From Flavobacteriaceae bacterium (GTDB taxonomy: Bacteria; Bacteroidota; Bacteroidia; Flavobacteriales; Weeksellaceae): a DNA stretch of 46,038 bases. The DNA lies in assembly GCA_012522185.1 (NCBI GenBank), contig JAAYKY010000052.1:1-46038 (forward strand), in the 5' to 3' direction. The position numbers were made by a program, and so were the translations under genes. Below are positions 1 through 46,038 of the stretch, one piece after another; the first letter of the stretch is position 1, and each line of letters starts with the position of its first letter. The notes below the pieces were generated by a model, which was not told where the DNA came from, did no database searches, and saw only the letters and a list, made by a program, of their open reading frames with translations.

Positions 1-125
1 ATTATATATGAAATCAATCATTTATAATTTCACAAGGATGTATGATGAATGTCACTCTTTAAATGATATAAAATGTATAGTTTTGCGTTTATTTAGATTT
101 AATAAAAATTAAAACTTTCAAATTA

Positions 126-998
126 ATGAAAAAGATAACGCTCTTAATTGCAATTGCTGTTTCATTTACAGCGATTTCATGCAAAACCGAAAACAAAGAA
201 ACGCCTGCTGAAACGGCTTCAGAAGAAACGAGTTCGCACCAAATTGTTTCACTGAACGGAGCCATCACCGAAACCATCGCCGCATTGGGAAAAGGTGATC
301 AGATTGTGGGTCGTGATGTAACAAGTACCTATCCGGCTGATTTGACGGCCAAAGATTTAGGTCACGTAGGAAGGAATATGACGATTGAAGGAATTATGGC
401 GGTTAACCCAAGCCTGATCATCGGTTCTGAAAATGACAGCAATCCGGAATTGATGAAAAGAATTGAGGAGTCGGGGATTAAAACAGAAATCATCAGTCAG
501 GAATTTTCGGTGGATGGAGCGAAAAATTTGATCAAAAAAGTAGCGGAAATCATTGGTGCAAATGAATATCAAAATCTTTACGATAAAATCGATGCGGACA
601 TTGCATTGATCCAAAATTTCGAGAAAAAACCAAAGGTTTTGTTCATCTATGCACGTGGCGCAAATATGCTGAATGTTTCCGGTACGGGAACTCCGATGGA
701 TGCTTTGATTAAAATCGCCGGCGCTGAAAATGCCATCACTGAATTTGCAGATTTCAAACCTTTGACGCCTGAGTCGCTTATTCAGGGCAATCCGGACGTT
801 ATTTTGATGTTTGAAACCGGCGTTCAGAGTTTGGGAGGAAACGACGGAATTTTCAAAGTTCCGGGTGTAGAACAAACCAATGCAGGAAAAAACAAGGCCA
901 TCATCACCATGGACGGTGGATTGATTTCCAATTTCGGACCAAGAGTCGGTGAAGCCGCTTTGGAACTGAACAAAAAACTGATTGAAGTAACTAAATAA
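126..998 (+). CDS. hmuT: Haem ABC transporter substrate-binding lipoprotein (HmuT-like)
   Basis: Likely captures haem in the periplasm and delivers it to the permease encoded next. The 290-residue product starts with a lipoprotein signal peptide (hydrophobic segment, then AISC with the lipidated Cys at residue 19) and an acidic linker. The rest reads as a helical-backbone periplasmic binding protein of the TroA/BtuF class: IVSLNGAITETIAALG near residue 40, then GHVGRNMTIEGIMAVNPSLI, typical of HmuT-type haem binders. Family and context (permease, ATPase and an HmuS homologue downstream) point to haem rather than siderophore or cobalamin. ATG at 126 is the only sensible start because the signal peptide begins there. 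I saw no convincing Fur box in the 125 upstream bases. Substrate is inferred. Confidence 0.85.
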   Translation: MKKITLLIAIAVSFTAISCKTENKETPAETASEETSSHQIVSLNGAITETIAALGKGDQIVGRDVTSTYPADLTAKDLGHVGRNMTIEGIMAVNPSLIIGSENDSNPELMKRIEESGIKTEIISQEFSVDGAKNLIKKVAEIIGANEYQNLYDKIDADIALIQNFEKKPKVLFIYARGANMLNVSGTGTPMDALIKIAGAENAITEFADFKPLTPESLIQGNPDVILMFETGVQSLGGNDGIFKVPGVEQTNAGKNKAIITMDGGLISNFGPRVGEAALELNKKLIEVTK

Positions 999-1008
999 TT
1001 GAATTTTC

Positions 1009-1047
1009 AAGACCTGTCGGCCAGAATTCCTTCAGGTCTTTAATTTT
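1009..1047 (+). terminator. Hairpin with T-rich tail between hmuT and hmuU
   Basis: AAGACCTG (1009-1016) pairs with CAGGTCTT (1033-1040) and is followed by TAATTTTT. It lies inside the transport operon, only a few bases before the permease start, so it may be a partial terminator that lowers permease/ATPase output relative to the binding protein. Confidence 0.6.
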
Positions 1048-1052
1048 TATAA

Positions 1053-2087
1053 ATGCAGAACAAACTTAGCATATACCTCATCGTCAGCATCCTGATCCTG
1101 ATTGCCCTCGCAATCGGATCTTTGTTTATGGGTGTATATGATTTTGGTGGAAAATCTCCCCTGACCGTTTTAAAAGGTTTTATAATGGGAAGTCCGGACA
1201 TCAGTCTGAGCGAAAAATATGTGATTTGGGATGTGCGCCTGGCGAGGATTGTGATGGCCATTCTCATCGGAAGTATTTTGGCGGTTTCGGGTACAGCCAT
1301 GCAAGGAATGTTTAAAAATCCGCTTGCGACACCCGATCTGATTGGAATTACGGCCGGAGCTACTTTGATGGCGGCCATTACCATTGTTTTAGGTTCAATG
1401 TTCCGTGAATATTTACCCGAATTTTTACAATATTCCCTTTTGAGCATCGCCGCATTTATGGGTGCTTTGCTCACGACTTTATTGGTCTATAAAATGTCCA
1501 CCACGCAGGGAAAAACCAATGTGGTGATTATGCTTTTGTCGGGTGTTGCGATTTCCGCACTCGGATTTGCCATCGTTGGGTTTTTGATTTATTTATCCAA
1601 AGACGAACAACTTCGTGATTTAACTTTCTGGAATTTAGGAAGTTTAGGCGGAGCAACTTGGGGCAAAAACGGGATTTTGCTTATCGTGATGATTGTTTCT
1701 TATTCGATTTTAATTCACAAAGGAAAAGCCCTGAATGCGATGATGCTGGGTGAAAAAGATGCAGAACATTTGGGAATTAATGTAGAAAGAATTAAAAAAC
1801 AAATCGTTGTACTGGTAGCGCTGATGGTAGGAGCCTGTGTGGCTTTTTCCGGAACGATTGGATTTGTGGGATTGATTGTCCCCTATATTTTAAGATTAAT
1901 TTTCAAATCGAATTATCAGCTGATCCTTCCGCTTTCCGCTGTGATGGGAAGTATTTTATTGTTGGTAGCCGATACGTTTAGCCGTACGGTGGTAGCTCCT
2001 TCGGAAATTCCGATTGGTGTTTTGACGGCTTTTATGGGTGCGCCTGTTTTCATCGCTATTTTAATTCGATATAAAAATTCAATGTAA
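1053..2087 (+). CDS. hmuU: FecCD-family haem/iron ABC permease (HmuU-like)
   Basis: Inner-membrane permease, 344 residues, with about ten hydrophobic segments. Family signatures are visible: VRLARIVMAILIGSILAVSG near residue 60, then GMFKNPLATPDLIGITAGA, and late in the protein GTIGFVGLIVPYILR. These are typical of FecCD/BtuC permeases, which form a homodimer with two copies of the ATPase. It follows hmuT across a hairpin, and its TAA stop shares one base with the ATG of the ATPase gene, implying translational coupling. Length is normal for the family. Haem as substrate is inferred from neighbours. Confidence 0.88.
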   Translation: MQNKLSIYLIVSILILIALAIGSLFMGVYDFGGKSPLTVLKGFIMGSPDISLSEKYVIWDVRLARIVMAILIGSILAVSGTAMQGMFKNPLATPDLIGITAGATLMAAITIVLGSMFREYLPEFLQYSLLSIAAFMGALLTTLLVYKMSTTQGKTNVVIMLLSGVAISALGFAIVGFLIYLSKDEQLRDLTFWNLGSLGGATWGKNGILLIVMIVSYSILIHKGKALNAMMLGEKDAEHLGINVERIKKQIVVLVALMVGACVAFSGTIGFVGLIVPYILRLIFKSNYQLILPLSAVMGSILLLVADTFSRTVVAPSEIPIGVLTAFMGAPVFIAILIRYKNSM

Positions 2088-2866
2088 TGATTAAAGGTCA
2101 CGACATATCTCTTGCACACAAAAATTTTCACATTCTGAAAAGTGTCAATCTTTCGGCAGAATATGGCGAATTTTTAGCCATCGTTGGGCCCAACGGAGCC
2201 GGAAAATCAACCCTTCTGAGCGTGCTTGCCAACGAGGCTTCTTCCAAACAAAATCACAATGTTTTGTTCAAAGAGAAGGAATTCCCACGCTGGAATCTGA
2301 AAGAATTGTCCCAAAACAAAGCGAAATTCTCTCAGCACAATCCGGCGGACATCACCCTGACGGTAAAAGACGTAGTGATGATGGGGCGTTATCCTTATTT
2401 CAATGCTTCGCCGGCGCAGCAGGATTTTAAAGCAGTGGAAGAAGCAATGGAGGATACCGATGTGCTTCACCTGCAAAACCGTGAATACAATCATCTATCC
2501 GGTGGTGAAAAACAAAGAGTTCACCTGGCGAGAGTATTTGCTCAATTAAAAAATAAGATTGCCCATAAATTATTGTTCTTAGACGAACCTTTGAACAATC
2601 TCGATGTGAAACATCAGTACAAAGCGCTTCGACTGATCAAAGAGTTTACCGAAAACGGAAATACAGCGATTGTGGTTTTGCACGATTTGAACCTTGCCGC
2701 GCAATTTGCCGATCGAATTTTATTGATGAAAAATGGAAAAGTAGCTTCACATGGGAAACCGGAAGAAGTTTTCCAACAAGAAATCATCAGTGATGCTTAT
2801 AATTTCCCTTGTGCGATTTGTACGCATCCGCTGACCAAAAATCCGATGATTATTTTTGGGAGTTGA
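2087..2866 (+). CDS. hmuV: Haem ABC transporter ATP-binding protein (HmuV-like)
   Basis: Cytoplasmic ATPase that powers the HmuU permease. The 259 residues hold every ABC motif: Walker A GPNGAGKST (34-42), signature LSGGEKQRV (137-145), Walker B LFLDEP (about 163-168) and H-loop His199 in VVLHDLNLA. The Q-loop region SQHNPADITLTVKDVVMMGRYP resembles HmuV/FecE ATPases. The start overlaps the permease stop by one base (TAATG). The annotation as HmuV rests on position between the permease and the hmuS-like gene. Confidence 0.88.
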   Translation: MIKGHDISLAHKNFHILKSVNLSAEYGEFLAIVGPNGAGKSTLLSVLANEASSKQNHNVLFKEKEFPRWNLKELSQNKAKFSQHNPADITLTVKDVVMMGRYPYFNASPAQQDFKAVEEAMEDTDVLHLQNREYNHLSGGEKQRVHLARVFAQLKNKIAHKLLFLDEPLNNLDVKHQYKALRLIKEFTENGNTAIVVLHDLNLAAQFADRILLMKNGKVASHGKPEEVFQQEIISDAYNFPCAICTHPLTKNPMIIFGS

Positions 2867-2939
2867 TTGAATAAGAGAACATAGAGAATAGAAGAAAAAA
2901 CTTTAAACTATAAACTTTTAAAAACTTAAAACAAATAGA

Positions 2940-3968
2940 ATGAATGCAGTCGATACATTAAAAGAAAAATGGAATAAACTTAAATCCGAGCAACCTCATT
3001 TGAGAATCCGAAATGCAGCCGATGCGCTTAGCGTGAGCGAAGGCGAACTTTTGGCAACACAAGTAGGCGATGGTGTAACTGTTTTGAAACCTGATTTCGC
3101 AGGCATTCTTTCAGAAGTAGAATCTTTGGGAAAAGTAATGGCGCTGACCCGAAATGACGAATGTGTACACGAACGAAAAGGAATTTACCTGAATGGCGAT
3201 TTCAGCAGTCCGCATGCACAGCTTTTTGTAGGCGATGATATCGACTTGCGTATTTTCCTTTCGGAATGGAAATTTGCATTTGCCGTAGTGGAAGGCGATA
3301 AAAAATCATTGCAGTTTTTCGGGAAAGATGGATTGGCTATTCATAAAATTTATTTGACCAAAGACAGCCAACCCGAGGCTTTTGATGCTTTGGTGGAAAA
3401 GTTCAAATCCGAAGAACAAAATCCGGGAATGGAAACCGAAGCCATCGAACCGAAACCGGCGGAAAAACCGGACAATGAAGTAGATATCGAAGGATTTCAG
3501 GAAGCTTGGAAAGAATTAAAAGATACCCATGCATTTTTTGGATTATTGAAAAAATTTGGTGTAAGCCGACTTCAGGCACTTCGTTTTGCACCGCATAAAA
3601 GTTTCGCCAGAAAAATTGACAACGAAAAAGTGGTTACCCTTTTGGAAGAAGCTTCCAAAAGAGAATTTCCGATTATGGCGTTTGTAGGAAACCGAGGGAA
3701 CATTCAAATTCACACCGGCAACATCAAAAAAGTGATGTGGCACGGCCCGTGGATCAATGTGATGGATCCGAATTTCAATCTGCATTTAGACACGACCAGA
3801 ATCGCTGAAACCTGGGTAGTGAGAAAACCTACCGAAGACGGAATTGTGACGGCTGTGGAAGTTTTCAATAAAGAAGGCGACATCATCGTTCAATTCTTCG
3901 GAAAAAGAAAACCGGGCATTCCGGAATTGGAAGAATGGAGAAGTTTGGTGGCTGAACTCGAAAATTAA
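2940..3968 (+). CDS. hmuS: HmuS/HemS-family haem-handling protein
   Basis: Cytoplasmic protein of the HmuS/HemS/ChuS family, whose members bind incoming haem and in some cases degrade it to release iron. The 342 residues fall into two homologous halves (about 1-150 and 180-342) joined by a Glu/Pro-rich linker around residues 150-185, the usual layout. The opening LKEKWNKLKSEQPHLRIRNA and the later EAWKELKDTHAFFGLLKKF mark the start of each half. WHGPWINVMDPNFNLHLD in the second half is typical of the family. It follows hmuV by about 70 bases and ends at a strong terminator. Whether this member degrades haem or only stores it cannot be read from the sequence. Confidence 0.88.
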   Translation: MNAVDTLKEKWNKLKSEQPHLRIRNAADALSVSEGELLATQVGDGVTVLKPDFAGILSEVESLGKVMALTRNDECVHERKGIYLNGDFSSPHAQLFVGDDIDLRIFLSEWKFAFAVVEGDKKSLQFFGKDGLAIHKIYLTKDSQPEAFDALVEKFKSEEQNPGMETEAIEPKPAEKPDNEVDIEGFQEAWKELKDTHAFFGLLKKFGVSRLQALRFAPHKSFARKIDNEKVVTLLEEASKREFPIMAFVGNRGNIQIHTGNIKKVMWHGPWINVMDPNFNLHLDTTRIAETWVVRKPTEDGIVTAVEVFNKEGDIIVQFFGKRKPGIPELEEWRSLVAELEN

Positions 3969-3977
3969 TTATAATAT

Positions 3978-4010
3978 AAACCTGTCTGAATTAAATCTGA
4001 CAGGTTTTTT
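3978..4010 (+). terminator. Rho-independent terminator after hmuS
   Basis: AAACCTGTC (3978-3986) pairs with GACAGGTTT (3999-4007), followed by a T run to 4010. It closes the haem operon, although the ChaN gene starts only 13 bases further on the same strand. Confidence 0.8.
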
Positions 4011-4022
4011 AATTTCTAAATT

Positions 4023-4895
4023 ATGACAAAATATATCTTTTTTACGTTTTTCATTTTTCAAGTTTCCTTTTTGAATGCTCAGGAAGTTAAACCTTTTCAA
4101 TTCTACAACCAGAAAGGGAAAACAGTGAAATTTGACAAAATGATCAAAGATTTGGCAAACTACGATGTGGTTTTATTTGGTGAACACCATAATAATTCCA
4201 TCAATCACTGGTTGCAATTAAGAATTACCAAAGCTTTGTTTGAGCAGAAAAACGGTCAGTTGACTTTGGGTGCTGAAATGTTTGAGCGCGATAACCAAAC
4301 ACAATTAAACGATTATTTGTCGGGGAAATTAGATGAAAAAGTCCTGAAAGATTCTATGCGTTTATGGAATAATTACGAAACGGATTACCGGCCTTTGGTC
4401 GATTTTGCAAAAGAAAAAAAGTTAAAATTCATCGCAACAAATATCCCGAGAAGATATGCTTCCATCGTGGCTCGAAAAGGTTTGGACAGCTTAAATACAG
4501 TGGCTGAAAATGAAAAAGCCTGGATGATGAAACTTCCGGTAGAAGTAACTCTGGACACGCCAGGTTATCCCGAAATGAAAGAAATGATGGGAGATCATGC
4601 AGGACCGACGGTGATGAATTTCATTGCGGCCCAAGCGGTGAAAGATGCAACGATGGCAGAATCGATTTTAGAGAACTTTGAAGTTGGTAAGTTATTTTTG
4701 CATTACAATGGTGATTACCACAGTAAGGAATACGGTGGGATTTATTGGTATTTGAAAAAGATGAATCCGGATTTAAAGATTGCGGTCATTTCGGTTTTCG
4801 AATCGGAGGAAGCTCGATTGTCTTTTGATATCAAAGAAGTTGTGCCAACCGAATTTAACTTGGTCTTCCCGTCGGATATGACCAAAACTTATTAG
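4023..4895 (+). CDS. ChaN-family (DUF399) putative haem-binding secreted protein
   Basis: The 290 residues start with a signal peptide (about 1-20, ending LNAQ, likely signal peptidase I). The mature part has the ChaN/EreA-like hallmarks GEHHNN (about 53-58), TLGAEMFERDNQ and, near the end, HYNGDYHSKEYGGIYWYL. ChaN of Campylobacter is an iron-regulated haem-binding outer-membrane lipoprotein; this copy lacks an obvious lipobox Cys. Its place directly behind an hmu operon supports a haem role, but the family is broad and other functions are possible. The terminator between hmuS and this gene means it may be read by leak-through or from its own promoter. Confidence 0.75.
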   Translation: MTKYIFFTFFIFQVSFLNAQEVKPFQFYNQKGKTVKFDKMIKDLANYDVVLFGEHHNNSINHWLQLRITKALFEQKNGQLTLGAEMFERDNQTQLNDYLSGKLDEKVLKDSMRLWNNYETDYRPLVDFAKEKKLKFIATNIPRRYASIVARKGLDSLNTVAENEKAWMMKLPVEVTLDTPGYPEMKEMMGDHAGPTVMNFIAAQAVKDATMAESILENFEVGKLFLHYNGDYHSKEYGGIYWYLKKMNPDLKIAVISVFESEEARLSFDIKEVVPTEFNLVFPSDMTKTY

Positions 4896-4945
4896 TAAAA
4901 TCATCGGAAAGGGATTTGGTTAAATTTTCGAATTTCTAATTAGCC

Positions 4946-4960
4946 AACTGAAATTCAGTT
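4946..4960. repeat. 15-bp inverted repeat between two genes
   Basis: AACTGAA (4946-4952) and TTCAGTT (4954-4960) flank one central A, about 50 bases before the next start codon. It could be an operator or a chance event; no tail suggests a terminator. Confidence 0.3.
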
Positions 4961-5010
4961 TAATATCAAATTTTTGACTAAATTTAGGAGTCAATTTAAC
5001 CCTTATCCGT

Positions 5011-5370
5011 ATGAAAAAGATTTATTTTTTATTCATTTTCATGATGTGCAATCTTCTTTTTTCACAAGAGAAAATTGACGAAGCAGACCTCTCCAAATAC
5101 TTGAACAAGCAAATTCAATATTGTGACAAAGTATTTGGCTCTTATGTATCGACAGGTGAAAAGAAAGTAATTCTACTCAATCTGGGAGCGGATTACCCTG
5201 ATCATACGATGGTTGTAGCTATCTTTCAATCCAATTGGGACAAGTTTAATTATAAGCCCGATGAATTCCTAAAAGGCAAGGATATTTGCGTGAAGGGAAA
5301 ATTAATTATGTACAAAGGCAAGCCGGAAATTATCGTAAACACCCCGAAACAAATCAGCTTCGTCGAGTGA
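5011..5370 (+). CDS. Small secreted protein, possibly OB-fold
   Basis: Not recognised with certainty. The 119-residue product has a clear signal peptide (MKKIYFLFIFMMCNLLFSQ), so the mature protein of about 100 residues is periplasmic or secreted. The end, GKDICVKGKLIMYKGKPEIIVN, has the strand pattern seen at the end of OB-fold nucleic-acid-binding-like domains in short bacterial exported proteins. No catalytic motif is seen. It has its own 115-base upstream region and faces a convergent pit gene across a shared terminator. Confidence 0.6.
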   Translation: MKKIYFLFIFMMCNLLFSQEKIDEADLSKYLNKQIQYCDKVFGSYVSTGEKKVILLNLGADYPDHTMVVAIFQSNWDKFNYKPDEFLKGKDICVKGKLIMYKGKPEIIVNTPKQISFVE

Positions 5371-5390
5371 TGAAAAGTTTTAAAAAAAGG

Positions 5391-5425
5391 AAAGGATTGA
5401 TTTGGTTAAATCAATCCTTTTTATT
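5391..5425. terminator. Bidirectional terminator between convergent genes
   Basis: A perfect 13-bp stem: AAAGGATTGATTT (5391-5403), loop GGTT, then AAATCAATCCTTT (5408-5420), with T-rich flanks on the top strand and A-rich on the left. It sits between the small secreted protein gene and pit. Confidence 0.85.
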
Positions 5426-5447
5426 TTTAAGCTCTTGAAAAGTCTCT

Positions 5448-6512
5448 TTAGAACAATAGGATAAAGTAATAAATCAGGGCGGCGATAAGCGCTGAAACTG
5501 GAATGGTTAGGATCCACGCCCAAAGGAGATTTATGGTTACTCCCCATCGAACGGCCGATACACGTTTGGTGATTCCCACTCCGATGATCGAACCGGTAAT
5601 TGTATGCGTAGTCGAAACCGGAATCCCTAAAAACTCAGCCAGATAAAGCGTCATAGCACCTGAAGTTTCGGCTGCCACACCCTCCAAAGGCGTTACTTTC
5701 GTAATTTTTGTACCCATCGTTTTTACGATTTTCCATCCGCCCGACATAGTTCCCAGACCAATTACAAGGAAAGAAACAAAAGGAACCCAGCCCCATTGGT
5801 CCACGAAATAACTGAATTGATTTTCTGCCGTAATCCAATCCTGATGTCCGGCTTGTATATGGTAGAAAATTACTGCAGCACCGATGATACCCATTACTTT
5901 CTGCGCATCGTTTCCACCGTGTCCCAAGCTGAAAAGTGCTGAAGAAACAAGTTGCAATCTTCTGAACCATTTTTCTGCTTTTTTATGGTTGGACCGCCTG
6001 CATATATTCATAATGAGTATGGTGAGAAAATAGGCTATAAACATCCCGACCATGGGCGCGAGAAATATAAAAAGGAAGATCGGTAAAACGACTAAATAAT
6101 TGATTACATCTTCGCCATTTTGAGCAAAAGCACCGGCATGTGCAATGGCCGCTCCCATAAATCCACCGATAAGCGTATGTGAGGATGAGGAAGGAATTCC
6201 AAACCACCATGTCAACAAATTCCACACAATTGCTGCGATAATCCCGGCTAGGATTACTTCCAGCGTAATGAAATTTTCATTGACGGTTTTGGCAATTGTA
6301 TTACCAATTTTAAATTCTCCGATCCAGTATTTCGAAATAAAATAAGCAGCAAAGTTAAATACCGCTGCCCATAATACGGCTTGAAATGGAGTTAAGACCC
6401 GAGTTGCCACAATGGTTGCAATGGAGTTCGCCGCATCGTGAAAGCCATTGATAAAATCAAACACCAAAGCAAGAACAATGATAACAATGAGTAGAATCAG
6501 TTGTGAATCCAT
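5448..6512 (-). CDS. pit: Low-affinity inorganic phosphate transporter (Pit family)
   Basis: Membrane symporter for metal-phosphate complexes, 354 residues with about ten hydrophobic segments. The two inverted PHO4 signatures are both present: FINGFHDAANSIATIVATRV near the N-terminus and EFLGIPVSTTHTITGSIIGVG near the C-terminus. GHGGNDAQKVMGII in the middle is also typical. It lies 21 bases downstream of a DUF47/PhoU-like gene, the common pit accessory pairing. In bacteria with both systems Pit is usually the constitutive route and Pst the high-affinity one. Confidence 0.93.
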   Translation of the reverse strand: MDSQLILLIVIIVLALVFDFINGFHDAANSIATIVATRVLTPFQAVLWAAVFNFAAYFISKYWIGEFKIGNTIAKTVNENFITLEVILAGIIAAIVWNLLTWWFGIPSSSSHTLIGGFMGAAIAHAGAFAQNGEDVINYLVVLPIFLFIFLAPMVGMFIAYFLTILIMNICRRSNHKKAEKWFRRLQLVSSALFSLGHGGNDAQKVMGIIGAAVIFYHIQAGHQDWITAENQFSYFVDQWGWVPFVSFLVIGLGTMSGGWKIVKTMGTKITKVTPLEGVAAETSGAMTLYLAEFLGIPVSTTHTITGSIIGVGITKRVSAVRWGVTINLLWAWILTIPVSALIAALIYYFILLF

Positions 6513-6533
6513 CCTGAAATTTTAATTTGAGAA

Positions 6534-7178
6534 TTATGAATGTTTAAGAGATACTGATTCCAGCACATCTGCTACATATTTACACTTATCTGTCGTCGTT
6601 TCGAGTGCAGAAAATACTTCTTTGTATTTGATGATTTCTTTTACATTTTCGTATTCATCAAATATTGCATAAATCTCTTTGTCATAGATATTGTCCACCT
6701 TATTTTCTAGTTTGTTGATACGGTCACAACATTTCAAAACGGTTTTTATGTCTTTAAATCCTTCCAGAGCTTTGATTCCTTTTTGTATATTTTCACATGC
6801 TTCCAAGTTTGCTTCTGTAATTTTTCGAATTGATTTCTTTACTTTTTCAACTTGGTACAATTTCATTCGGCTCGCGCTGGCGTCGATGAAGTCCGTTACT
6901 TCATTCATCTTTCCTGTCAATGCATAGATGTCCTCTCGGTCAAATGGAGTTAGGAAATTTTTACTCAATTCGAAATGAATGGTATTGGTAAGCTTTTCGC
7001 TTTCGTCTTCCAATTTTCTGAGTTTTTGGAAGTAAGGATCTCTTTCTTCTGCCTTTACATTAACGGCTTCGTGAAGGATTTCGGCCATTTCTACAAGAAT
7101 ATTGGCGTGCTGATGAAAAAGTGGAAAAAATTTCTTGTCCTTGGGAACTAAAAATTGTAAAATGCTATTCAATGACAT
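6534..7178 (-). CDS. DUF47 / PhoU-like Pit accessory protein
   Basis: All-helical cytoplasmic protein of 214 residues, the usual DUF47 (TIGR00153-type) length. Family features include FFPLFHQHANILVEMAEILHE near residue 17, LEDESEKLTNTIHFELSKNFLTPFDREDI and the closing FSALETTTDKCKYVADVLE. It lies directly upstream of pit and presumably modulates that transporter. It may also fill part of the PhoU role, since no phoU follows pstB here. A weak -7 candidate (CGAAAGTA at 7231-7238, reading TACTTTCG on the minus strand) lies about 55 bases upstream. Confidence 0.88.
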   Translation of the reverse strand: MSLNSILQFLVPKDKKFFPLFHQHANILVEMAEILHEAVNVKAEERDPYFQKLRKLEDESEKLTNTIHFELSKNFLTPFDREDIYALTGKMNEVTDFIDASASRMKLYQVEKVKKSIRKITEANLEACENIQKGIKALEGFKDIKTVLKCCDRINKLENKVDNIYDKEIYAIFDEYENVKEIIKYKEVFSALETTTDKCKYVADVLESVSLKHS

Positions 7179-7332
7179 AACTTTTCAATTAGGAAGTATA
7201 AATCTACTGTTTTTCGCTTAAATTAAGCTGCGAAAGTATAGAAAACTTATGGGTTAATTCCTATAAAAAAATCATGTATGTTTAAAATAACGTAAATTTA
7301 ATATTAAGAGATAACTTTAATTTTACATAATC

Positions 7333-8130
7333 TTAACCAAAATTCCCTTCTACATAGCGTTTAGTTAACTCTTTTTGTGGATTATTGAATATATTCTCCG
7401 TCTTGTCAAATTCGATTAATTCCCCTAAAAACATAAATCCGGTATAATCCGCTGTCCGGATGGCTTGTTGCATATTGTGCGTGACGATGACAATGGTGAA
7501 ATCCTCTTTCAACTTCATAATCAAGTCCTCGATTTTCGCTGTACTAATCGGGTCTAGTGCCGAACAAGGCTCGTCCATCAAAATAACTTCCGGCTGAACG
7601 GCGATGGTTCTTGCGATACAAAGTCTTTGCTGCTGTCCACCCGACAAATCCAGAGCGCTTCTGTTTAGGTTGTCCCCTACTTCATCCCATAAATAACAAT
7701 CTTTCAAGGCTTCTTCCACGATTTTTTTGGCTTGTCCATTTTTGGCCATATTGTTTATTTCCAAACCATAGGCAACGTTTTTCAGGATGGATTTAGGGAA
7801 AGGATTGGGGCGTTGAAAAACCATTCCGATTTTTTTCCGAACAGAAGTCACATCGTTTTTTCTTCCCATAATCGATTCACCGTCGAGGAAAACTTCTCCT
7901 TTGATTTTGGCAGATGGTGTCAAATCGTGCATTCGATTCATCGAACGAAGCAAAGTCGATTTCCCACAACCCGATGGCCCGATCAAAGCCACTATTGATT
8001 TTTCAGGAATTTTCAAATCAATTCCTTTCAAAACATGTTTGTCTCCAAAATGAAGATGAAGATCTTTGACCTCCACTTTGGTTTTTAATTTATTAATTGT
8101 CAAATTATTATCTTCTGCTGTGATTTCCAT
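7333..8130 (-). CDS. pstB: Phosphate ABC transporter ATP-binding protein PstB
   Basis: Cytoplasmic ATPase of the high-affinity phosphate importer, 265 residues. Walker A GPSGCGKST, the PstB-specific LRSMNRMHDLTPSAKI after it, GMVFQRPNPFPKSI at the Q-loop, signature LSGGQQQRL, and Walker B VILMDEPCSALDPIS are all visible. These features separate PstB from other ABC ATPases. The start overlaps the end of pstA by 23 bases. The gene is last in pstSCAB; the usual phoU is absent and the next gene, 154 bases on, is DUF47-pit. Confidence 0.95.
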   Translation of the reverse strand: MEITAEDNNLTINKLKTKVEVKDLHLHFGDKHVLKGIDLKIPEKSIVALIGPSGCGKSTLLRSMNRMHDLTPSAKIKGEVFLDGESIMGRKNDVTSVRKKIGMVFQRPNPFPKSILKNVAYGLEINNMAKNGQAKKIVEEALKDCYLWDEVGDNLNRSALDLSGGQQQRLCIARTIAVQPEVILMDEPCSALDPISTAKIEDLIMKLKEDFTIVIVTHNMQQAIRTADYTGFMFLGELIEFDKTENIFNNPQKELTKRYVEGNFG

Positions 8131-8971
8131 ATTTACTTCTGATTATAAACGCCAGGATGTTGAGCCCAAGGATTAAAAGAATCAATACCAGAGCTGTACC
8201 GTAGGCAAGCGGACGTACTTCTTCGATGGCGTGATGTTGTGTGGATAAAATATATAAATGATAAGGCAAAGCCATAAATTCGCTGTCGAGCGTATCGGGT
8301 GGGAACCTCAAATAAAAGGTTACCCCCGTAAAAAGGATGGGAGCGGTCTCACCTGCAGCTCGGGACAATCCCAAAATAGCTCCGGTTGTAATTCCGGGAA
8401 TGGCCGATGGGAGAACGGCCGTCCGAATGGATTCCCATTTCGTGGCACCCAAAGCCAGTGAACCTTCCCGATAAGAATTCGGAACGGAACGCAAAGCTTC
8501 TTCTGTGGCTGTAATGATATAAGGCAAGGTCATCAATCCCAAAGTTAATCCGGAGGATATCACCGAACTTCCCAATCGCATGGCTTCTACAAACAAAGCT
8601 ACTCCAAAAAGTCCATAGATAATGGAAGGAACTCCAGCGAGATTTCGGATGGAAGCACGAAGCGCCTTGGTCATCCAGTTTTCTTTTGCATATTCATTTA
8701 AATAAATTGCAGTCGCAACTCCGACCGGAATACTAAAGACCGCCGTGATGATGGTCACGAGTGTGGTTCCGGCAATGGCAGGATAAATCCCTCCTTCGGT
8801 CATGCCTTTTCTTGGAATTCCAAAAATGAAATCCCAGCTTAAAACTCCTGCTCCTTTCCAGACGATATCAATCAGTACGATGAAAATAAAAGCCAATACA
8901 ATCAAGGTACAGATTCCTAAAAACCTCAATCCGATGTATTCTTTTATCCGGCTTTGACTTAAACTGCTCAT
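8108..8971 (-). CDS. pstA: Phosphate ABC transporter permease PstA
   Basis: Integral membrane subunit, 287 residues, with six predicted membrane segments and the binding-protein-dependent transport motif EEALRSVPNSYREGSLALGA, followed by SRAAGETAPILFTG, typical of PstA. PstA pairs with PstC to form the channel. The ATG overlaps the pstC stop in TAATG, and the 3' end overlaps pstB by 23 bases, so all four pst genes are translationally coupled. Confidence 0.94.
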   Translation of the reverse strand: MSSLSQSRIKEYIGLRFLGICTLIVLAFIFIVLIDIVWKGAGVLSWDFIFGIPRKGMTEGGIYPAIAGTTLVTIITAVFSIPVGVATAIYLNEYAKENWMTKALRASIRNLAGVPSIIYGLFGVALFVEAMRLGSSVISSGLTLGLMTLPYIITATEEALRSVPNSYREGSLALGATKWESIRTAVLPSAIPGITTGAILGLSRAAGETAPILFTGVTFYLRFPPDTLDSEFMALPYHLYILSTQHHAIEEVRPLAYGTALVLILLILGLNILAFIIRSKYGNHSRR

Positions 8972-9849
8972 TATACTTTATATCTGAATTTAGAAGCTAC
9001 CCATTCGGAGAGGAAGTTGATCAATAAACTGATGACGAACAACATCATTCCCAAAACAAACAAACTATAATAATGTGGAGAGTCGTAAGGAACTTCTCCT
9101 AATTCGATTGCAATCGTCGCGGTCAAAGTTCTAACGGGATCAAAATATCCGTTGGGCATGGCGGTAGCATTTCCGGTTACCATCAAAACGGTCATGGTTT
9201 CTCCGATGGCTCGTCCAAATCCAAGGATACAAGCTGCGATGATCCCAGAGCCCGCCGCAGGTAAAACGACCCGAACCAAAGTTGCCCATTTGTTGGCGCC
9301 TAAGGCATATGATCCTTCTCGAAAAGATATAGGAACCGAACGCAAAGCTTCTTCAGAAACACTGATGACAGTTGGCAATGCCATAAATGCCAGTAGAATA
9401 GAACCGTTCAATGCGTTGAAGCCATTGTTTAAATTGAAAACATTGGCAATCGCGGGACCGATTAGAACAATCCCGATGAATCCAATGGCTACGGAAGGAA
9501 TTCCGGCCAAAATTTCTATGATGGGTTTTACGATATTTCGAACGGCGGGAGAAGCAATTTCCGATAAATAAGCGGCGGCACCAATTCCCAATGGAACGGC
9601 TATCACCATTGCTCCGATTGTCACCAATACGGAACTCCACAGTAATTGCATCACACCATAGGAAGCTTCGCCGTAAGCAGATGGATTCCAATTGGTGGAG
9701 AAAAAGGAGGAAATAGGAATATGTGCAAAGGCTTTCAATGCATTTGCGAAGAGTAAATACAGAATTCCGATAAGTACCAGCATGATGAAAATTCCGGATA
9801 TAGCAAATACCCATTTCATCATTCGATCGTTGAAATACCTCAGGTTCAT
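8971..9849 (-). CDS. pstC: Phosphate ABC transporter permease PstC
   Basis: Integral membrane subunit, 292 residues with six main hydrophobic segments. EEALRSVPISFREGSYALGA is the cytoplasmic EAA-like loop that contacts PstB, and FGRAIGETMTVLMVTGNA is a PstC hallmark. GIPSVAIGFIGIVLIGP sits in the middle. The start codon shares a base with the pstS stop (TAATG) and the stop shares a base with the pstA start, so it is the second gene of a compact pstSCAB operon. Confidence 0.94.
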   Translation of the reverse strand: MNLRYFNDRMMKWVFAISGIFIMLVLIGILYLLFANALKAFAHIPISSFFSTNWNPSAYGEASYGVMQLLWSSVLVTIGAMVIAVPLGIGAAAYLSEIASPAVRNIVKPIIEILAGIPSVAIGFIGIVLIGPAIANVFNLNNGFNALNGSILLAFMALPTVISVSEEALRSVPISFREGSYALGANKWATLVRVVLPAAGSGIIAACILGFGRAIGETMTVLMVTGNATAMPNGYFDPVRTLTATIAIELGEVPYDSPHYYSLFVLGMMLFVISLLINFLSEWVASKFRYKV

Positions 9850-10760
9850 TAGCTGTTTAATTCGGATTTAATTTTTTGCGTATCGATGGGATAAAACCCA
9901 TTGGACTGAATGATCTGAGAACCTTCTTCACTGAACTGATACATCAGATAATCCAATAATTTTCCTTGAGGCTTTCCGTTTGAATATTGATAAAGCGGTC
10001 TTGTAATCGGGTATTTACCGGAAGTTATATTTTCCAAAACCAAGGGAGAATATGCTTTTGTATTTTCATCTACTTTGATGTGAATGACTTTCAGGTTTCG
10101 CATCACATTATCATTTAAATATCCTGAACTCACGTAACCGATTCCTTTTTTATCGCTTCGAATGGCGTCTACAATCTGAGCTGTACCGCTCATCCCGATC
10201 ATGGATTGACTATATTCGTCTTTGACTATATTTTCTCTGAAATAGGTAAAAGTCCCGGAACTGCTTTGACGACCATAAAGTGTAATTTCTTGATCGAAAC
10301 CATTGATTTGGTTCCAGTTTAAAAACTCTCCACTATAGATTTTACCTAATTCCTCAATCGTAAGACTATCGACGGGGTTGTCTTCATTGACGATGATAGC
10401 AAGTGCATCGAGTGCAAATACAATCGGGTAAGGTTCTATATTTCGTTTTTTGGCATAATAAAGTTCTTCTTCTGAAATTTCTCGGGAAGAATTCGCCAAA
10501 TCGGTTTTACCGTTGATAAGTGCGGAAATACCCGATCCTGAACCCCCACCTGTAACTCCTATGGAGATCAGGCTGTCCCGATCCATATAATTTTCTGCCA
10601 GCACCTGCACCAGATTTACTTCTGAATCTGAACCTTTGATACGGATGGCTTCGTATTTACTCTCTCCCGAAAAACAAGCTTCAAACACTATAATGCCTGT
10701 TCCAATCAATAAGAAAATCGGAAGAAAGTTAAAAATCAGCTCCTTAACGTCTTTTCTCAT
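9849..10760 (-). CDS. pstS: Phosphate-binding protein PstS-like
   Basis: Phosphate receptor of the Pst importer, 303 residues. The N-terminus has a hydrophobic stretch ending FEACFSGE, so the mature protein is probably a lipoprotein with Cys at about residue 29. Phosphate-contact motifs of PstS-like proteins are visible: IKGSDSEVNLVQVLAENY, VTGGGSGSGISALINGKTDLANSSREI and LYGRQSSSGTFTYF. First gene of pstSCAB. The promoter -7 candidate ends only five bases before the ATG, so the transcript would be nearly leaderless; there is no good alternative start that keeps the signal peptide. Confidence 0.9.
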   Translation of the reverse strand: MRKDVKELIFNFLPIFLLIGTGIIVFEACFSGESKYEAIRIKGSDSEVNLVQVLAENYMDRDSLISIGVTGGGSGSGISALINGKTDLANSSREISEEELYYAKKRNIEPYPIVFALDALAIIVNEDNPVDSLTIEELGKIYSGEFLNWNQINGFDQEITLYGRQSSSGTFTYFRENIVKDEYSQSMIGMSGTAQIVDAIRSDKKGIGYVSSGYLNDNVMRNLKVIHIKVDENTKAYSPLVLENITSGKYPITRPLYQYSNGKPQGKLLDYLMYQFSEEGSQIIQSNGFYPIDTQKIKSELNS

Positions 10761-10765
10761 TGCTG

Positions 10766-10800
10766 CAAAATTACGCCCCTCAGGTTAACTGAATGTTAAG
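10766..10800 (-). promoter_or_regulatory. pstS promoter with Pho-box-like direct repeats
   Basis: On the minus strand TTAACA and TTAACC repeat with an 11-base period (top-strand TGTTAAG 10794-10800 and GGTTAA 10783-10788). They stand nine bases upstream of TAATTTTG (10766-10773), a perfect Bacteroidota -7 match, in the place where a -33 element would be. The same arrangement precedes nptA at 33782-33817. This is how PhoB/PhoP-activated promoters are built; the regulator is inferred. Confidence 0.6.
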
Positions 10801-10870
10801 CGAAAGCAACCAAAACTTTATGAAAACTCAATTTAGAAAAGTATAAAGTTGGAGTTTTGTCTTGTGAAAA

Positions 10871-10907
10871 ATAAAAAAATGCCCAAACAGATTTTGTTCA
10901 GGCATTT
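10871..10907 (-). terminator. Terminator of the porU-porV operon
   Basis: AAATGCC (10877-10883) pairs with GGCATTT (10901-10907), with a further short inner stem. On the minus strand the hairpin is followed by a run of seven Ts, an A and more Ts, so it stops transcription leaving porV. Confidence 0.75.
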
Positions 10908-10929
10908 CTTATAATTGTTATAGTTGGAA

Positions 10930-12102
10930 TTAATAATCCCAAGAATTATTGGTTTCACCTCCGAATTCCCAAGTCAGGGCAAAGCGAAGTGTGTTTTCTA
11001 AAGCGTTGTTGGTGTCTGAAACGGGTAGCAGATAAGAGAAATCAAGCCCGAATGCATTGTATTTCAACCCTGCTCCCAATGTAATGTGCTGACGATCACC
11101 TTTCATAGGGCTTTCGTGGAAATAACCTCCACGTACATAGAGCACTTCGTTGTAGGAATATTCGGCTGAAATTCCCCAAGTGAATTCTTTAAGTTCTTCT
11201 GAAAAACCTCCCGGTGCGTCTCCGAAGGAACTAAACATTCCTTCCACCACCCCTTTGTTTGGAATTCCCAAAGGAACTTGGTTTCCATTTTCGTCGATTT
11301 CATATTGAGGCGTTGGAACCAAAAGTTTATTGGTTTCCAAAGTAAGTGCCACGGTATTGTATTCGTCCAAAATGAAATCGTATCCGGCACCAATTCTTAG
11401 GTTTGTTGGTAAATAAGCTGCGTTGTCCTCGTTGTTGGAATAGTCCAATTTAGGTCCGATATTGCTGATGTTGAAACCGGCTCTTGCACGTCCTTCGAAA
11501 CTATTCCACTGATGTCTTGGTGTTTGGTAATACCCTGAAACGTCCACTGCAAATGTGTTGGCAGGCTGAACGGTTCCGTCTGCAATTCCGTTAAAGAGAT
11601 CCGAACGAATGAAACGTCCTGCTACCGCCATACTATAAGTATCCGAAAGTCTCAATCCATAGGAAAGGTCGATTGAGAATTCGTTGGGTTTTGCGGTTCC
11701 TGTATTTACGATTTGTGTACCTACTAATTCGGTTAATTCAATTTCTCCAATATTGAAATAATTGATACTTGCGGCAAGTGTACTCCTTTCTTCCTGTCCT
11801 AAAAAGGTATAAAAGGAAGCGTTTAAAATGAAGACATCATCTGTGATGCTACTCATATAAGGTGTATAAGAAAGAGCTACTCCTGAATGGCTTTTGCTGA
11901 AAGCATATTTGGCTGGGTTCCAGTATTGTGAAAATGCATCGGGCGACGTAGCGGCACCCATATCACCGAGGGATCCTCCTCTGGCGTCAGGTGTAACTTT
12001 TAAGAATGGTGCACCTGTCAATACAACGTTTGGTTCTTGTTGCGCAGATGCTAATGCTGAGAAAAGCATCATAATTCCTATTGAAATTTTCTTAATTTTC
12101 AT
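10930..12102 (-). CDS. porV: Type IX secretion outer-membrane protein PorV
   Basis: Outer-membrane beta-barrel of the FadL fold that shuttles type IX cargo from the SprA translocon to the PorU sortase. The 390 residues begin with a signal peptide ending ASAQQ. The conserved N-terminal block APFLKVTPDARGGSLGDMG is followed by SQYWNPAKYAF, a PorV hallmark. The C-terminus FALTWEFGGETNNSWDY is barrel-like. It lies 10 bases downstream of porU on the same strand, a standard pairing in gliding Flavobacteriia. Confidence 0.95.
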   Translation of the reverse strand: MKIKKISIGIMMLFSALASAQQEPNVVLTGAPFLKVTPDARGGSLGDMGAATSPDAFSQYWNPAKYAFSKSHSGVALSYTPYMSSITDDVFILNASFYTFLGQEERSTLAASINYFNIGEIELTELVGTQIVNTGTAKPNEFSIDLSYGLRLSDTYSMAVAGRFIRSDLFNGIADGTVQPANTFAVDVSGYYQTPRHQWNSFEGRARAGFNISNIGPKLDYSNNEDNAAYLPTNLRIGAGYDFILDEYNTVALTLETNKLLVPTPQYEIDENGNQVPLGIPNKGVVEGMFSSFGDAPGGFSEELKEFTWGISAEYSYNEVLYVRGGYFHESPMKGDRQHITLGAGLKYNAFGLDFSYLLPVSDTNNALENTLRFALTWEFGGETNNSWDY

Positions 12103-12112
12103 TGGTTGTTTA

Positions 12113-15100
12113 TTATTTTAATATCACTAATTTTTCTATTGCTGTTGCCGACCCCTTACATGAGTCTGGATTAACCCCCCTCGCTGTGACGCGGTAAATA
12201 TACACACCTTTTCCAATTTTATCACCAAAATCATCCAATCCATCCCAAGGAATTGCAAAGCGTCCGGTTCGATAACCTTCTCGCCAAGGCTCTGCCGAAA
12301 CGGTTTGACGAATGGTTTTCACCAATTTACCTGAAATCGTGAAAATTTGCACCATTACCTCCAGTTCTGTATCACAATTGTGTTCGAAATGAAAATAGGT
12401 CTGATTGGTGAAAGGATTGGGCCAGTTCAATAATTTCTCAATATGAATGTGATCCGAACCTTCCTCCATCACTACGAAATCTAACGTTTGTTCGGATGAA
12501 TTATTGTTAATATCCCATGCTTTAAATACAATTTGGTGCGATCCCAATTCCAGATTATTCAGTCGGTACATCACTTGACCTTTCTGATAATCCAATACTT
12601 GAGGATTTGTACAAGGGTTATTGTCGCCCCCTTCGTAATATTCATTTAAGACATAAGTCCCTTCTACATTCTGGTCCATAACCGCCGTAATATCGTGTCC
12701 AATAGCAATTCCACTTGTATTGATTCCCGTATCATCAACCAGACAAGCCAATAGATAAGGATTTCGGTTGGTAATTCCTCCGTCCACAAAGTTCAGGTTG
12801 TTCATATACAATCCGATGGTGGGACCTTCGTTATCGTTCAATCCCTCTGGGTTTTGTCCTCCGATTTTGATTTGTTGACTTGTTACGCCATCCACTACAT
12901 TGTTATGTGCATACACGGTTAGTTTCCCATCTCCGATTTCATAATTAATGTCTTTTGGAATATAGAATTGGAATTTGAACTGACCATTAACAACATTGGT
13001 TCCTCCACGAAACACCGAGTTGATTTGCTCTTGGAAGTTCATCACCCCCAAACCACCATCGTTGTTCAGAGTTGATTTATTGACCGGTTTATCAAACAGG
13101 GTTGCATTTGCTTTTCCATTGAAAGAATTATCGCGCATGCTTCCATTTGCGTCCAAGACTTCTCCTTCGATTTCCACAAAATCCAAAGCGCGTAGCACTC
13201 CATTAAAGGTATTGGCATCCTCCCCATTTATTTTTGTAATTCGGATTTCGCGAGGCGGTCTTGTAATGCTCATCATAGGATCTCCCAAAAGATTTACACT
13301 CAGATTATATCCTGAATTATCTTGAATTTTAGCGGCAGTTAATGCTCTTCCTATGGATTGGTATTTTACATTTTCTACTTCGAGTAGTTCTTTGATTACG
13401 GTTGCATTGAGTTCACCTCCAAAGAAAACCCCCACGGGACGACTTGTAGTCAACATAGCAACTGCTCCACCTTGGGGTGCTTTGTACATATTTACTCCTG
13501 CCGAAGGCAAATAAGGTAAATCCCAGACGGAAAACTCACAAGTAATGGTCATCACGACCGGAAGTCGGGAATAGAGTCCCGAGAAATTTGAGAAGCTGTT
13601 GATTTCTTCATAGGTAATAATTCTTTCTTGCGCCCAACTTCTCAAACCACCATGACCAAAGTAAACAATCAAAGCTGTTCCTAAATTAAAAGCATTGGCA
13701 ATTACTTGGTTCACCTGAGGATACCTTGGTCCGGCCGAAGTACTTTCTTGAGGGAAGGCATCCAGATATCCTTTTCTTAATGTAGCATAGTCAATGTTGT
13801 CTTCTATGAAACTGGCCGAAGTATTCTCCACCTGCTCATGGAAAGGCACCACTCCGGAATCATCGTCCACCACTAATAGAAATCGGGTTTTCCACTCTCC
13901 AAATGAGGTTCCTTGTCCGGCTAATTTATCATAATACGCCAAGGTTTTATCGACCATGAGTTTGGCTTCCGTCAGATTATTTGCCGGCATTCTCCCTATC
14001 GCAATATCCATTTGAAAAGATCGAGACATGATAAATTCGGCCGGATGATGAAGGTTGCTGATGATTTCATCGCTATCATCCAACATCGAATAAAAGTCAT
14101 CGGTCACGAAAGAATCATCCAAATTCGCAGAACGGAAACTGATATAAGAAGGAACGAAATTGGTGTTATTTTCAATTCGATCTTTGTAATCAAAAGAAGC
14201 CCCTCCAAACATCAATGCGTACCGCAAGGGGTTTCCATTGTCACGAAGGTGTTTGAGAAAATCTCGAATGGCATTCGCGTCCGGAAGTCCGGACCCAAAA
14301 TCATTGTAAACTTGATCGGTGGTAACTACAATTACCCTAACATCGTCATTTGTAATTCGGAAGTTGGCAAGTCGCGATGCTTCACCGATGAAGTCCGGAT
14401 GCGTGATGATGGCGTATTCCACATCTGTATAAGCACGCAAATCCTGATTGGCTACCGTCCCTAAATATTCAATTTCGGTAAAAGCAGCAGATTCCGTAAA
14501 AGCGATGAATTCATTTAGAAAATAAGGACTGTTGGATCTGTATTTATAAACACCCCCTGTGTTGGCTACGTTCATCGCATTGGTAATGTCGGATATATTC
14601 CAAACTTTTTGGGCGCCTGCCAGTGAAAATCCATAGACATTTCCATCGTTTAAATTTTCCAATCGACGAAATTTCATCTGACTCCCGTTGAAACTTAAAT
14701 TGGCTCGGTAACGTATTTCCAAATAATCCAGAAACACAAAAGCACTTGGATTGGTCACATCGCTGACATTGATAGAAAAATTAAAAGAATTTCCGCTGGT
14801 ATTGATCGAAACGGGGTTATTTCCATTGTTTCTCATATTGAAATCTCCTGCGCTAAAAGTTTCACTCCCGATGGAGTTCCCATTAACGGACACATTGAAA
14901 TTTACATTGACTGCATTTTTCCCGACCATTTGATAAAAAGCATAGGCCTCTCCGGCGACGTTTGCATTTCCGGTTAGTGTAAAACTCTGGCTTGGCTCCA
15001 TTGTAAAAGATTCTCCCACCCATTGTTTTCCCACTTGATTCATACTGATGGAATCTTTTTCGTAAAATTGATATTCATCGTATTGAGAAAAAACTTGCAC

Positions 15101-15979
15101 AGGCGTACCTTCAACATTTACATCTTGCACTCTCTTTCCGGGCGAGCCCCCAAAGGTTATATAATAATAGGCGTAGTCTGAATATTGATTATAACGATGG
15201 CGAAGACTTTGAAGCGTTGAGTTATCTCGTCGGTTCCAATCATGAGGTCCTTGGGCATAAAACAAAATAAAATCTCCACTGTCGAAACTACCGTCTTCTT
15301 GCCCTTGAAACTGAATGGCATTTTCTTGCAAAGCTCCGTATCGGAAATCCCCTGGGTTCTCATTTAACATTCTCCCACCGTTTCCATAAATCTTCAAAGT
15401 TCTTGGATCGAAATTGGAGGGAATATTATTTTGGTCAAAAAAAGCTTTGTCCAATCGGAAAATCCCTGATTTATTTACTCGGATTTTGTACCAATTCCCT
15501 GATTTTAGAACGCTGGTTGTCGCCGGATCGATTGTCCCATTGGGAGCAAGTCGGCTGGAAGTATCCGGTTCATTTAGGATTTCAAAAGACACTACTTTCT
15601 TCACCTGATTGTTTTCTCGGACAAATGGGATCATGGATACCGATAAGAAATACCCTTCCATCCCACTGCTTACATTGGCCCAATATTCCAGTTCGGTTGG
15701 CAAATCCGCCACATTCAAATCCCCTCTTTCCGAAGGAGGAACTACCTCGTATCGAATGTTTTGTATAGAAACATTTCGCATCCCTTGAACTTGTTCTTGG
15801 TAAGAGAAATGCGGAATATTATTGTGTGCACTAAAACCCTTGTTGGAGAAAATGGGCAGTCGCGCATTATAATCAGGTCCTTTTGAATATTCTTCCACCC
15901 CCTTCCAATCAATCACGACATTTTGGGCGGTTAAGCTTAGTGTAGAAAGAAATAAAAGAAAAAGAAAATATTTTTTCAT
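12113..15979 (-). CDS. porU: Type IX secretion system sortase PorU
   Basis: Cell-surface cysteine protease that cuts the C-terminal signal from type IX cargo and attaches it to the surface. The 1288-residue protein has a signal peptide (1-18), a beta-rich N-terminal part, a gingipain-type C25 peptidase domain with catalytic His776 in YFGHGGLRSW and Cys814 in MTITCEFSVWD, and a long beta-sandwich C-terminus. The last 90 residues (LNWPNPFTNQTYFHFEH, then GKGVYIYRVTARG) look like a type IX C-terminal domain, as known for PorU. Operon with porV; divergent from gldJ. Confidence 0.96.
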   Translation of the reverse strand: MKKYFLFLLFLSTLSLTAQNVVIDWKGVEEYSKGPDYNARLPIFSNKGFSAHNNIPHFSYQEQVQGMRNVSIQNIRYEVVPPSERGDLNVADLPTELEYWANVSSGMEGYFLSVSMIPFVRENNQVKKVVSFEILNEPDTSSRLAPNGTIDPATTSVLKSGNWYKIRVNKSGIFRLDKAFFDQNNIPSNFDPRTLKIYGNGGRMLNENPGDFRYGALQENAIQFQGQEDGSFDSGDFILFYAQGPHDWNRRDNSTLQSLRHRYNQYSDYAYYYITFGGSPGKRVQDVNVEGTPVQVFSQYDEYQFYEKDSISMNQVGKQWVGESFTMEPSQSFTLTGNANVAGEAYAFYQMVGKNAVNVNFNVSVNGNSIGSETFSAGDFNMRNNGNNPVSINTSGNSFNFSINVSDVTNPSAFVFLDYLEIRYRANLSFNGSQMKFRRLENLNDGNVYGFSLAGAQKVWNISDITNAMNVANTGGVYKYRSNSPYFLNEFIAFTESAAFTEIEYLGTVANQDLRAYTDVEYAIITHPDFIGEASRLANFRITNDDVRVIVVTTDQVYNDFGSGLPDANAIRDFLKHLRDNGNPLRYALMFGGASFDYKDRIENNTNFVPSYISFRSANLDDSFVTDDFYSMLDDSDEIISNLHHPAEFIMSRSFQMDIAIGRMPANNLTEAKLMVDKTLAYYDKLAGQGTSFGEWKTRFLLVVDDDSGVVPFHEQVENTSASFIEDNIDYATLRKGYLDAFPQESTSAGPRYPQVNQVIANAFNLGTALIVYFGHGGLRSWAQERIITYEEINSFSNFSGLYSRLPVVMTITCEFSVWDLPYLPSAGVNMYKAPQGGAVAMLTTSRPVGVFFGGELNATVIKELLEVENVKYQSIGRALTAAKIQDNSGYNLSVNLLGDPMMSITRPPREIRITKINGEDANTFNGVLRALDFVEIEGEVLDANGSMRDNSFNGKANATLFDKPVNKSTLNNDGGLGVMNFQEQINSVFRGGTNVVNGQFKFQFYIPKDINYEIGDGKLTVYAHNNVVDGVTSQQIKIGGQNPEGLNDNEGPTIGLYMNNLNFVDGGITNRNPYLLACLVDDTGINTSGIAIGHDITAVMDQNVEGTYVLNEYYEGGDNNPCTNPQVLDYQKGQVMYRLNNLELGSHQIVFKAWDINNNSSEQTLDFVVMEEGSDHIHIEKLLNWPNPFTNQTYFHFEHNCDTELEVMVQIFTISGKLVKTIRQTVSAEPWREGYRTGRFAIPWDGLDDFGDKIGKGVYIYRVTARGVNPDSCKGSATAIEKLVILK

Positions 15980-16000
15980 GATGTCTTAACGATATTTTGA

Positions 16001-16008
16001 CAAATATA
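16001..16008 (-). promoter_or_regulatory. porU promoter, -7 element
   Basis: The top-strand CAAATATA reads TATATTTG on the minus strand, a perfect TAnnTTTG. It lies 21 bases upstream of the porU ATG. I found no good TTG-type -33 element at the normal distance, so this is a half-supported call. Confidence 0.45.
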
Positions 16009-16061
16009 TTCTATCTCACAATAAAAAAAGATTTAGGTCGTTAAAGATAGGCAGAGTAAAG

Positions 16062-16092
16062 TTTGCGAATTCGTGAGAATTTGTTTTCTTTG
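16062..16092 (+). promoter_or_regulatory. gldJ promoter
   Basis: TTTG at 16062-16065 and TTTCTTTG at 16085-16092 (seven of eight bases of TAnnTTTG) are 19 bases apart, the preferred Bacteroidota -33/-7 spacing. The start codon follows 45 bases downstream. This makes the in-frame ATG at 16063, inside the promoter, an unlikely start. Confidence 0.55.
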
Positions 16093-16137
16093 CAAATCGT
16101 TTTTCGTGAAAAAAGTAGAAATAACACATATTTAAAT

Positions 16138-17865
16138 ATGAACAAGGGTAGAATTTTAGCGATTCTTTTAGTAGTAATTTCGGTTGCTGTAACCAGCTGT
16201 ACCGGCCAAGGAGGCGGTAGAAAAAAAGGCGGAGGAACTAAAAAGTTCACGAGTACCACTGGCTGGAAACCAAATGACCAAAGAGGTTGGTTTTTTGCTG
16301 GGAAGAAAAAACCAAATGTCAAGGCTTGGCCTGGAATGGTATTCATCGAAGGAGGCTCATTTACAATGGGACTTGTGAAAGATGATGTAATGCGCGATTG
16401 GAACAACACTCCAAAACGTATGCAGGTACGTTCGTTTTTCATTGGAGAAACCGAAATCACCAACTATCAGTACCGTGAATATTTAACTTGGTTGAAAGTT
16501 GTATTTCCACCAGAAGAAGAACAATACAAACATATTTACGAAGGATCTCTTCCAGATCCGGAAGTATTTAACAATAAATTGTCAAGAAATGATTTTGACA
16601 ATGAAACTTATCTTTTCTCAACCGAATTCCAATATTATCCAGTCGTAGGTGTTACCTGGCTACAAGCAAGTAATTATTGTGACTGGTTAACCGACAGAGC
16701 CAACGAAAAAGCTTTGATGGACAAAGGGATTTTGAGCAAGGATTATTATTCCAATGAAGAATATAACTACGGTTCTAAATATTTTGATGCTGAATCTTAC
16801 AAAAACAGCGACAGTAATGTTTCTGAAGCTATTGACACCACAAGATTGGCAAGACAAAACAATATAAGAACTACCAATCAACGCATCCATAAAGCAAATA
16901 GATCGACTACAGCATTAGATGTTGCGCCTTTCCGTTTACCAACAGAAGCAGAATGGGAATACGCAGCTTTGGCTTTGCCTGCTAACAGAGAATACAATGA
17001 GTACAAAGGTAAACCTGTTGCACAAAATGAATTGAGAGGAGAAAAAGGCCGCGCAAGAGGTCAATATATGGCTAACTTCAAAGTAGGTCGTGGTGACTAT
17101 TCAGGTATTGGTGGATATGGCAACGATGGTTCAGCCATTACAAGTGATGTGAAAAAATATCAGTCAAACGAATTCGGAGTTTACGGAATGGATGGTAACG
17201 TAGCCGAATGGACAGCTGATGTTTACCGTCCGATTATCGACGATGAAGCAAGTGATTTTAACTATTTCCGTGGAAATGTTTATGAAACGGTTATTCGAAA
17301 CGATCAAGGAAATTTTGAAAAATACGAAGACGATATCATCTATGATACTTTGAACAATGGAAAACTCGCTTACCGTGCACTTCCTGGGAAATACAGAAAA
17401 GAAGTTGAAGAAGATAATATCAACTACCGTGACGGAGACCGTATGTCTTCATTAAACCCACGTGTAGAAGAAGATTATTACGATACAGGATTTGCCAACA
17501 CCATGTTGGACTCACTGGGTAACATCATCGAAGTCCCTTCTGAAGATTCACTTGGTGGTTCATTTGCAAGTGCTTCTTCATCAAGCACTACAAATGAGAT
17601 GTACAACGCACCTCAGCGTAGATTCTATGTGGACGAAAAAGGAAGAGTCATCTTAGAGAAAGACGATGCAGAAAGAACCAGCCAGATCAGCGACGAAGTA
17701 CGTGTCGTAAAAGGAGGCTCATGGAAAGACCCTATTTACTGGTTGGATCCGGGACAAAGAAGATTCCTTCATCAAGCTGAAGCTAAAAGCTGGATTGGTT
17801 TCCGCGTAGCTCAGGATTACCAAGGATCACACGAATCAAAAAGATCAAAATCAGGAACAAGATAA
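16138..17865 (+). CDS. gldJ: Gliding motility / type IX secretion lipoprotein GldJ
   Basis: Outer-membrane-associated lipoprotein needed for gliding and for stability of GldK and the type IX motor in Flavobacteriia. The start at 16138 gives 575 residues and a clean lipoprotein signal with Cys21 (VAVTSCTGQGG); an upstream in-frame ATG at 16063 adds 25 polar residues before it and overlaps the promoter. The body is a formylglycine-generating-enzyme (SUMF1-like) fold: VFIEGGSFTMGLVKDD, PVVGVTWLQASNYCDWL, FRLPTEAEWEYAALA, VYGMDGNVAEWTADVYRP and, at the end, VVKGGSWKDP with SWIGFRVAQD. A long acidic insert lies at about 400-500. It is divergent from porU and followed by murF. Confidence 0.95.
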   Translation: MNKGRILAILLVVISVAVTSCTGQGGGRKKGGGTKKFTSTTGWKPNDQRGWFFAGKKKPNVKAWPGMVFIEGGSFTMGLVKDDVMRDWNNTPKRMQVRSFFIGETEITNYQYREYLTWLKVVFPPEEEQYKHIYEGSLPDPEVFNNKLSRNDFDNETYLFSTEFQYYPVVGVTWLQASNYCDWLTDRANEKALMDKGILSKDYYSNEEYNYGSKYFDAESYKNSDSNVSEAIDTTRLARQNNIRTTNQRIHKANRSTTALDVAPFRLPTEAEWEYAALALPANREYNEYKGKPVAQNELRGEKGRARGQYMANFKVGRGDYSGIGGYGNDGSAITSDVKKYQSNEFGVYGMDGNVAEWTADVYRPIIDDEASDFNYFRGNVYETVIRNDQGNFEKYEDDIIYDTLNNGKLAYRALPGKYRKEVEEDNINYRDGDRMSSLNPRVEEDYYDTGFANTMLDSLGNIIEVPSEDSLGGSFASASSSSTTNEMYNAPQRRFYVDEKGRVILEKDDAERTSQISDEVRVVKGGSWKDPIYWLDPGQRRFLHQAEAKSWIGFRVAQDYQGSHESKRSKSGTR

Positions 17866-17890
17866 TTTCAATTATATTTGTAAAAACCTA

Positions 17891-17924
17891 TCCCAATCCG
17901 AATTTTCTGATTGGGATTTTTTTT
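17891..17924 (+). terminator. Terminator after gldJ
   Basis: TCCCAATC (17891-17898) pairs with GATTGGGA (17909-17916) and is followed by eight Ts. It separates gldJ from murF, which begins 11 bases later. Confidence 0.85.
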
Positions 17925-17935
17925 ACATTTACCCT

Positions 17936-19231
17936 ATGGATATTCAGACACTCTATTCATTGTATTTACGTTCCCAGAGCGTAAGTACTGACACAAGAAA
18001 CATCGGGATGAAGTCCCTTTTTTTCGCACTGAAGGGCGAAAATTTTAACGGGAATGAATTCGCCAAGGAAGCCATCAAATCTGGGGCGCTCTTTGCCATT
18101 GTGGATCAAAAAGAATTCGAAGACAAAGAAGGCGATATATATTATGTAGAAGACACCCTAAATGCTTTGCAAAAGCTGGCGCAATACCATCGACAACAAT
18201 TGAAAATCCCCATCATCGCACTGACCGGAAGCAACGGTAAAACCACGACAAAAGAGCTCATAATCCAAGTCCTTTCCAAACGATACAATGTAGCGGCCAC
18301 CAAAGGAAATCTAAACAACCACATCGGAGTGCCGCTAACCCTACTTTCAATCAATTCGACGCATGATATCGCGGTGGTTGAAATGGGCGCCAATCATTTA
18401 TTGGAGATTGAATTTCTGAGTCAAATCACTCAGCCCGATTTTGGGTATATCACAAATTTCGGGAAAGCTCATTTGGAAGGATTCGGAGGAATTGAAGGGG
18501 TGATAAAAGGCAAGTCTGAACTCTATAATTACCTTCGGGAACATGCCAAAACCGTGTTTGTAAATTGCGACGATGAAAAGCAAGTAGAACTCACCGAAGA
18601 AATCCAAAAGAAAACTTTTGGAACGAGTACGGATGCAGACTATACTTTCGAATATTCCGAATCGCTCAACGGTCGTTGTCCCACCATCAACTATGAAAAT
18701 ACAGTTATCCAAAGTCAATTGGTAGGCGATTATAATTTGAGCAATGTAGCAGCTGCGATTGCCATCGGACTAACGTTTGAAGTTCCAATTGAAGACATCA
18801 AAGAAGCGATAGAAACCTATAAACCCGACAATAATCGTTCGCAAATTCTTTACAAAAATGAACAAGCATTTGTTTTGGACGCTTACAATGCCAATCCAAG
18901 CAGTATGGAAGCTGCCCTTTTGAACTTCAGCAAAATCGATGAGAACAAAGCGGTTTTATTGGGCGATATGTTTGAATTGGGCGAAACCTCACAAGAAGAA
19001 CATCAAAAAATTGCTGAATTAGCTGTAAGCTTAGGCTTTTCGACCTTGGTGTTCATTGGAGAAAAATTCCATTCGATTTCCCTTCCCGAATCAGAATCAC
19101 TACGCAAATTTACCAACCGCGAAGAAGCTTTAAAATATCTGAAGGAAAATCCCGTTAAAGAAAAACAAATCCTCATCAAAGGATCGCGTGGCATGGCATT
19201 GGAAAAATTACTCGATGTTTTCTTGGATTAA
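17936..19231 (+). CDS. murF: UDP-MurNAc-tripeptide--D-Ala-D-Ala ligase MurF
   Basis: Cytoplasmic Mur ligase that adds D-Ala-D-Ala to the UDP-MurNAc-tripeptide, the last soluble step of peptidoglycan precursor synthesis. The 431 residues show VSTDTRNIGMKSLFFALKGE (N-terminal domain), ATP-binding ALTGSNGKTTTKELI near residue 100, NLNNHIGVPLTLL, VEMGANHLLEIEFLSQI, and LDAYNANPSSMEAAL with GDMFELGE in the C-terminal part; the last two separate MurF from MurC/D/E. Length is normal. It starts right behind the gldJ terminator, so its promoter must overlap the hairpin or transcription must leak through. Confidence 0.95.
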   Translation: MDIQTLYSLYLRSQSVSTDTRNIGMKSLFFALKGENFNGNEFAKEAIKSGALFAIVDQKEFEDKEGDIYYVEDTLNALQKLAQYHRQQLKIPIIALTGSNGKTTTKELIIQVLSKRYNVAATKGNLNNHIGVPLTLLSINSTHDIAVVEMGANHLLEIEFLSQITQPDFGYITNFGKAHLEGFGGIEGVIKGKSELYNYLREHAKTVFVNCDDEKQVELTEEIQKKTFGTSTDADYTFEYSESLNGRCPTINYENTVIQSQLVGDYNLSNVAAAIAIGLTFEVPIEDIKEAIETYKPDNNRSQILYKNEQAFVLDAYNANPSSMEAALLNFSKIDENKAVLLGDMFELGETSQEEHQKIAELAVSLGFSTLVFIGEKFHSISLPESESLRKFTNREEALKYLKENPVKEKQILIKGSRGMALEKLLDVFLD

Positions 19232-19270
19232 ATAAATTAGTAATTTGGATTTACTAAACAAAAACAACTA

Positions 19271-19801
19271 ATGAAAAAGTATGGAATGATTCTATCGGTT
19301 TTAACTTTGATCGGGCTTAGCCTCTCATTTTTGAAACCCGATTACTTGGAATGGTCAAAGGACAAAACTTTATCTTATGCAGACTTCAAAGCAAGTCCGC
19401 CCAAGAATTCCGGAGGACAAAGTGTAAAACTCACCACGGTCATTTCTTATCAGACACAACAACTCAAAGGACAAATCCCCAAGGTTACAATTTTAAATCT
19501 CGTGGATCGAAATGCCTCTTGGATCAAAGTTAAAAAGCCTGAAATCATAGAACTTCAACAAATCAAATTTGATTATTCGGAACTCTATGCTCGAAAAGCC
19601 CGAAAAGAAATGGAGACGATGAACAAAAAGGGCATCAAAGACAAGCAGAAATACATCGATGCGATTACCAAGATTTCACAAGCTTCCGAAAAGCGTCAGC
19701 GAAGAAATAATATTCTTTTGGACGACCAGCCTCATCTTATCAAAATCATGCAAAAGGACATTCGAGATTCCTTGAATCTTTATAAAAATTATGCAAAATA
19801 A
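19271..19801 (+). CDS. DUF922-like exported protein without the metal-binding motif
   Basis: A 176-residue protein with an N-terminal hydrophobic segment (about 6-24), so exported or membrane-anchored. LEWSKDKTLSYADFKASPP resembles the start of DUF922 putative zinc peptidases, and FDYSELYARKARKEM resembles the helix after their active site, where the family has an HEQxHFD-type motif. Here that stretch reads LQQIKFD, so both His and the Glu are replaced. If the family assignment holds, this is a non-catalytic relative. It lies 39 bases behind murF and ends at a strong terminator. Assignment is from memory of the family pattern. Confidence 0.5.
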   Translation: MKKYGMILSVLTLIGLSLSFLKPDYLEWSKDKTLSYADFKASPPKNSGGQSVKLTTVISYQTQQLKGQIPKVTILNLVDRNASWIKVKKPEIIELQQIKFDYSELYARKARKEMETMNKKGIKDKQKYIDAITKISQASEKRQRRNNILLDDQPHLIKIMQKDIRDSLNLYKNYAK

Positions 19802-19802
19802 A

Positions 19803-19825
19803 AAAAGCGGCTTTCGGCCGCTTTT
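19803..19825. terminator. Bidirectional terminator
   Basis: AAAAGCGGC (19803-19811) pairs perfectly with GCCGCTTTT (19817-19825) around a TTTCG loop. It separates two convergent genes and can serve both. Confidence 0.85.
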
Positions 19826-19848
19826 CCATTTATCTTTGTAGGTTTCTA

Positions 19849-20370
19849 TTAAAAATCATCGATGTCCATATCGGAATCGATATCCAAATCATCAAAAGAA
19901 GAATCACCTTCCTCCTCATCATCCATCAATTCATCTTCATCGAGGTTGATGATTTCCATGTTTCGTTTCGGTGCTTTCAATGGCATTGCCCCGAAGCGAT
20001 ATACGGTAAGGGGATAATTCAGAACTGCTTTTTTATCTTCAATGGAAATCACTTCAACGTAAAAAGCCCACATGTCCATATAATCATATACAAATAGCAA
20101 CCTAGCTCCCACTTCAGGAAGGACTTCATGAATATGAAAATCCGCCATGGTTTCATCCTCATTGGTTTCATCCATACTTTCTAATGGAATTTCTTTCCCT
20201 TGACTCCATTCCTGATCGGAAAGATAAAAAGAAGCCAACTCCTCACCCTGAAGGCTAAATGCACTCATGATACCTTTGTACAATGTAAACAAAGTCTGTT
20301 TGTCACGGATTTCAATGTCCCGGAATACATTGTCTTTTGTGTCGAGAATAACACGAATCTTATAAATCAC
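19849..20370 (-). CDS. pRiA4b ORF-3-like protein with acidic tail
   Basis: Member of the plasmid pRiA4b ORF-3-like family (unknown molecular function). The 173 residues open with IYKIRVILDTKDNVFRDIEI, then TLFTLYKGIMSAFSLQGEEL and SFYLSDQEW, followed by LPEVGARLLFVYDYMDMWAFYVEV, the usual family sequence. The last 30 residues are almost all Asp/Glu/Ser, a disordered acidic tail. The start overlaps the end of the upstream tRNA nucleotidyltransferase gene by 11 bases, so the pair is one operon. Despite the name nothing here suggests a plasmid. Confidence 0.75.
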   Translation of the reverse strand: MIYKIRVILDTKDNVFRDIEIRDKQTLFTLYKGIMSAFSLQGEELASFYLSDQEWSQGKEIPLESMDETNEDETMADFHIHEVLPEVGARLLFVYDYMDMWAFYVEVISIEDKKAVLNYPLTVYRFGAMPLKAPKRNMEIINLDEDELMDDEEEGDSSFDDLDIDSDMDIDDF

Positions 20371-21796
20371 TTTCTTTTAATTTTGGGTTCAAATATAAAT
20401 TTTTTCCGTATTCAATCATATACTTTCGAGCAGATTCGTAATTATTTTCAATTTCTCCTTCCAAAATCGCTTCTTTTATGGCGGATTTTATCAAACCAAC
20501 TTCCTTACATGGCTGTAAATCAAATGTTTTCATAATCTCCTCTCCCGAAACCGGAGGCTGAAAATTTCTTACTCTGTCGCGTTCTTCAACTTCTTTGATT
20601 TTTTGCTCAACCAAAGAAAAATTCAGTTTAAATCTTCGCTGTTTTTTTTCGTTTTTTGTTGTGATATCTGCCTTACAAAGCTTTATCAAATCATCAAAAT
20701 CATCGCCCGACTCAAACAACAACCTTCTCAATGCTGCGTCCGTAACATTTTCATCAATCAATGAAATCGGTCGCGAACTCAGTTTTACGATTTTCTGAAC
20801 ATATTTCAGAGGGTTACCAAGTGGCAATTTTTGTCTTTTGAATAATCTATATACCATCTTCGAACCTACAAATTCATGCGAATGAAATGTCCATCCCTGT
20901 TGTTTATCGTAGCGTTTGGTCGGGGCTTTTCCAATGTCATGAAGCAAAGCCGCCCAGCGCAACCAGATATTATCGGTATGCGGCGCAATATTGTCCACCA
21001 CCTCCAAAGTATGGTAAAAATTATCCTTGTGCGTCTGCCCTTCCACCTCCTCAATTCCTTTCAAGGCGACCAATTCAGGCAAGATGAATTTCATCAAACC
21101 TGCATCGTCCAATAATTTCAAACCGACGGAAGGTTTCTCTGTCATCATGATTTTCTGGAATTCATCCATCACTCTTTCTTTGGAAACGATTTCAATGCGT
21201 TTGGCATTTTTAATGATGGAATGAAATGAATTGTCCTCAATTTCAAAATTCAATTGAGCCGCAAAACGAATGGCGCGCATCATTCGCAAAGGATCGTCTG
21301 AATAAGTCACATCGGGTGCCAATGGCGTCCGTATAATTTTCATTTCCAAATCCTTTAGTCCTTCAAAAGGATCCATCAGTCCACCATAATTCTCATTGAG
21401 CGAAATGGCAAGTGCATTGATGGTAAAATCACGTCGCTTTTGGTCATCCTCTAGGGTTCCGTCCTCCACAAAGGGCTTTCGGCTATCTTCCGAATAGCTC
21501 TCTCTTCGCGCTCCTACAAATTCAATCTCCACACCTTCCCAAGTAAAATTAGCCGTTCCGAAACGTTTGAAAACTGTTAGTTTCGAAGGATTATTCAATT
21601 TTGAATGAACTTTTTGCGCTAGTTCAATCCCACTTCCCACGGTCACGAAATCGATGTCTTTTCTGCCGCTTTTGTCTCTTTCCAATAAAAAATCACGCAC
21701 AAAACCACCCACAACATAAGTTTCTTGATCCAACTCCAAAGCTGAATCGCAAACAATCTCAAATATTTTATGTTTCAGTGCAGATTTCAAATTCAT
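20360..21796 (-). CDS. cca: CCA-adding tRNA nucleotidyltransferase with HD domain
   Basis: Adds or repairs the 3' CCA end of tRNAs. The 478 residues have the class II poly(A)-polymerase/CCA head: YVVGGFVRDFLL near residue 28, KDIDFV carrying the catalytic Asp pair, then RRDFTINALA and DPLRMMRAIRFAAQL, typical of CCA enzymes. An HD phosphohydrolase-like segment follows (GQTHKDNFYHTLEVVDN, RWAALLHDIGKAPTKRY). Size and order match the Bacteroidota HD-containing CCA transferases. It is first of two overlapping genes. Whether it adds CC, A or all three cannot be judged. Confidence 0.92.
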   Translation of the reverse strand: MNLKSALKHKIFEIVCDSALELDQETYVVGGFVRDFLLERDKSGRKDIDFVTVGSGIELAQKVHSKLNNPSKLTVFKRFGTANFTWEGVEIEFVGARRESYSEDSRKPFVEDGTLEDDQKRRDFTINALAISLNENYGGLMDPFEGLKDLEMKIIRTPLAPDVTYSDDPLRMMRAIRFAAQLNFEIEDNSFHSIIKNAKRIEIVSKERVMDEFQKIMMTEKPSVGLKLLDDAGLMKFILPELVALKGIEEVEGQTHKDNFYHTLEVVDNIAPHTDNIWLRWAALLHDIGKAPTKRYDKQQGWTFHSHEFVGSKMVYRLFKRQKLPLGNPLKYVQKIVKLSSRPISLIDENVTDAALRRLLFESGDDFDDLIKLCKADITTKNEKKQRRFKLNFSLVEQKIKEVEERDRVRNFQPPVSGEEIMKTFDLQPCKEVGLIKSAIKEAILEGEIENNYESARKYMIEYGKNLYLNPKLKESDL

Positions 21797-21870
21797 AATG
21801 CAAAGGTAAAATTTCGTAGATACTGTAGAATAGTCAGGACAAAGTTTTGGAAATTTACAACCGTTTTAAA

Positions 21871-22416
21871 TTATTCGCGAATGACTTTCACTTTTCCATC
21901 GGCCGATAATCGGATGATGGATGAACCTGAGAATTTTGGGACAAAGCTTTCGGCTTCCGGAAATATATAATCCACTCCTTTATTTATTTCTTCTGAAATT
22001 TCTGAAAATGAATTCGGCGTCGGTTCACCGGAAAGGTTTGCCGAAGTCGAAACCAAAGGAGAATTCAATTTGGAAATGAGCTTTTTGCAAAACAAATCAT
22101 GGGTCAATCTGATGGCGATGGTATTGTCACTGGCAATCAATTCTTTGGGTAGATTTCGAGGATTATCATAAACGATGGTCATGGGTTTTTCGGACAAATC
22201 CATGAGATCCCAAGCTAAATCTGGGACGTCCACGATTTCTTGCAATCGACGGTTGGAATCCACCAAAATGATGAGGGATTTGGAGTCGGAACGTTTTTTT
22301 AATTCAAAAATCCGCCGGATTGCCTCCGGATTTCGGGCGTCGCAACCTATACCGAAAGTCGTATCGGTCGGATAAAGAAAAGTGGCGGTTTTTAGTTTAT
22401 CGATATCAAAATTCAT
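21871..22416 (-). CDS. Sua5/YciO/YrdC-family protein, probable threonylcarbamoyl-AMP synthase
   Basis: Likely makes threonylcarbamoyl-AMP from threonine, bicarbonate and ATP for the t6A modification of tRNA. The 181 residues are a YrdC domain only, as in TsaC, without the extra Sua5 domain. Substrate-site blocks are TATFLYPTDTTFGIGCDARN, the KKRSDSKSLIILV that follows, and IAIRLTHDLFCKKLI with SPLVSTSANLSGEPTP. Bacteroidota often have more than one YrdC-type gene, so the exact paralogue (TsaC versus YciO) is not settled. It lies nine bases downstream of a glycosyltransferase gene. Confidence 0.85.
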   Translation of the reverse strand: MNFDIDKLKTATFLYPTDTTFGIGCDARNPEAIRRIFELKKRSDSKSLIILVDSNRRLQEIVDVPDLAWDLMDLSEKPMTIVYDNPRNLPKELIASDNTIAIRLTHDLFCKKLISKLNSPLVSTSANLSGEPTPNSFSEISEEINKGVDYIFPEAESFVPKFSGSSIIRLSADGKVKVIRE

Positions 22417-22425
22417 CTTTTTTTA

Positions 22426-23364
22426 TTAATCATTTAAAACTTTTTTCACCCAAGTTCTGAGCGAATATTTTTCATAAATCTCTACAGGAATGGAAATATA
22501 TTCTGTTTGGAAAAACTCATCGGGAATTTGAATGTTATTTTCATCAAACACAAAAATATTTTGTGGATTGTAAAAATCATAATTCCTAATCTCGGGGTTG
22601 TTGGTAATCAGCTTTTTCTCATTCCCCAAGGCTTCAAAAGGACGAAAGCTCAAACCTCTCTGATCATCCCGGTTGATATCCACTAAAATTTTGGCATCTT
22701 TAAAAAGCGGATAAATGGATTTCACATCGATTCTTTTTGGACAAATCGTGAAATTCTCAAGAGATTTTAATCGGTTGTTGACCAATCGAAAATGAAAGGA
22801 AATATTTTTCTCTTTCAGATATTTCGCAACGTTTTTTAGAGTTTCCAAACGATGGTCGAGCGAGCTAATATTGAAAACATAATATTTAAATTCTTTGCTT
22901 CGATAGGCTTCCGTCGGGATGAAATTCGTGAGAAACAAAAAATTGTTGTACTCACAATCCACAGGTTCATAGGAATAAATCTTATCGAAATAATTGATAA
23001 CATTTCTTTGTCTTGGCATTTTTTTCAAACTATCAAAAAAGAAAGCGATGTATTCACGACTTATGCTTTTCAGAAAAATATGTGCTCTTTCTTCCAGGTA
23101 CTGACCATGAATGATCAAAGTTTTATCAAACTTCTCATTCGATAAGTTTTTATTTAGATAATCATATCGAAAGTTTTTCTTTTCATTGGATCCAAAGATT
23201 TTTTTCACTCCCGAAAACACTTTGTGTGCGGTGTTTTTATAAGCATATACAAAAGGTGGTTTGTCATAGTAGAGGATATTGACTTCATGACCTTGCCTTT
23301 TCATTTCTTCCACTGCAAAATCCATGTAACCAAATATATAGCTTGAAATTATTAAAACTTTCAT
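22426..23364 (-). CDS. Glycosyltransferase-like protein of surface polysaccharide synthesis
   Basis: The start at 23364 (MKVLIISSYIFGYMDFAVEEM) gives 312 residues, begins with the Rossmann-type strand expected of a GT-B enzyme and leaves a 10-base gap to the upstream gene; a longer reading would overlap that gene. Later features are AFFFDSLKKMPRQRNVINYFDKIYSYEP cut by a linker and KILVDINRDDQRGLSFRPFEALGNEKKLI, a CgeB/GT-like C-terminal signature where the conserved Glu of FEALG contacts the sugar nucleotide in related enzymes. Substrate is unknown. Co-operonic with a GT4 enzyme. Confidence 0.7.
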   Translation of the reverse strand: MKVLIISSYIFGYMDFAVEEMKRQGHEVNILYYDKPPFVYAYKNTAHKVFSGVKKIFGSNEKKNFRYDYLNKNLSNEKFDKTLIIHGQYLEERAHIFLKSISREYIAFFFDSLKKMPRQRNVINYFDKIYSYEPVDCEYNNFLFLTNFIPTEAYRSKEFKYYVFNISSLDHRLETLKNVAKYLKEKNISFHFRLVNNRLKSLENFTICPKRIDVKSIYPLFKDAKILVDINRDDQRGLSFRPFEALGNEKKLITNNPEIRNYDFYNPQNIFVFDENNIQIPDEFFQTEYISIPVEIYEKYSLRTWVKKVLND

Positions 23365-23374
23365 CTTCTTATTT

Positions 23375-24436
23375 TTAGTTTCTATAGGAATCCAAATAGG
23401 ATTTGGCGGCATCGTCCCAGTTGAAACGAGCGGCTCTTTCTTTTAATTTGGTAATGTAAGTTTCTTTTTGTTTTTCAAATTCATTTAGTTTTTGGAACAA
23501 AGTTTCTTTCATATACTCGGCTTCGAAATTTTCCCAATAATAAGCAATCTCTCCTCCGATTTCCGGTAGAGAAGCAAGGTTGGAAAGGAAAACCGGTTTT
23601 CCGAACCGCATGGCTTCAATGGGCGGAAGTCCAAAGCCTTCTCCAATCGAAGGAAAAAGAAAAGCCGTAGAATTTTTCATGAAATATTGTTTCCCCTTTT
23701 CACTGACTCTTCCAGTCAGGAAAACTTGTTTTTCAAGTTTTAATTCAGTTATTAACGAGCGGATTTTATCGCCATAGGGTTTTTGGTTGGAACCGGAAAT
23801 GATGAGATTGTATTCGGGAATTTCTTTCATCATTTGCACCAAAGATTCAAAATTTTTCTTGGGTAAAAAGTCTCCAATCGAATAAAAATAGGGTTTATCG
23901 ACCGGAACTTCAGGCTGAAACCCACTGGTATCGAGCATTTCCGTAATTGGATTTCCATTGTAAATTATTCTTTCCGTCAAGTTTGGGACATTGAAATAAG
24001 CTTGGGTTTGATTTCTCGCATATTCAGAAATATACGTAATCTCATCGGCTCGATTGAGCTTTTCCAAGAATCTTTTATGTCTTTGTTTGTTTTTTGGGTC
24101 GTTGAGATTTTCGGCAAAATTCACATCGTGAATGGTCAGAATATACTTTGAAGGTTTGGAAAGGGGTTCGATACGAATGTTTTGATTCATGCAGTGCCAG
24201 ACGTCATATTTCCCCAAAACTCCCCACCAGCTTTGGCGCTGAATAGGTGTATAACGATTGTATTTGAATTTATCTCCAAACTCTTTTTTGAAAGGCTTAA
24301 TTTTTTTTAGGTTCAAGGTTAATTCCAAATCCAGAGGATGGATACGGGCAAAGGCTTTCATCAGTTCATAATTAAATATACCAAAACCCGATGCCAGATT
24401 TTTTGCGTTATGTGATTCTAAAAATACTTTCTTCAT
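23375..24436 (-). CDS. Glycosyltransferase family 4 (GT-B)
   Basis: Transfers a sugar from an NDP-sugar, presumably to a lipopolysaccharide or capsule acceptor at the inner membrane. The start at 24436 gives 353 residues beginning MKKVFLESHNAKNLASGFG; a -7 element at 24455-24462 overlaps the alternative ATG at 24457. Key GT4 features are YFYSIGDFLPKKNFESLVQMM, the donor-binding FLFPSIGEGFGLPPIEAMRFG with the EGFGLPxxE motif, and FLSNLASLPEIGG. AITYISEYAR-like text (DEITYISEYARNQTQAYF) is also usual. It heads a three-gene minus-strand operon and is divergent from the WaaP-like kinase. Confidence 0.9.
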   Translation of the reverse strand: MKKVFLESHNAKNLASGFGIFNYELMKAFARIHPLDLELTLNLKKIKPFKKEFGDKFKYNRYTPIQRQSWWGVLGKYDVWHCMNQNIRIEPLSKPSKYILTIHDVNFAENLNDPKNKQRHKRFLEKLNRADEITYISEYARNQTQAYFNVPNLTERIIYNGNPITEMLDTSGFQPEVPVDKPYFYSIGDFLPKKNFESLVQMMKEIPEYNLIISGSNQKPYGDKIRSLITELKLEKQVFLTGRVSEKGKQYFMKNSTAFLFPSIGEGFGLPPIEAMRFGKPVFLSNLASLPEIGGEIAYYWENFEAEYMKETLFQKLNEFEKQKETYITKLKERAARFNWDDAAKSYLDSYRN

Positions 24437-24454
24437 GGAATTTAGATAATTATT

Positions 24455-24462
24455 CAAATATA
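24455..24462 (-). promoter_or_regulatory. Promoter -7 element of the GT4 gene
   Basis: CAAATATA on the top strand reads TATATTTG on the minus strand, a perfect TAnnTTTG. Transcription would start near 24449, which fits translation from 24436. No clear -33 element. Confidence 0.4.
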
Positions 24463-24464
24463 AG

Positions 24465-24496
24465 TTGTCCCGACTAAATTACTATCCTTATTTTTG
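24465..24496 (+). promoter_or_regulatory. Promoter of the WaaP-like kinase gene
   Basis: TTG at 24465-24467 and TATTTTTG at 24489-24496 (perfect TAnnTTTG) are 21 bases apart. The ATG at 24511 follows 14 bases after the -7 element. Confidence 0.55.
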
Positions 24497-24510
24497 CCAA
24501 AATCTTTTCA

Positions 24511-25278
24511 ATGATTTTTGAAGTAAACCCTGATTTTAAACCTTTTCAACAGGAAATCCAAAAAGCTTTCCAAGACTTTGATCATTCCGGAGTGGATTTC
24601 ATCCTGGGTGAAAGAAATCACATCAAAATCTTTGAAATCGGATCGCAGAAAGTCAACATCAAATCTTTTAAAATTCCTAACAAACTCAATCAGTTTGTAT
24701 ATAAGCACTTCCGGAAATCCAAAGCACGACGCTCTTTTGAGTTTGCCAATATTCTTTTGCAAAAAGGAATTGGAACACCTACACCGGTGGCTTTTCAAGA
24801 GAATTTCAATCCTTGGGGACTGGAAAAAAGCTTTTACGCAAGTCTTCATCAGGAATATGATTTGACTTATCGTGAATTGGTTGAAATTAAAAATTATCCG
24901 GAAGAAGAAATCATTCTACGTCAATTTACACGGTTTTGCTATAAAATGCATCAGGCCGGAATTGAGTTCAAAGACCATTCGCCTGGGAATACTTTGATTA
25001 AAAAAATCGATGAGAATCAATATGAATTTTTCCTTGTGGATTTAAATCGAATGAATTTCCATGAATCCATGGATTTGGAACTTCGGATGAAAAACCTTTG
25101 CCGACTTACACCCAAAGAAGAAATGGTGAAAATCATGGCGGATGAATACGCAATTCTTTCCAATGAAAATCCCGATGAGCTTTTTCAAATGCTTTGGAAA
25201 TTTACTTCAAATTTTCAAACCAAATACCATCGAAAGCTCAAAACCAAACAAAAATTAAAATCAATTTTAAATAAGTGA
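24511..25278 (+). CDS. Kdo/WaaP-family lipopolysaccharide kinase
   Basis: Predicted cytoplasmic kinase that phosphorylates a sugar of the lipopolysaccharide inner core. The 255 residues read as a small protein-kinase-like fold: VNIKSFKIPNKLNQFVYKHF carries the candidate ATP-binding Lys, GIEFKDHSPGNTLI is the catalytic loop with Asp and Asn, and EFFLVDLNRMNF supplies the metal-binding Asp in place of DFG. These match Kdo/WaaP family loops. Its neighbours are glycosyltransferases on the other strand. The stop (TGA) precedes the next ATG by two bases. Substrate is inferred. Confidence 0.82.
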   Translation: MIFEVNPDFKPFQQEIQKAFQDFDHSGVDFILGERNHIKIFEIGSQKVNIKSFKIPNKLNQFVYKHFRKSKARRSFEFANILLQKGIGTPTPVAFQENFNPWGLEKSFYASLHQEYDLTYRELVEIKNYPEEEIILRQFTRFCYKMHQAGIEFKDHSPGNTLIKKIDENQYEFFLVDLNRMNFHESMDLELRMKNLCRLTPKEEMVKIMADEYAILSNENPDELFQMLWKFTSNFQTKYHRKLKTKQKLKSILNK

Positions 25279-25280
25279 CA

Positions 25281-27173
25281 ATGAAAACCCAATTCTCTTT
25301 ATTATTACTTTTTTTATCTTTTACTCTTTTAGCTCAACTCAACCCAAGAACCAAATGGGGCGATGTATCCCAAGCCGAAATCGACTACAAAGAGGTTTCT
25401 TTTGAGCAAAATGCACCGGCGGTTATACTCTATGAAAAAGGAAAAACCGAGGTTACGAGATCTTTTCAAACCTATGCTTACCGACGCATAAAGATCTTAA
25501 ATGAAAACGGAATCGAAGCTGCCAATCAAGAGATTATGTATTATGCTGACAAAGGATTGGAAAGCATTGGTTCATTAAAAGCCCAAACCATCAATTTCGA
25601 AAATGGAAAAAAAATCGTCCTTCCGGTCGATAAAAAAGAGATTTTTGATGTGAAGAAAAATGATTATTACAACACATTAAAATTCACATTCCCCGATGTA
25701 AAAGTCGGCTCCATCATCGAATTTGAATATACTTTGACCAATCAGAATTTATATCTAATCGACGCTTGGAGGTTTCAACATGATTTACCAACGCTGTACA
25801 GTTCCTACGAAATCGAAAATCGAAGCACATTGGATTATACTTCTTTGGCCATCGGTGATAAAATAGTTCAGTATTCACAAAACAATCCTAAAACCCAGAA
25901 ATGGACTTTGACCAATCTGCCCGGTCACAACTCGATGAATTTTCTCTACAACAAAGAAGATATGGCCGAACGGATTGTTTTTCAATTGAGAGGTTATAGA
26001 AAAAGAGCTAATATAAGTTACGAAGCCGATCGTTATGAAAATGTATTGGCCAATTGGAAGGATTTAAATCAAGAAATGAACAATCATTTCAAAGCCTATC
26101 AAAACGAATCTTTTACCCGAGAAATTGCCAATAGTATCCCCAATGGAAGTTCCCAAAAAGAAACACTTGAAAATATTTATGATTATTTCAGAAAGAATTA
26201 CCGATGGAATAATTTTTACAGCATTCAGGCAAGACAATCCAACCGTGATCTAGCAAAATCAAAGGTGGGAAACTCTACAGATTTGAATTTAATGTTGAAT
26301 TCAATTCTCAATAACAAAGGATTTACCGTTGATTTGGTGTTGATTAGCACAAGAGATCATGGGAAAATCATCGCTTCTTATCCTTATTTGAATCAATTTA
26401 ATGTCGTTCTTAACTTGGTTCATTTGGAGGATGGCACTCAATTTTTGATAGATGCTTCCGATATGCGGTATGATTTGGGCTATGCACCTTTGCGTGATTA
26501 TAACCACTATGCATTGATTATAGATCCGCTAACGGAGCGCATGGTTTCTTTCCATCCTATGTTATCTGAATTTCAATCCACACAAAATTATGTATTTCGG
26601 GAGGGAAAATTCATTCAAACAAGAACCGATAAAGTAAATGGTTATTTCAAAGAATTCGAAACGAAATCGCCCTCAGGGCAATCGGTAAAGTCTCCTGTAG
26701 AAAATTCGCTTGATCTCCTTTTAAACGAAACCCGATACGATCAGAGAGATTCCGAAACCGATAATTTCCAGCTTCGACGCATCGTTTCTGAAAGTCCGGA
26801 AATAAATTCACCTCGTTTTATCGGAATCGAAAATCCTTTGAAAAACATTCTCAATTCTTTTCAGATGAGAGAAGCCAATCGAAACCGCGCCTTGGAATTT
26901 AATTTCCCGTTTCATTACAAAACAATTGTAATTCTGGACATTCCCGAAGGATACAATGTGGAAATCCCAGAAAATTTCAATACGCATCATCACATGATTA
27001 ACAAAGAGTTTCAGTATTTACAAAATGCGGAAATAAAGGACGGAAAACTCCAAGTTCAGTATGATTTTTTCCTTGGAAAAGCCGTTTATGAAAAGAATTA
27101 TCTGCAGATCAAATCATTCTTTGACAAATCGATTTCAAGTGCAAATCAAAATATTTTATTGAGAAAAAACTAA
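25281..27173 (+). CDS. DUF3857 / transglutaminase-like exported protein
   Basis: Exported protein, 630 residues from the ATG at 25281 (MKTQFSLLLLFLSFTLLAQL signal peptide); a GTG two codons upstream is in frame but less likely. The N-terminal part is DUF3857 (YRRIKILNENGIEAANQEI, then FPDVKVGSIIEFEYTLT), and the middle is a transglutaminase-like domain (TLENIYDYFRKNYRWNNFY and VLISTRDHGKI). The place of the catalytic Cys reads GNSTDLN, so a Ser stands there and transglutaminase activity is doubtful, which I believe is common in this Bacteroidota subfamily. Function unknown. It ends in a 4-base tail-to-tail overlap with the next gene. Confidence 0.8.
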   Translation: MKTQFSLLLLFLSFTLLAQLNPRTKWGDVSQAEIDYKEVSFEQNAPAVILYEKGKTEVTRSFQTYAYRRIKILNENGIEAANQEIMYYADKGLESIGSLKAQTINFENGKKIVLPVDKKEIFDVKKNDYYNTLKFTFPDVKVGSIIEFEYTLTNQNLYLIDAWRFQHDLPTLYSSYEIENRSTLDYTSLAIGDKIVQYSQNNPKTQKWTLTNLPGHNSMNFLYNKEDMAERIVFQLRGYRKRANISYEADRYENVLANWKDLNQEMNNHFKAYQNESFTREIANSIPNGSSQKETLENIYDYFRKNYRWNNFYSIQARQSNRDLAKSKVGNSTDLNLMLNSILNNKGFTVDLVLISTRDHGKIIASYPYLNQFNVVLNLVHLEDGTQFLIDASDMRYDLGYAPLRDYNHYALIIDPLTERMVSFHPMLSEFQSTQNYVFREGKFIQTRTDKVNGYFKEFETKSPSGQSVKSPVENSLDLLLNETRYDQRDSETDNFQLRRIVSESPEINSPRFIGIENPLKNILNSFQMREANRNRALEFNFPFHYKTIVILDIPEGYNVEIPENFNTHHHMINKEFQYLQNAEIKDGKLQVQYDFFLGKAVYEKNYLQIKSFFDKSISSANQNILLRKN

Positions 27174-28150
27174 ATATCAGCAACCATCAGATTGCAACCG
27201 CGAACGTCGGAATGGTCAAATCTTCCCAGAATTTCAAATGAGCCGTCGGGATAAGTTTTCCCCAAATCATCGGTCGCGATAAAACTGCAAGAATTTAGAT
27301 TGGCTAAATCGATCAGATTGATTCCGCCCGTTTTTCCTTCGCCAAAAAAACTCAAAGGATCCTCGGTATCGCGAATCAGGACTTTCATCCAATTCGGTGT
27401 TTCAAACCGAGAATTTCCTTTGGAATAAGCCTGTGAAAGCAATTCGGTCATTCCGTATTCCGAGTGGATTTCTTTCACACCAAATCCTTTTTTCAGGATT
27501 GTATGCAATTCCTCGCGGGTTATTTCTTTTTTGCGGCCTTTCATGCCACCGGTTTCCATGAGGATTGTATTTTTCAATTCCAATTGATAATTCTCCACGA
27601 AATCCAGCAACGCAAAAGAAACTCCGATCAAAATCGCCTTTTGCCCTTGCTTGTCGTTTTGAATTAAATCCCGGTACAATTCTTCGTGATTGTAAAGATA
27701 AAATCCCCCACGACCCGATTTCTCAATCCAGAATTCGACCATATCGATCAGCGAAGAACCTTCCCTTTCCAAATAAGAAGGAAGCAATGCAAAAATGATG
27801 TAATCCTCTATTTCGCCATAAAAATGACGGAAACTTCTCTCCAAACTTTCTCGGTAAAAACTCAAGTCCGAAACCAAATGACGACTTGTTTGAATTCCGG
27901 TCGTTCCCGAACTTGTAAAAACCTTTTCAGTTGTTTGATTTCCTGAAATAATGGAATGCGATTTAAAAAAACGAATGGGCAAAAATGGAATTTCATCTAC
28001 ACTATGGATTTCGGCAGGATTTAGATTTAAAAATTGAATGAATTTTTTATAAACCTGATTTTCTTCTGCTTGAAACCGAAATACTTTCAAAGCCACTTCA
28101 TTAAAATCCTTCTGATTTTGAATTGAGAAAATTTCTTCTTTGGAAATCAT
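27170..28150 (-). CDS. LuxE-like acyl-protein synthetase / acyl-activating protein
   Basis: Adenylate-forming enzyme related to LuxE (acyl-protein synthetase), 326 residues. FTSSGTTGIQTSRH near residue 80 is the AMP-binding loop, and VKEIHSEYGMTELLSQAYS near 230 is the A5-like motif that closes the adenylate site. The late GGINLIDLANLNSCSFIATDDLG and GRFDHSDVRGCNLMV resemble the C-terminal part of the family. In Bacteroidota such stand-alone genes are not linked to luminescence; a role in activating a fatty or aromatic acid is plausible but unproven. The 3' end overlaps the convergent gene by four bases, with no terminator between. Confidence 0.8.
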   Translation of the reverse strand: MISKEEIFSIQNQKDFNEVALKVFRFQAEENQVYKKFIQFLNLNPAEIHSVDEIPFLPIRFFKSHSIISGNQTTEKVFTSSGTTGIQTSRHLVSDLSFYRESLERSFRHFYGEIEDYIIFALLPSYLEREGSSLIDMVEFWIEKSGRGGFYLYNHEELYRDLIQNDKQGQKAILIGVSFALLDFVENYQLELKNTILMETGGMKGRKKEITREELHTILKKGFGVKEIHSEYGMTELLSQAYSKGNSRFETPNWMKVLIRDTEDPLSFFGEGKTGGINLIDLANLNSCSFIATDDLGKTYPDGSFEILGRFDHSDVRGCNLMVADI

Positions 28151-28171
28151 CTGCCAAAGGTAAGGCTATTC

Positions 28172-30826
28172 TTAAAAAAGATTAAACCGGCACCCCAAAA
28201 CAATGTGCAAAGGAATCAATCTTTGGCGGAAATAAGTTTCGCTGATATTGTCCACAGTATATCTTTCTATGTGCTTTTGGTTCAGCAAATTATTCAGATT
28301 CAAATAAAAATGAATATTTGATTGAGCAGGTCGATAATTCAATTTGATATCCCAAAAACTAATGAGATTCTGATTCGTATTTCCATAATTTAAAATTTCA
28401 AAGCGGGATTCAATCCGGAATTTCGGACTGAAGGTGTAGTGAAGGTTCACATCAAAAAATTCGTTGCGATAATTGGCTTGAAATTGATTAGATTTAAATC
28501 GAATCCAATCCAGTTTATAATTCGCACGGAAATTTAATTTCCCAATCCATCCGGTTTTCCAAGAAATTTTCAGTCCGGTCGTTTCTTGCCGATTCTCTCG
28601 GAGATTCCCCTCGTTGATCCGATTACTAAATTCAGAAGCACCAAAAGAGCCTGTCAAACTCAGTCGGGATTTCAAAAACTGAAAAAATCGATAAATTTCA
28701 AGTTCTGAATGAAAGTAATAATTGTCCTTCATCAGAACATTTACTGTGTAATTAAATTCGGGTTGAATGATGGATTCCGTAGAAAAATATTCATCATTAT
28801 AATTGAACATCGAAAAGATTTTAAAGCCTTTGTTGACATTCCCTTTTTCATAAGAAAGGTTGAGATTATGCGAAGACAGTGCGCTGAATTTCATATCATT
28901 GGCTCTAAAATCCCGGTCGCCCAAATAAATCAAATTTCGGTACAAATGATTTTCAGAAAGGGGCGAAATTCTCCTTTGATAGCCCAAAGAAAGATTCCCA
29001 AATCGCATCCTTTCATAACTGAGATTCACGCCCGGACTCATGTAGAAAATTGAAGTTTCATCGCTGATTCCAAGCTGATTCCATTGGGTTTCAAAATAAT
29101 CCAAATCCAGTTGAAAGTCCAATTTCCAACGCCTTTTGAAAGGTTGGGTATATTTTATTTTGGAATAAAGATTCCAAATATTGAATTCTAAATCGTTATG
29201 AAATCCCTCTTGACTTGCCCAAACTTCTTGGTCGAAACTCTGCAATTGCGATTGAAAATGGTTCCGATTCCATTCCGAACCCAGCTGAATTTCTAAGTTT
29301 TGATCTTTTTTATAGTTTTTGAGATACGAAGTTTTAATGCCTAAAAAATTGGATTTATTTTCCAAGTTTTCTTGCACCATTTGAATGTTTTCATCCTGAA
29401 AATAATTCGCAAAAAAATCAGAAGACTCTGTAAATCCAAATTTTTGTCCGCTGTGAACAAATCGCCCAACAAACGCCAAAGCAGTAATGGAATCCAGTTT
29501 TTGAGTGAAATTTAGCTGATGATCCAATTTCACCAAATTTCCTTCGCCATTTTGTGGTGCATTCAATCCATTGAAAATAAATTGATTTTCATTTTGTTCT
29601 TTTTGGACATAAATTTTGTTTGTAAAATTGAGAGCTGAATTTTTAAATTGCTTATCCAACTCAAGTTTGGAAATCGAATTGTAGGAAACCAAATTCCAAT
29701 GTTTGGACTCTTCGTTAGTGAAATTAGTTTCGTCAAAATCAAAAACCTGAATGTTTTCTACGTAGCGATTCCTTTCGGTTTTGTTAAAAATACTAAGGAA
29801 ATGAACTTTAAAATCTTGGGGGAAATTTTGAATGAAATTAATCGCACCCAAATAATCATCGTTGAAATTATCACGATTGTCTTCCACCAAAAGTCCTATC
29901 GGATTGAGCCGTATGAGTGAAGTATTTTGCTGCAAAAGCTCGCCGACATTTTCCACATTTCGGCTATAAGTAGGTCGCAAAAGATATTCTACGCCTTTCA
30001 TTTCTTCCAAACCCAAATTATTGTAATTGAAAAACAGGTAAAACTTTCGGTCTTGTTTAAAGTTCATCAAATTGAGTTTAATTTGGTGCATTTGTTCTAC
30101 GTAGCTTGTAGAAGCCAGCTCAGCCGTACCGCTCCATTTTCCTTTTTCCTTTTCTTTCAGTTTTAAATTGATTACCTGAACGCCGCTTTTTTGAATTCCA
30201 CCCAAAATTTGGTTTTTGGAATAATCCTGAATTATTTGAACCGATTCCACAGGTTGCGACGGCATATTTTGCGTCAAAATCTGATAACCTTCAGAAAACA
30301 AATCATCGCCTTCGACCAAAACAAAGGAAACATCGTCTCCATTGACTTTGATTCTACCAGTATTATCGACTTCTACACCGGGAATTTCTTTTAGCAAATC
30401 CTCTACGCTCAATTCAAAATTTTTGGCATAATCGGTTGCCAAATATTCGACAGTATCACGCTTGCCGGAAGGATTTCCCACAATGACCAATTGTTCTAAA
30501 TCCACCGAATTTGACGTCATAAAAACAGTTCCCAGATCATATTCCGTTTGAGAAGGGTCGATGGAAATATCGGCATCCACATCGAAATAGCCCATTTTTC
30601 GAATACGGATTTGATAATCGCCGGGCTGGTTTAGTTTCAGCAGAAACAATCCTTCTTGATTGGAATTTCCAAAACTGGTGAGTTTTTCATTTTGAAAAAC
30701 CGTAACGATGGCGTGCGGAATCGGGGTATAATCATCGGTAAGCACTTCGCCTTTCAATGAGAAGTTTTGGCTAAACAAGTGCTGAGCGAAAAAGAAAAAC
30801 AAGAAAAAGCTTAGGTATTTTCTCAA
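28172..30826 (-). CDS. TonB-dependent-receptor-like outer-membrane protein
   Basis: Outer-membrane barrel of 884 residues. After a signal peptide (1-19, ending LFSQ) comes a carboxypeptidase-regulatory-like domain (SLKGEVLTDDYTPIPHAIV to about residue 105), then a plug-like region with SVEDLLKEIPGVEVDNTGRI and VLVEGDDLFSEGYQILTQNM, and a long strand-rich barrel ending LHIVLGCRFNLF with a terminal Phe. This matches the outer-membrane beta-barrel family next to GLPGLI genes rather than classical siderophore receptors; I saw no TonB box. It lies 24 bases downstream of the GLPGLI gene on the same strand. Cargo unknown. Confidence 0.85.
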   Translation of the reverse strand: MRKYLSFFLFFFFAQHLFSQNFSLKGEVLTDDYTPIPHAIVTVFQNEKLTSFGNSNQEGLFLLKLNQPGDYQIRIRKMGYFDVDADISIDPSQTEYDLGTVFMTSNSVDLEQLVIVGNPSGKRDTVEYLATDYAKNFELSVEDLLKEIPGVEVDNTGRIKVNGDDVSFVLVEGDDLFSEGYQILTQNMPSQPVESVQIIQDYSKNQILGGIQKSGVQVINLKLKEKEKGKWSGTAELASTSYVEQMHQIKLNLMNFKQDRKFYLFFNYNNLGLEEMKGVEYLLRPTYSRNVENVGELLQQNTSLIRLNPIGLLVEDNRDNFNDDYLGAINFIQNFPQDFKVHFLSIFNKTERNRYVENIQVFDFDETNFTNEESKHWNLVSYNSISKLELDKQFKNSALNFTNKIYVQKEQNENQFIFNGLNAPQNGEGNLVKLDHQLNFTQKLDSITALAFVGRFVHSGQKFGFTESSDFFANYFQDENIQMVQENLENKSNFLGIKTSYLKNYKKDQNLEIQLGSEWNRNHFQSQLQSFDQEVWASQEGFHNDLEFNIWNLYSKIKYTQPFKRRWKLDFQLDLDYFETQWNQLGISDETSIFYMSPGVNLSYERMRFGNLSLGYQRRISPLSENHLYRNLIYLGDRDFRANDMKFSALSSHNLNLSYEKGNVNKGFKIFSMFNYNDEYFSTESIIQPEFNYTVNVLMKDNYYFHSELEIYRFFQFLKSRLSLTGSFGASEFSNRINEGNLRENRQETTGLKISWKTGWIGKLNFRANYKLDWIRFKSNQFQANYRNEFFDVNLHYTFSPKFRIESRFEILNYGNTNQNLISFWDIKLNYRPAQSNIHFYLNLNNLLNQKHIERYTVDNISETYFRQRLIPLHIVLGCRFNLF

Positions 30827-30850
30827 TTTATGCTGATTAGTTTTAGCATT

Positions 30851-31624
30851 TTATTCCCACTCAAATTCCACTTCCAATTGATCTTCCCGAATGTTTTCTT
30901 TGGGGATAGGAACGCCCCCTTCGGGCATATTTGCCAAGGCGGCACTATACGAGTTTTCCAAAAACCTTGTTTCTCCTACAATCACTTCCCGAAACGGCAT
31001 TACCGTATATTTTTCCTCATCGAAAACTTGGGCTAAATTTTCCGGAAATTCTTCTTCCAGGTTCAGATGAATTCCCACCGCTTTTATGTGAAAATTTTTA
31101 TCGCGTGCTTCCAACACCAATCCGGGTAAACCTTTGAGTTTCCAGGGACCTTCGCTGAAGGGTAGATCTGGCGCAAACCAAACTTCCCAACTTCTTCCTC
31201 TGAATTGGAGACTGGCTTTTTGAACTTTAAAGCCCAATATTTCTTTGAATTCCTCTTGAATTACCCAATTATGAGACAGAATTTCTTCATGCGAAAGCAC
31301 CAACGAGATTTTATTTTTTTCTGAAAAATATTTCTTCTGAAATGTAAAACCTTGGGTATAATCAAATTTTAGAGGACTTGCTGTGATTTTTTGGTTTTTG
31401 AGAATTCCCTTCAAATCCGCAAATGCCCAATCCTTGTCCCAAGTGGTAGTTTCTCCGTTGAAAAAAGTAAAATAATAGGCAGATTCCTCATCAAAAACCA
31501 AGTGTTCCTGCACGCCAAACATGTACAAAGCCGGATCATCTGTTTCGTAAACGATATAGTTTAAGTTCTGTCCGTTTAAAAAACTAAAAAACAAAGCAAG
31601 GAATAGTATTTTGAATTTCCTCAT
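30851..31624 (-). CDS. GLPGLI family protein
   Basis: Exported protein of 257 residues with a signal peptide (to about 18, FLNGQ). The name-giving motif is intact, GPWKLKGLPGLVLEARD, at about 176-192, preceded by RGRSWEVWFAPDLPFSEGP. The family is confined mainly to Bacteroidota, has no known biochemical role and is usually encoded with an outer-membrane barrel protein, as here. The start codon lies 18 bases downstream of a perfect 28-bp palindrome, which would fold in the leader of this mRNA if transcription begins further upstream. Confidence 0.9.
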   Translation of the reverse strand: MRKFKILFLALFFSFLNGQNLNYIVYETDDPALYMFGVQEHLVFDEESAYYFTFFNGETTTWDKDWAFADLKGILKNQKITASPLKFDYTQGFTFQKKYFSEKNKISLVLSHEEILSHNWVIQEEFKEILGFKVQKASLQFRGRSWEVWFAPDLPFSEGPWKLKGLPGLVLEARDKNFHIKAVGIHLNLEEEFPENLAQVFDEEKYTVMPFREVIVGETRFLENSYSAALANMPEGGVPIPKENIREDQLEVEFEWE

Positions 31625-31642
31625 GGGGTATAGTAATTTAGA

Positions 31643-31670
31643 TAGTAGCGACAGGTACCTGTCGCTACTA
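31643..31670. repeat. Perfect 28-bp palindrome
   Basis: TAGTAGCGACAGGT is followed at once by its exact reverse complement ACCTGTCGCTACTA, with no loop base. It lies between a broken small gene and the GLPGLI gene. There is no T run on either side, so it is not a standard terminator. A binding site for a dimeric protein, a REP-like dispersed element or a recombination footprint are all possible. Confidence 0.85.
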
Positions 31671-31689
31671 AGATTAACAAAATTTAATT

Positions 31690-31947
31690 TTAAGGATCTA
31701 AACTCGTGTTAACATTGGATTTAACAACATTTATTATTAGACCACCGTTTTGCTCTCCACAATCCCCATTGTACCAATAGCTTGAGGAAGTACTATGGGA
31801 ATACTCACCATTAACATAGTGCCTTACAATTGTTGTAATCGTACAACCAATTAGATCTTATTCTACTGCAGGAGTTTCATCCCAAGTGTTAGCGAAAGAC
31901 CAACTATCTAACATGGCAAAGCCACATAGTAAAATAATTTTTCTCAT
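31690..31947 (-). pseudogene. Small secreted-peptide gene broken by an in-frame stop
   Basis: Reading the minus strand from ATG 31945-31947 gives MRKIILLCGFAMLDSWSFA, a signal-peptide-like start, and continues in one frame for 85 codons to TAA at 31690. Codon 30 is a TAA (31858-31860). Beyond it the frame stays open for 55 codons with two Cys (DLIGC and NGDCG), which suggests one recent nonsense change in an otherwise intact gene. The family is not recognised; short exported peptides near GLPGLI genes are common in Flavobacteriia. Not long enough on either side to show as a normal ORF. A sequencing error is the main alternative. Confidence 0.5.
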
Positions 31948-32126
31948 GATTTAATTTTTTAGTGTTATATAAAAGAAAAGAATTGATTAAGTTGGCGCCA
32001 TTATAAAAATTCAATTCATTTCAAACATAAACAAAAAATAAATAAAATCTAAATCCATAAGAGGTTAATTCACTATAAATGTACTAAATAGGACAAAGAT
32101 TCTGAGAATAATTGAGCCAAGACCAC

Positions 32127-33764
32127 TTATTTCCCCAAAGCTTTATTGGCCTGATACAAATGGTCGCCGATGAGTTCGTAGTTTTGGATCAATTCGGTAT
32201 AATAAAGTGCGCTTCGAACCGAAAGCTTTTCGGATTCAATAGCTTTGAGCAATGCATCTTCGGCTTTGTCAAACTTTTTATCGATTGATTTTTCGATTTG
32301 TTTGGCTTCCAATAAATTGACTTTCCCATTGGTTTCATTGAGGTTTTGAACCAAATTCGTCGTTGCCAAAGAAAGTGATTCTTGGAGTTCCTGAAGAAGT
32401 TCGCGCAATCTTGGGGTAATAAAACTACTGCTTTTCCTTCTTTCTTTGTGGATCGAAGCAATTTTCAATGCCAAATCGCCGATGTTTTCTAAATGATGAC
32501 AGATTTCAATGAGTTTATGGATATTGAGCGCCACTTCGCCTGTCATTTCATAATTATAAATTGAATTCAGATAATTTAAAATACTTTTTTCTAGATCATC
32601 ACCTTCTTTTTCCAAGGTATAAATTCGATTTCTTAATTCTTTGAGTTTTTCGTCATCACTTTCCAGGATCATTCGCCCTAAATTATTGATAATCTGTCGG
32701 GTGATTCCTGCGAACTTTACGATTTCACGATTGGCTTCGTACACATACATTTTGGCCGTTGGCCCAAAAGGTCTCCCGATTAATTTGAGCGAAGTTTTTT
32801 GAGATCCACTCAGGTATTTTCGTTCTGCCCAGTCTGCAATTGGATTGAGAAAAGGAAGAATCAAAAGCGAAGAAATCACATTGAAAAATGTATGAAATGA
32901 TACCAAAATGATTTCGTCATCTGCGGAAATCCATTTTTGAAAGACTTCGATAATCAGCGGAACGAAAAAGAAAAACAAAATCGCTCCAAAAAAATTCAAA
33001 AAGAAATGAAACCAAGCGGTAATTTTCGAAGCTTTATTTCCAACGGTAGAAGCAATCAGCGCTGCGGAAGTCGTACCGATATTGGCTCCCAAAACCATCA
33101 TGGCTCCGTGTTCGAGGTTCAAACCTTTCGATACCAAAACCGCTGCCAGCAATATGAAAGCACTTGAGGAATGGAAAAGAAAGGTCACGACAATCCCAAT
33201 GAGAACAAAGATAATCGAAGAGAAAAACGAAGAGCTTGTACCGTACCTTTCAATGTATTCTTGGAAAAATTCTTGATTAGAGAAATCAGGAAAAAATTGA
33301 TTTAGAAAATAAAATCCGATGAAAATCAAGGCGAGTCCTATAAAAAAATTGGCCCATTCCTTTAATTTTTGATTTCGGAAAAAATAGAATGTAACCGCAA
33401 TTGCAATAATCGGCAATGCGAAGGATTCAATGTGCCAAACCAAGCCCAAGCCGATGATCAGCCAGAGTTTAATTGTCGTTCCGACATTTGCTCCCACGAT
33501 AATGGAAAAAGCCCTTCGCAAATTGAGAAGTCCGGCGTTTACGAAACTCAGTGTCAATACACTCACAATGGAGGAAGACTGAAGCGCAATCGTGAATAAT
33601 TTCCCGGCAAAGGCGCCCGAATAAGGATTGCTCGTCATCCGGTTTAGGTAAGTTTGCAATTGACCTCCGGCAGAACGCTGTACGCCTTCACTCATCACCT
33701 TCATCCCATAGAGGAAAAGCGATACGGAGCCCAGAACGTTCAATACCAGCAGAAAGATTTGCAT
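32127..33764 (-). CDS. nptA: Na/Pi cotransporter family protein with PhoU-like C-terminus
   Basis: Sodium-dependent phosphate transporter of the NptA/PNaS class, 545 residues. The N-terminal 310 residues are membrane-spanning with the two inverted repeats marked by ALQSSSIVSVLTLSFVNAG and LFHSSSAFILLAAVLVSKG, each followed by a GAN(V/I)GTT motif. The C-terminal 200 residues are helical and PhoU-like (LEKEGDDLEKSILNYLNSI, KLIEICHHLENIGDLALKIA, YYTELIQNYELIGDHLYQA). The promoter shares Pho-box-like repeats with pstS, which supports phosphate regulation. Substrate is by family and promoter; some relatives act on other anions. Confidence 0.88.
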   Translation of the reverse strand: MQIFLLVLNVLGSVSLFLYGMKVMSEGVQRSAGGQLQTYLNRMTSNPYSGAFAGKLFTIALQSSSIVSVLTLSFVNAGLLNLRRAFSIIVGANVGTTIKLWLIIGLGLVWHIESFALPIIAIAVTFYFFRNQKLKEWANFFIGLALIFIGFYFLNQFFPDFSNQEFFQEYIERYGTSSSFFSSIIFVLIGIVVTFLFHSSSAFILLAAVLVSKGLNLEHGAMMVLGANIGTTSAALIASTVGNKASKITAWFHFFLNFFGAILFFFFVPLIIEVFQKWISADDEIILVSFHTFFNVISSLLILPFLNPIADWAERKYLSGSQKTSLKLIGRPFGPTAKMYVYEANREIVKFAGITRQIINNLGRMILESDDEKLKELRNRIYTLEKEGDDLEKSILNYLNSIYNYEMTGEVALNIHKLIEICHHLENIGDLALKIASIHKERRKSSSFITPRLRELLQELQESLSLATTNLVQNLNETNGKVNLLEAKQIEKSIDKKFDKAEDALLKAIESEKLSVRSALYYTELIQNYELIGDHLYQANKALGK

Positions 33765-33781
33765 AATTCGGTTTAAGACTG

Positions 33782-33817
33782 CAAAATTACGCTGTTCTAT
33801 GTAAATTGATTGTTAAG
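33782..33817 (-). promoter_or_regulatory. nptA promoter with Pho-box-like direct repeats
   Basis: On the minus strand TTAACA (within TGTTAAG, 33811-33817) and TTTACA (TGTAAA, 33800-33805) repeat with an 11-base period, ten bases upstream of TAATTTTG (33782-33789). The core GCGTAATTTTGCAG is identical to the one before pstS. The start codon lies 17 bases past the -7 element. Confidence 0.6.
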
Positions 33818-33868
33818 AATTTTATCTAAACCAACCTATTCCAAGCGTTTAGAAACTAAGAAAATCTT

Positions 33869-34606
33869 TTATTTAAAATACTTTTCGGCCTCTAAAACGG
33901 TTTCCGGTCGGCCGACATCGATCAGAGTTCCGCCGCTGTGATCAAAGCCCAATATTTTCTGCGTTTTCATTAATTCCATATACGTTTTCATGATAGAAAA
34001 TTTACCCGAGTTTGGCATCCAATCAAAAATCTCAGGGTTTAAGATGTGAATTCCACTGAAGGCTTTTTCGGTTAAACTCTTATTGGAAGCGAGAATTTCT
34101 TCTCCCGTATTTAAATTCCTCCATCCTTTCAGTTCAAGGTTTTCTTCGAATAATAATTTTCTTGAGCTCACACGATCCGACACGGCAAGTGTCACCAAGG
34201 GCTGATTTTGACGATGAGACTCAATGAGCTTCTCCAAATTTAAATCCGTCAGAATATCTACATTCATGACGAGAAAGTCTTTGTCTCCTAATAAATTTCT
34301 TGCTTTCACCAGTCCTCCACCCGTTTCCAAAACTTCTTGGGATTCATCGGAGATTTCAATTTTCACTCCGAAATTTTCATTTACTTCAAGAAATTCCCGA
34401 ATTTGATCGGCGAAATGATGCACATTGATCACCAATTCATTCACGCCAAAGGATTTTAAGTATTGGATATTTCTTTCCAAAACTGTTGTTCCATTTACCT
34501 TTACCAAAGCTTTGGGGTGATGGTCTGTGAAAGGACGAAGCCTTGTCCCCAATCCGGCTGCAAAAAGCATGGCTTTTGGGGGAGAAATTATTGTATTTGA
34601 ATTCAT
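33869..34606 (-). CDS. Sugar-1-phosphate nucleotidyltransferase (MurU/GMP-type)
   Basis: Activates a sugar-1-phosphate with an NTP. The 245 residues carry the signature AMLFAAGLGTRLRPFTDHHP with KALVKVNG, the metal-binding DILTD after LVMNV, ETGGGLVKARNLLGD and a short C-terminus ending GGTLIDVGRPETV. The last motif and the small size fit MurNAc-1-P uridylyltransferase (MurU) or mannose-1-P guanylyltransferase-like enzymes; no aminoglycoside-phosphotransferase-like kinase gene (the usual MurU partner) is adjacent in the window. ATG 34606 is chosen, with the motif starting at residue 12. Confidence 0.85.
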   Translation of the reverse strand: MNSNTIISPPKAMLFAAGLGTRLRPFTDHHPKALVKVNGTTVLERNIQYLKSFGVNELVINVHHFADQIREFLEVNENFGVKIEISDESQEVLETGGGLVKARNLLGDKDFLVMNVDILTDLNLEKLIESHRQNQPLVTLAVSDRVSSRKLLFEENLELKGWRNLNTGEEILASNKSLTEKAFSGIHILNPEIFDWMPNSGKFSIMKTYMELMKTQKILGFDHSGGTLIDVGRPETVLEAEKYFK

Positions 34607-34808
34607 TTAACTCAACTAAGTGAATTTATATTTATGGATCTTCCTTTAATACTAAAGATTTCAGACAAATTTAAAACATTTAAACCAAGCATTCTACGAT
34701 TGGATATATTCATTTTTTTTATAATTTTAACACATCTCTAAAAAAAAAAAACATAATCAACTACCTTAGTTTCAGTTGATTTCTTTAGGAGCTTCCCAAA
34801 TGCTCAAA

Positions 34809-34838
34809 AATTTCGCTAAATAAGTGAAATTAAATTTC
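34809..34838. repeat. Overlapping inverted repeats upstream of cas6
   Basis: AATTTC at 34809-34814, GAAATT at 34826-34831 and AATTTC again at 34833-34838 can pair in two ways, the middle element with either neighbour. It lies 30-60 bases before the -7 element of the cas operon, where an operator could act. The elements are short and AT-rich, so chance is possible. Confidence 0.3.
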
Positions 34839-34866
34839 AACGACGTATTTTGACGTTTCGGTTGCT

Positions 34867-34874
34867 TAAGTTTG
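34867..34874 (+). promoter_or_regulatory. cas operon promoter, -7 element
   Basis: TAAGTTTG is a perfect TAnnTTTG 20 bases before the ATG at 34895. TTTG at 34849-34852 is a -33 candidate but the spacing, 14 bases, is short. The element lies inside the TTG-initiated extension of cas6, which argues for the ATG start. Confidence 0.45.
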
Positions 34875-34894
34875 AGGTAGATAAATTAAAAATT

Positions 34895-35728
34895 ATGAGG
34901 TTTAAAATTACTATATCGCCCATTGTAAGTAGTTCAAAAACGATTCCTTTGAATTATCAGTATCCATTATCCGCTGCTATTTATCGTATCATTTCAAAAG
35001 GTGACGAGGAATATGCTAGCTTCTTACATGAAAAAGGGTACGGTAAGGGTTATAAATTTTTTACATTTTCGGATTTAAAATTCAAGTATAAAAGAGATGG
35101 AGACCGGATGCTACTTTTGGATCATAAGGTTGAATTCACGGTAAGTTTTCATCTTCCGGAAGCTTCTCGAACCTTTGTAGAGGGCTTGTTTAAATCTGAG
35201 AATATTGTGATTGCCGATAAGAATTCGAAGGTTGTTTTTCAGGTGCAATCTATAATTTCCTTGGAAAATCCTTTAAAGGAATTTTCCCCTCAGGAATTAA
35301 TGGAAGTCATCGTAAAGCCAACTTCAGCAATCGTGACAGGAATTAAAAATGAAAGAGGTCATTACGATTATTTACTCCCCGATGATAAGGAGTTTTTATC
35401 GAGTTTAATTTATGGATGGCGGAATAAAATCAGAGATGCTTATGATTTGGAAACTGCCGAACAGGCGATCCTGAGTATAGAATTGGAATATTATCAAAAT
35501 CCATTTCGTACGCGATTGATGCATATTAAATCCGACAGTCAAGCAGCGACAAAAATAAGAGGAAGCATAAATTATAAATTAAAATTACGCGCTGAGCGAC
35601 GGTTCATCGAACTTTTATTGAACGCCGGATTAGGACTCTATTCTGCGCAAGGAATGGGCAGTTTGGAAGTGGTGGGAGTCAATAAGAATAAAAAAACGAA
35701 ATATGAGAATATATTTGAGATTAACTAA
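34895..35728 (+). CDS. cas6: CRISPR pre-crRNA endoribonuclease Cas6
   Basis: Cuts the repeat RNA to release crRNAs. The ATG at 34895 gives 277 residues opening MRFKITISPIVSSSKTIPLN, the first strand of the N-terminal ferredoxin-like fold; an in-frame TTG at 34850 overlaps the promoter and is rejected. The family pattern follows: NYQYPLSAAIYRII, FLHEKGYGKGYKFFTFSDL, and the C-terminal glycine-rich loop GLGLYSAQGMG (245-255). His45 with Tyr21 or Tyr29 and Lys51 or Lys54 sit where the catalytic His, Tyr and Lys of Cas6 are expected. First gene of the cas operon; the end overlaps a second Cas6-like gene by 26 bases. Confidence 0.92.
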   Translation: MRFKITISPIVSSSKTIPLNYQYPLSAAIYRIISKGDEEYASFLHEKGYGKGYKFFTFSDLKFKYKRDGDRMLLLDHKVEFTVSFHLPEASRTFVEGLFKSENIVIADKNSKVVFQVQSIISLENPLKEFSPQELMEVIVKPTSAIVTGIKNERGHYDYLLPDDKEFLSSLIYGWRNKIRDAYDLETAEQAILSIELEYYQNPFRTRLMHIKSDSQAATKIRGSINYKLKLRAERRFIELLLNAGLGLYSAQGMGSLEVVGVNKNKKTKYENIFEIN

Positions 35729-36362
35729 AAATACAAAATTAGTTCCATTTAATTATCAAGAACTATTAACAGGTACTATCCATAAATGGATTGGAAGAAA
35801 TAATGAAATTCATGGCGTGCCGAATAGGTATTCTTTTTCTTGGATTCAAAATACTCGTGCTAATAAAAATGGATTAAATCTTCTGAATGGAGCTCATTTT
35901 TTTATTAGTAGTAATGATGAATTTCTGATTAAAAGAATTATTAAAAGCATTTTGGATGATCCTGAGATGTTCAATGGAATAAGCGTTTATGATGTATTAA
36001 TTAAAGAAACACCTAATTTCAATGCTACGGAATCTTTTTTAATGGCGAGTCCTGTATTATTAAAAGAAAGGGATGGTGACAAAACCAGACACGTAACATT
36101 TAACGATTCAGACTTCGAACAAGTTTTAACAGAAAATTTAAAAAGAAAATTAGAGTGGTCAGGAATTAATCCTACGGGAGTTGCGGTTAAGCTGAATCCT
36201 GAAACATTTTTTAGACAAACAAAGCTGGTTACATATAAAGGAGTTAAGAATAGGGTTTCGTTTGCTCCAATTATCATTGAAGGTGATCCAGAACAAATAG
36301 CCTTTGCATGGAATCAAGGATTAGGAAATTCAACAGGAATCGGTTTTGGTGCTTTAAAATAA
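35703..36362 (+). CDS. Second Cas6-like protein
   Basis: A 219-residue protein that repeats the Cas6 plan in shorter form: MRIYLRLTKNTKLVPFNYQ as strand one, LLTGTIHKWIGRNNEIHG, RYSFSW, and at the end the glycine-rich GLGNSTGIGFGALK (206-219). His37 or His27 could be catalytic. It starts inside the end of cas6 in another frame (26-base overlap). It is clearly diverged from the first copy, so it is not a fresh duplication. It could be a second processing enzyme, an inactive repeat-binding subunit that stays on the crRNA, or one for a different repeat. Alternative: another RAMP such as a Cas5-like subunit, but cas5 follows. Confidence 0.75.
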   Translation: MRIYLRLTKNTKLVPFNYQELLTGTIHKWIGRNNEIHGVPNRYSFSWIQNTRANKNGLNLLNGAHFFISSNDEFLIKRIIKSILDDPEMFNGISVYDVLIKETPNFNATESFLMASPVLLKERDGDKTRHVTFNDSDFEQVLTENLKRKLEWSGINPTGVAVKLNPETFFRQTKLVTYKGVKNRVSFAPIIIEGDPEQIAFAWNQGLGNSTGIGFGALK

Positions 36363-36368
36363 AGAATT

Positions 36369-36953
36369 ATGGAAAAATATTACGTAGTAAAATATTCGGG
36401 TCCTTTTGGTTTTATCAAGCCTTGGACTGCCGTTCGTGACAGCGAAACATTTTCTCAACAATTTTTAACTCCGAGTATCGTAGAGGGAATAGAAAAAAAG
36501 CTGTTTCCTGAGTTGTTGGAAGAAAAGGGAATTCAAAAAATAAAAAGACATAGATTGTCTTATTCTCAAATCAACCAACAGCAAGAAGTCATTCAAACCA
36601 GAGGTTGGAATTCAACAAGAAAGGGCAAACAAATTCTTTTTGATAGACCCACTGCAGTGTTAATTCGCGGAGTTCTGCTTGAACCGATTTTACATTTAGC
36701 TTTTTCAAATAGAGAAGATGCTGAAAAAGCTTTTGAACAACACATTTGTTTGTGTAGAAACGAAGATATTTTAATGCCAATTGAAATTATAGAAGTGTCA
36801 AAAGAAGATTTCGATAATGAAGAAATGTATAACGGTTACGAATTGATATTTGAGAAAAATGAGAATTCCTTTCAAGTTGGTTTTCATAGATTAACGAGTG
36901 AGCCTATGTATGGATGGTTAAAAATAATAGGTAACCCAATTAATAGTTTTTAG
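36369..36953 (+). CDS. cas5: CRISPR Cascade subunit Cas5
   Basis: RAMP protein that caps the 5' handle of the crRNA in the Cascade complex. The 194 residues are short for Cas5 (usually 200-250). GPFGFIKPWTAVRDSETFSQ with FLTPSIVEGIEKKLFPELL matches the Cas5 N-terminal region, in which the first strand is followed by a sequence leading to a PsxxxGi-type helix. EPMYGWLKIIGN closes the protein. It starts seven bases after the second cas6 and ends one base before cas3. Placed by N-terminal pattern and by elimination, as Cas7 and Cas8 are assigned elsewhere. Confidence 0.72.
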   Translation: MEKYYVVKYSGPFGFIKPWTAVRDSETFSQQFLTPSIVEGIEKKLFPELLEEKGIQKIKRHRLSYSQINQQQEVIQTRGWNSTRKGKQILFDRPTAVLIRGVLLEPILHLAFSNREDAEKAFEQHICLCRNEDILMPIEIIEVSKEDFDNEEMYNGYELIFEKNENSFQVGFHRLTSEPMYGWLKIIGNPINSF

Positions 36954-36954
36954 A

Positions 36955-39099
36955 ATGAAAGAATTATATGCAAAATCAGGACCGGAGTGGACACTTCTTA
37001 CAACTCACTTAAACCAAGTGGCAGTTGCTTCAAAAGTGTTTGCTAATTATTTGGGTCTTGATGAAAAAATTGCATTTAATGGTGCCATTCTTCACGATAT
37101 TGGAAAGGCGCATCCTTTTTTTCAAGAAAGATTAAAAGGAAAAACGAATAGAAGGAACGTTTTTCGACACGAAATCTCTTCTTTGTTCTTTCTTTCAGCA
37201 TTTCCAGAAGAACAACGAGATGCTTTGATTGAAATGGTTGTAGCACACCATAAATCAGTAAAAAAAGATATTGGAGAAAAAGGATTACTTGATTTAGAAG
37301 AAAATGATGAGTATGAAGATTTTCACTTGGGAAATTGGGAAGAATGGAGTTTAGATGCAATTGCGATTTTAAATGAATTGGGGATTTCGTGTCAGAAAAT
37401 TTCAAAAAATGAGGCTTTAGATAATTTAGAGTATTGTATTGATTATTGTGAAAAAATAATTAAACAAAAAGGCTATTCAAAATGGCGAGGATTATTGATG
37501 GGAGCCGACCATTTTGCTTCTTCTTTAATTGACAAAACAGATAATCAAGTAGAAAGAATTTTCAAAACACCAAATTTAAGCTTTTACAATCGCCAACACG
37601 ATTTGTTTCCACTGTCTCTAAAAAAGGCGGATTCTGACAAAAAGCATACGATTGTGGTAGCTTGTACTGGTGCAGGGAAGACGGATTATTTATTTAGAAG
37701 ATGTAAAGGGCGTGTGTTTTACACACTTCCTTTCCAAGCTTCTATCAATGCAATGTTTAAGCGAGTAGGAAATGAATTGGAAAAGGATAATCCAGACATA
37801 GACATTCGGGTTTTACATTCAACTTCAATCATTGTAAAAAGAAAACAAAATGAAGAATTTTCCTTGCAAAACTTGATGGGTTCATCTATTAAAATTCTCA
37901 CGCCTCATCAATTAGCATCCATTGCTTTAGGAATGAATGGTTATGAAGCCATGATTTTGGATATAAAAGGTTGTGATGTGATTTTAGATGAAGTTCATAC
38001 CTATTCTGGAATATCACAAGCTTTGGTTTTGAAATTAATTGAAGTTTTAAAATCATTGGATTGTCGGATTCACATTGGAACTGCAACGATGCCAAGTATT
38101 TTGTATCAGAAAATTAAAAATATACTTGGTAATGATGTTTTAGAAGTTTCATTATCTGAAGAAGAATTAGAACAATTTAATAGACATATAATCCACAAAA
38201 TAGACTCTTTTGAGTCTGCTCAAAAAGTTATTTTAGAAAATGTAGCTGAGCATAAAAAGGTTCTCATCGTGATGAATACGATAAAAGAAGCGCAACAAGC
38301 TTACCAACTTATCAAAGAACTCTTCCCAGATACTCCTTCTTTATTATTGCACAGTAAATTTAAAAGAGGAGATAGGAATTTAAAAGAAAAACAGCTTTTA
38401 GGTTTAGATGACTTTGGTAATCCAACTTTTGAATTTAACACAAGTAAAGAAGCCTGTATCGTAGTTTCTACGCAGATTGTAGAGGTGAGTTTAGATATCA
38501 GTTTTGATTTGATGATTACGGCAACAGCTCCTTTAGATGCAATGATTCAAAGATTTGGAAGAGTGAATAGAAAAAGGTCGAAAGAAACAATAGGGAAATA
38601 TAAGGATATCTATGTGATTGCTCCACCTGAAACCGACAAAGACGCACGACCTTATGATTTGAATGTTTTGCGAAAATCATTTGAGGTTTTAGTTAATGGC
38701 GAAGTTTTAAGAGAGAAAGAATTGCAACAAAAGATTGATCAAGTTTATACGGAAATAGACTTTTTGAAAATCGAAGAACACAGTATTTTTAAGACTGAAA
38801 CAGGTTTTCAATTAGGGAAATTAACGCATAGAAGTAAAGCCATCCTTTTTGAATTATTAAATATTGACAGTGTGAGTTGCATTACGGAGTCTGATGTTGA
38901 AAAGTATGAAAACGGAGATTTTGAAACGCGTTTGAATTTAGAAATGTCCGTTGCGTATTGGGTTGTGTCAAAGATGCAACAATCTGAAAAAGGAAATAGA
39001 CCTTTTATTATTCCAGATAAGGCCTATGATTTTGAAATAGGATTGGATCAAAGTGAAATTAAACAAGAGAATTTTAATGTTTTAAATCAATTTTTATGA
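36955..39099 (+). CDS. cas3: CRISPR helicase-nuclease Cas3
   Basis: Recruited by Cascade to unwind and degrade target DNA. The 714 residues carry an N-terminal HD nuclease (His18, His47-Asp48 in AILHDIGKAHPFF, His72, His98-His99 in VVAHHKS, and an Asp in LLMGADHFASSLID) and a superfamily 2 helicase: Walker A CTGAGKT with Lys242, DEVH at 345-348, IGTATMPS (motif III) and QRFGRVNRKR (motif VI). Both active sites look intact, so the enzyme is full-length and not split. It lies between cas5 and cas8, not in a usual I-B position, and overlaps cas8 by four bases (ATGA). Confidence 0.95.
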   Translation: MKELYAKSGPEWTLLTTHLNQVAVASKVFANYLGLDEKIAFNGAILHDIGKAHPFFQERLKGKTNRRNVFRHEISSLFFLSAFPEEQRDALIEMVVAHHKSVKKDIGEKGLLDLEENDEYEDFHLGNWEEWSLDAIAILNELGISCQKISKNEALDNLEYCIDYCEKIIKQKGYSKWRGLLMGADHFASSLIDKTDNQVERIFKTPNLSFYNRQHDLFPLSLKKADSDKKHTIVVACTGAGKTDYLFRRCKGRVFYTLPFQASINAMFKRVGNELEKDNPDIDIRVLHSTSIIVKRKQNEEFSLQNLMGSSIKILTPHQLASIALGMNGYEAMILDIKGCDVILDEVHTYSGISQALVLKLIEVLKSLDCRIHIGTATMPSILYQKIKNILGNDVLEVSLSEEELEQFNRHIIHKIDSFESAQKVILENVAEHKKVLIVMNTIKEAQQAYQLIKELFPDTPSLLLHSKFKRGDRNLKEKQLLGLDDFGNPTFEFNTSKEACIVVSTQIVEVSLDISFDLMITATAPLDAMIQRFGRVNRKRSKETIGKYKDIYVIAPPETDKDARPYDLNVLRKSFEVLVNGEVLREKELQQKIDQVYTEIDFLKIEEHSIFKTETGFQLGKLTHRSKAILFELLNIDSVSCITESDVEKYENGDFETRLNLEMSVAYWVVSKMQQSEKGNRPFIIPDKAYDFEIGLDQSEIKQENFNVLNQFL

Positions 39100-40427
39100 T
39101 AACAACACTTGTAGGAAAAACATTTTTAAAAGCATATAACGAAAAGTACAGTAAAAATTATTCTGCCAAAGAGTTTTTTGAAAAAGTATATTTTGAATTA
39201 TTTTTTAATCATCCAAAATATATGCAATGGGTGACGAATTCACCTTTTGTGCAAATGAAAAAAGGTCAAAAACCTCATCTGTTATCTTCTGATGAAAGGT
39301 TAGAGAAACTAGAAAATCTTTATTCAAAAGTTGAAGAAGAAGTGCCGGATGCCAGCTTTGCAATAGGCTTTCCAGCATCTGAAAGTAAAGATTTTGCAAG
39401 TACTTCAGGTCTCGTATCTGATATAGTGATTGAAACCGACGATGAAGATGTTTATTTATCTTGGATTGGTGGAGGACTTGGAATTGGTGTTGCAGGAGGG
39501 TTTAATCTTTTAATCAATGATCCTGAAATCACTTTAGCAACTTTTGAAGGTTGGCAGTATTATCGAAAGTACTTAAATGACCCAACTTTGGAAAAATTAA
39601 GAGGGAATCAGATAAACTCGTGGAACGGTCAGTGGTTGACATATAAATTTGGAAAGAATTATTCAACAGATTTTAATTTCTTCGATTTAGAACAAGAAAG
39701 AATATTTAAAGTGGATACTGCTTTAGCAGAAGTAAATACGGTTAACTGGTCTAATTTGTTTTTCAGCCTTTCCAATCAATTTCCTGAAAGGACTATGAAC
39801 GCTTATGTCTATAGTTTCGGACAGACCAATAAAACAATTGGTTTTATTCCTATTTACCTCAAAGAAGGACGAAGATTAAAAGATATTTTTAAACAATTGT
39901 TCCACACTGAAAAGCCTTTTGAAACCAAAGAATTTCAATCCTTATTTGGAATGCACATCAAAAGAGCTTGTGAACTTGGAAGTATAGGTTTGCACGCACT
40001 TCGGCCAGATAGTTTAAAAAAATACATGGAAGAGAGTAGAAATATCCCATTCTCTAAAGACGAAGAAAAAAGAAAAGAACAAATATTAATTTATCAATCA
40101 TATAAAACTTGGTTAATCGCTATGATATCAAAAAACAAAGAACAAATCACAGATTATACCTCCGAGTTGGCAAAGCTGATTCTAAGGTATAGAGGTATTG
40201 CGAAAGGTAATACCGGAAAGAATCTAATCGAAAAAGACTTGTTTGGGGCAAAATCCAAACGTGGATTTATTGAAGCATTGACAGAAATGATTTCTATTCT
40301 TGAAGGCTCCGATTTGGATGCATTAAAAAAATTAAAGGATGAAGTGCATTTAATGACCAATGAAGAATTCAGTTATTTCAGTACTTTATTAAAATTCGAT
40401 TACGCATTTGAAGAAAAACAATCTTAA
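39096..40427 (+). CDS. Divergent Cas8-like large Cascade subunit
   Basis: By position and exclusion this is the large subunit that reads the PAM and recruits Cas3. The 443 residues are shorter than most Cas8b (500-700) and contain no CxxC zinc motif of the Cst1/Cas8b1 type. Visible features are EFFEKVYFELFFNHPKYMQW, the glycine-rich YLSWIGGGLGIGVAGGFNLL at about 125-150, and a helical C-terminal third starting near residue 311. I do not recognise a named subfamily. It is coupled to cas3 by a 4-base overlap and followed after 19 bases by cas7. Sequence alone does not exclude another Cascade role. Confidence 0.6.
   Translation: MITTLVGKTFLKAYNEKYSKNYSAKEFFEKVYFELFFNHPKYMQWVTNSPFVQMKKGQKPHLLSSDERLEKLENLYSKVEEEVPDASFAIGFPASESKDFASTSGLVSDIVIETDDEDVYLSWIGGGLGIGVAGGFNLLINDPEITLATFEGWQYYRKYLNDPTLEKLRGNQINSWNGQWLTYKFGKNYSTDFNFFDLEQERIFKVDTALAEVNTVNWSNLFFSLSNQFPERTMNAYVYSFGQTNKTIGFIPIYLKEGRRLKDIFKQLFHTEKPFETKEFQSLFGMHIKRACELGSIGLHALRPDSLKKYMEESRNIPFSKDEEKRKEQILIYQSYKTWLIAMISKNKEQITDYTSELAKLILRYRGIAKGNTGKNLIEKDLFGAKSKRGFIEALTEMISILEGSDLDALKKLKDEVHLMTNEEFSYFSTLLKFDYAFEEKQS
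40026..40427 (+). CDS. Possible internal Cas11 small subunit inside cas8
   Basis: An in-frame ATG at 40026 (residue 311 of Cas8-like) follows an A-rich stretch and would give a 133-residue helical protein beginning MEESRNIPFSKDEEKRKEQ. Separate small-subunit genes are missing here, and several type I systems (I-B, I-C, I-D) are known to make Cas11 from an internal start in cas8. Another in-frame ATG a little upstream (within FGMHIKRACELG) is an alternative. Hypothetical until tested. Confidence 0.25.
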   Translation: MEESRNIPFSKDEEKRKEQILIYQSYKTWLIAMISKNKEQITDYTSELAKLILRYRGIAKGNTGKNLIEKDLFGAKSKRGFIEALTEMISILEGSDLDALKKLKDEVHLMTNEEFSYFSTLLKFDYAFEEKQS

Positions 40428-40446
40428 CCTTTAAAAATTAATAATT

Positions 40447-41502
40447 ATGAGCAATACAATTTATATCAGAACACTTAAAAGAGCAGAACACACAGTGTTT
40501 AATGTTTCAGATGGTCAAAAATACTATTATGACACACAGTTTAATCGTCGAATTCCATTTTCCAGTGGACAGCAAGTCAAACGGTCAATTATAGATTCTA
40601 TTTCTGAACATTTAAATATTATTCCAAGTCCAACGACTTTTCTTTTTGATGTGACAAAACAAAAAGAATTAAAAGAAGGGGAAGTTTATGCGACATGCGA
40701 CCCTTCATATCCAGATCAGTTATTTGGTGGTTGGATGAAAGCAGCCAAAGGCGGAAAAGAAAGAACATTAAAAAGAAGAAGTCCACTTTCTATTTCAGCA
40801 ATGAGAGGACTTCATCCTTTATTGGCTGGATTAGATAATGACAACGCCTCCTTTGACAGAAGTGATCGCCCAAACAACATCGTAATTGTAAGAGATGAGC
40901 AGGGTAACGAGTTGTCAGAAGATGAAATTGTTCAATTCCTTGAAGGAAAAGATAGAAGCTTAAGTAGAAAATGGATTCCTAATCAAAGTCGTGCTTCTGG
41001 TCTTTTCGTATCTGATATAGCTATTGATTTACGTCGCTTGTTCTGTGTAAGTCTAAACACTTTTGAACCAGAAATGTCTGACGAAACCATTGAAAAATTG
41101 AAAAACGAAGGCTGGGTGGAGTCACAAAATGTATTTGGACCTTGCTTAGTTGCCCCTGAAAATTTAAGAAAGGAATGGGCTAAAGCTTTGTCTAAAGCTA
41201 TTGTTAATTGGAAAATTACTTCCAACCAATCAAGAACATTTAGTTTGATGGATACTTTAGCGATCTCTATTAGCGATAATGCCAATTTAATTGCGGGCAG
41301 TATTCGCGCAAAACTATCGGAGGAAGATTCTGGAAAAGCACAGCCAATTATTGAAGAGAAAATGAATGGTGTTGAAACCTTCGTTTCCTTGCAAGCCAGC
41401 GGTTATATTCCTACAAAAACTGAAACTGTAGATGCAATTGAAAAAGCTGAGGAGGAATTATACAATAGAATTATAGCCTTTGACTTTGAAAATCAATTAT
41501 AA
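40447..41502 (+). CDS. cas7: CRISPR Cascade backbone subunit Cas7
   Basis: RAMP protein that polymerises along the crRNA spacer to form the Cascade backbone. The 351 residues begin YIRTLKRAEHTVFNVSDGQK and have a long arginine-rich segment ERTLKRRSPLSISAMRGLHP, typical of Cas7 DevR/Cst2-type proteins that contain SPLxxSxxxxxxP-like text after the first strand. ARAS-type text follows in ASGLFVSDIAIDLRRLF. It lies 19 bases after the Cas8-like gene and is the last gene of the interference block. The next 142 bases are non-coding before an unrelated ATPase gene. Confidence 0.8.
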   Translation: MSNTIYIRTLKRAEHTVFNVSDGQKYYYDTQFNRRIPFSSGQQVKRSIIDSISEHLNIIPSPTTFLFDVTKQKELKEGEVYATCDPSYPDQLFGGWMKAAKGGKERTLKRRSPLSISAMRGLHPLLAGLDNDNASFDRSDRPNNIVIVRDEQGNELSEDEIVQFLEGKDRSLSRKWIPNQSRASGLFVSDIAIDLRRLFCVSLNTFEPEMSDETIEKLKNEGWVESQNVFGPCLVAPENLRKEWAKALSKAIVNWKITSNQSRTFSLMDTLAISISDNANLIAGSIRAKLSEEDSGKAQPIIEEKMNGVETFVSLQASGYIPTKTETVDAIEKAEEELYNRIIAFDFENQL

Positions 41503-41644
41503 TTTAAGGAAACATAAGAAAGAACCTCCCTACAAGTCTACAAACCAGTAAACAGTGGAGATCTTATCCTGAAAATATTGAGCAATATTTAATAGTATTT
41601 TCATAAATTTACCATGAATTTTAGGAATTAAAATCCCGTTTTTC

Positions 41645-42808
41645 ATGGATAGCAAAAAAATAATAAGGCAAATAAACACCCTATTTCAGGAATATTTAGA
41701 TTTATTTCCAGTAACTGGAATCGTTGGACCAAGACAAGTAGGTAAAACAACATTGACAAAAGAAATGGCAAATAATCAGGAATTTCTTTATTTAGATATG
41801 GAACGCCAGGCAGACAGAGCAAAATTGTCGCAGGACGCAGCATACTTTTTGGCACAATTTAAAAATCAATGTGTGATTATAGATGAAATTCAATTCATGC
41901 CGGAATTGTTTAATGAATTAAGAGGCATAGTCGATAATGACAGAAGACCAGGGAGATTTATTATTCTTGGCTCTGCTTCTCCAGATTTGATCAGAGGTAG
42001 CTCGGAAACACTTGCAGGACGGATTGGTTATTTGGAACTGAGCCCCTTCAATTTGAATGAGGTAGAAGATTTAAAGAAATTATGGGTGCGTGGTGGTTTT
42101 CCAGATTCATACCTTGCTCCATCCGATAAAGCAAGTAAATTGTGGCGGAGAAATTTCATTCAAACCTATATTCAACGAGATCTCGGTTTATTAGGTTTGA
42201 ACACGGATATAAAATTGATGGAGCGTTTTTGGCAATTACTTGCCTCGACACAGGGAGCTTTGTTAAATGCTCAACAATTTGGACGTGCCATAGATGTGGA
42301 TCGAAAAACCATTACACATTATATCAACTTTTTGGAAGGCGCCTTTATCATTCGAATTTTACAGCCTTGGTATAAAAACCTCAAAAAGCGATTGGTAAAA
42401 TCCCCGAAAGTTTACATTCGAGACACTGGTATCTTACACAGCTTGTTGGGATTGGATTCTTATGAATCAATTTTGAATCATATCATCGTTGGGAATTCTT
42501 GGGAAGGTTTTGTGATAGAGCAAATAATTAATAGCTATGAAGAAGAACGGCAATTTTGGTTCTACAGAACCCATCAGGGAGCCGAATGTGATTTGTTGAT
42601 TGAAAAAAACGGAGAAGTGCTGGCAGCCATCGAAATAAAATTCGGTACAAGCCCGAGCGTCAGCAAAGGTTTTCATATTTCGATGGAAGACACTGGTGCA
42701 AAGCAAGGCTTCATTATAGGCAACGGAGAGGAAACTTATAAAATAGAAGAAAAAATAACAGTTACGAACTTAAATCATTTTGTGAAGGAGTTTATCCCTA
42801 TGCTATAG
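41645..42808 (+). CDS. AAA-family ATPase with DUF4143 (PD-(D/E)XK-like) domain
   Basis: Not a known Cas protein. The 387 residues have an AAA+ core, Walker A GPRQVGKT (28-35), Walker B VIIDEIQ (Asp80-Glu81) and LGSASPDLI as sensor, then a DNA-binding-like middle and a DUF4143 domain. In the latter, WEGFVIE (Glu288), ECDLLI (Asp316) and AIEIKFG (Glu330, Lys332) form a PD-(D/E)XK-type pattern. The family is widespread, mobile and of unknown role. It has its own upstream region of 142 bases and sits between cas7 and cas4, so it is an insertion into the operon or a fellow gene. It is intact. Confidence 0.9.
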   Translation: MDSKKIIRQINTLFQEYLDLFPVTGIVGPRQVGKTTLTKEMANNQEFLYLDMERQADRAKLSQDAAYFLAQFKNQCVIIDEIQFMPELFNELRGIVDNDRRPGRFIILGSASPDLIRGSSETLAGRIGYLELSPFNLNEVEDLKKLWVRGGFPDSYLAPSDKASKLWRRNFIQTYIQRDLGLLGLNTDIKLMERFWQLLASTQGALLNAQQFGRAIDVDRKTITHYINFLEGAFIIRILQPWYKNLKKRLVKSPKVYIRDTGILHSLLGLDSYESILNHIIVGNSWEGFVIEQIINSYEEERQFWFYRTHQGAECDLLIEKNGEVLAAIEIKFGTSPSVSKGFHISMEDTGAKQGFIIGNGEETYKIEEKITVTNLNHFVKEFIPML

Positions 42809-42852
42809 ATATTAGAACTAAGTATTTTCTAAAATTTAATTTATGTATATAA

Positions 42853-43359
42853 ATGAACATCACTGGAACACATATCGCCTACCTTCACACTTGCCATCGA
42901 AAGCTTTGGCTGTTTGCTAATGGCATTCAGATGGAACACAACTCTGAAATTGTGGCCGAAGGAAAACTGATTGCTGAAACTACTTACTTGGATCGGGCAA
43001 GAAAATATACTGAGTTAGCCGTTGATGGTGTCAAAATAGATTTTTACGACGCCAAAAACAAAGTGGTTCACGAAGTCAAAAAATCCGACAAAGTCGAACA
43101 AGCCCATAAGGCACAAGTGATGTATTATTTGTACGTTTTGCACAAAAACGGTATTCACGAACCCACTGCTATTCTTGAATATCCACGATTAAAACAACGA
43201 GATCTTATCGATTGGGACGACGATTTTATCAGTCAAGGAAAAGAATGGGAAAAAAAAGCATTATCTATTATCCAATTGGAGAACTGTCCGGAATTAATTC
43301 AGAAAAGTATTTGCAAAAAATGCTCCTACTACGAACTCTGTTATGTTGTTGAACCATGA
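42853..43359 (+). CDS. cas4: CRISPR adaptation nuclease Cas4
   Basis: Trims prespacers and helps choose the PAM end before integration. The 168 residues show the Cas4 iron-sulphur Cys set: Cys14 in LHTCHRKLWLF, and Cys154, Cys157 and Cys163 in SICKKCSYYELCYV. The RecB-like core is VHEVKKSDKVEQAHKAQVMY with the Glu-x-Lys of the active site and a QxxxY-like helix. Length is typical of stand-alone Cas4. The 3' end overlaps cas1 by four bases (ATGA), so adaptation genes cas4-cas1-cas2 form a tight unit. Confidence 0.95.
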   Translation: MNITGTHIAYLHTCHRKLWLFANGIQMEHNSEIVAEGKLIAETTYLDRARKYTELAVDGVKIDFYDAKNKVVHEVKKSDKVEQAHKAQVMYYLYVLHKNGIHEPTAILEYPRLKQRDLIDWDDDFISQGKEWEKKALSIIQLENCPELIQKSICKKCSYYELCYVVEP

Positions 43360-44360
43360 AAAAAACCTACTATTTATTCAATCCCGGCAGGATGAGCCGA
43401 AAAGACAACACCTTGAAATTTGTTCCAGTAGATGAACATGGGAAAGAAGGTCCGCCAAAATACATTCCGGTTCAAGGCGTTTCGGACTTGTATTGTTTCG
43501 GAGCATTGGATGCCAATTCCGCTTTGTACAATTTCCTTGGAAAAAATCAAATTGCCGTTCACTTTTTCGATTATTATGAACATTACACCGGTAGTTTTAT
43601 GCCAAAGGAATATCTGCTTGCAGGAAAAATGCAGATTGAGCAAACCAAACATTATATGTCAAAAAGTAAGAGACTGATTGTGGCACAGAAATTTGTAGAA
43701 GGTGCAGCTTTCAATATCCTCAAAAACCTGAAATATTATCAATCTCGAGGCAAAGATGTACAAGCACATATCGACACCATAAACAGCTTCGCACAATCTA
43801 TTCCCAACACAACGGCGATAGATCAACTCATGGGTATCGAGGGAAATATCCGACAAATTTATTATGATACTTTTGATGTCATTTTAAACGATTTTGCCAT
43901 GAACGGCCGTAGCAAACAACCGCCCAAAAATGAAGTAAATGCATTGGTTTCATTCGGCAATATGATGTGTTACTCGCTTTGTTTGGGGCAAATCCATCAC
44001 ACCCAACTCAATCCTACCATCAGTTTTCTACACGAACCAGGATTTCGACGATATTCTTTAGCCTTGGATTTAGCCGAAATTTTTAAACCCATTTTGGTAG
44101 ATCGTGTCATTTTCAAAGTGCTGAACAAAAGAGAAATTCAAGCCAAAGATTTTGATTTACAATTAAACAGTGTGGTTTTGAAGGATGCAGCTCGCAAAAC
44201 ATTTGTCCGTGCATTTGAAGAACGCTTGAACGAAACCATCAAACACCGCAGTCTGAAACGTAGTGTAAGCTACAAGCATTTGGTAAAATTAGAGTGCTAT
44301 AAACTCACGAAACATTTATTGAATATGGAGGAGTATAAACCTTTCAAAGCTTGGTGGTAG
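43356..44360 (+). CDS. cas1: CRISPR integrase Cas1
   Basis: Integrates new spacers at the leader-proximal repeat as a complex with Cas2. The 334 residues have the beta-domain start YYLFNPGRMSRKDNTLKFVP and the catalytic helical domain with Glu162 in MGIEGNIRQIYY, His226 in SFLHEPGFRRYSLALDL and Glu241 in AEIFKPILVD, the metal-binding trio of Cas1. All three are present, so the enzyme looks active. ATG overlaps cas4 by four bases; cas2 follows after one base. The gene's Cas1 type fits a I-B-like system. Confidence 0.97.
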   Translation: MKKTYYLFNPGRMSRKDNTLKFVPVDEHGKEGPPKYIPVQGVSDLYCFGALDANSALYNFLGKNQIAVHFFDYYEHYTGSFMPKEYLLAGKMQIEQTKHYMSKSKRLIVAQKFVEGAAFNILKNLKYYQSRGKDVQAHIDTINSFAQSIPNTTAIDQLMGIEGNIRQIYYDTFDVILNDFAMNGRSKQPPKNEVNALVSFGNMMCYSLCLGQIHHTQLNPTISFLHEPGFRRYSLALDLAEIFKPILVDRVIFKVLNKREIQAKDFDLQLNSVVLKDAARKTFVRAFEERLNETIKHRSLKRSVSYKHLVKLECYKLTKHLLNMEEYKPFKAWW

Positions 44361-44361
44361 G

Positions 44362-44625
44362 ATGTATGTGATTTTAGTTTATGATATAGGCCAAAAACGT
44401 GTAGGTAAAATGCTGAAATTGTGCCGACAATACCTCAATTGGATACAAAACTCTGTGTTTGAAGGTGAGATTTCCGAAGTAAAATTAAAGGAGTTGCAAC
44501 AAAAAGCTAAAAAGATAATGGACGTCGAACAAGATAGTTTAATTATCTTTAAAAGTAGAAATGAAAAATGGCTCGAAAAAGAGGTTGTAGGAAAGGAAAA
44601 AAACGAATTAGACACCTTTTTATAG
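44362..44625 (+). CDS. cas2: CRISPR adaptation protein Cas2
   Basis: Structural partner of Cas1 in spacer integration. The 87 residues open with MYVILVYDIGQKRVGKMLKL, the first strand of the ferredoxin-like Cas2 fold with Asp8, followed by CRQYLNWIQNSVFEGEIS, a Cas2 signature. It is one base downstream of cas1 and the last gene of the cas cluster. The array leader starts right behind its stop codon. Confidence 0.96.
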   Translation: MYVILVYDIGQKRVGKMLKLCRQYLNWIQNSVFEGEISEVKLKELQQKAKKIMDVEQDSLIIFKSRNEKWLEKEVVGKEKNELDTFL

Positions 44626-44656
44626 TCGTCTTTGTGTGAGTTTATTGAATATTTTT

Positions 44657-44668
44657 TGTTCTTTGACA
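44657..44668 (+). promoter_or_regulatory. boxA-like antitermination element in the CRISPR leader
   Basis: TGTTCTTTGACA matches the boxA consensus of rRNA leaders in its core (TGTTCTTTGA). BoxA recruits Nus factors that protect long untranslated transcripts from Rho, and boxA elements upstream of CRISPR arrays have been reported. It stands about 160 bases before repeat 1 and just after cas2. Confidence 0.6.
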
Positions 44669-44786
44669 TTTTGGAAAACATAAATCACTGAAAAAGAAAG
44701 ATTTGTATAGTTGTCGATACCCAGCTAAAAATAGCCTATTGGACATCGACGACTTTTGAATAAGAAAATGTATCTTTACAAGCATT

Positions 44787-44810
44787 AAAGCCCAGTAAAA
44801 TGGGCTTTTT
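44787..44810 (+). terminator. Terminator-like hairpin before the first repeat
   Basis: AAAGCCCA (44787-44794) pairs with TGGGCTTT (44801-44808) around GTAAAA, then two more Ts. It sits 17 bases before repeat 1, so RNA from any promoter further left must pass it to reach the array. A weak terminator bypassed through boxA antitermination is one explanation. Confidence 0.55.
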
Positions 44811-44827
44811 AGTCGTCGAATCGACGG

Positions 44828-46037
44828 CTCTTAATCGTACCAAACTGGAATTGAAAAAATCAACCGGTTAGGGCTGTTTTTTCTACTGCAAATCTCTTAA
44901 TCGTACCAAACTGGAATTGAAAACTCTGGAAGAAGCTGTAAGCGTAATTCCAACGCCAGCTCTTAATCGTACCAAACTGGAATTGAAAAGCAGAAGCTTA
45001 TTAATTACTCAATTCAGTTAGAGCACTCTTAATCGTACCAAACTGGAATTGAAAATGGATTGGCGCGTGGCGGTGCGGCGAATGATGAGTCTCTTAATCG
45101 TACCAAACTGGAATTGAAAACAAGTCCGTTTAATGCTGTTTTGGCATTGTCAATACCTCTTAATCGTACCAAACTGGAATTGAAAAAATATTGAAGTAGC
45201 GGAAAGCCTGTATTTAATTGTCTCTTAATCGTACCAAACTGGAATTGAAAATTGCTTTCGGTAGTTGTTGCTTTGTTGTTTTCCTCTCTTAATCGTACCA
45301 AACTGGAATTGAAAATCATGAATCGAATTCTAACCCTGTTATCCGATACGCTCTTAATCGTACCAAACTGGAATTGAAAAAAAATATTACGTTAATGAAA
45401 AAATTAGTTTACATACTCTTAATCGTACCAAACTGGAATTGAAAAATCGAAGAGCGTACCGCAGACCAGCAGAAGCTTATTACTCTTAATCGTACCAAAC
45501 TGGAATTGAAAACACGTAGATCCGGGCGGGTGGACAGACCCGGCAGTCTCTTAATCGTACCAAACTGGAATTGAAAATGTCTTTATGGAAAATTGGCGAA
45601 ATTGATCATCGTTCTCTTAATCGTACCAAACTGGAATTGAAAAATAAAATTAATTCTTTATGAATACAAAAGATTTAGACTCTTAATCGTACCAAACTGG
45701 AATTGAAAAATTATTTTCACTTTCTTTTCCCTTGTTCCGCTTTCACTCTTAATCGTACCAAACTGGAATTGAAAATCTGATGTTATCGCTAAATGTTTTA
45801 TGCCTAAATCCACTCTTAATCGTACCAAACTGGAATTGAAAATTGCTTATTTCGCAGTTCGTCCGCTAATCCATTGCTCTTAATCGTACCAAACTGGAAT
45901 TGAAAATCGGAATTTCACCGTTCCGTTGGCACCAATGCAACTCTTAATCGTACCAAACTGGAATTGAAAAATAATATCAATAATCTTATATTGGTAGAAA
46001 AAGGTTGCTCTTAATCGTACCAAACTGGAATTGAAAA
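44828..46037 (+). CRISPR. CRISPR array, 19 repeats and 18 spacers, continuing past the window
   Basis: Nineteen identical 30-bp repeats start CTCTTAATCG and end GAATTGAAAA. Their starts are 44828, 44894, 44960, 45026, 45091, 45157, 45222, 45286, 45351, 45416, 45483, 45548, 45614, 45680, 45746, 45813, 45877, 45941 and 46008. Spacers measure 34-37 bases. The 3' end ATTGAAAA is the I-B-type repeat end that becomes the 8-nt 5' handle of crRNAs, so the array reads rightward from the leader at 44626-44827. No degenerate terminal repeat appears; the window cuts the array. Spacers 3 (44990-45025) and 10 (45446-45482) share 14 nt in a dovetail. Several spacers read as protein-like sequence. Confidence 0.99.
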
Positions 46038-46038
46038 T

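Follow-up and report, generated by a model that had tools for sequence, protein, structure and literature searches.

The window analyzed here, a 46,038-nucleotide stretch of contig JAAYKY010000052.1 from a Moheibacter-like Flavobacteriaceae bacterium, encodes three types of phosphate transporter on its minus strand. In the pstSCAB cluster, pstS (9849–10760) codes for a phosphate-binding protein that matches PF12849 and scores above the cut-off of TIGR02136, and the pstC permease gene (8971–9849) is above the cut-off of TIGR02138. The pstA permease (8108–8971) and the pstB ATPase (7333–8130) were assigned using general models (PF00528 for permeases and PF00005 for ABC proteins, respectively) together with their operon position. 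A pit phosphate transporter gene (5448–6512; PF01384) comes after a DUF47 (PhoU_div) gene (6534–7178; PF01865), and nptA (32127–33764) encodes an Na/Pi cotransporter with C-terminal PhoU domains (PF02690 and PF01895; NF037997 above cut-off). A terminator-like hairpin in the interval between porV and the pstS promoter (10874–10910, minus strand) suggests a separate transcript start for pst; it is a weak hit of a consensus scan that found 3 such hairpins where 3.8 are expected in the region.

Upstream of both pstS and nptA, the minus strand carries two TTAACA-like hexamers followed by a perfect match to TAnnTTTG, the -7 box of Bacteroidota sigma-A promoters. At pstS (TTAACATTCAGTTAACC), the predicted Pho box TTAACA-N5-TTAACC (10799–10783) ends 9 bases ahead of the -7 box TAATTTTG (10773–10766). 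At nptA (TTAACAATCAATTTACA), TTAACA-N5-TTTACA (33816–33800) is followed after 10 bases by the same TAATTTTG (33789–33782). The step between hexamer starts is 11 at both sites, and the repeats adjoin the -7 box, occupying the place of a -35/-33 element. A first-pass annotation of this DNA had reported such hexamer pairs at 10766–10800 and 33782–33817 along with a perfect TAnnTTTG inside a common core, and all of these features were confirmed. Its gap of 9 or 10 bases is correct when counted to the TA of TAnnTTTG, but the gap is 6 or 7 when counted to the start of the 14-mer GCGTAATTTTGCAG that the two sites share letter for letter. This 14-mer, described as an identical core, is indeed the same at both sites, but it consists mainly of the -7 box, and only TAATTTTGC (the -7 box plus one flanking base) is kept in six promoters of the genus. 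The 14-mer was thus ruled out as a Pho-specific element. TAnnTTTG is the housekeeping -7 box and lies outside the Pho box proper; the available part of one report places it at -12 to -5 of the promoter (PMC9723704). Start sites are predicted at 10761 for pstS and 33777 for nptA, and the pstS mRNA is predicted to be leaderless, its start site lying 1 base before the ATG, a layout of promoter and start that recurs at the pstS locus of another genus member (L004). As the first-pass annotation also stated, no hexamer pair precedes DUF47-pit: the best candidate in the 167 upstream bases has 3 mismatches, and no perfect TAnnTTTG is present there.

A genome-wide scan proposed with the earlier annotation found 2 exact matches to the composite pattern in the whole 2.55-Mb genome, both of them preceding Pi transporters, namely pstS and nptA, the sites from which the pattern was derived. 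The reversed pattern gave 0 matches in the same 2.55 Mb, and 60 dinucleotide-shuffled versions of the window contained no composite. Within the window, 11 repeats were found at ≤2 mismatches, and only those at pstS and nptA have a perfect -7 box 5–50 bases downstream. Taken without the -7 box, the repeat has 39 one-mismatch matches in the genome versus 59 for the reversed control, and it was dropped as a stand-alone genome-wide detector of Pho boxes because its count falls below that of the control. At 3 of the 30 matches examined from these 39, a perfect -7 box lies 9–10 bases away. The third such site (L070) is not counted as a Pho site, since G001 and G004 lack the repeat at the orthologous gene; it precedes an open frame of ∼1867 codons, for which a search of the first 487 residues against NCBIfam gave no match.

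The nptA site is conserved in the genome itself and in every other genus member whose nptA is full-length (G001, G002, and G004), and the pstS site is conserved in the only other genus member that has this pstS, where it reads GTAACA-N5-TTAACC. A PhoB match at E≤1e-60 was found in 4 of 6 genus members, the same four that keep the nptA site. G005, a genus member in which no PhoB match reached 1e-60, nonetheless carries GTAAC-type repeats 5′ of its own, divergent pstS. The expectation that the pattern would occur mainly at phosphate genes held in the genome of origin (2 of 2). Among 40 relatives, 5 of 11 exact composites precede pstS or nptA and 6 of 11 lie elsewhere. Beyond the genus, the composite is therefore not confined to phosphate genes, and the same arrangement occurs 5′ of a methyltransferase/flippase-like locus in three genera.

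Across the phylum, a step-11 repeat (≤2 mismatches, 150 bases) was detected 5′ of pstS at 23 of 33 named Bacteroidota loci (shuffle mean 1.6), a set that includes several near-identical Sphingobacterium records, and at 8 of 13 loci of relatives (shuffle mean 0.8), which include the pstS site described here and that of its Moheibacter neighbor. The signal is specific for strand and step: other steps gave 0–7 repeats in the named set and 0–3 in the relatives, and the reverse strand gave 3 and 2, respectively. None of 16 PstS-like paralogues has a step-11 repeat upstream. The repeat is missing at 15 of the 46 pstS loci, a count that leaves out L143 (the L004 locus), non-Bacteroidota loci, and the paralogue L024 with its little upstream sequence. 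In a later pstS set it was found within 200 upstream bases at 15 of 16 loci, counted without a shuffle control, and of 27 new nptA loci among the matches fetched, 20 lack it; loci already seen (4 of 20 pstS rows and 3 of 30 fetched nptA loci) were left out of these numbers. Across genomes, the repeat tends to lie 9+11k bases from the -7 box.

The candidate regulator is encoded elsewhere in the genome, outside the window. It is the best match to the PhoB model, one of five full-length matches in the genome, and its gene lies next to that of a histidine kinase, the PhoR candidate. It scores below the curated cut-offs (212.9 versus 296.2 for TIGR02154 and 205.2 versus 270 for NF053854), and the PhoB/PhoR assignment rests on domains and neighborhood. 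The phoB-phoR pair adjoins a divergent TonB receptor and a lipoprotein-like gene, and resembles the phoBR cluster of F. johnsoniae, whose receptor and lipoprotein are, in the part of the study available, strongly induced by Pi depletion (PMC8115612). In the species itself, the interval between phoB and the receptor contains only 3-mismatch repeats. In other genomes, repeats lie between phoB and its divergent neighbor. A step-11 repeat reading away from phoB was found upstream of it at 23 of the 30 loci compared, versus up to 10 of 30 for other steps, the phoB starts being set by the matches (uncertain for L129 and L130). In three genomes of other families (G034, G038, and G031), phoB is located ≤2 kb from pstS.

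On these grounds, the reading of the first-pass annotation is supported, and we consider it highly likely that the pstS and nptA sites are Pho boxes through which PhoB activates transcription. The repeat is very probably a switch of an already known kind, a docking site for PhoB. Each box would consist of two TTAACA-like half-sites one 11-base step apart, to which the OmpR-family regulator PhoB would bind head to tail as a dimer. At about -38 to -22, the range predicted for the pstS box, the box would span the position expected for the -33 element of Bacteroidota promoters and would hold a fixed helical face relative to TAnnTTTG. We infer PhoB binding, activation, and a phosphate response at both pstS and nptA: when phosphate is scarce, phosphorylated PhoB would recruit sigma-A RNA polymerase and turn on pstSCAB and nptA. 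For DUF47-pit, which lacks a box, transcription from a different promoter is predicted.

The E. coli PHO box has one fixed distance to the core promoter element, whereas here the distance follows 9+11k across genomes, and the core promoter here is the Bacteroidota TAnnTTTG. Extra repeat units occur at some of the relatives' promoters. In the portion of PMC4415409 available, the E. coli PHO box and its kin are described as two 11-base direct-repeat units with PhoB bound head to tail; the 11-base direct repeats are shared with the sites 5′ of pstS, which also adjoin the core promoter, but the half-site is CTGTCAT there and TTAACA here. Closer to this lineage, a DAP-seq study with gel-shift checks of PhoP from R. 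anatipestifer, also a member of the Weeksellaceae, gives TTTAACA as the most conserved nucleotides (available text of PMC9603813). The first half-sites at pstS and nptA are both CTTAACA (6/7 matches to this core), and the second ones, GTTAACC and ATTTACA, each match at 5/7. In S. aureus, according to the excerpted text of PMC13170248, expression of pst and nptA follows PhoPR activity, with PhoU, PitR, and the PhoU domain of NptA as accessory factors. The same three transporter types lie together in our window, with boxes at pst and nptA. In contrast to S. aureus, no separate phoU gene was detected in this genome, and the PhoU domain of NptA and the DUF47 protein are therefore the PhoU-like candidates; DUF47 would be the analog of PitR.

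Several observations would also fit a different OmpR-family regulator that recognizes an ArcA-like site and binds the repeats, phosphate control then being absent or indirect. There are four other full-length PhoB-model matches in the genome, the composite is found at the methyltransferase/flippase-like locus of three genera, and the R. anatipestifer PhoP motif, with its 583 peaks, was called ArcA-like and considered in connection with virulence and redox genes, the link to the latter being drawn by the authors; a term count of the text available gave 0 occurrences of pstS (PMC9603813). Moreover, the same-named pstS of R. anatipestifer rises 8-fold in a phoPR deletion (PMC5399024, text in part), the opposite direction from that expected of an activator. 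On the other hand, the enrichment sits at pstS and upstream of phoB and is absent from the PstS-like paralogues, and phoB is close to pstS in the three genomes of other families, all of which makes a different regulator unlikely.

The R. anatipestifer deletion counts against activation and would fit better with PhoB as a repressor or dual regulator, as would the finding that 34 of the 50 direct PhoP targets whose expression changed go up in a phoP deletion (PMC9603813, text in part). Nevertheless, we regard this as very improbable: in B. fragilis, pstC expression requires PhoB, which binds the pst promoter (PMC3547664, text in part). In addition, the boxes here lie immediately 5′ of the -7 box, where a -33 element would otherwise sit. 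E. coli activator sites have the corresponding position, with the box in place of the upstream core element and just 5′ of the downstream one. That the likeness of the pstS and nptA sites is a coincidence between two AT-rich sigma-A promoters is scarcely credible; the repeat by itself is common in the genome and the 14-mer is mostly -7 box, but the sites are kept in the genus, recur 5′ of pstS across the phylum, and are absent from the window shuffles.

A broader and more tentative proposal, for which we hold somewhat less than even confidence, is a Pho-promoter grammar specific to Bacteroidota. Tandem TTAACA half-sites in 11-base steps would be phased at 9+11k to TAnnTTTG, with PhoB replacing the -33 element at one or several helical turns, and in the genus feedback may run via NptA-PhoU and DUF47 instead of a separate PhoU. 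Knowledge of Pho control in Bacteroidota has so far come from omics, knock-outs, and a single DAP-seq study. No definition of a Pho box at pstS for Bacteroidota was found in the open-access literature searched, seen mostly as titles and abstract openings; an earlier computational survey predicted putative Pho boxes for a different gene, in plcP clusters of marine bacteria that include flavobacteria (PMC4796936, text in part). A rule combining half-site, step, and distance would make Pho regulons readable in Bacteroidota genomes from soil, gut, and wastewater, and the phase rule makes activation of TAnnTTTG promoters directly testable.

Elsewhere in the genome, a repeat upstream of a gene for a BtuB-like TonB receptor (L068) is kept in G001, G002, and G004 and has a one-mismatch -7 box 20 bases off; this receptor gene is likely a target of the same control.

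Both sites lie on the minus strand where the first-pass annotation had placed them. The pstS site (10783-10799) reads TTAACA-TTCAG-TTAACC, followed after 9 bases by TAATTTTG, and the nptA site (33800-33816) reads TTAACA-ATCAA-TTTACA, followed after 10 bases by TAATTTTG. The annotated spacings of 9 and 10 bases hold when measured to the TA of TAnnTTTG, the Bacteroidota -7 box, and fail when measured to the start of the 14-base core common to both sites, which lies 6 and 7 bases away. The repeat (two TTAACA-like hexamers starting 11 bases apart, hereafter step 11) occurs 11 times in the window with up to two mismatches, and a perfect TAnnTTTG is found 5-50 bases downstream only at the pstS and nptA sites. 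No repeat pair was found upstream of the DUF47-pit operon, as the annotation had also claimed. The composite of repeat and perfect -7 box at 8-11 bases was matched in none of 60 dinucleotide shuffles of the window, and the genome-wide scan that the annotation had proposed returned two matches in the 2.55-Mb genome, the pstS and nptA sites from which the pattern had itself been derived; the composite read backwards returned none. The repeat by itself is not enriched in the whole genome (39 places at one mismatch or fewer, versus 59 for the reversed control). At three of the 30 places fetched from these 39 (pstS, nptA and locus L070), the repeat lies 9-10 bases from a perfect -7 box. L070 was rejected as a further site, the repeat being absent from both of its genus orthologues. 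Elsewhere in the genome, a perfect TTAACA repeat (contig C39, 3613-3629; L068, L275, L279) precedes a BtuB-like TonB receptor gene, itself downstream of a nadC-like gene. It is kept in the same-genus genomes G001, G002 and G004, where the -7 box, 20 bases off (9+11), carries one mismatch, and the receptor is probably a further Pho target.

Across 40 genomes, including that of the window, the exact composite was matched 11 times, versus twice for the reversed pattern. Five matches precede pstS or nptA, and all five are inside the genus, so the motif is not exclusive to phosphate genes outside it. Judging the non-phosphate genes from their translations, three matches lie ahead of a methyltransferase/flippase-like locus, each in a different genus, one lies ahead of a TonB-receptor-like gene situated after a nadC-like gene, and of the remaining two, one precedes another gene and one falls within the PhoB orthologue gene of the genome G026. 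The methyltransferase/flippase-like loci (L060, L061 and L062) belong to other genera of the family, have 8 bases to the -7 box, and show no obvious phosphate link. Within the genus, full-length nptA is present in the genome of the window (G000), G001, G002 and G004, and TTAACA-N5-TTTACA-N10-TAATTTTG precedes it in all four. A pstS of the window type is found in G000 and G002 (79% PstS identity in the latter), where 9 bases separate the box from the -7 box, which itself lies 5 bases ahead of the ATG. Because TAnnTTTG has been placed at -12 to -5 (PMC9723704), the start site would fall 1 base before the ATG, and the pstS mRNA is predicted to be leaderless. In G005 the pstS is more divergent (34%), and GTAAC-type repeats at step 11 precede it.

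Since the motif was first seen in the window, all scans of the phylum test its recurrence, not its discovery. When the 150 bases before pstS were searched at step 11 with up to two mismatches, the repeat was found at 23 of 33 named Bacteroidota loci (Saprospiraceae, Sphingobacterium, Myroides, Paenimyroides and others) and at 8 of 13 relatives, the window's own site and G002 counted in. Shuffles gave means of 1.6 and 0.8, respectively, steps other than 11 gave 0-7 and 0-3, the reverse strand gave 3 and 2, and none of 16 PstS-like paralogues had the repeat. In newly drawn order-level genomes (200 bases upstream, no shuffle control), it preceded 15 of 16 pstS and 7 of 27 nptA loci, making the nptA box lineage-dependent. 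Distances to the -7 box tend to fall at 9+11k bases. In an exploratory set of 55 loci, which included three-mismatch repeats at L007 and L013, a repeat and a perfect TAnnTTTG lie no more than 45 bases apart at 16 loci; the four genus nptA promoters measure 10 bases, and all the others 9, 20, 31 or 42. Among pairs with a one-mismatch -7 box, 24 of 31 fall at 9 or 10 modulo 11; the other 7 do not. The rule was fixed in writing ahead of the new loci, where five of six scorable pstS and four of five scorable nptA loci are in phase, both misses being off by one base; of the 15 new pstS loci where a repeat was present, 9 were not scorable. The pooled p value of 8e-6 assumes independent loci, which these are not, 10 of 11 coming from one family. 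When all pstS pairs up to 75 bases were listed post hoc, 15 of 23 sat at exactly 9 modulo 11, and the rest deviated by at most 2 bases.

The genome's best match to the PhoB model combines receiver and winged-helix domains, scores below the curated PhoB cut-offs, and is encoded ahead of a histidine kinase gene. Its gene and that of a TonB receptor diverge, and the receptor gene is followed by one for a lipoprotein-like product with no match in Pfam or NCBIfam. The phoBR cluster of F. johnsoniae has a similar arrangement, and there the receptor and lipoprotein are reported to rise strongly under Pi depletion (PMC8115612). PhoB matches at E<=1e-60 were found in 31 of 40 genomes, lie less than 2 kb from pstS in G034, G038 and G031, genomes of other families, and within the genus occur in exactly the four genomes with the nptA box; of the two that lack it, G003 is 76% complete. 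The step-11 repeat was found upstream of phoB at 23 of 30 loci when read away from the gene (other steps, 1-10) and at 12 of 30 when read in the direction of phoB (0-3 for other steps); in the species of the window these repeats carry three mismatches. Upstream of phoB (L114, L116, L134, L138, L139) and in the receptor promoter L275, the offset between adjacent repeat pairs is about 19-20 or 30-31 bases instead of 22, which suggests a second register of boxes. In published work, the DAP-seq motif of PhoP from R. anatipestifer, which like the source organism belongs to the Weeksellaceae, is centred on TTTAACA (PMC9603813), and in B. fragilis PhoB attaches to the pst promoter and pstC expression at low Pi requires PhoB (PMC3547664). 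For marine bacteria, putative Pho boxes had already been predicted in plcP clusters (PMC4796936), and in S. aureus pst and nptA are described as governed by PhoPR activity, with PhoU, PitR and NptA-PhoU as accessory regulators (PMC13170248). Against activation by PhoB, deletion of phoPR in R. anatipestifer was reported to raise pstS 8-fold (PMC5399024). The sites before pst and nptA are very probably Pho boxes of a Bacteroidota type, which PhoB would bind and which would mediate the response to phosphate.

As for the genes themselves, specific family models support pstS, pstC, DUF47 (PhoU_div), pit and nptA with PhoU domains, while pstA and pstB were assigned by general models plus position. 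The window carries pstSCAB without phoU, DUF47-pit, and NptA with PhoU domains (5448-10760 and 32127-33764). PhoU-domain matches (PF01895, E<=0.001) in the genome fall only within NptA, and no stand-alone PhoU-domain gene was found in it; PhoU genes are present in G003. Upstream of pstS sits porV (type IX secretion), with a weak terminator-like hairpin between the two. PstS (9849-10760) resembles its counterparts in Saprospiraceae, Halanaerobiales and Deltaproteobacteria (up to 54%) more than those in other genera of its own family (at most 43% in the genomes searched), and the pst operon may possibly be of horizontal origin. This distant PstS type also occurs (45%) in L198, from a record titled as a Klebsiella pneumoniae MAG, a label that looks doubtful. 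By reading only, 34850-44681 holds a type I CRISPR-Cas gene set, inside which sits an unrelated-looking ATPase gene (41645-42808).
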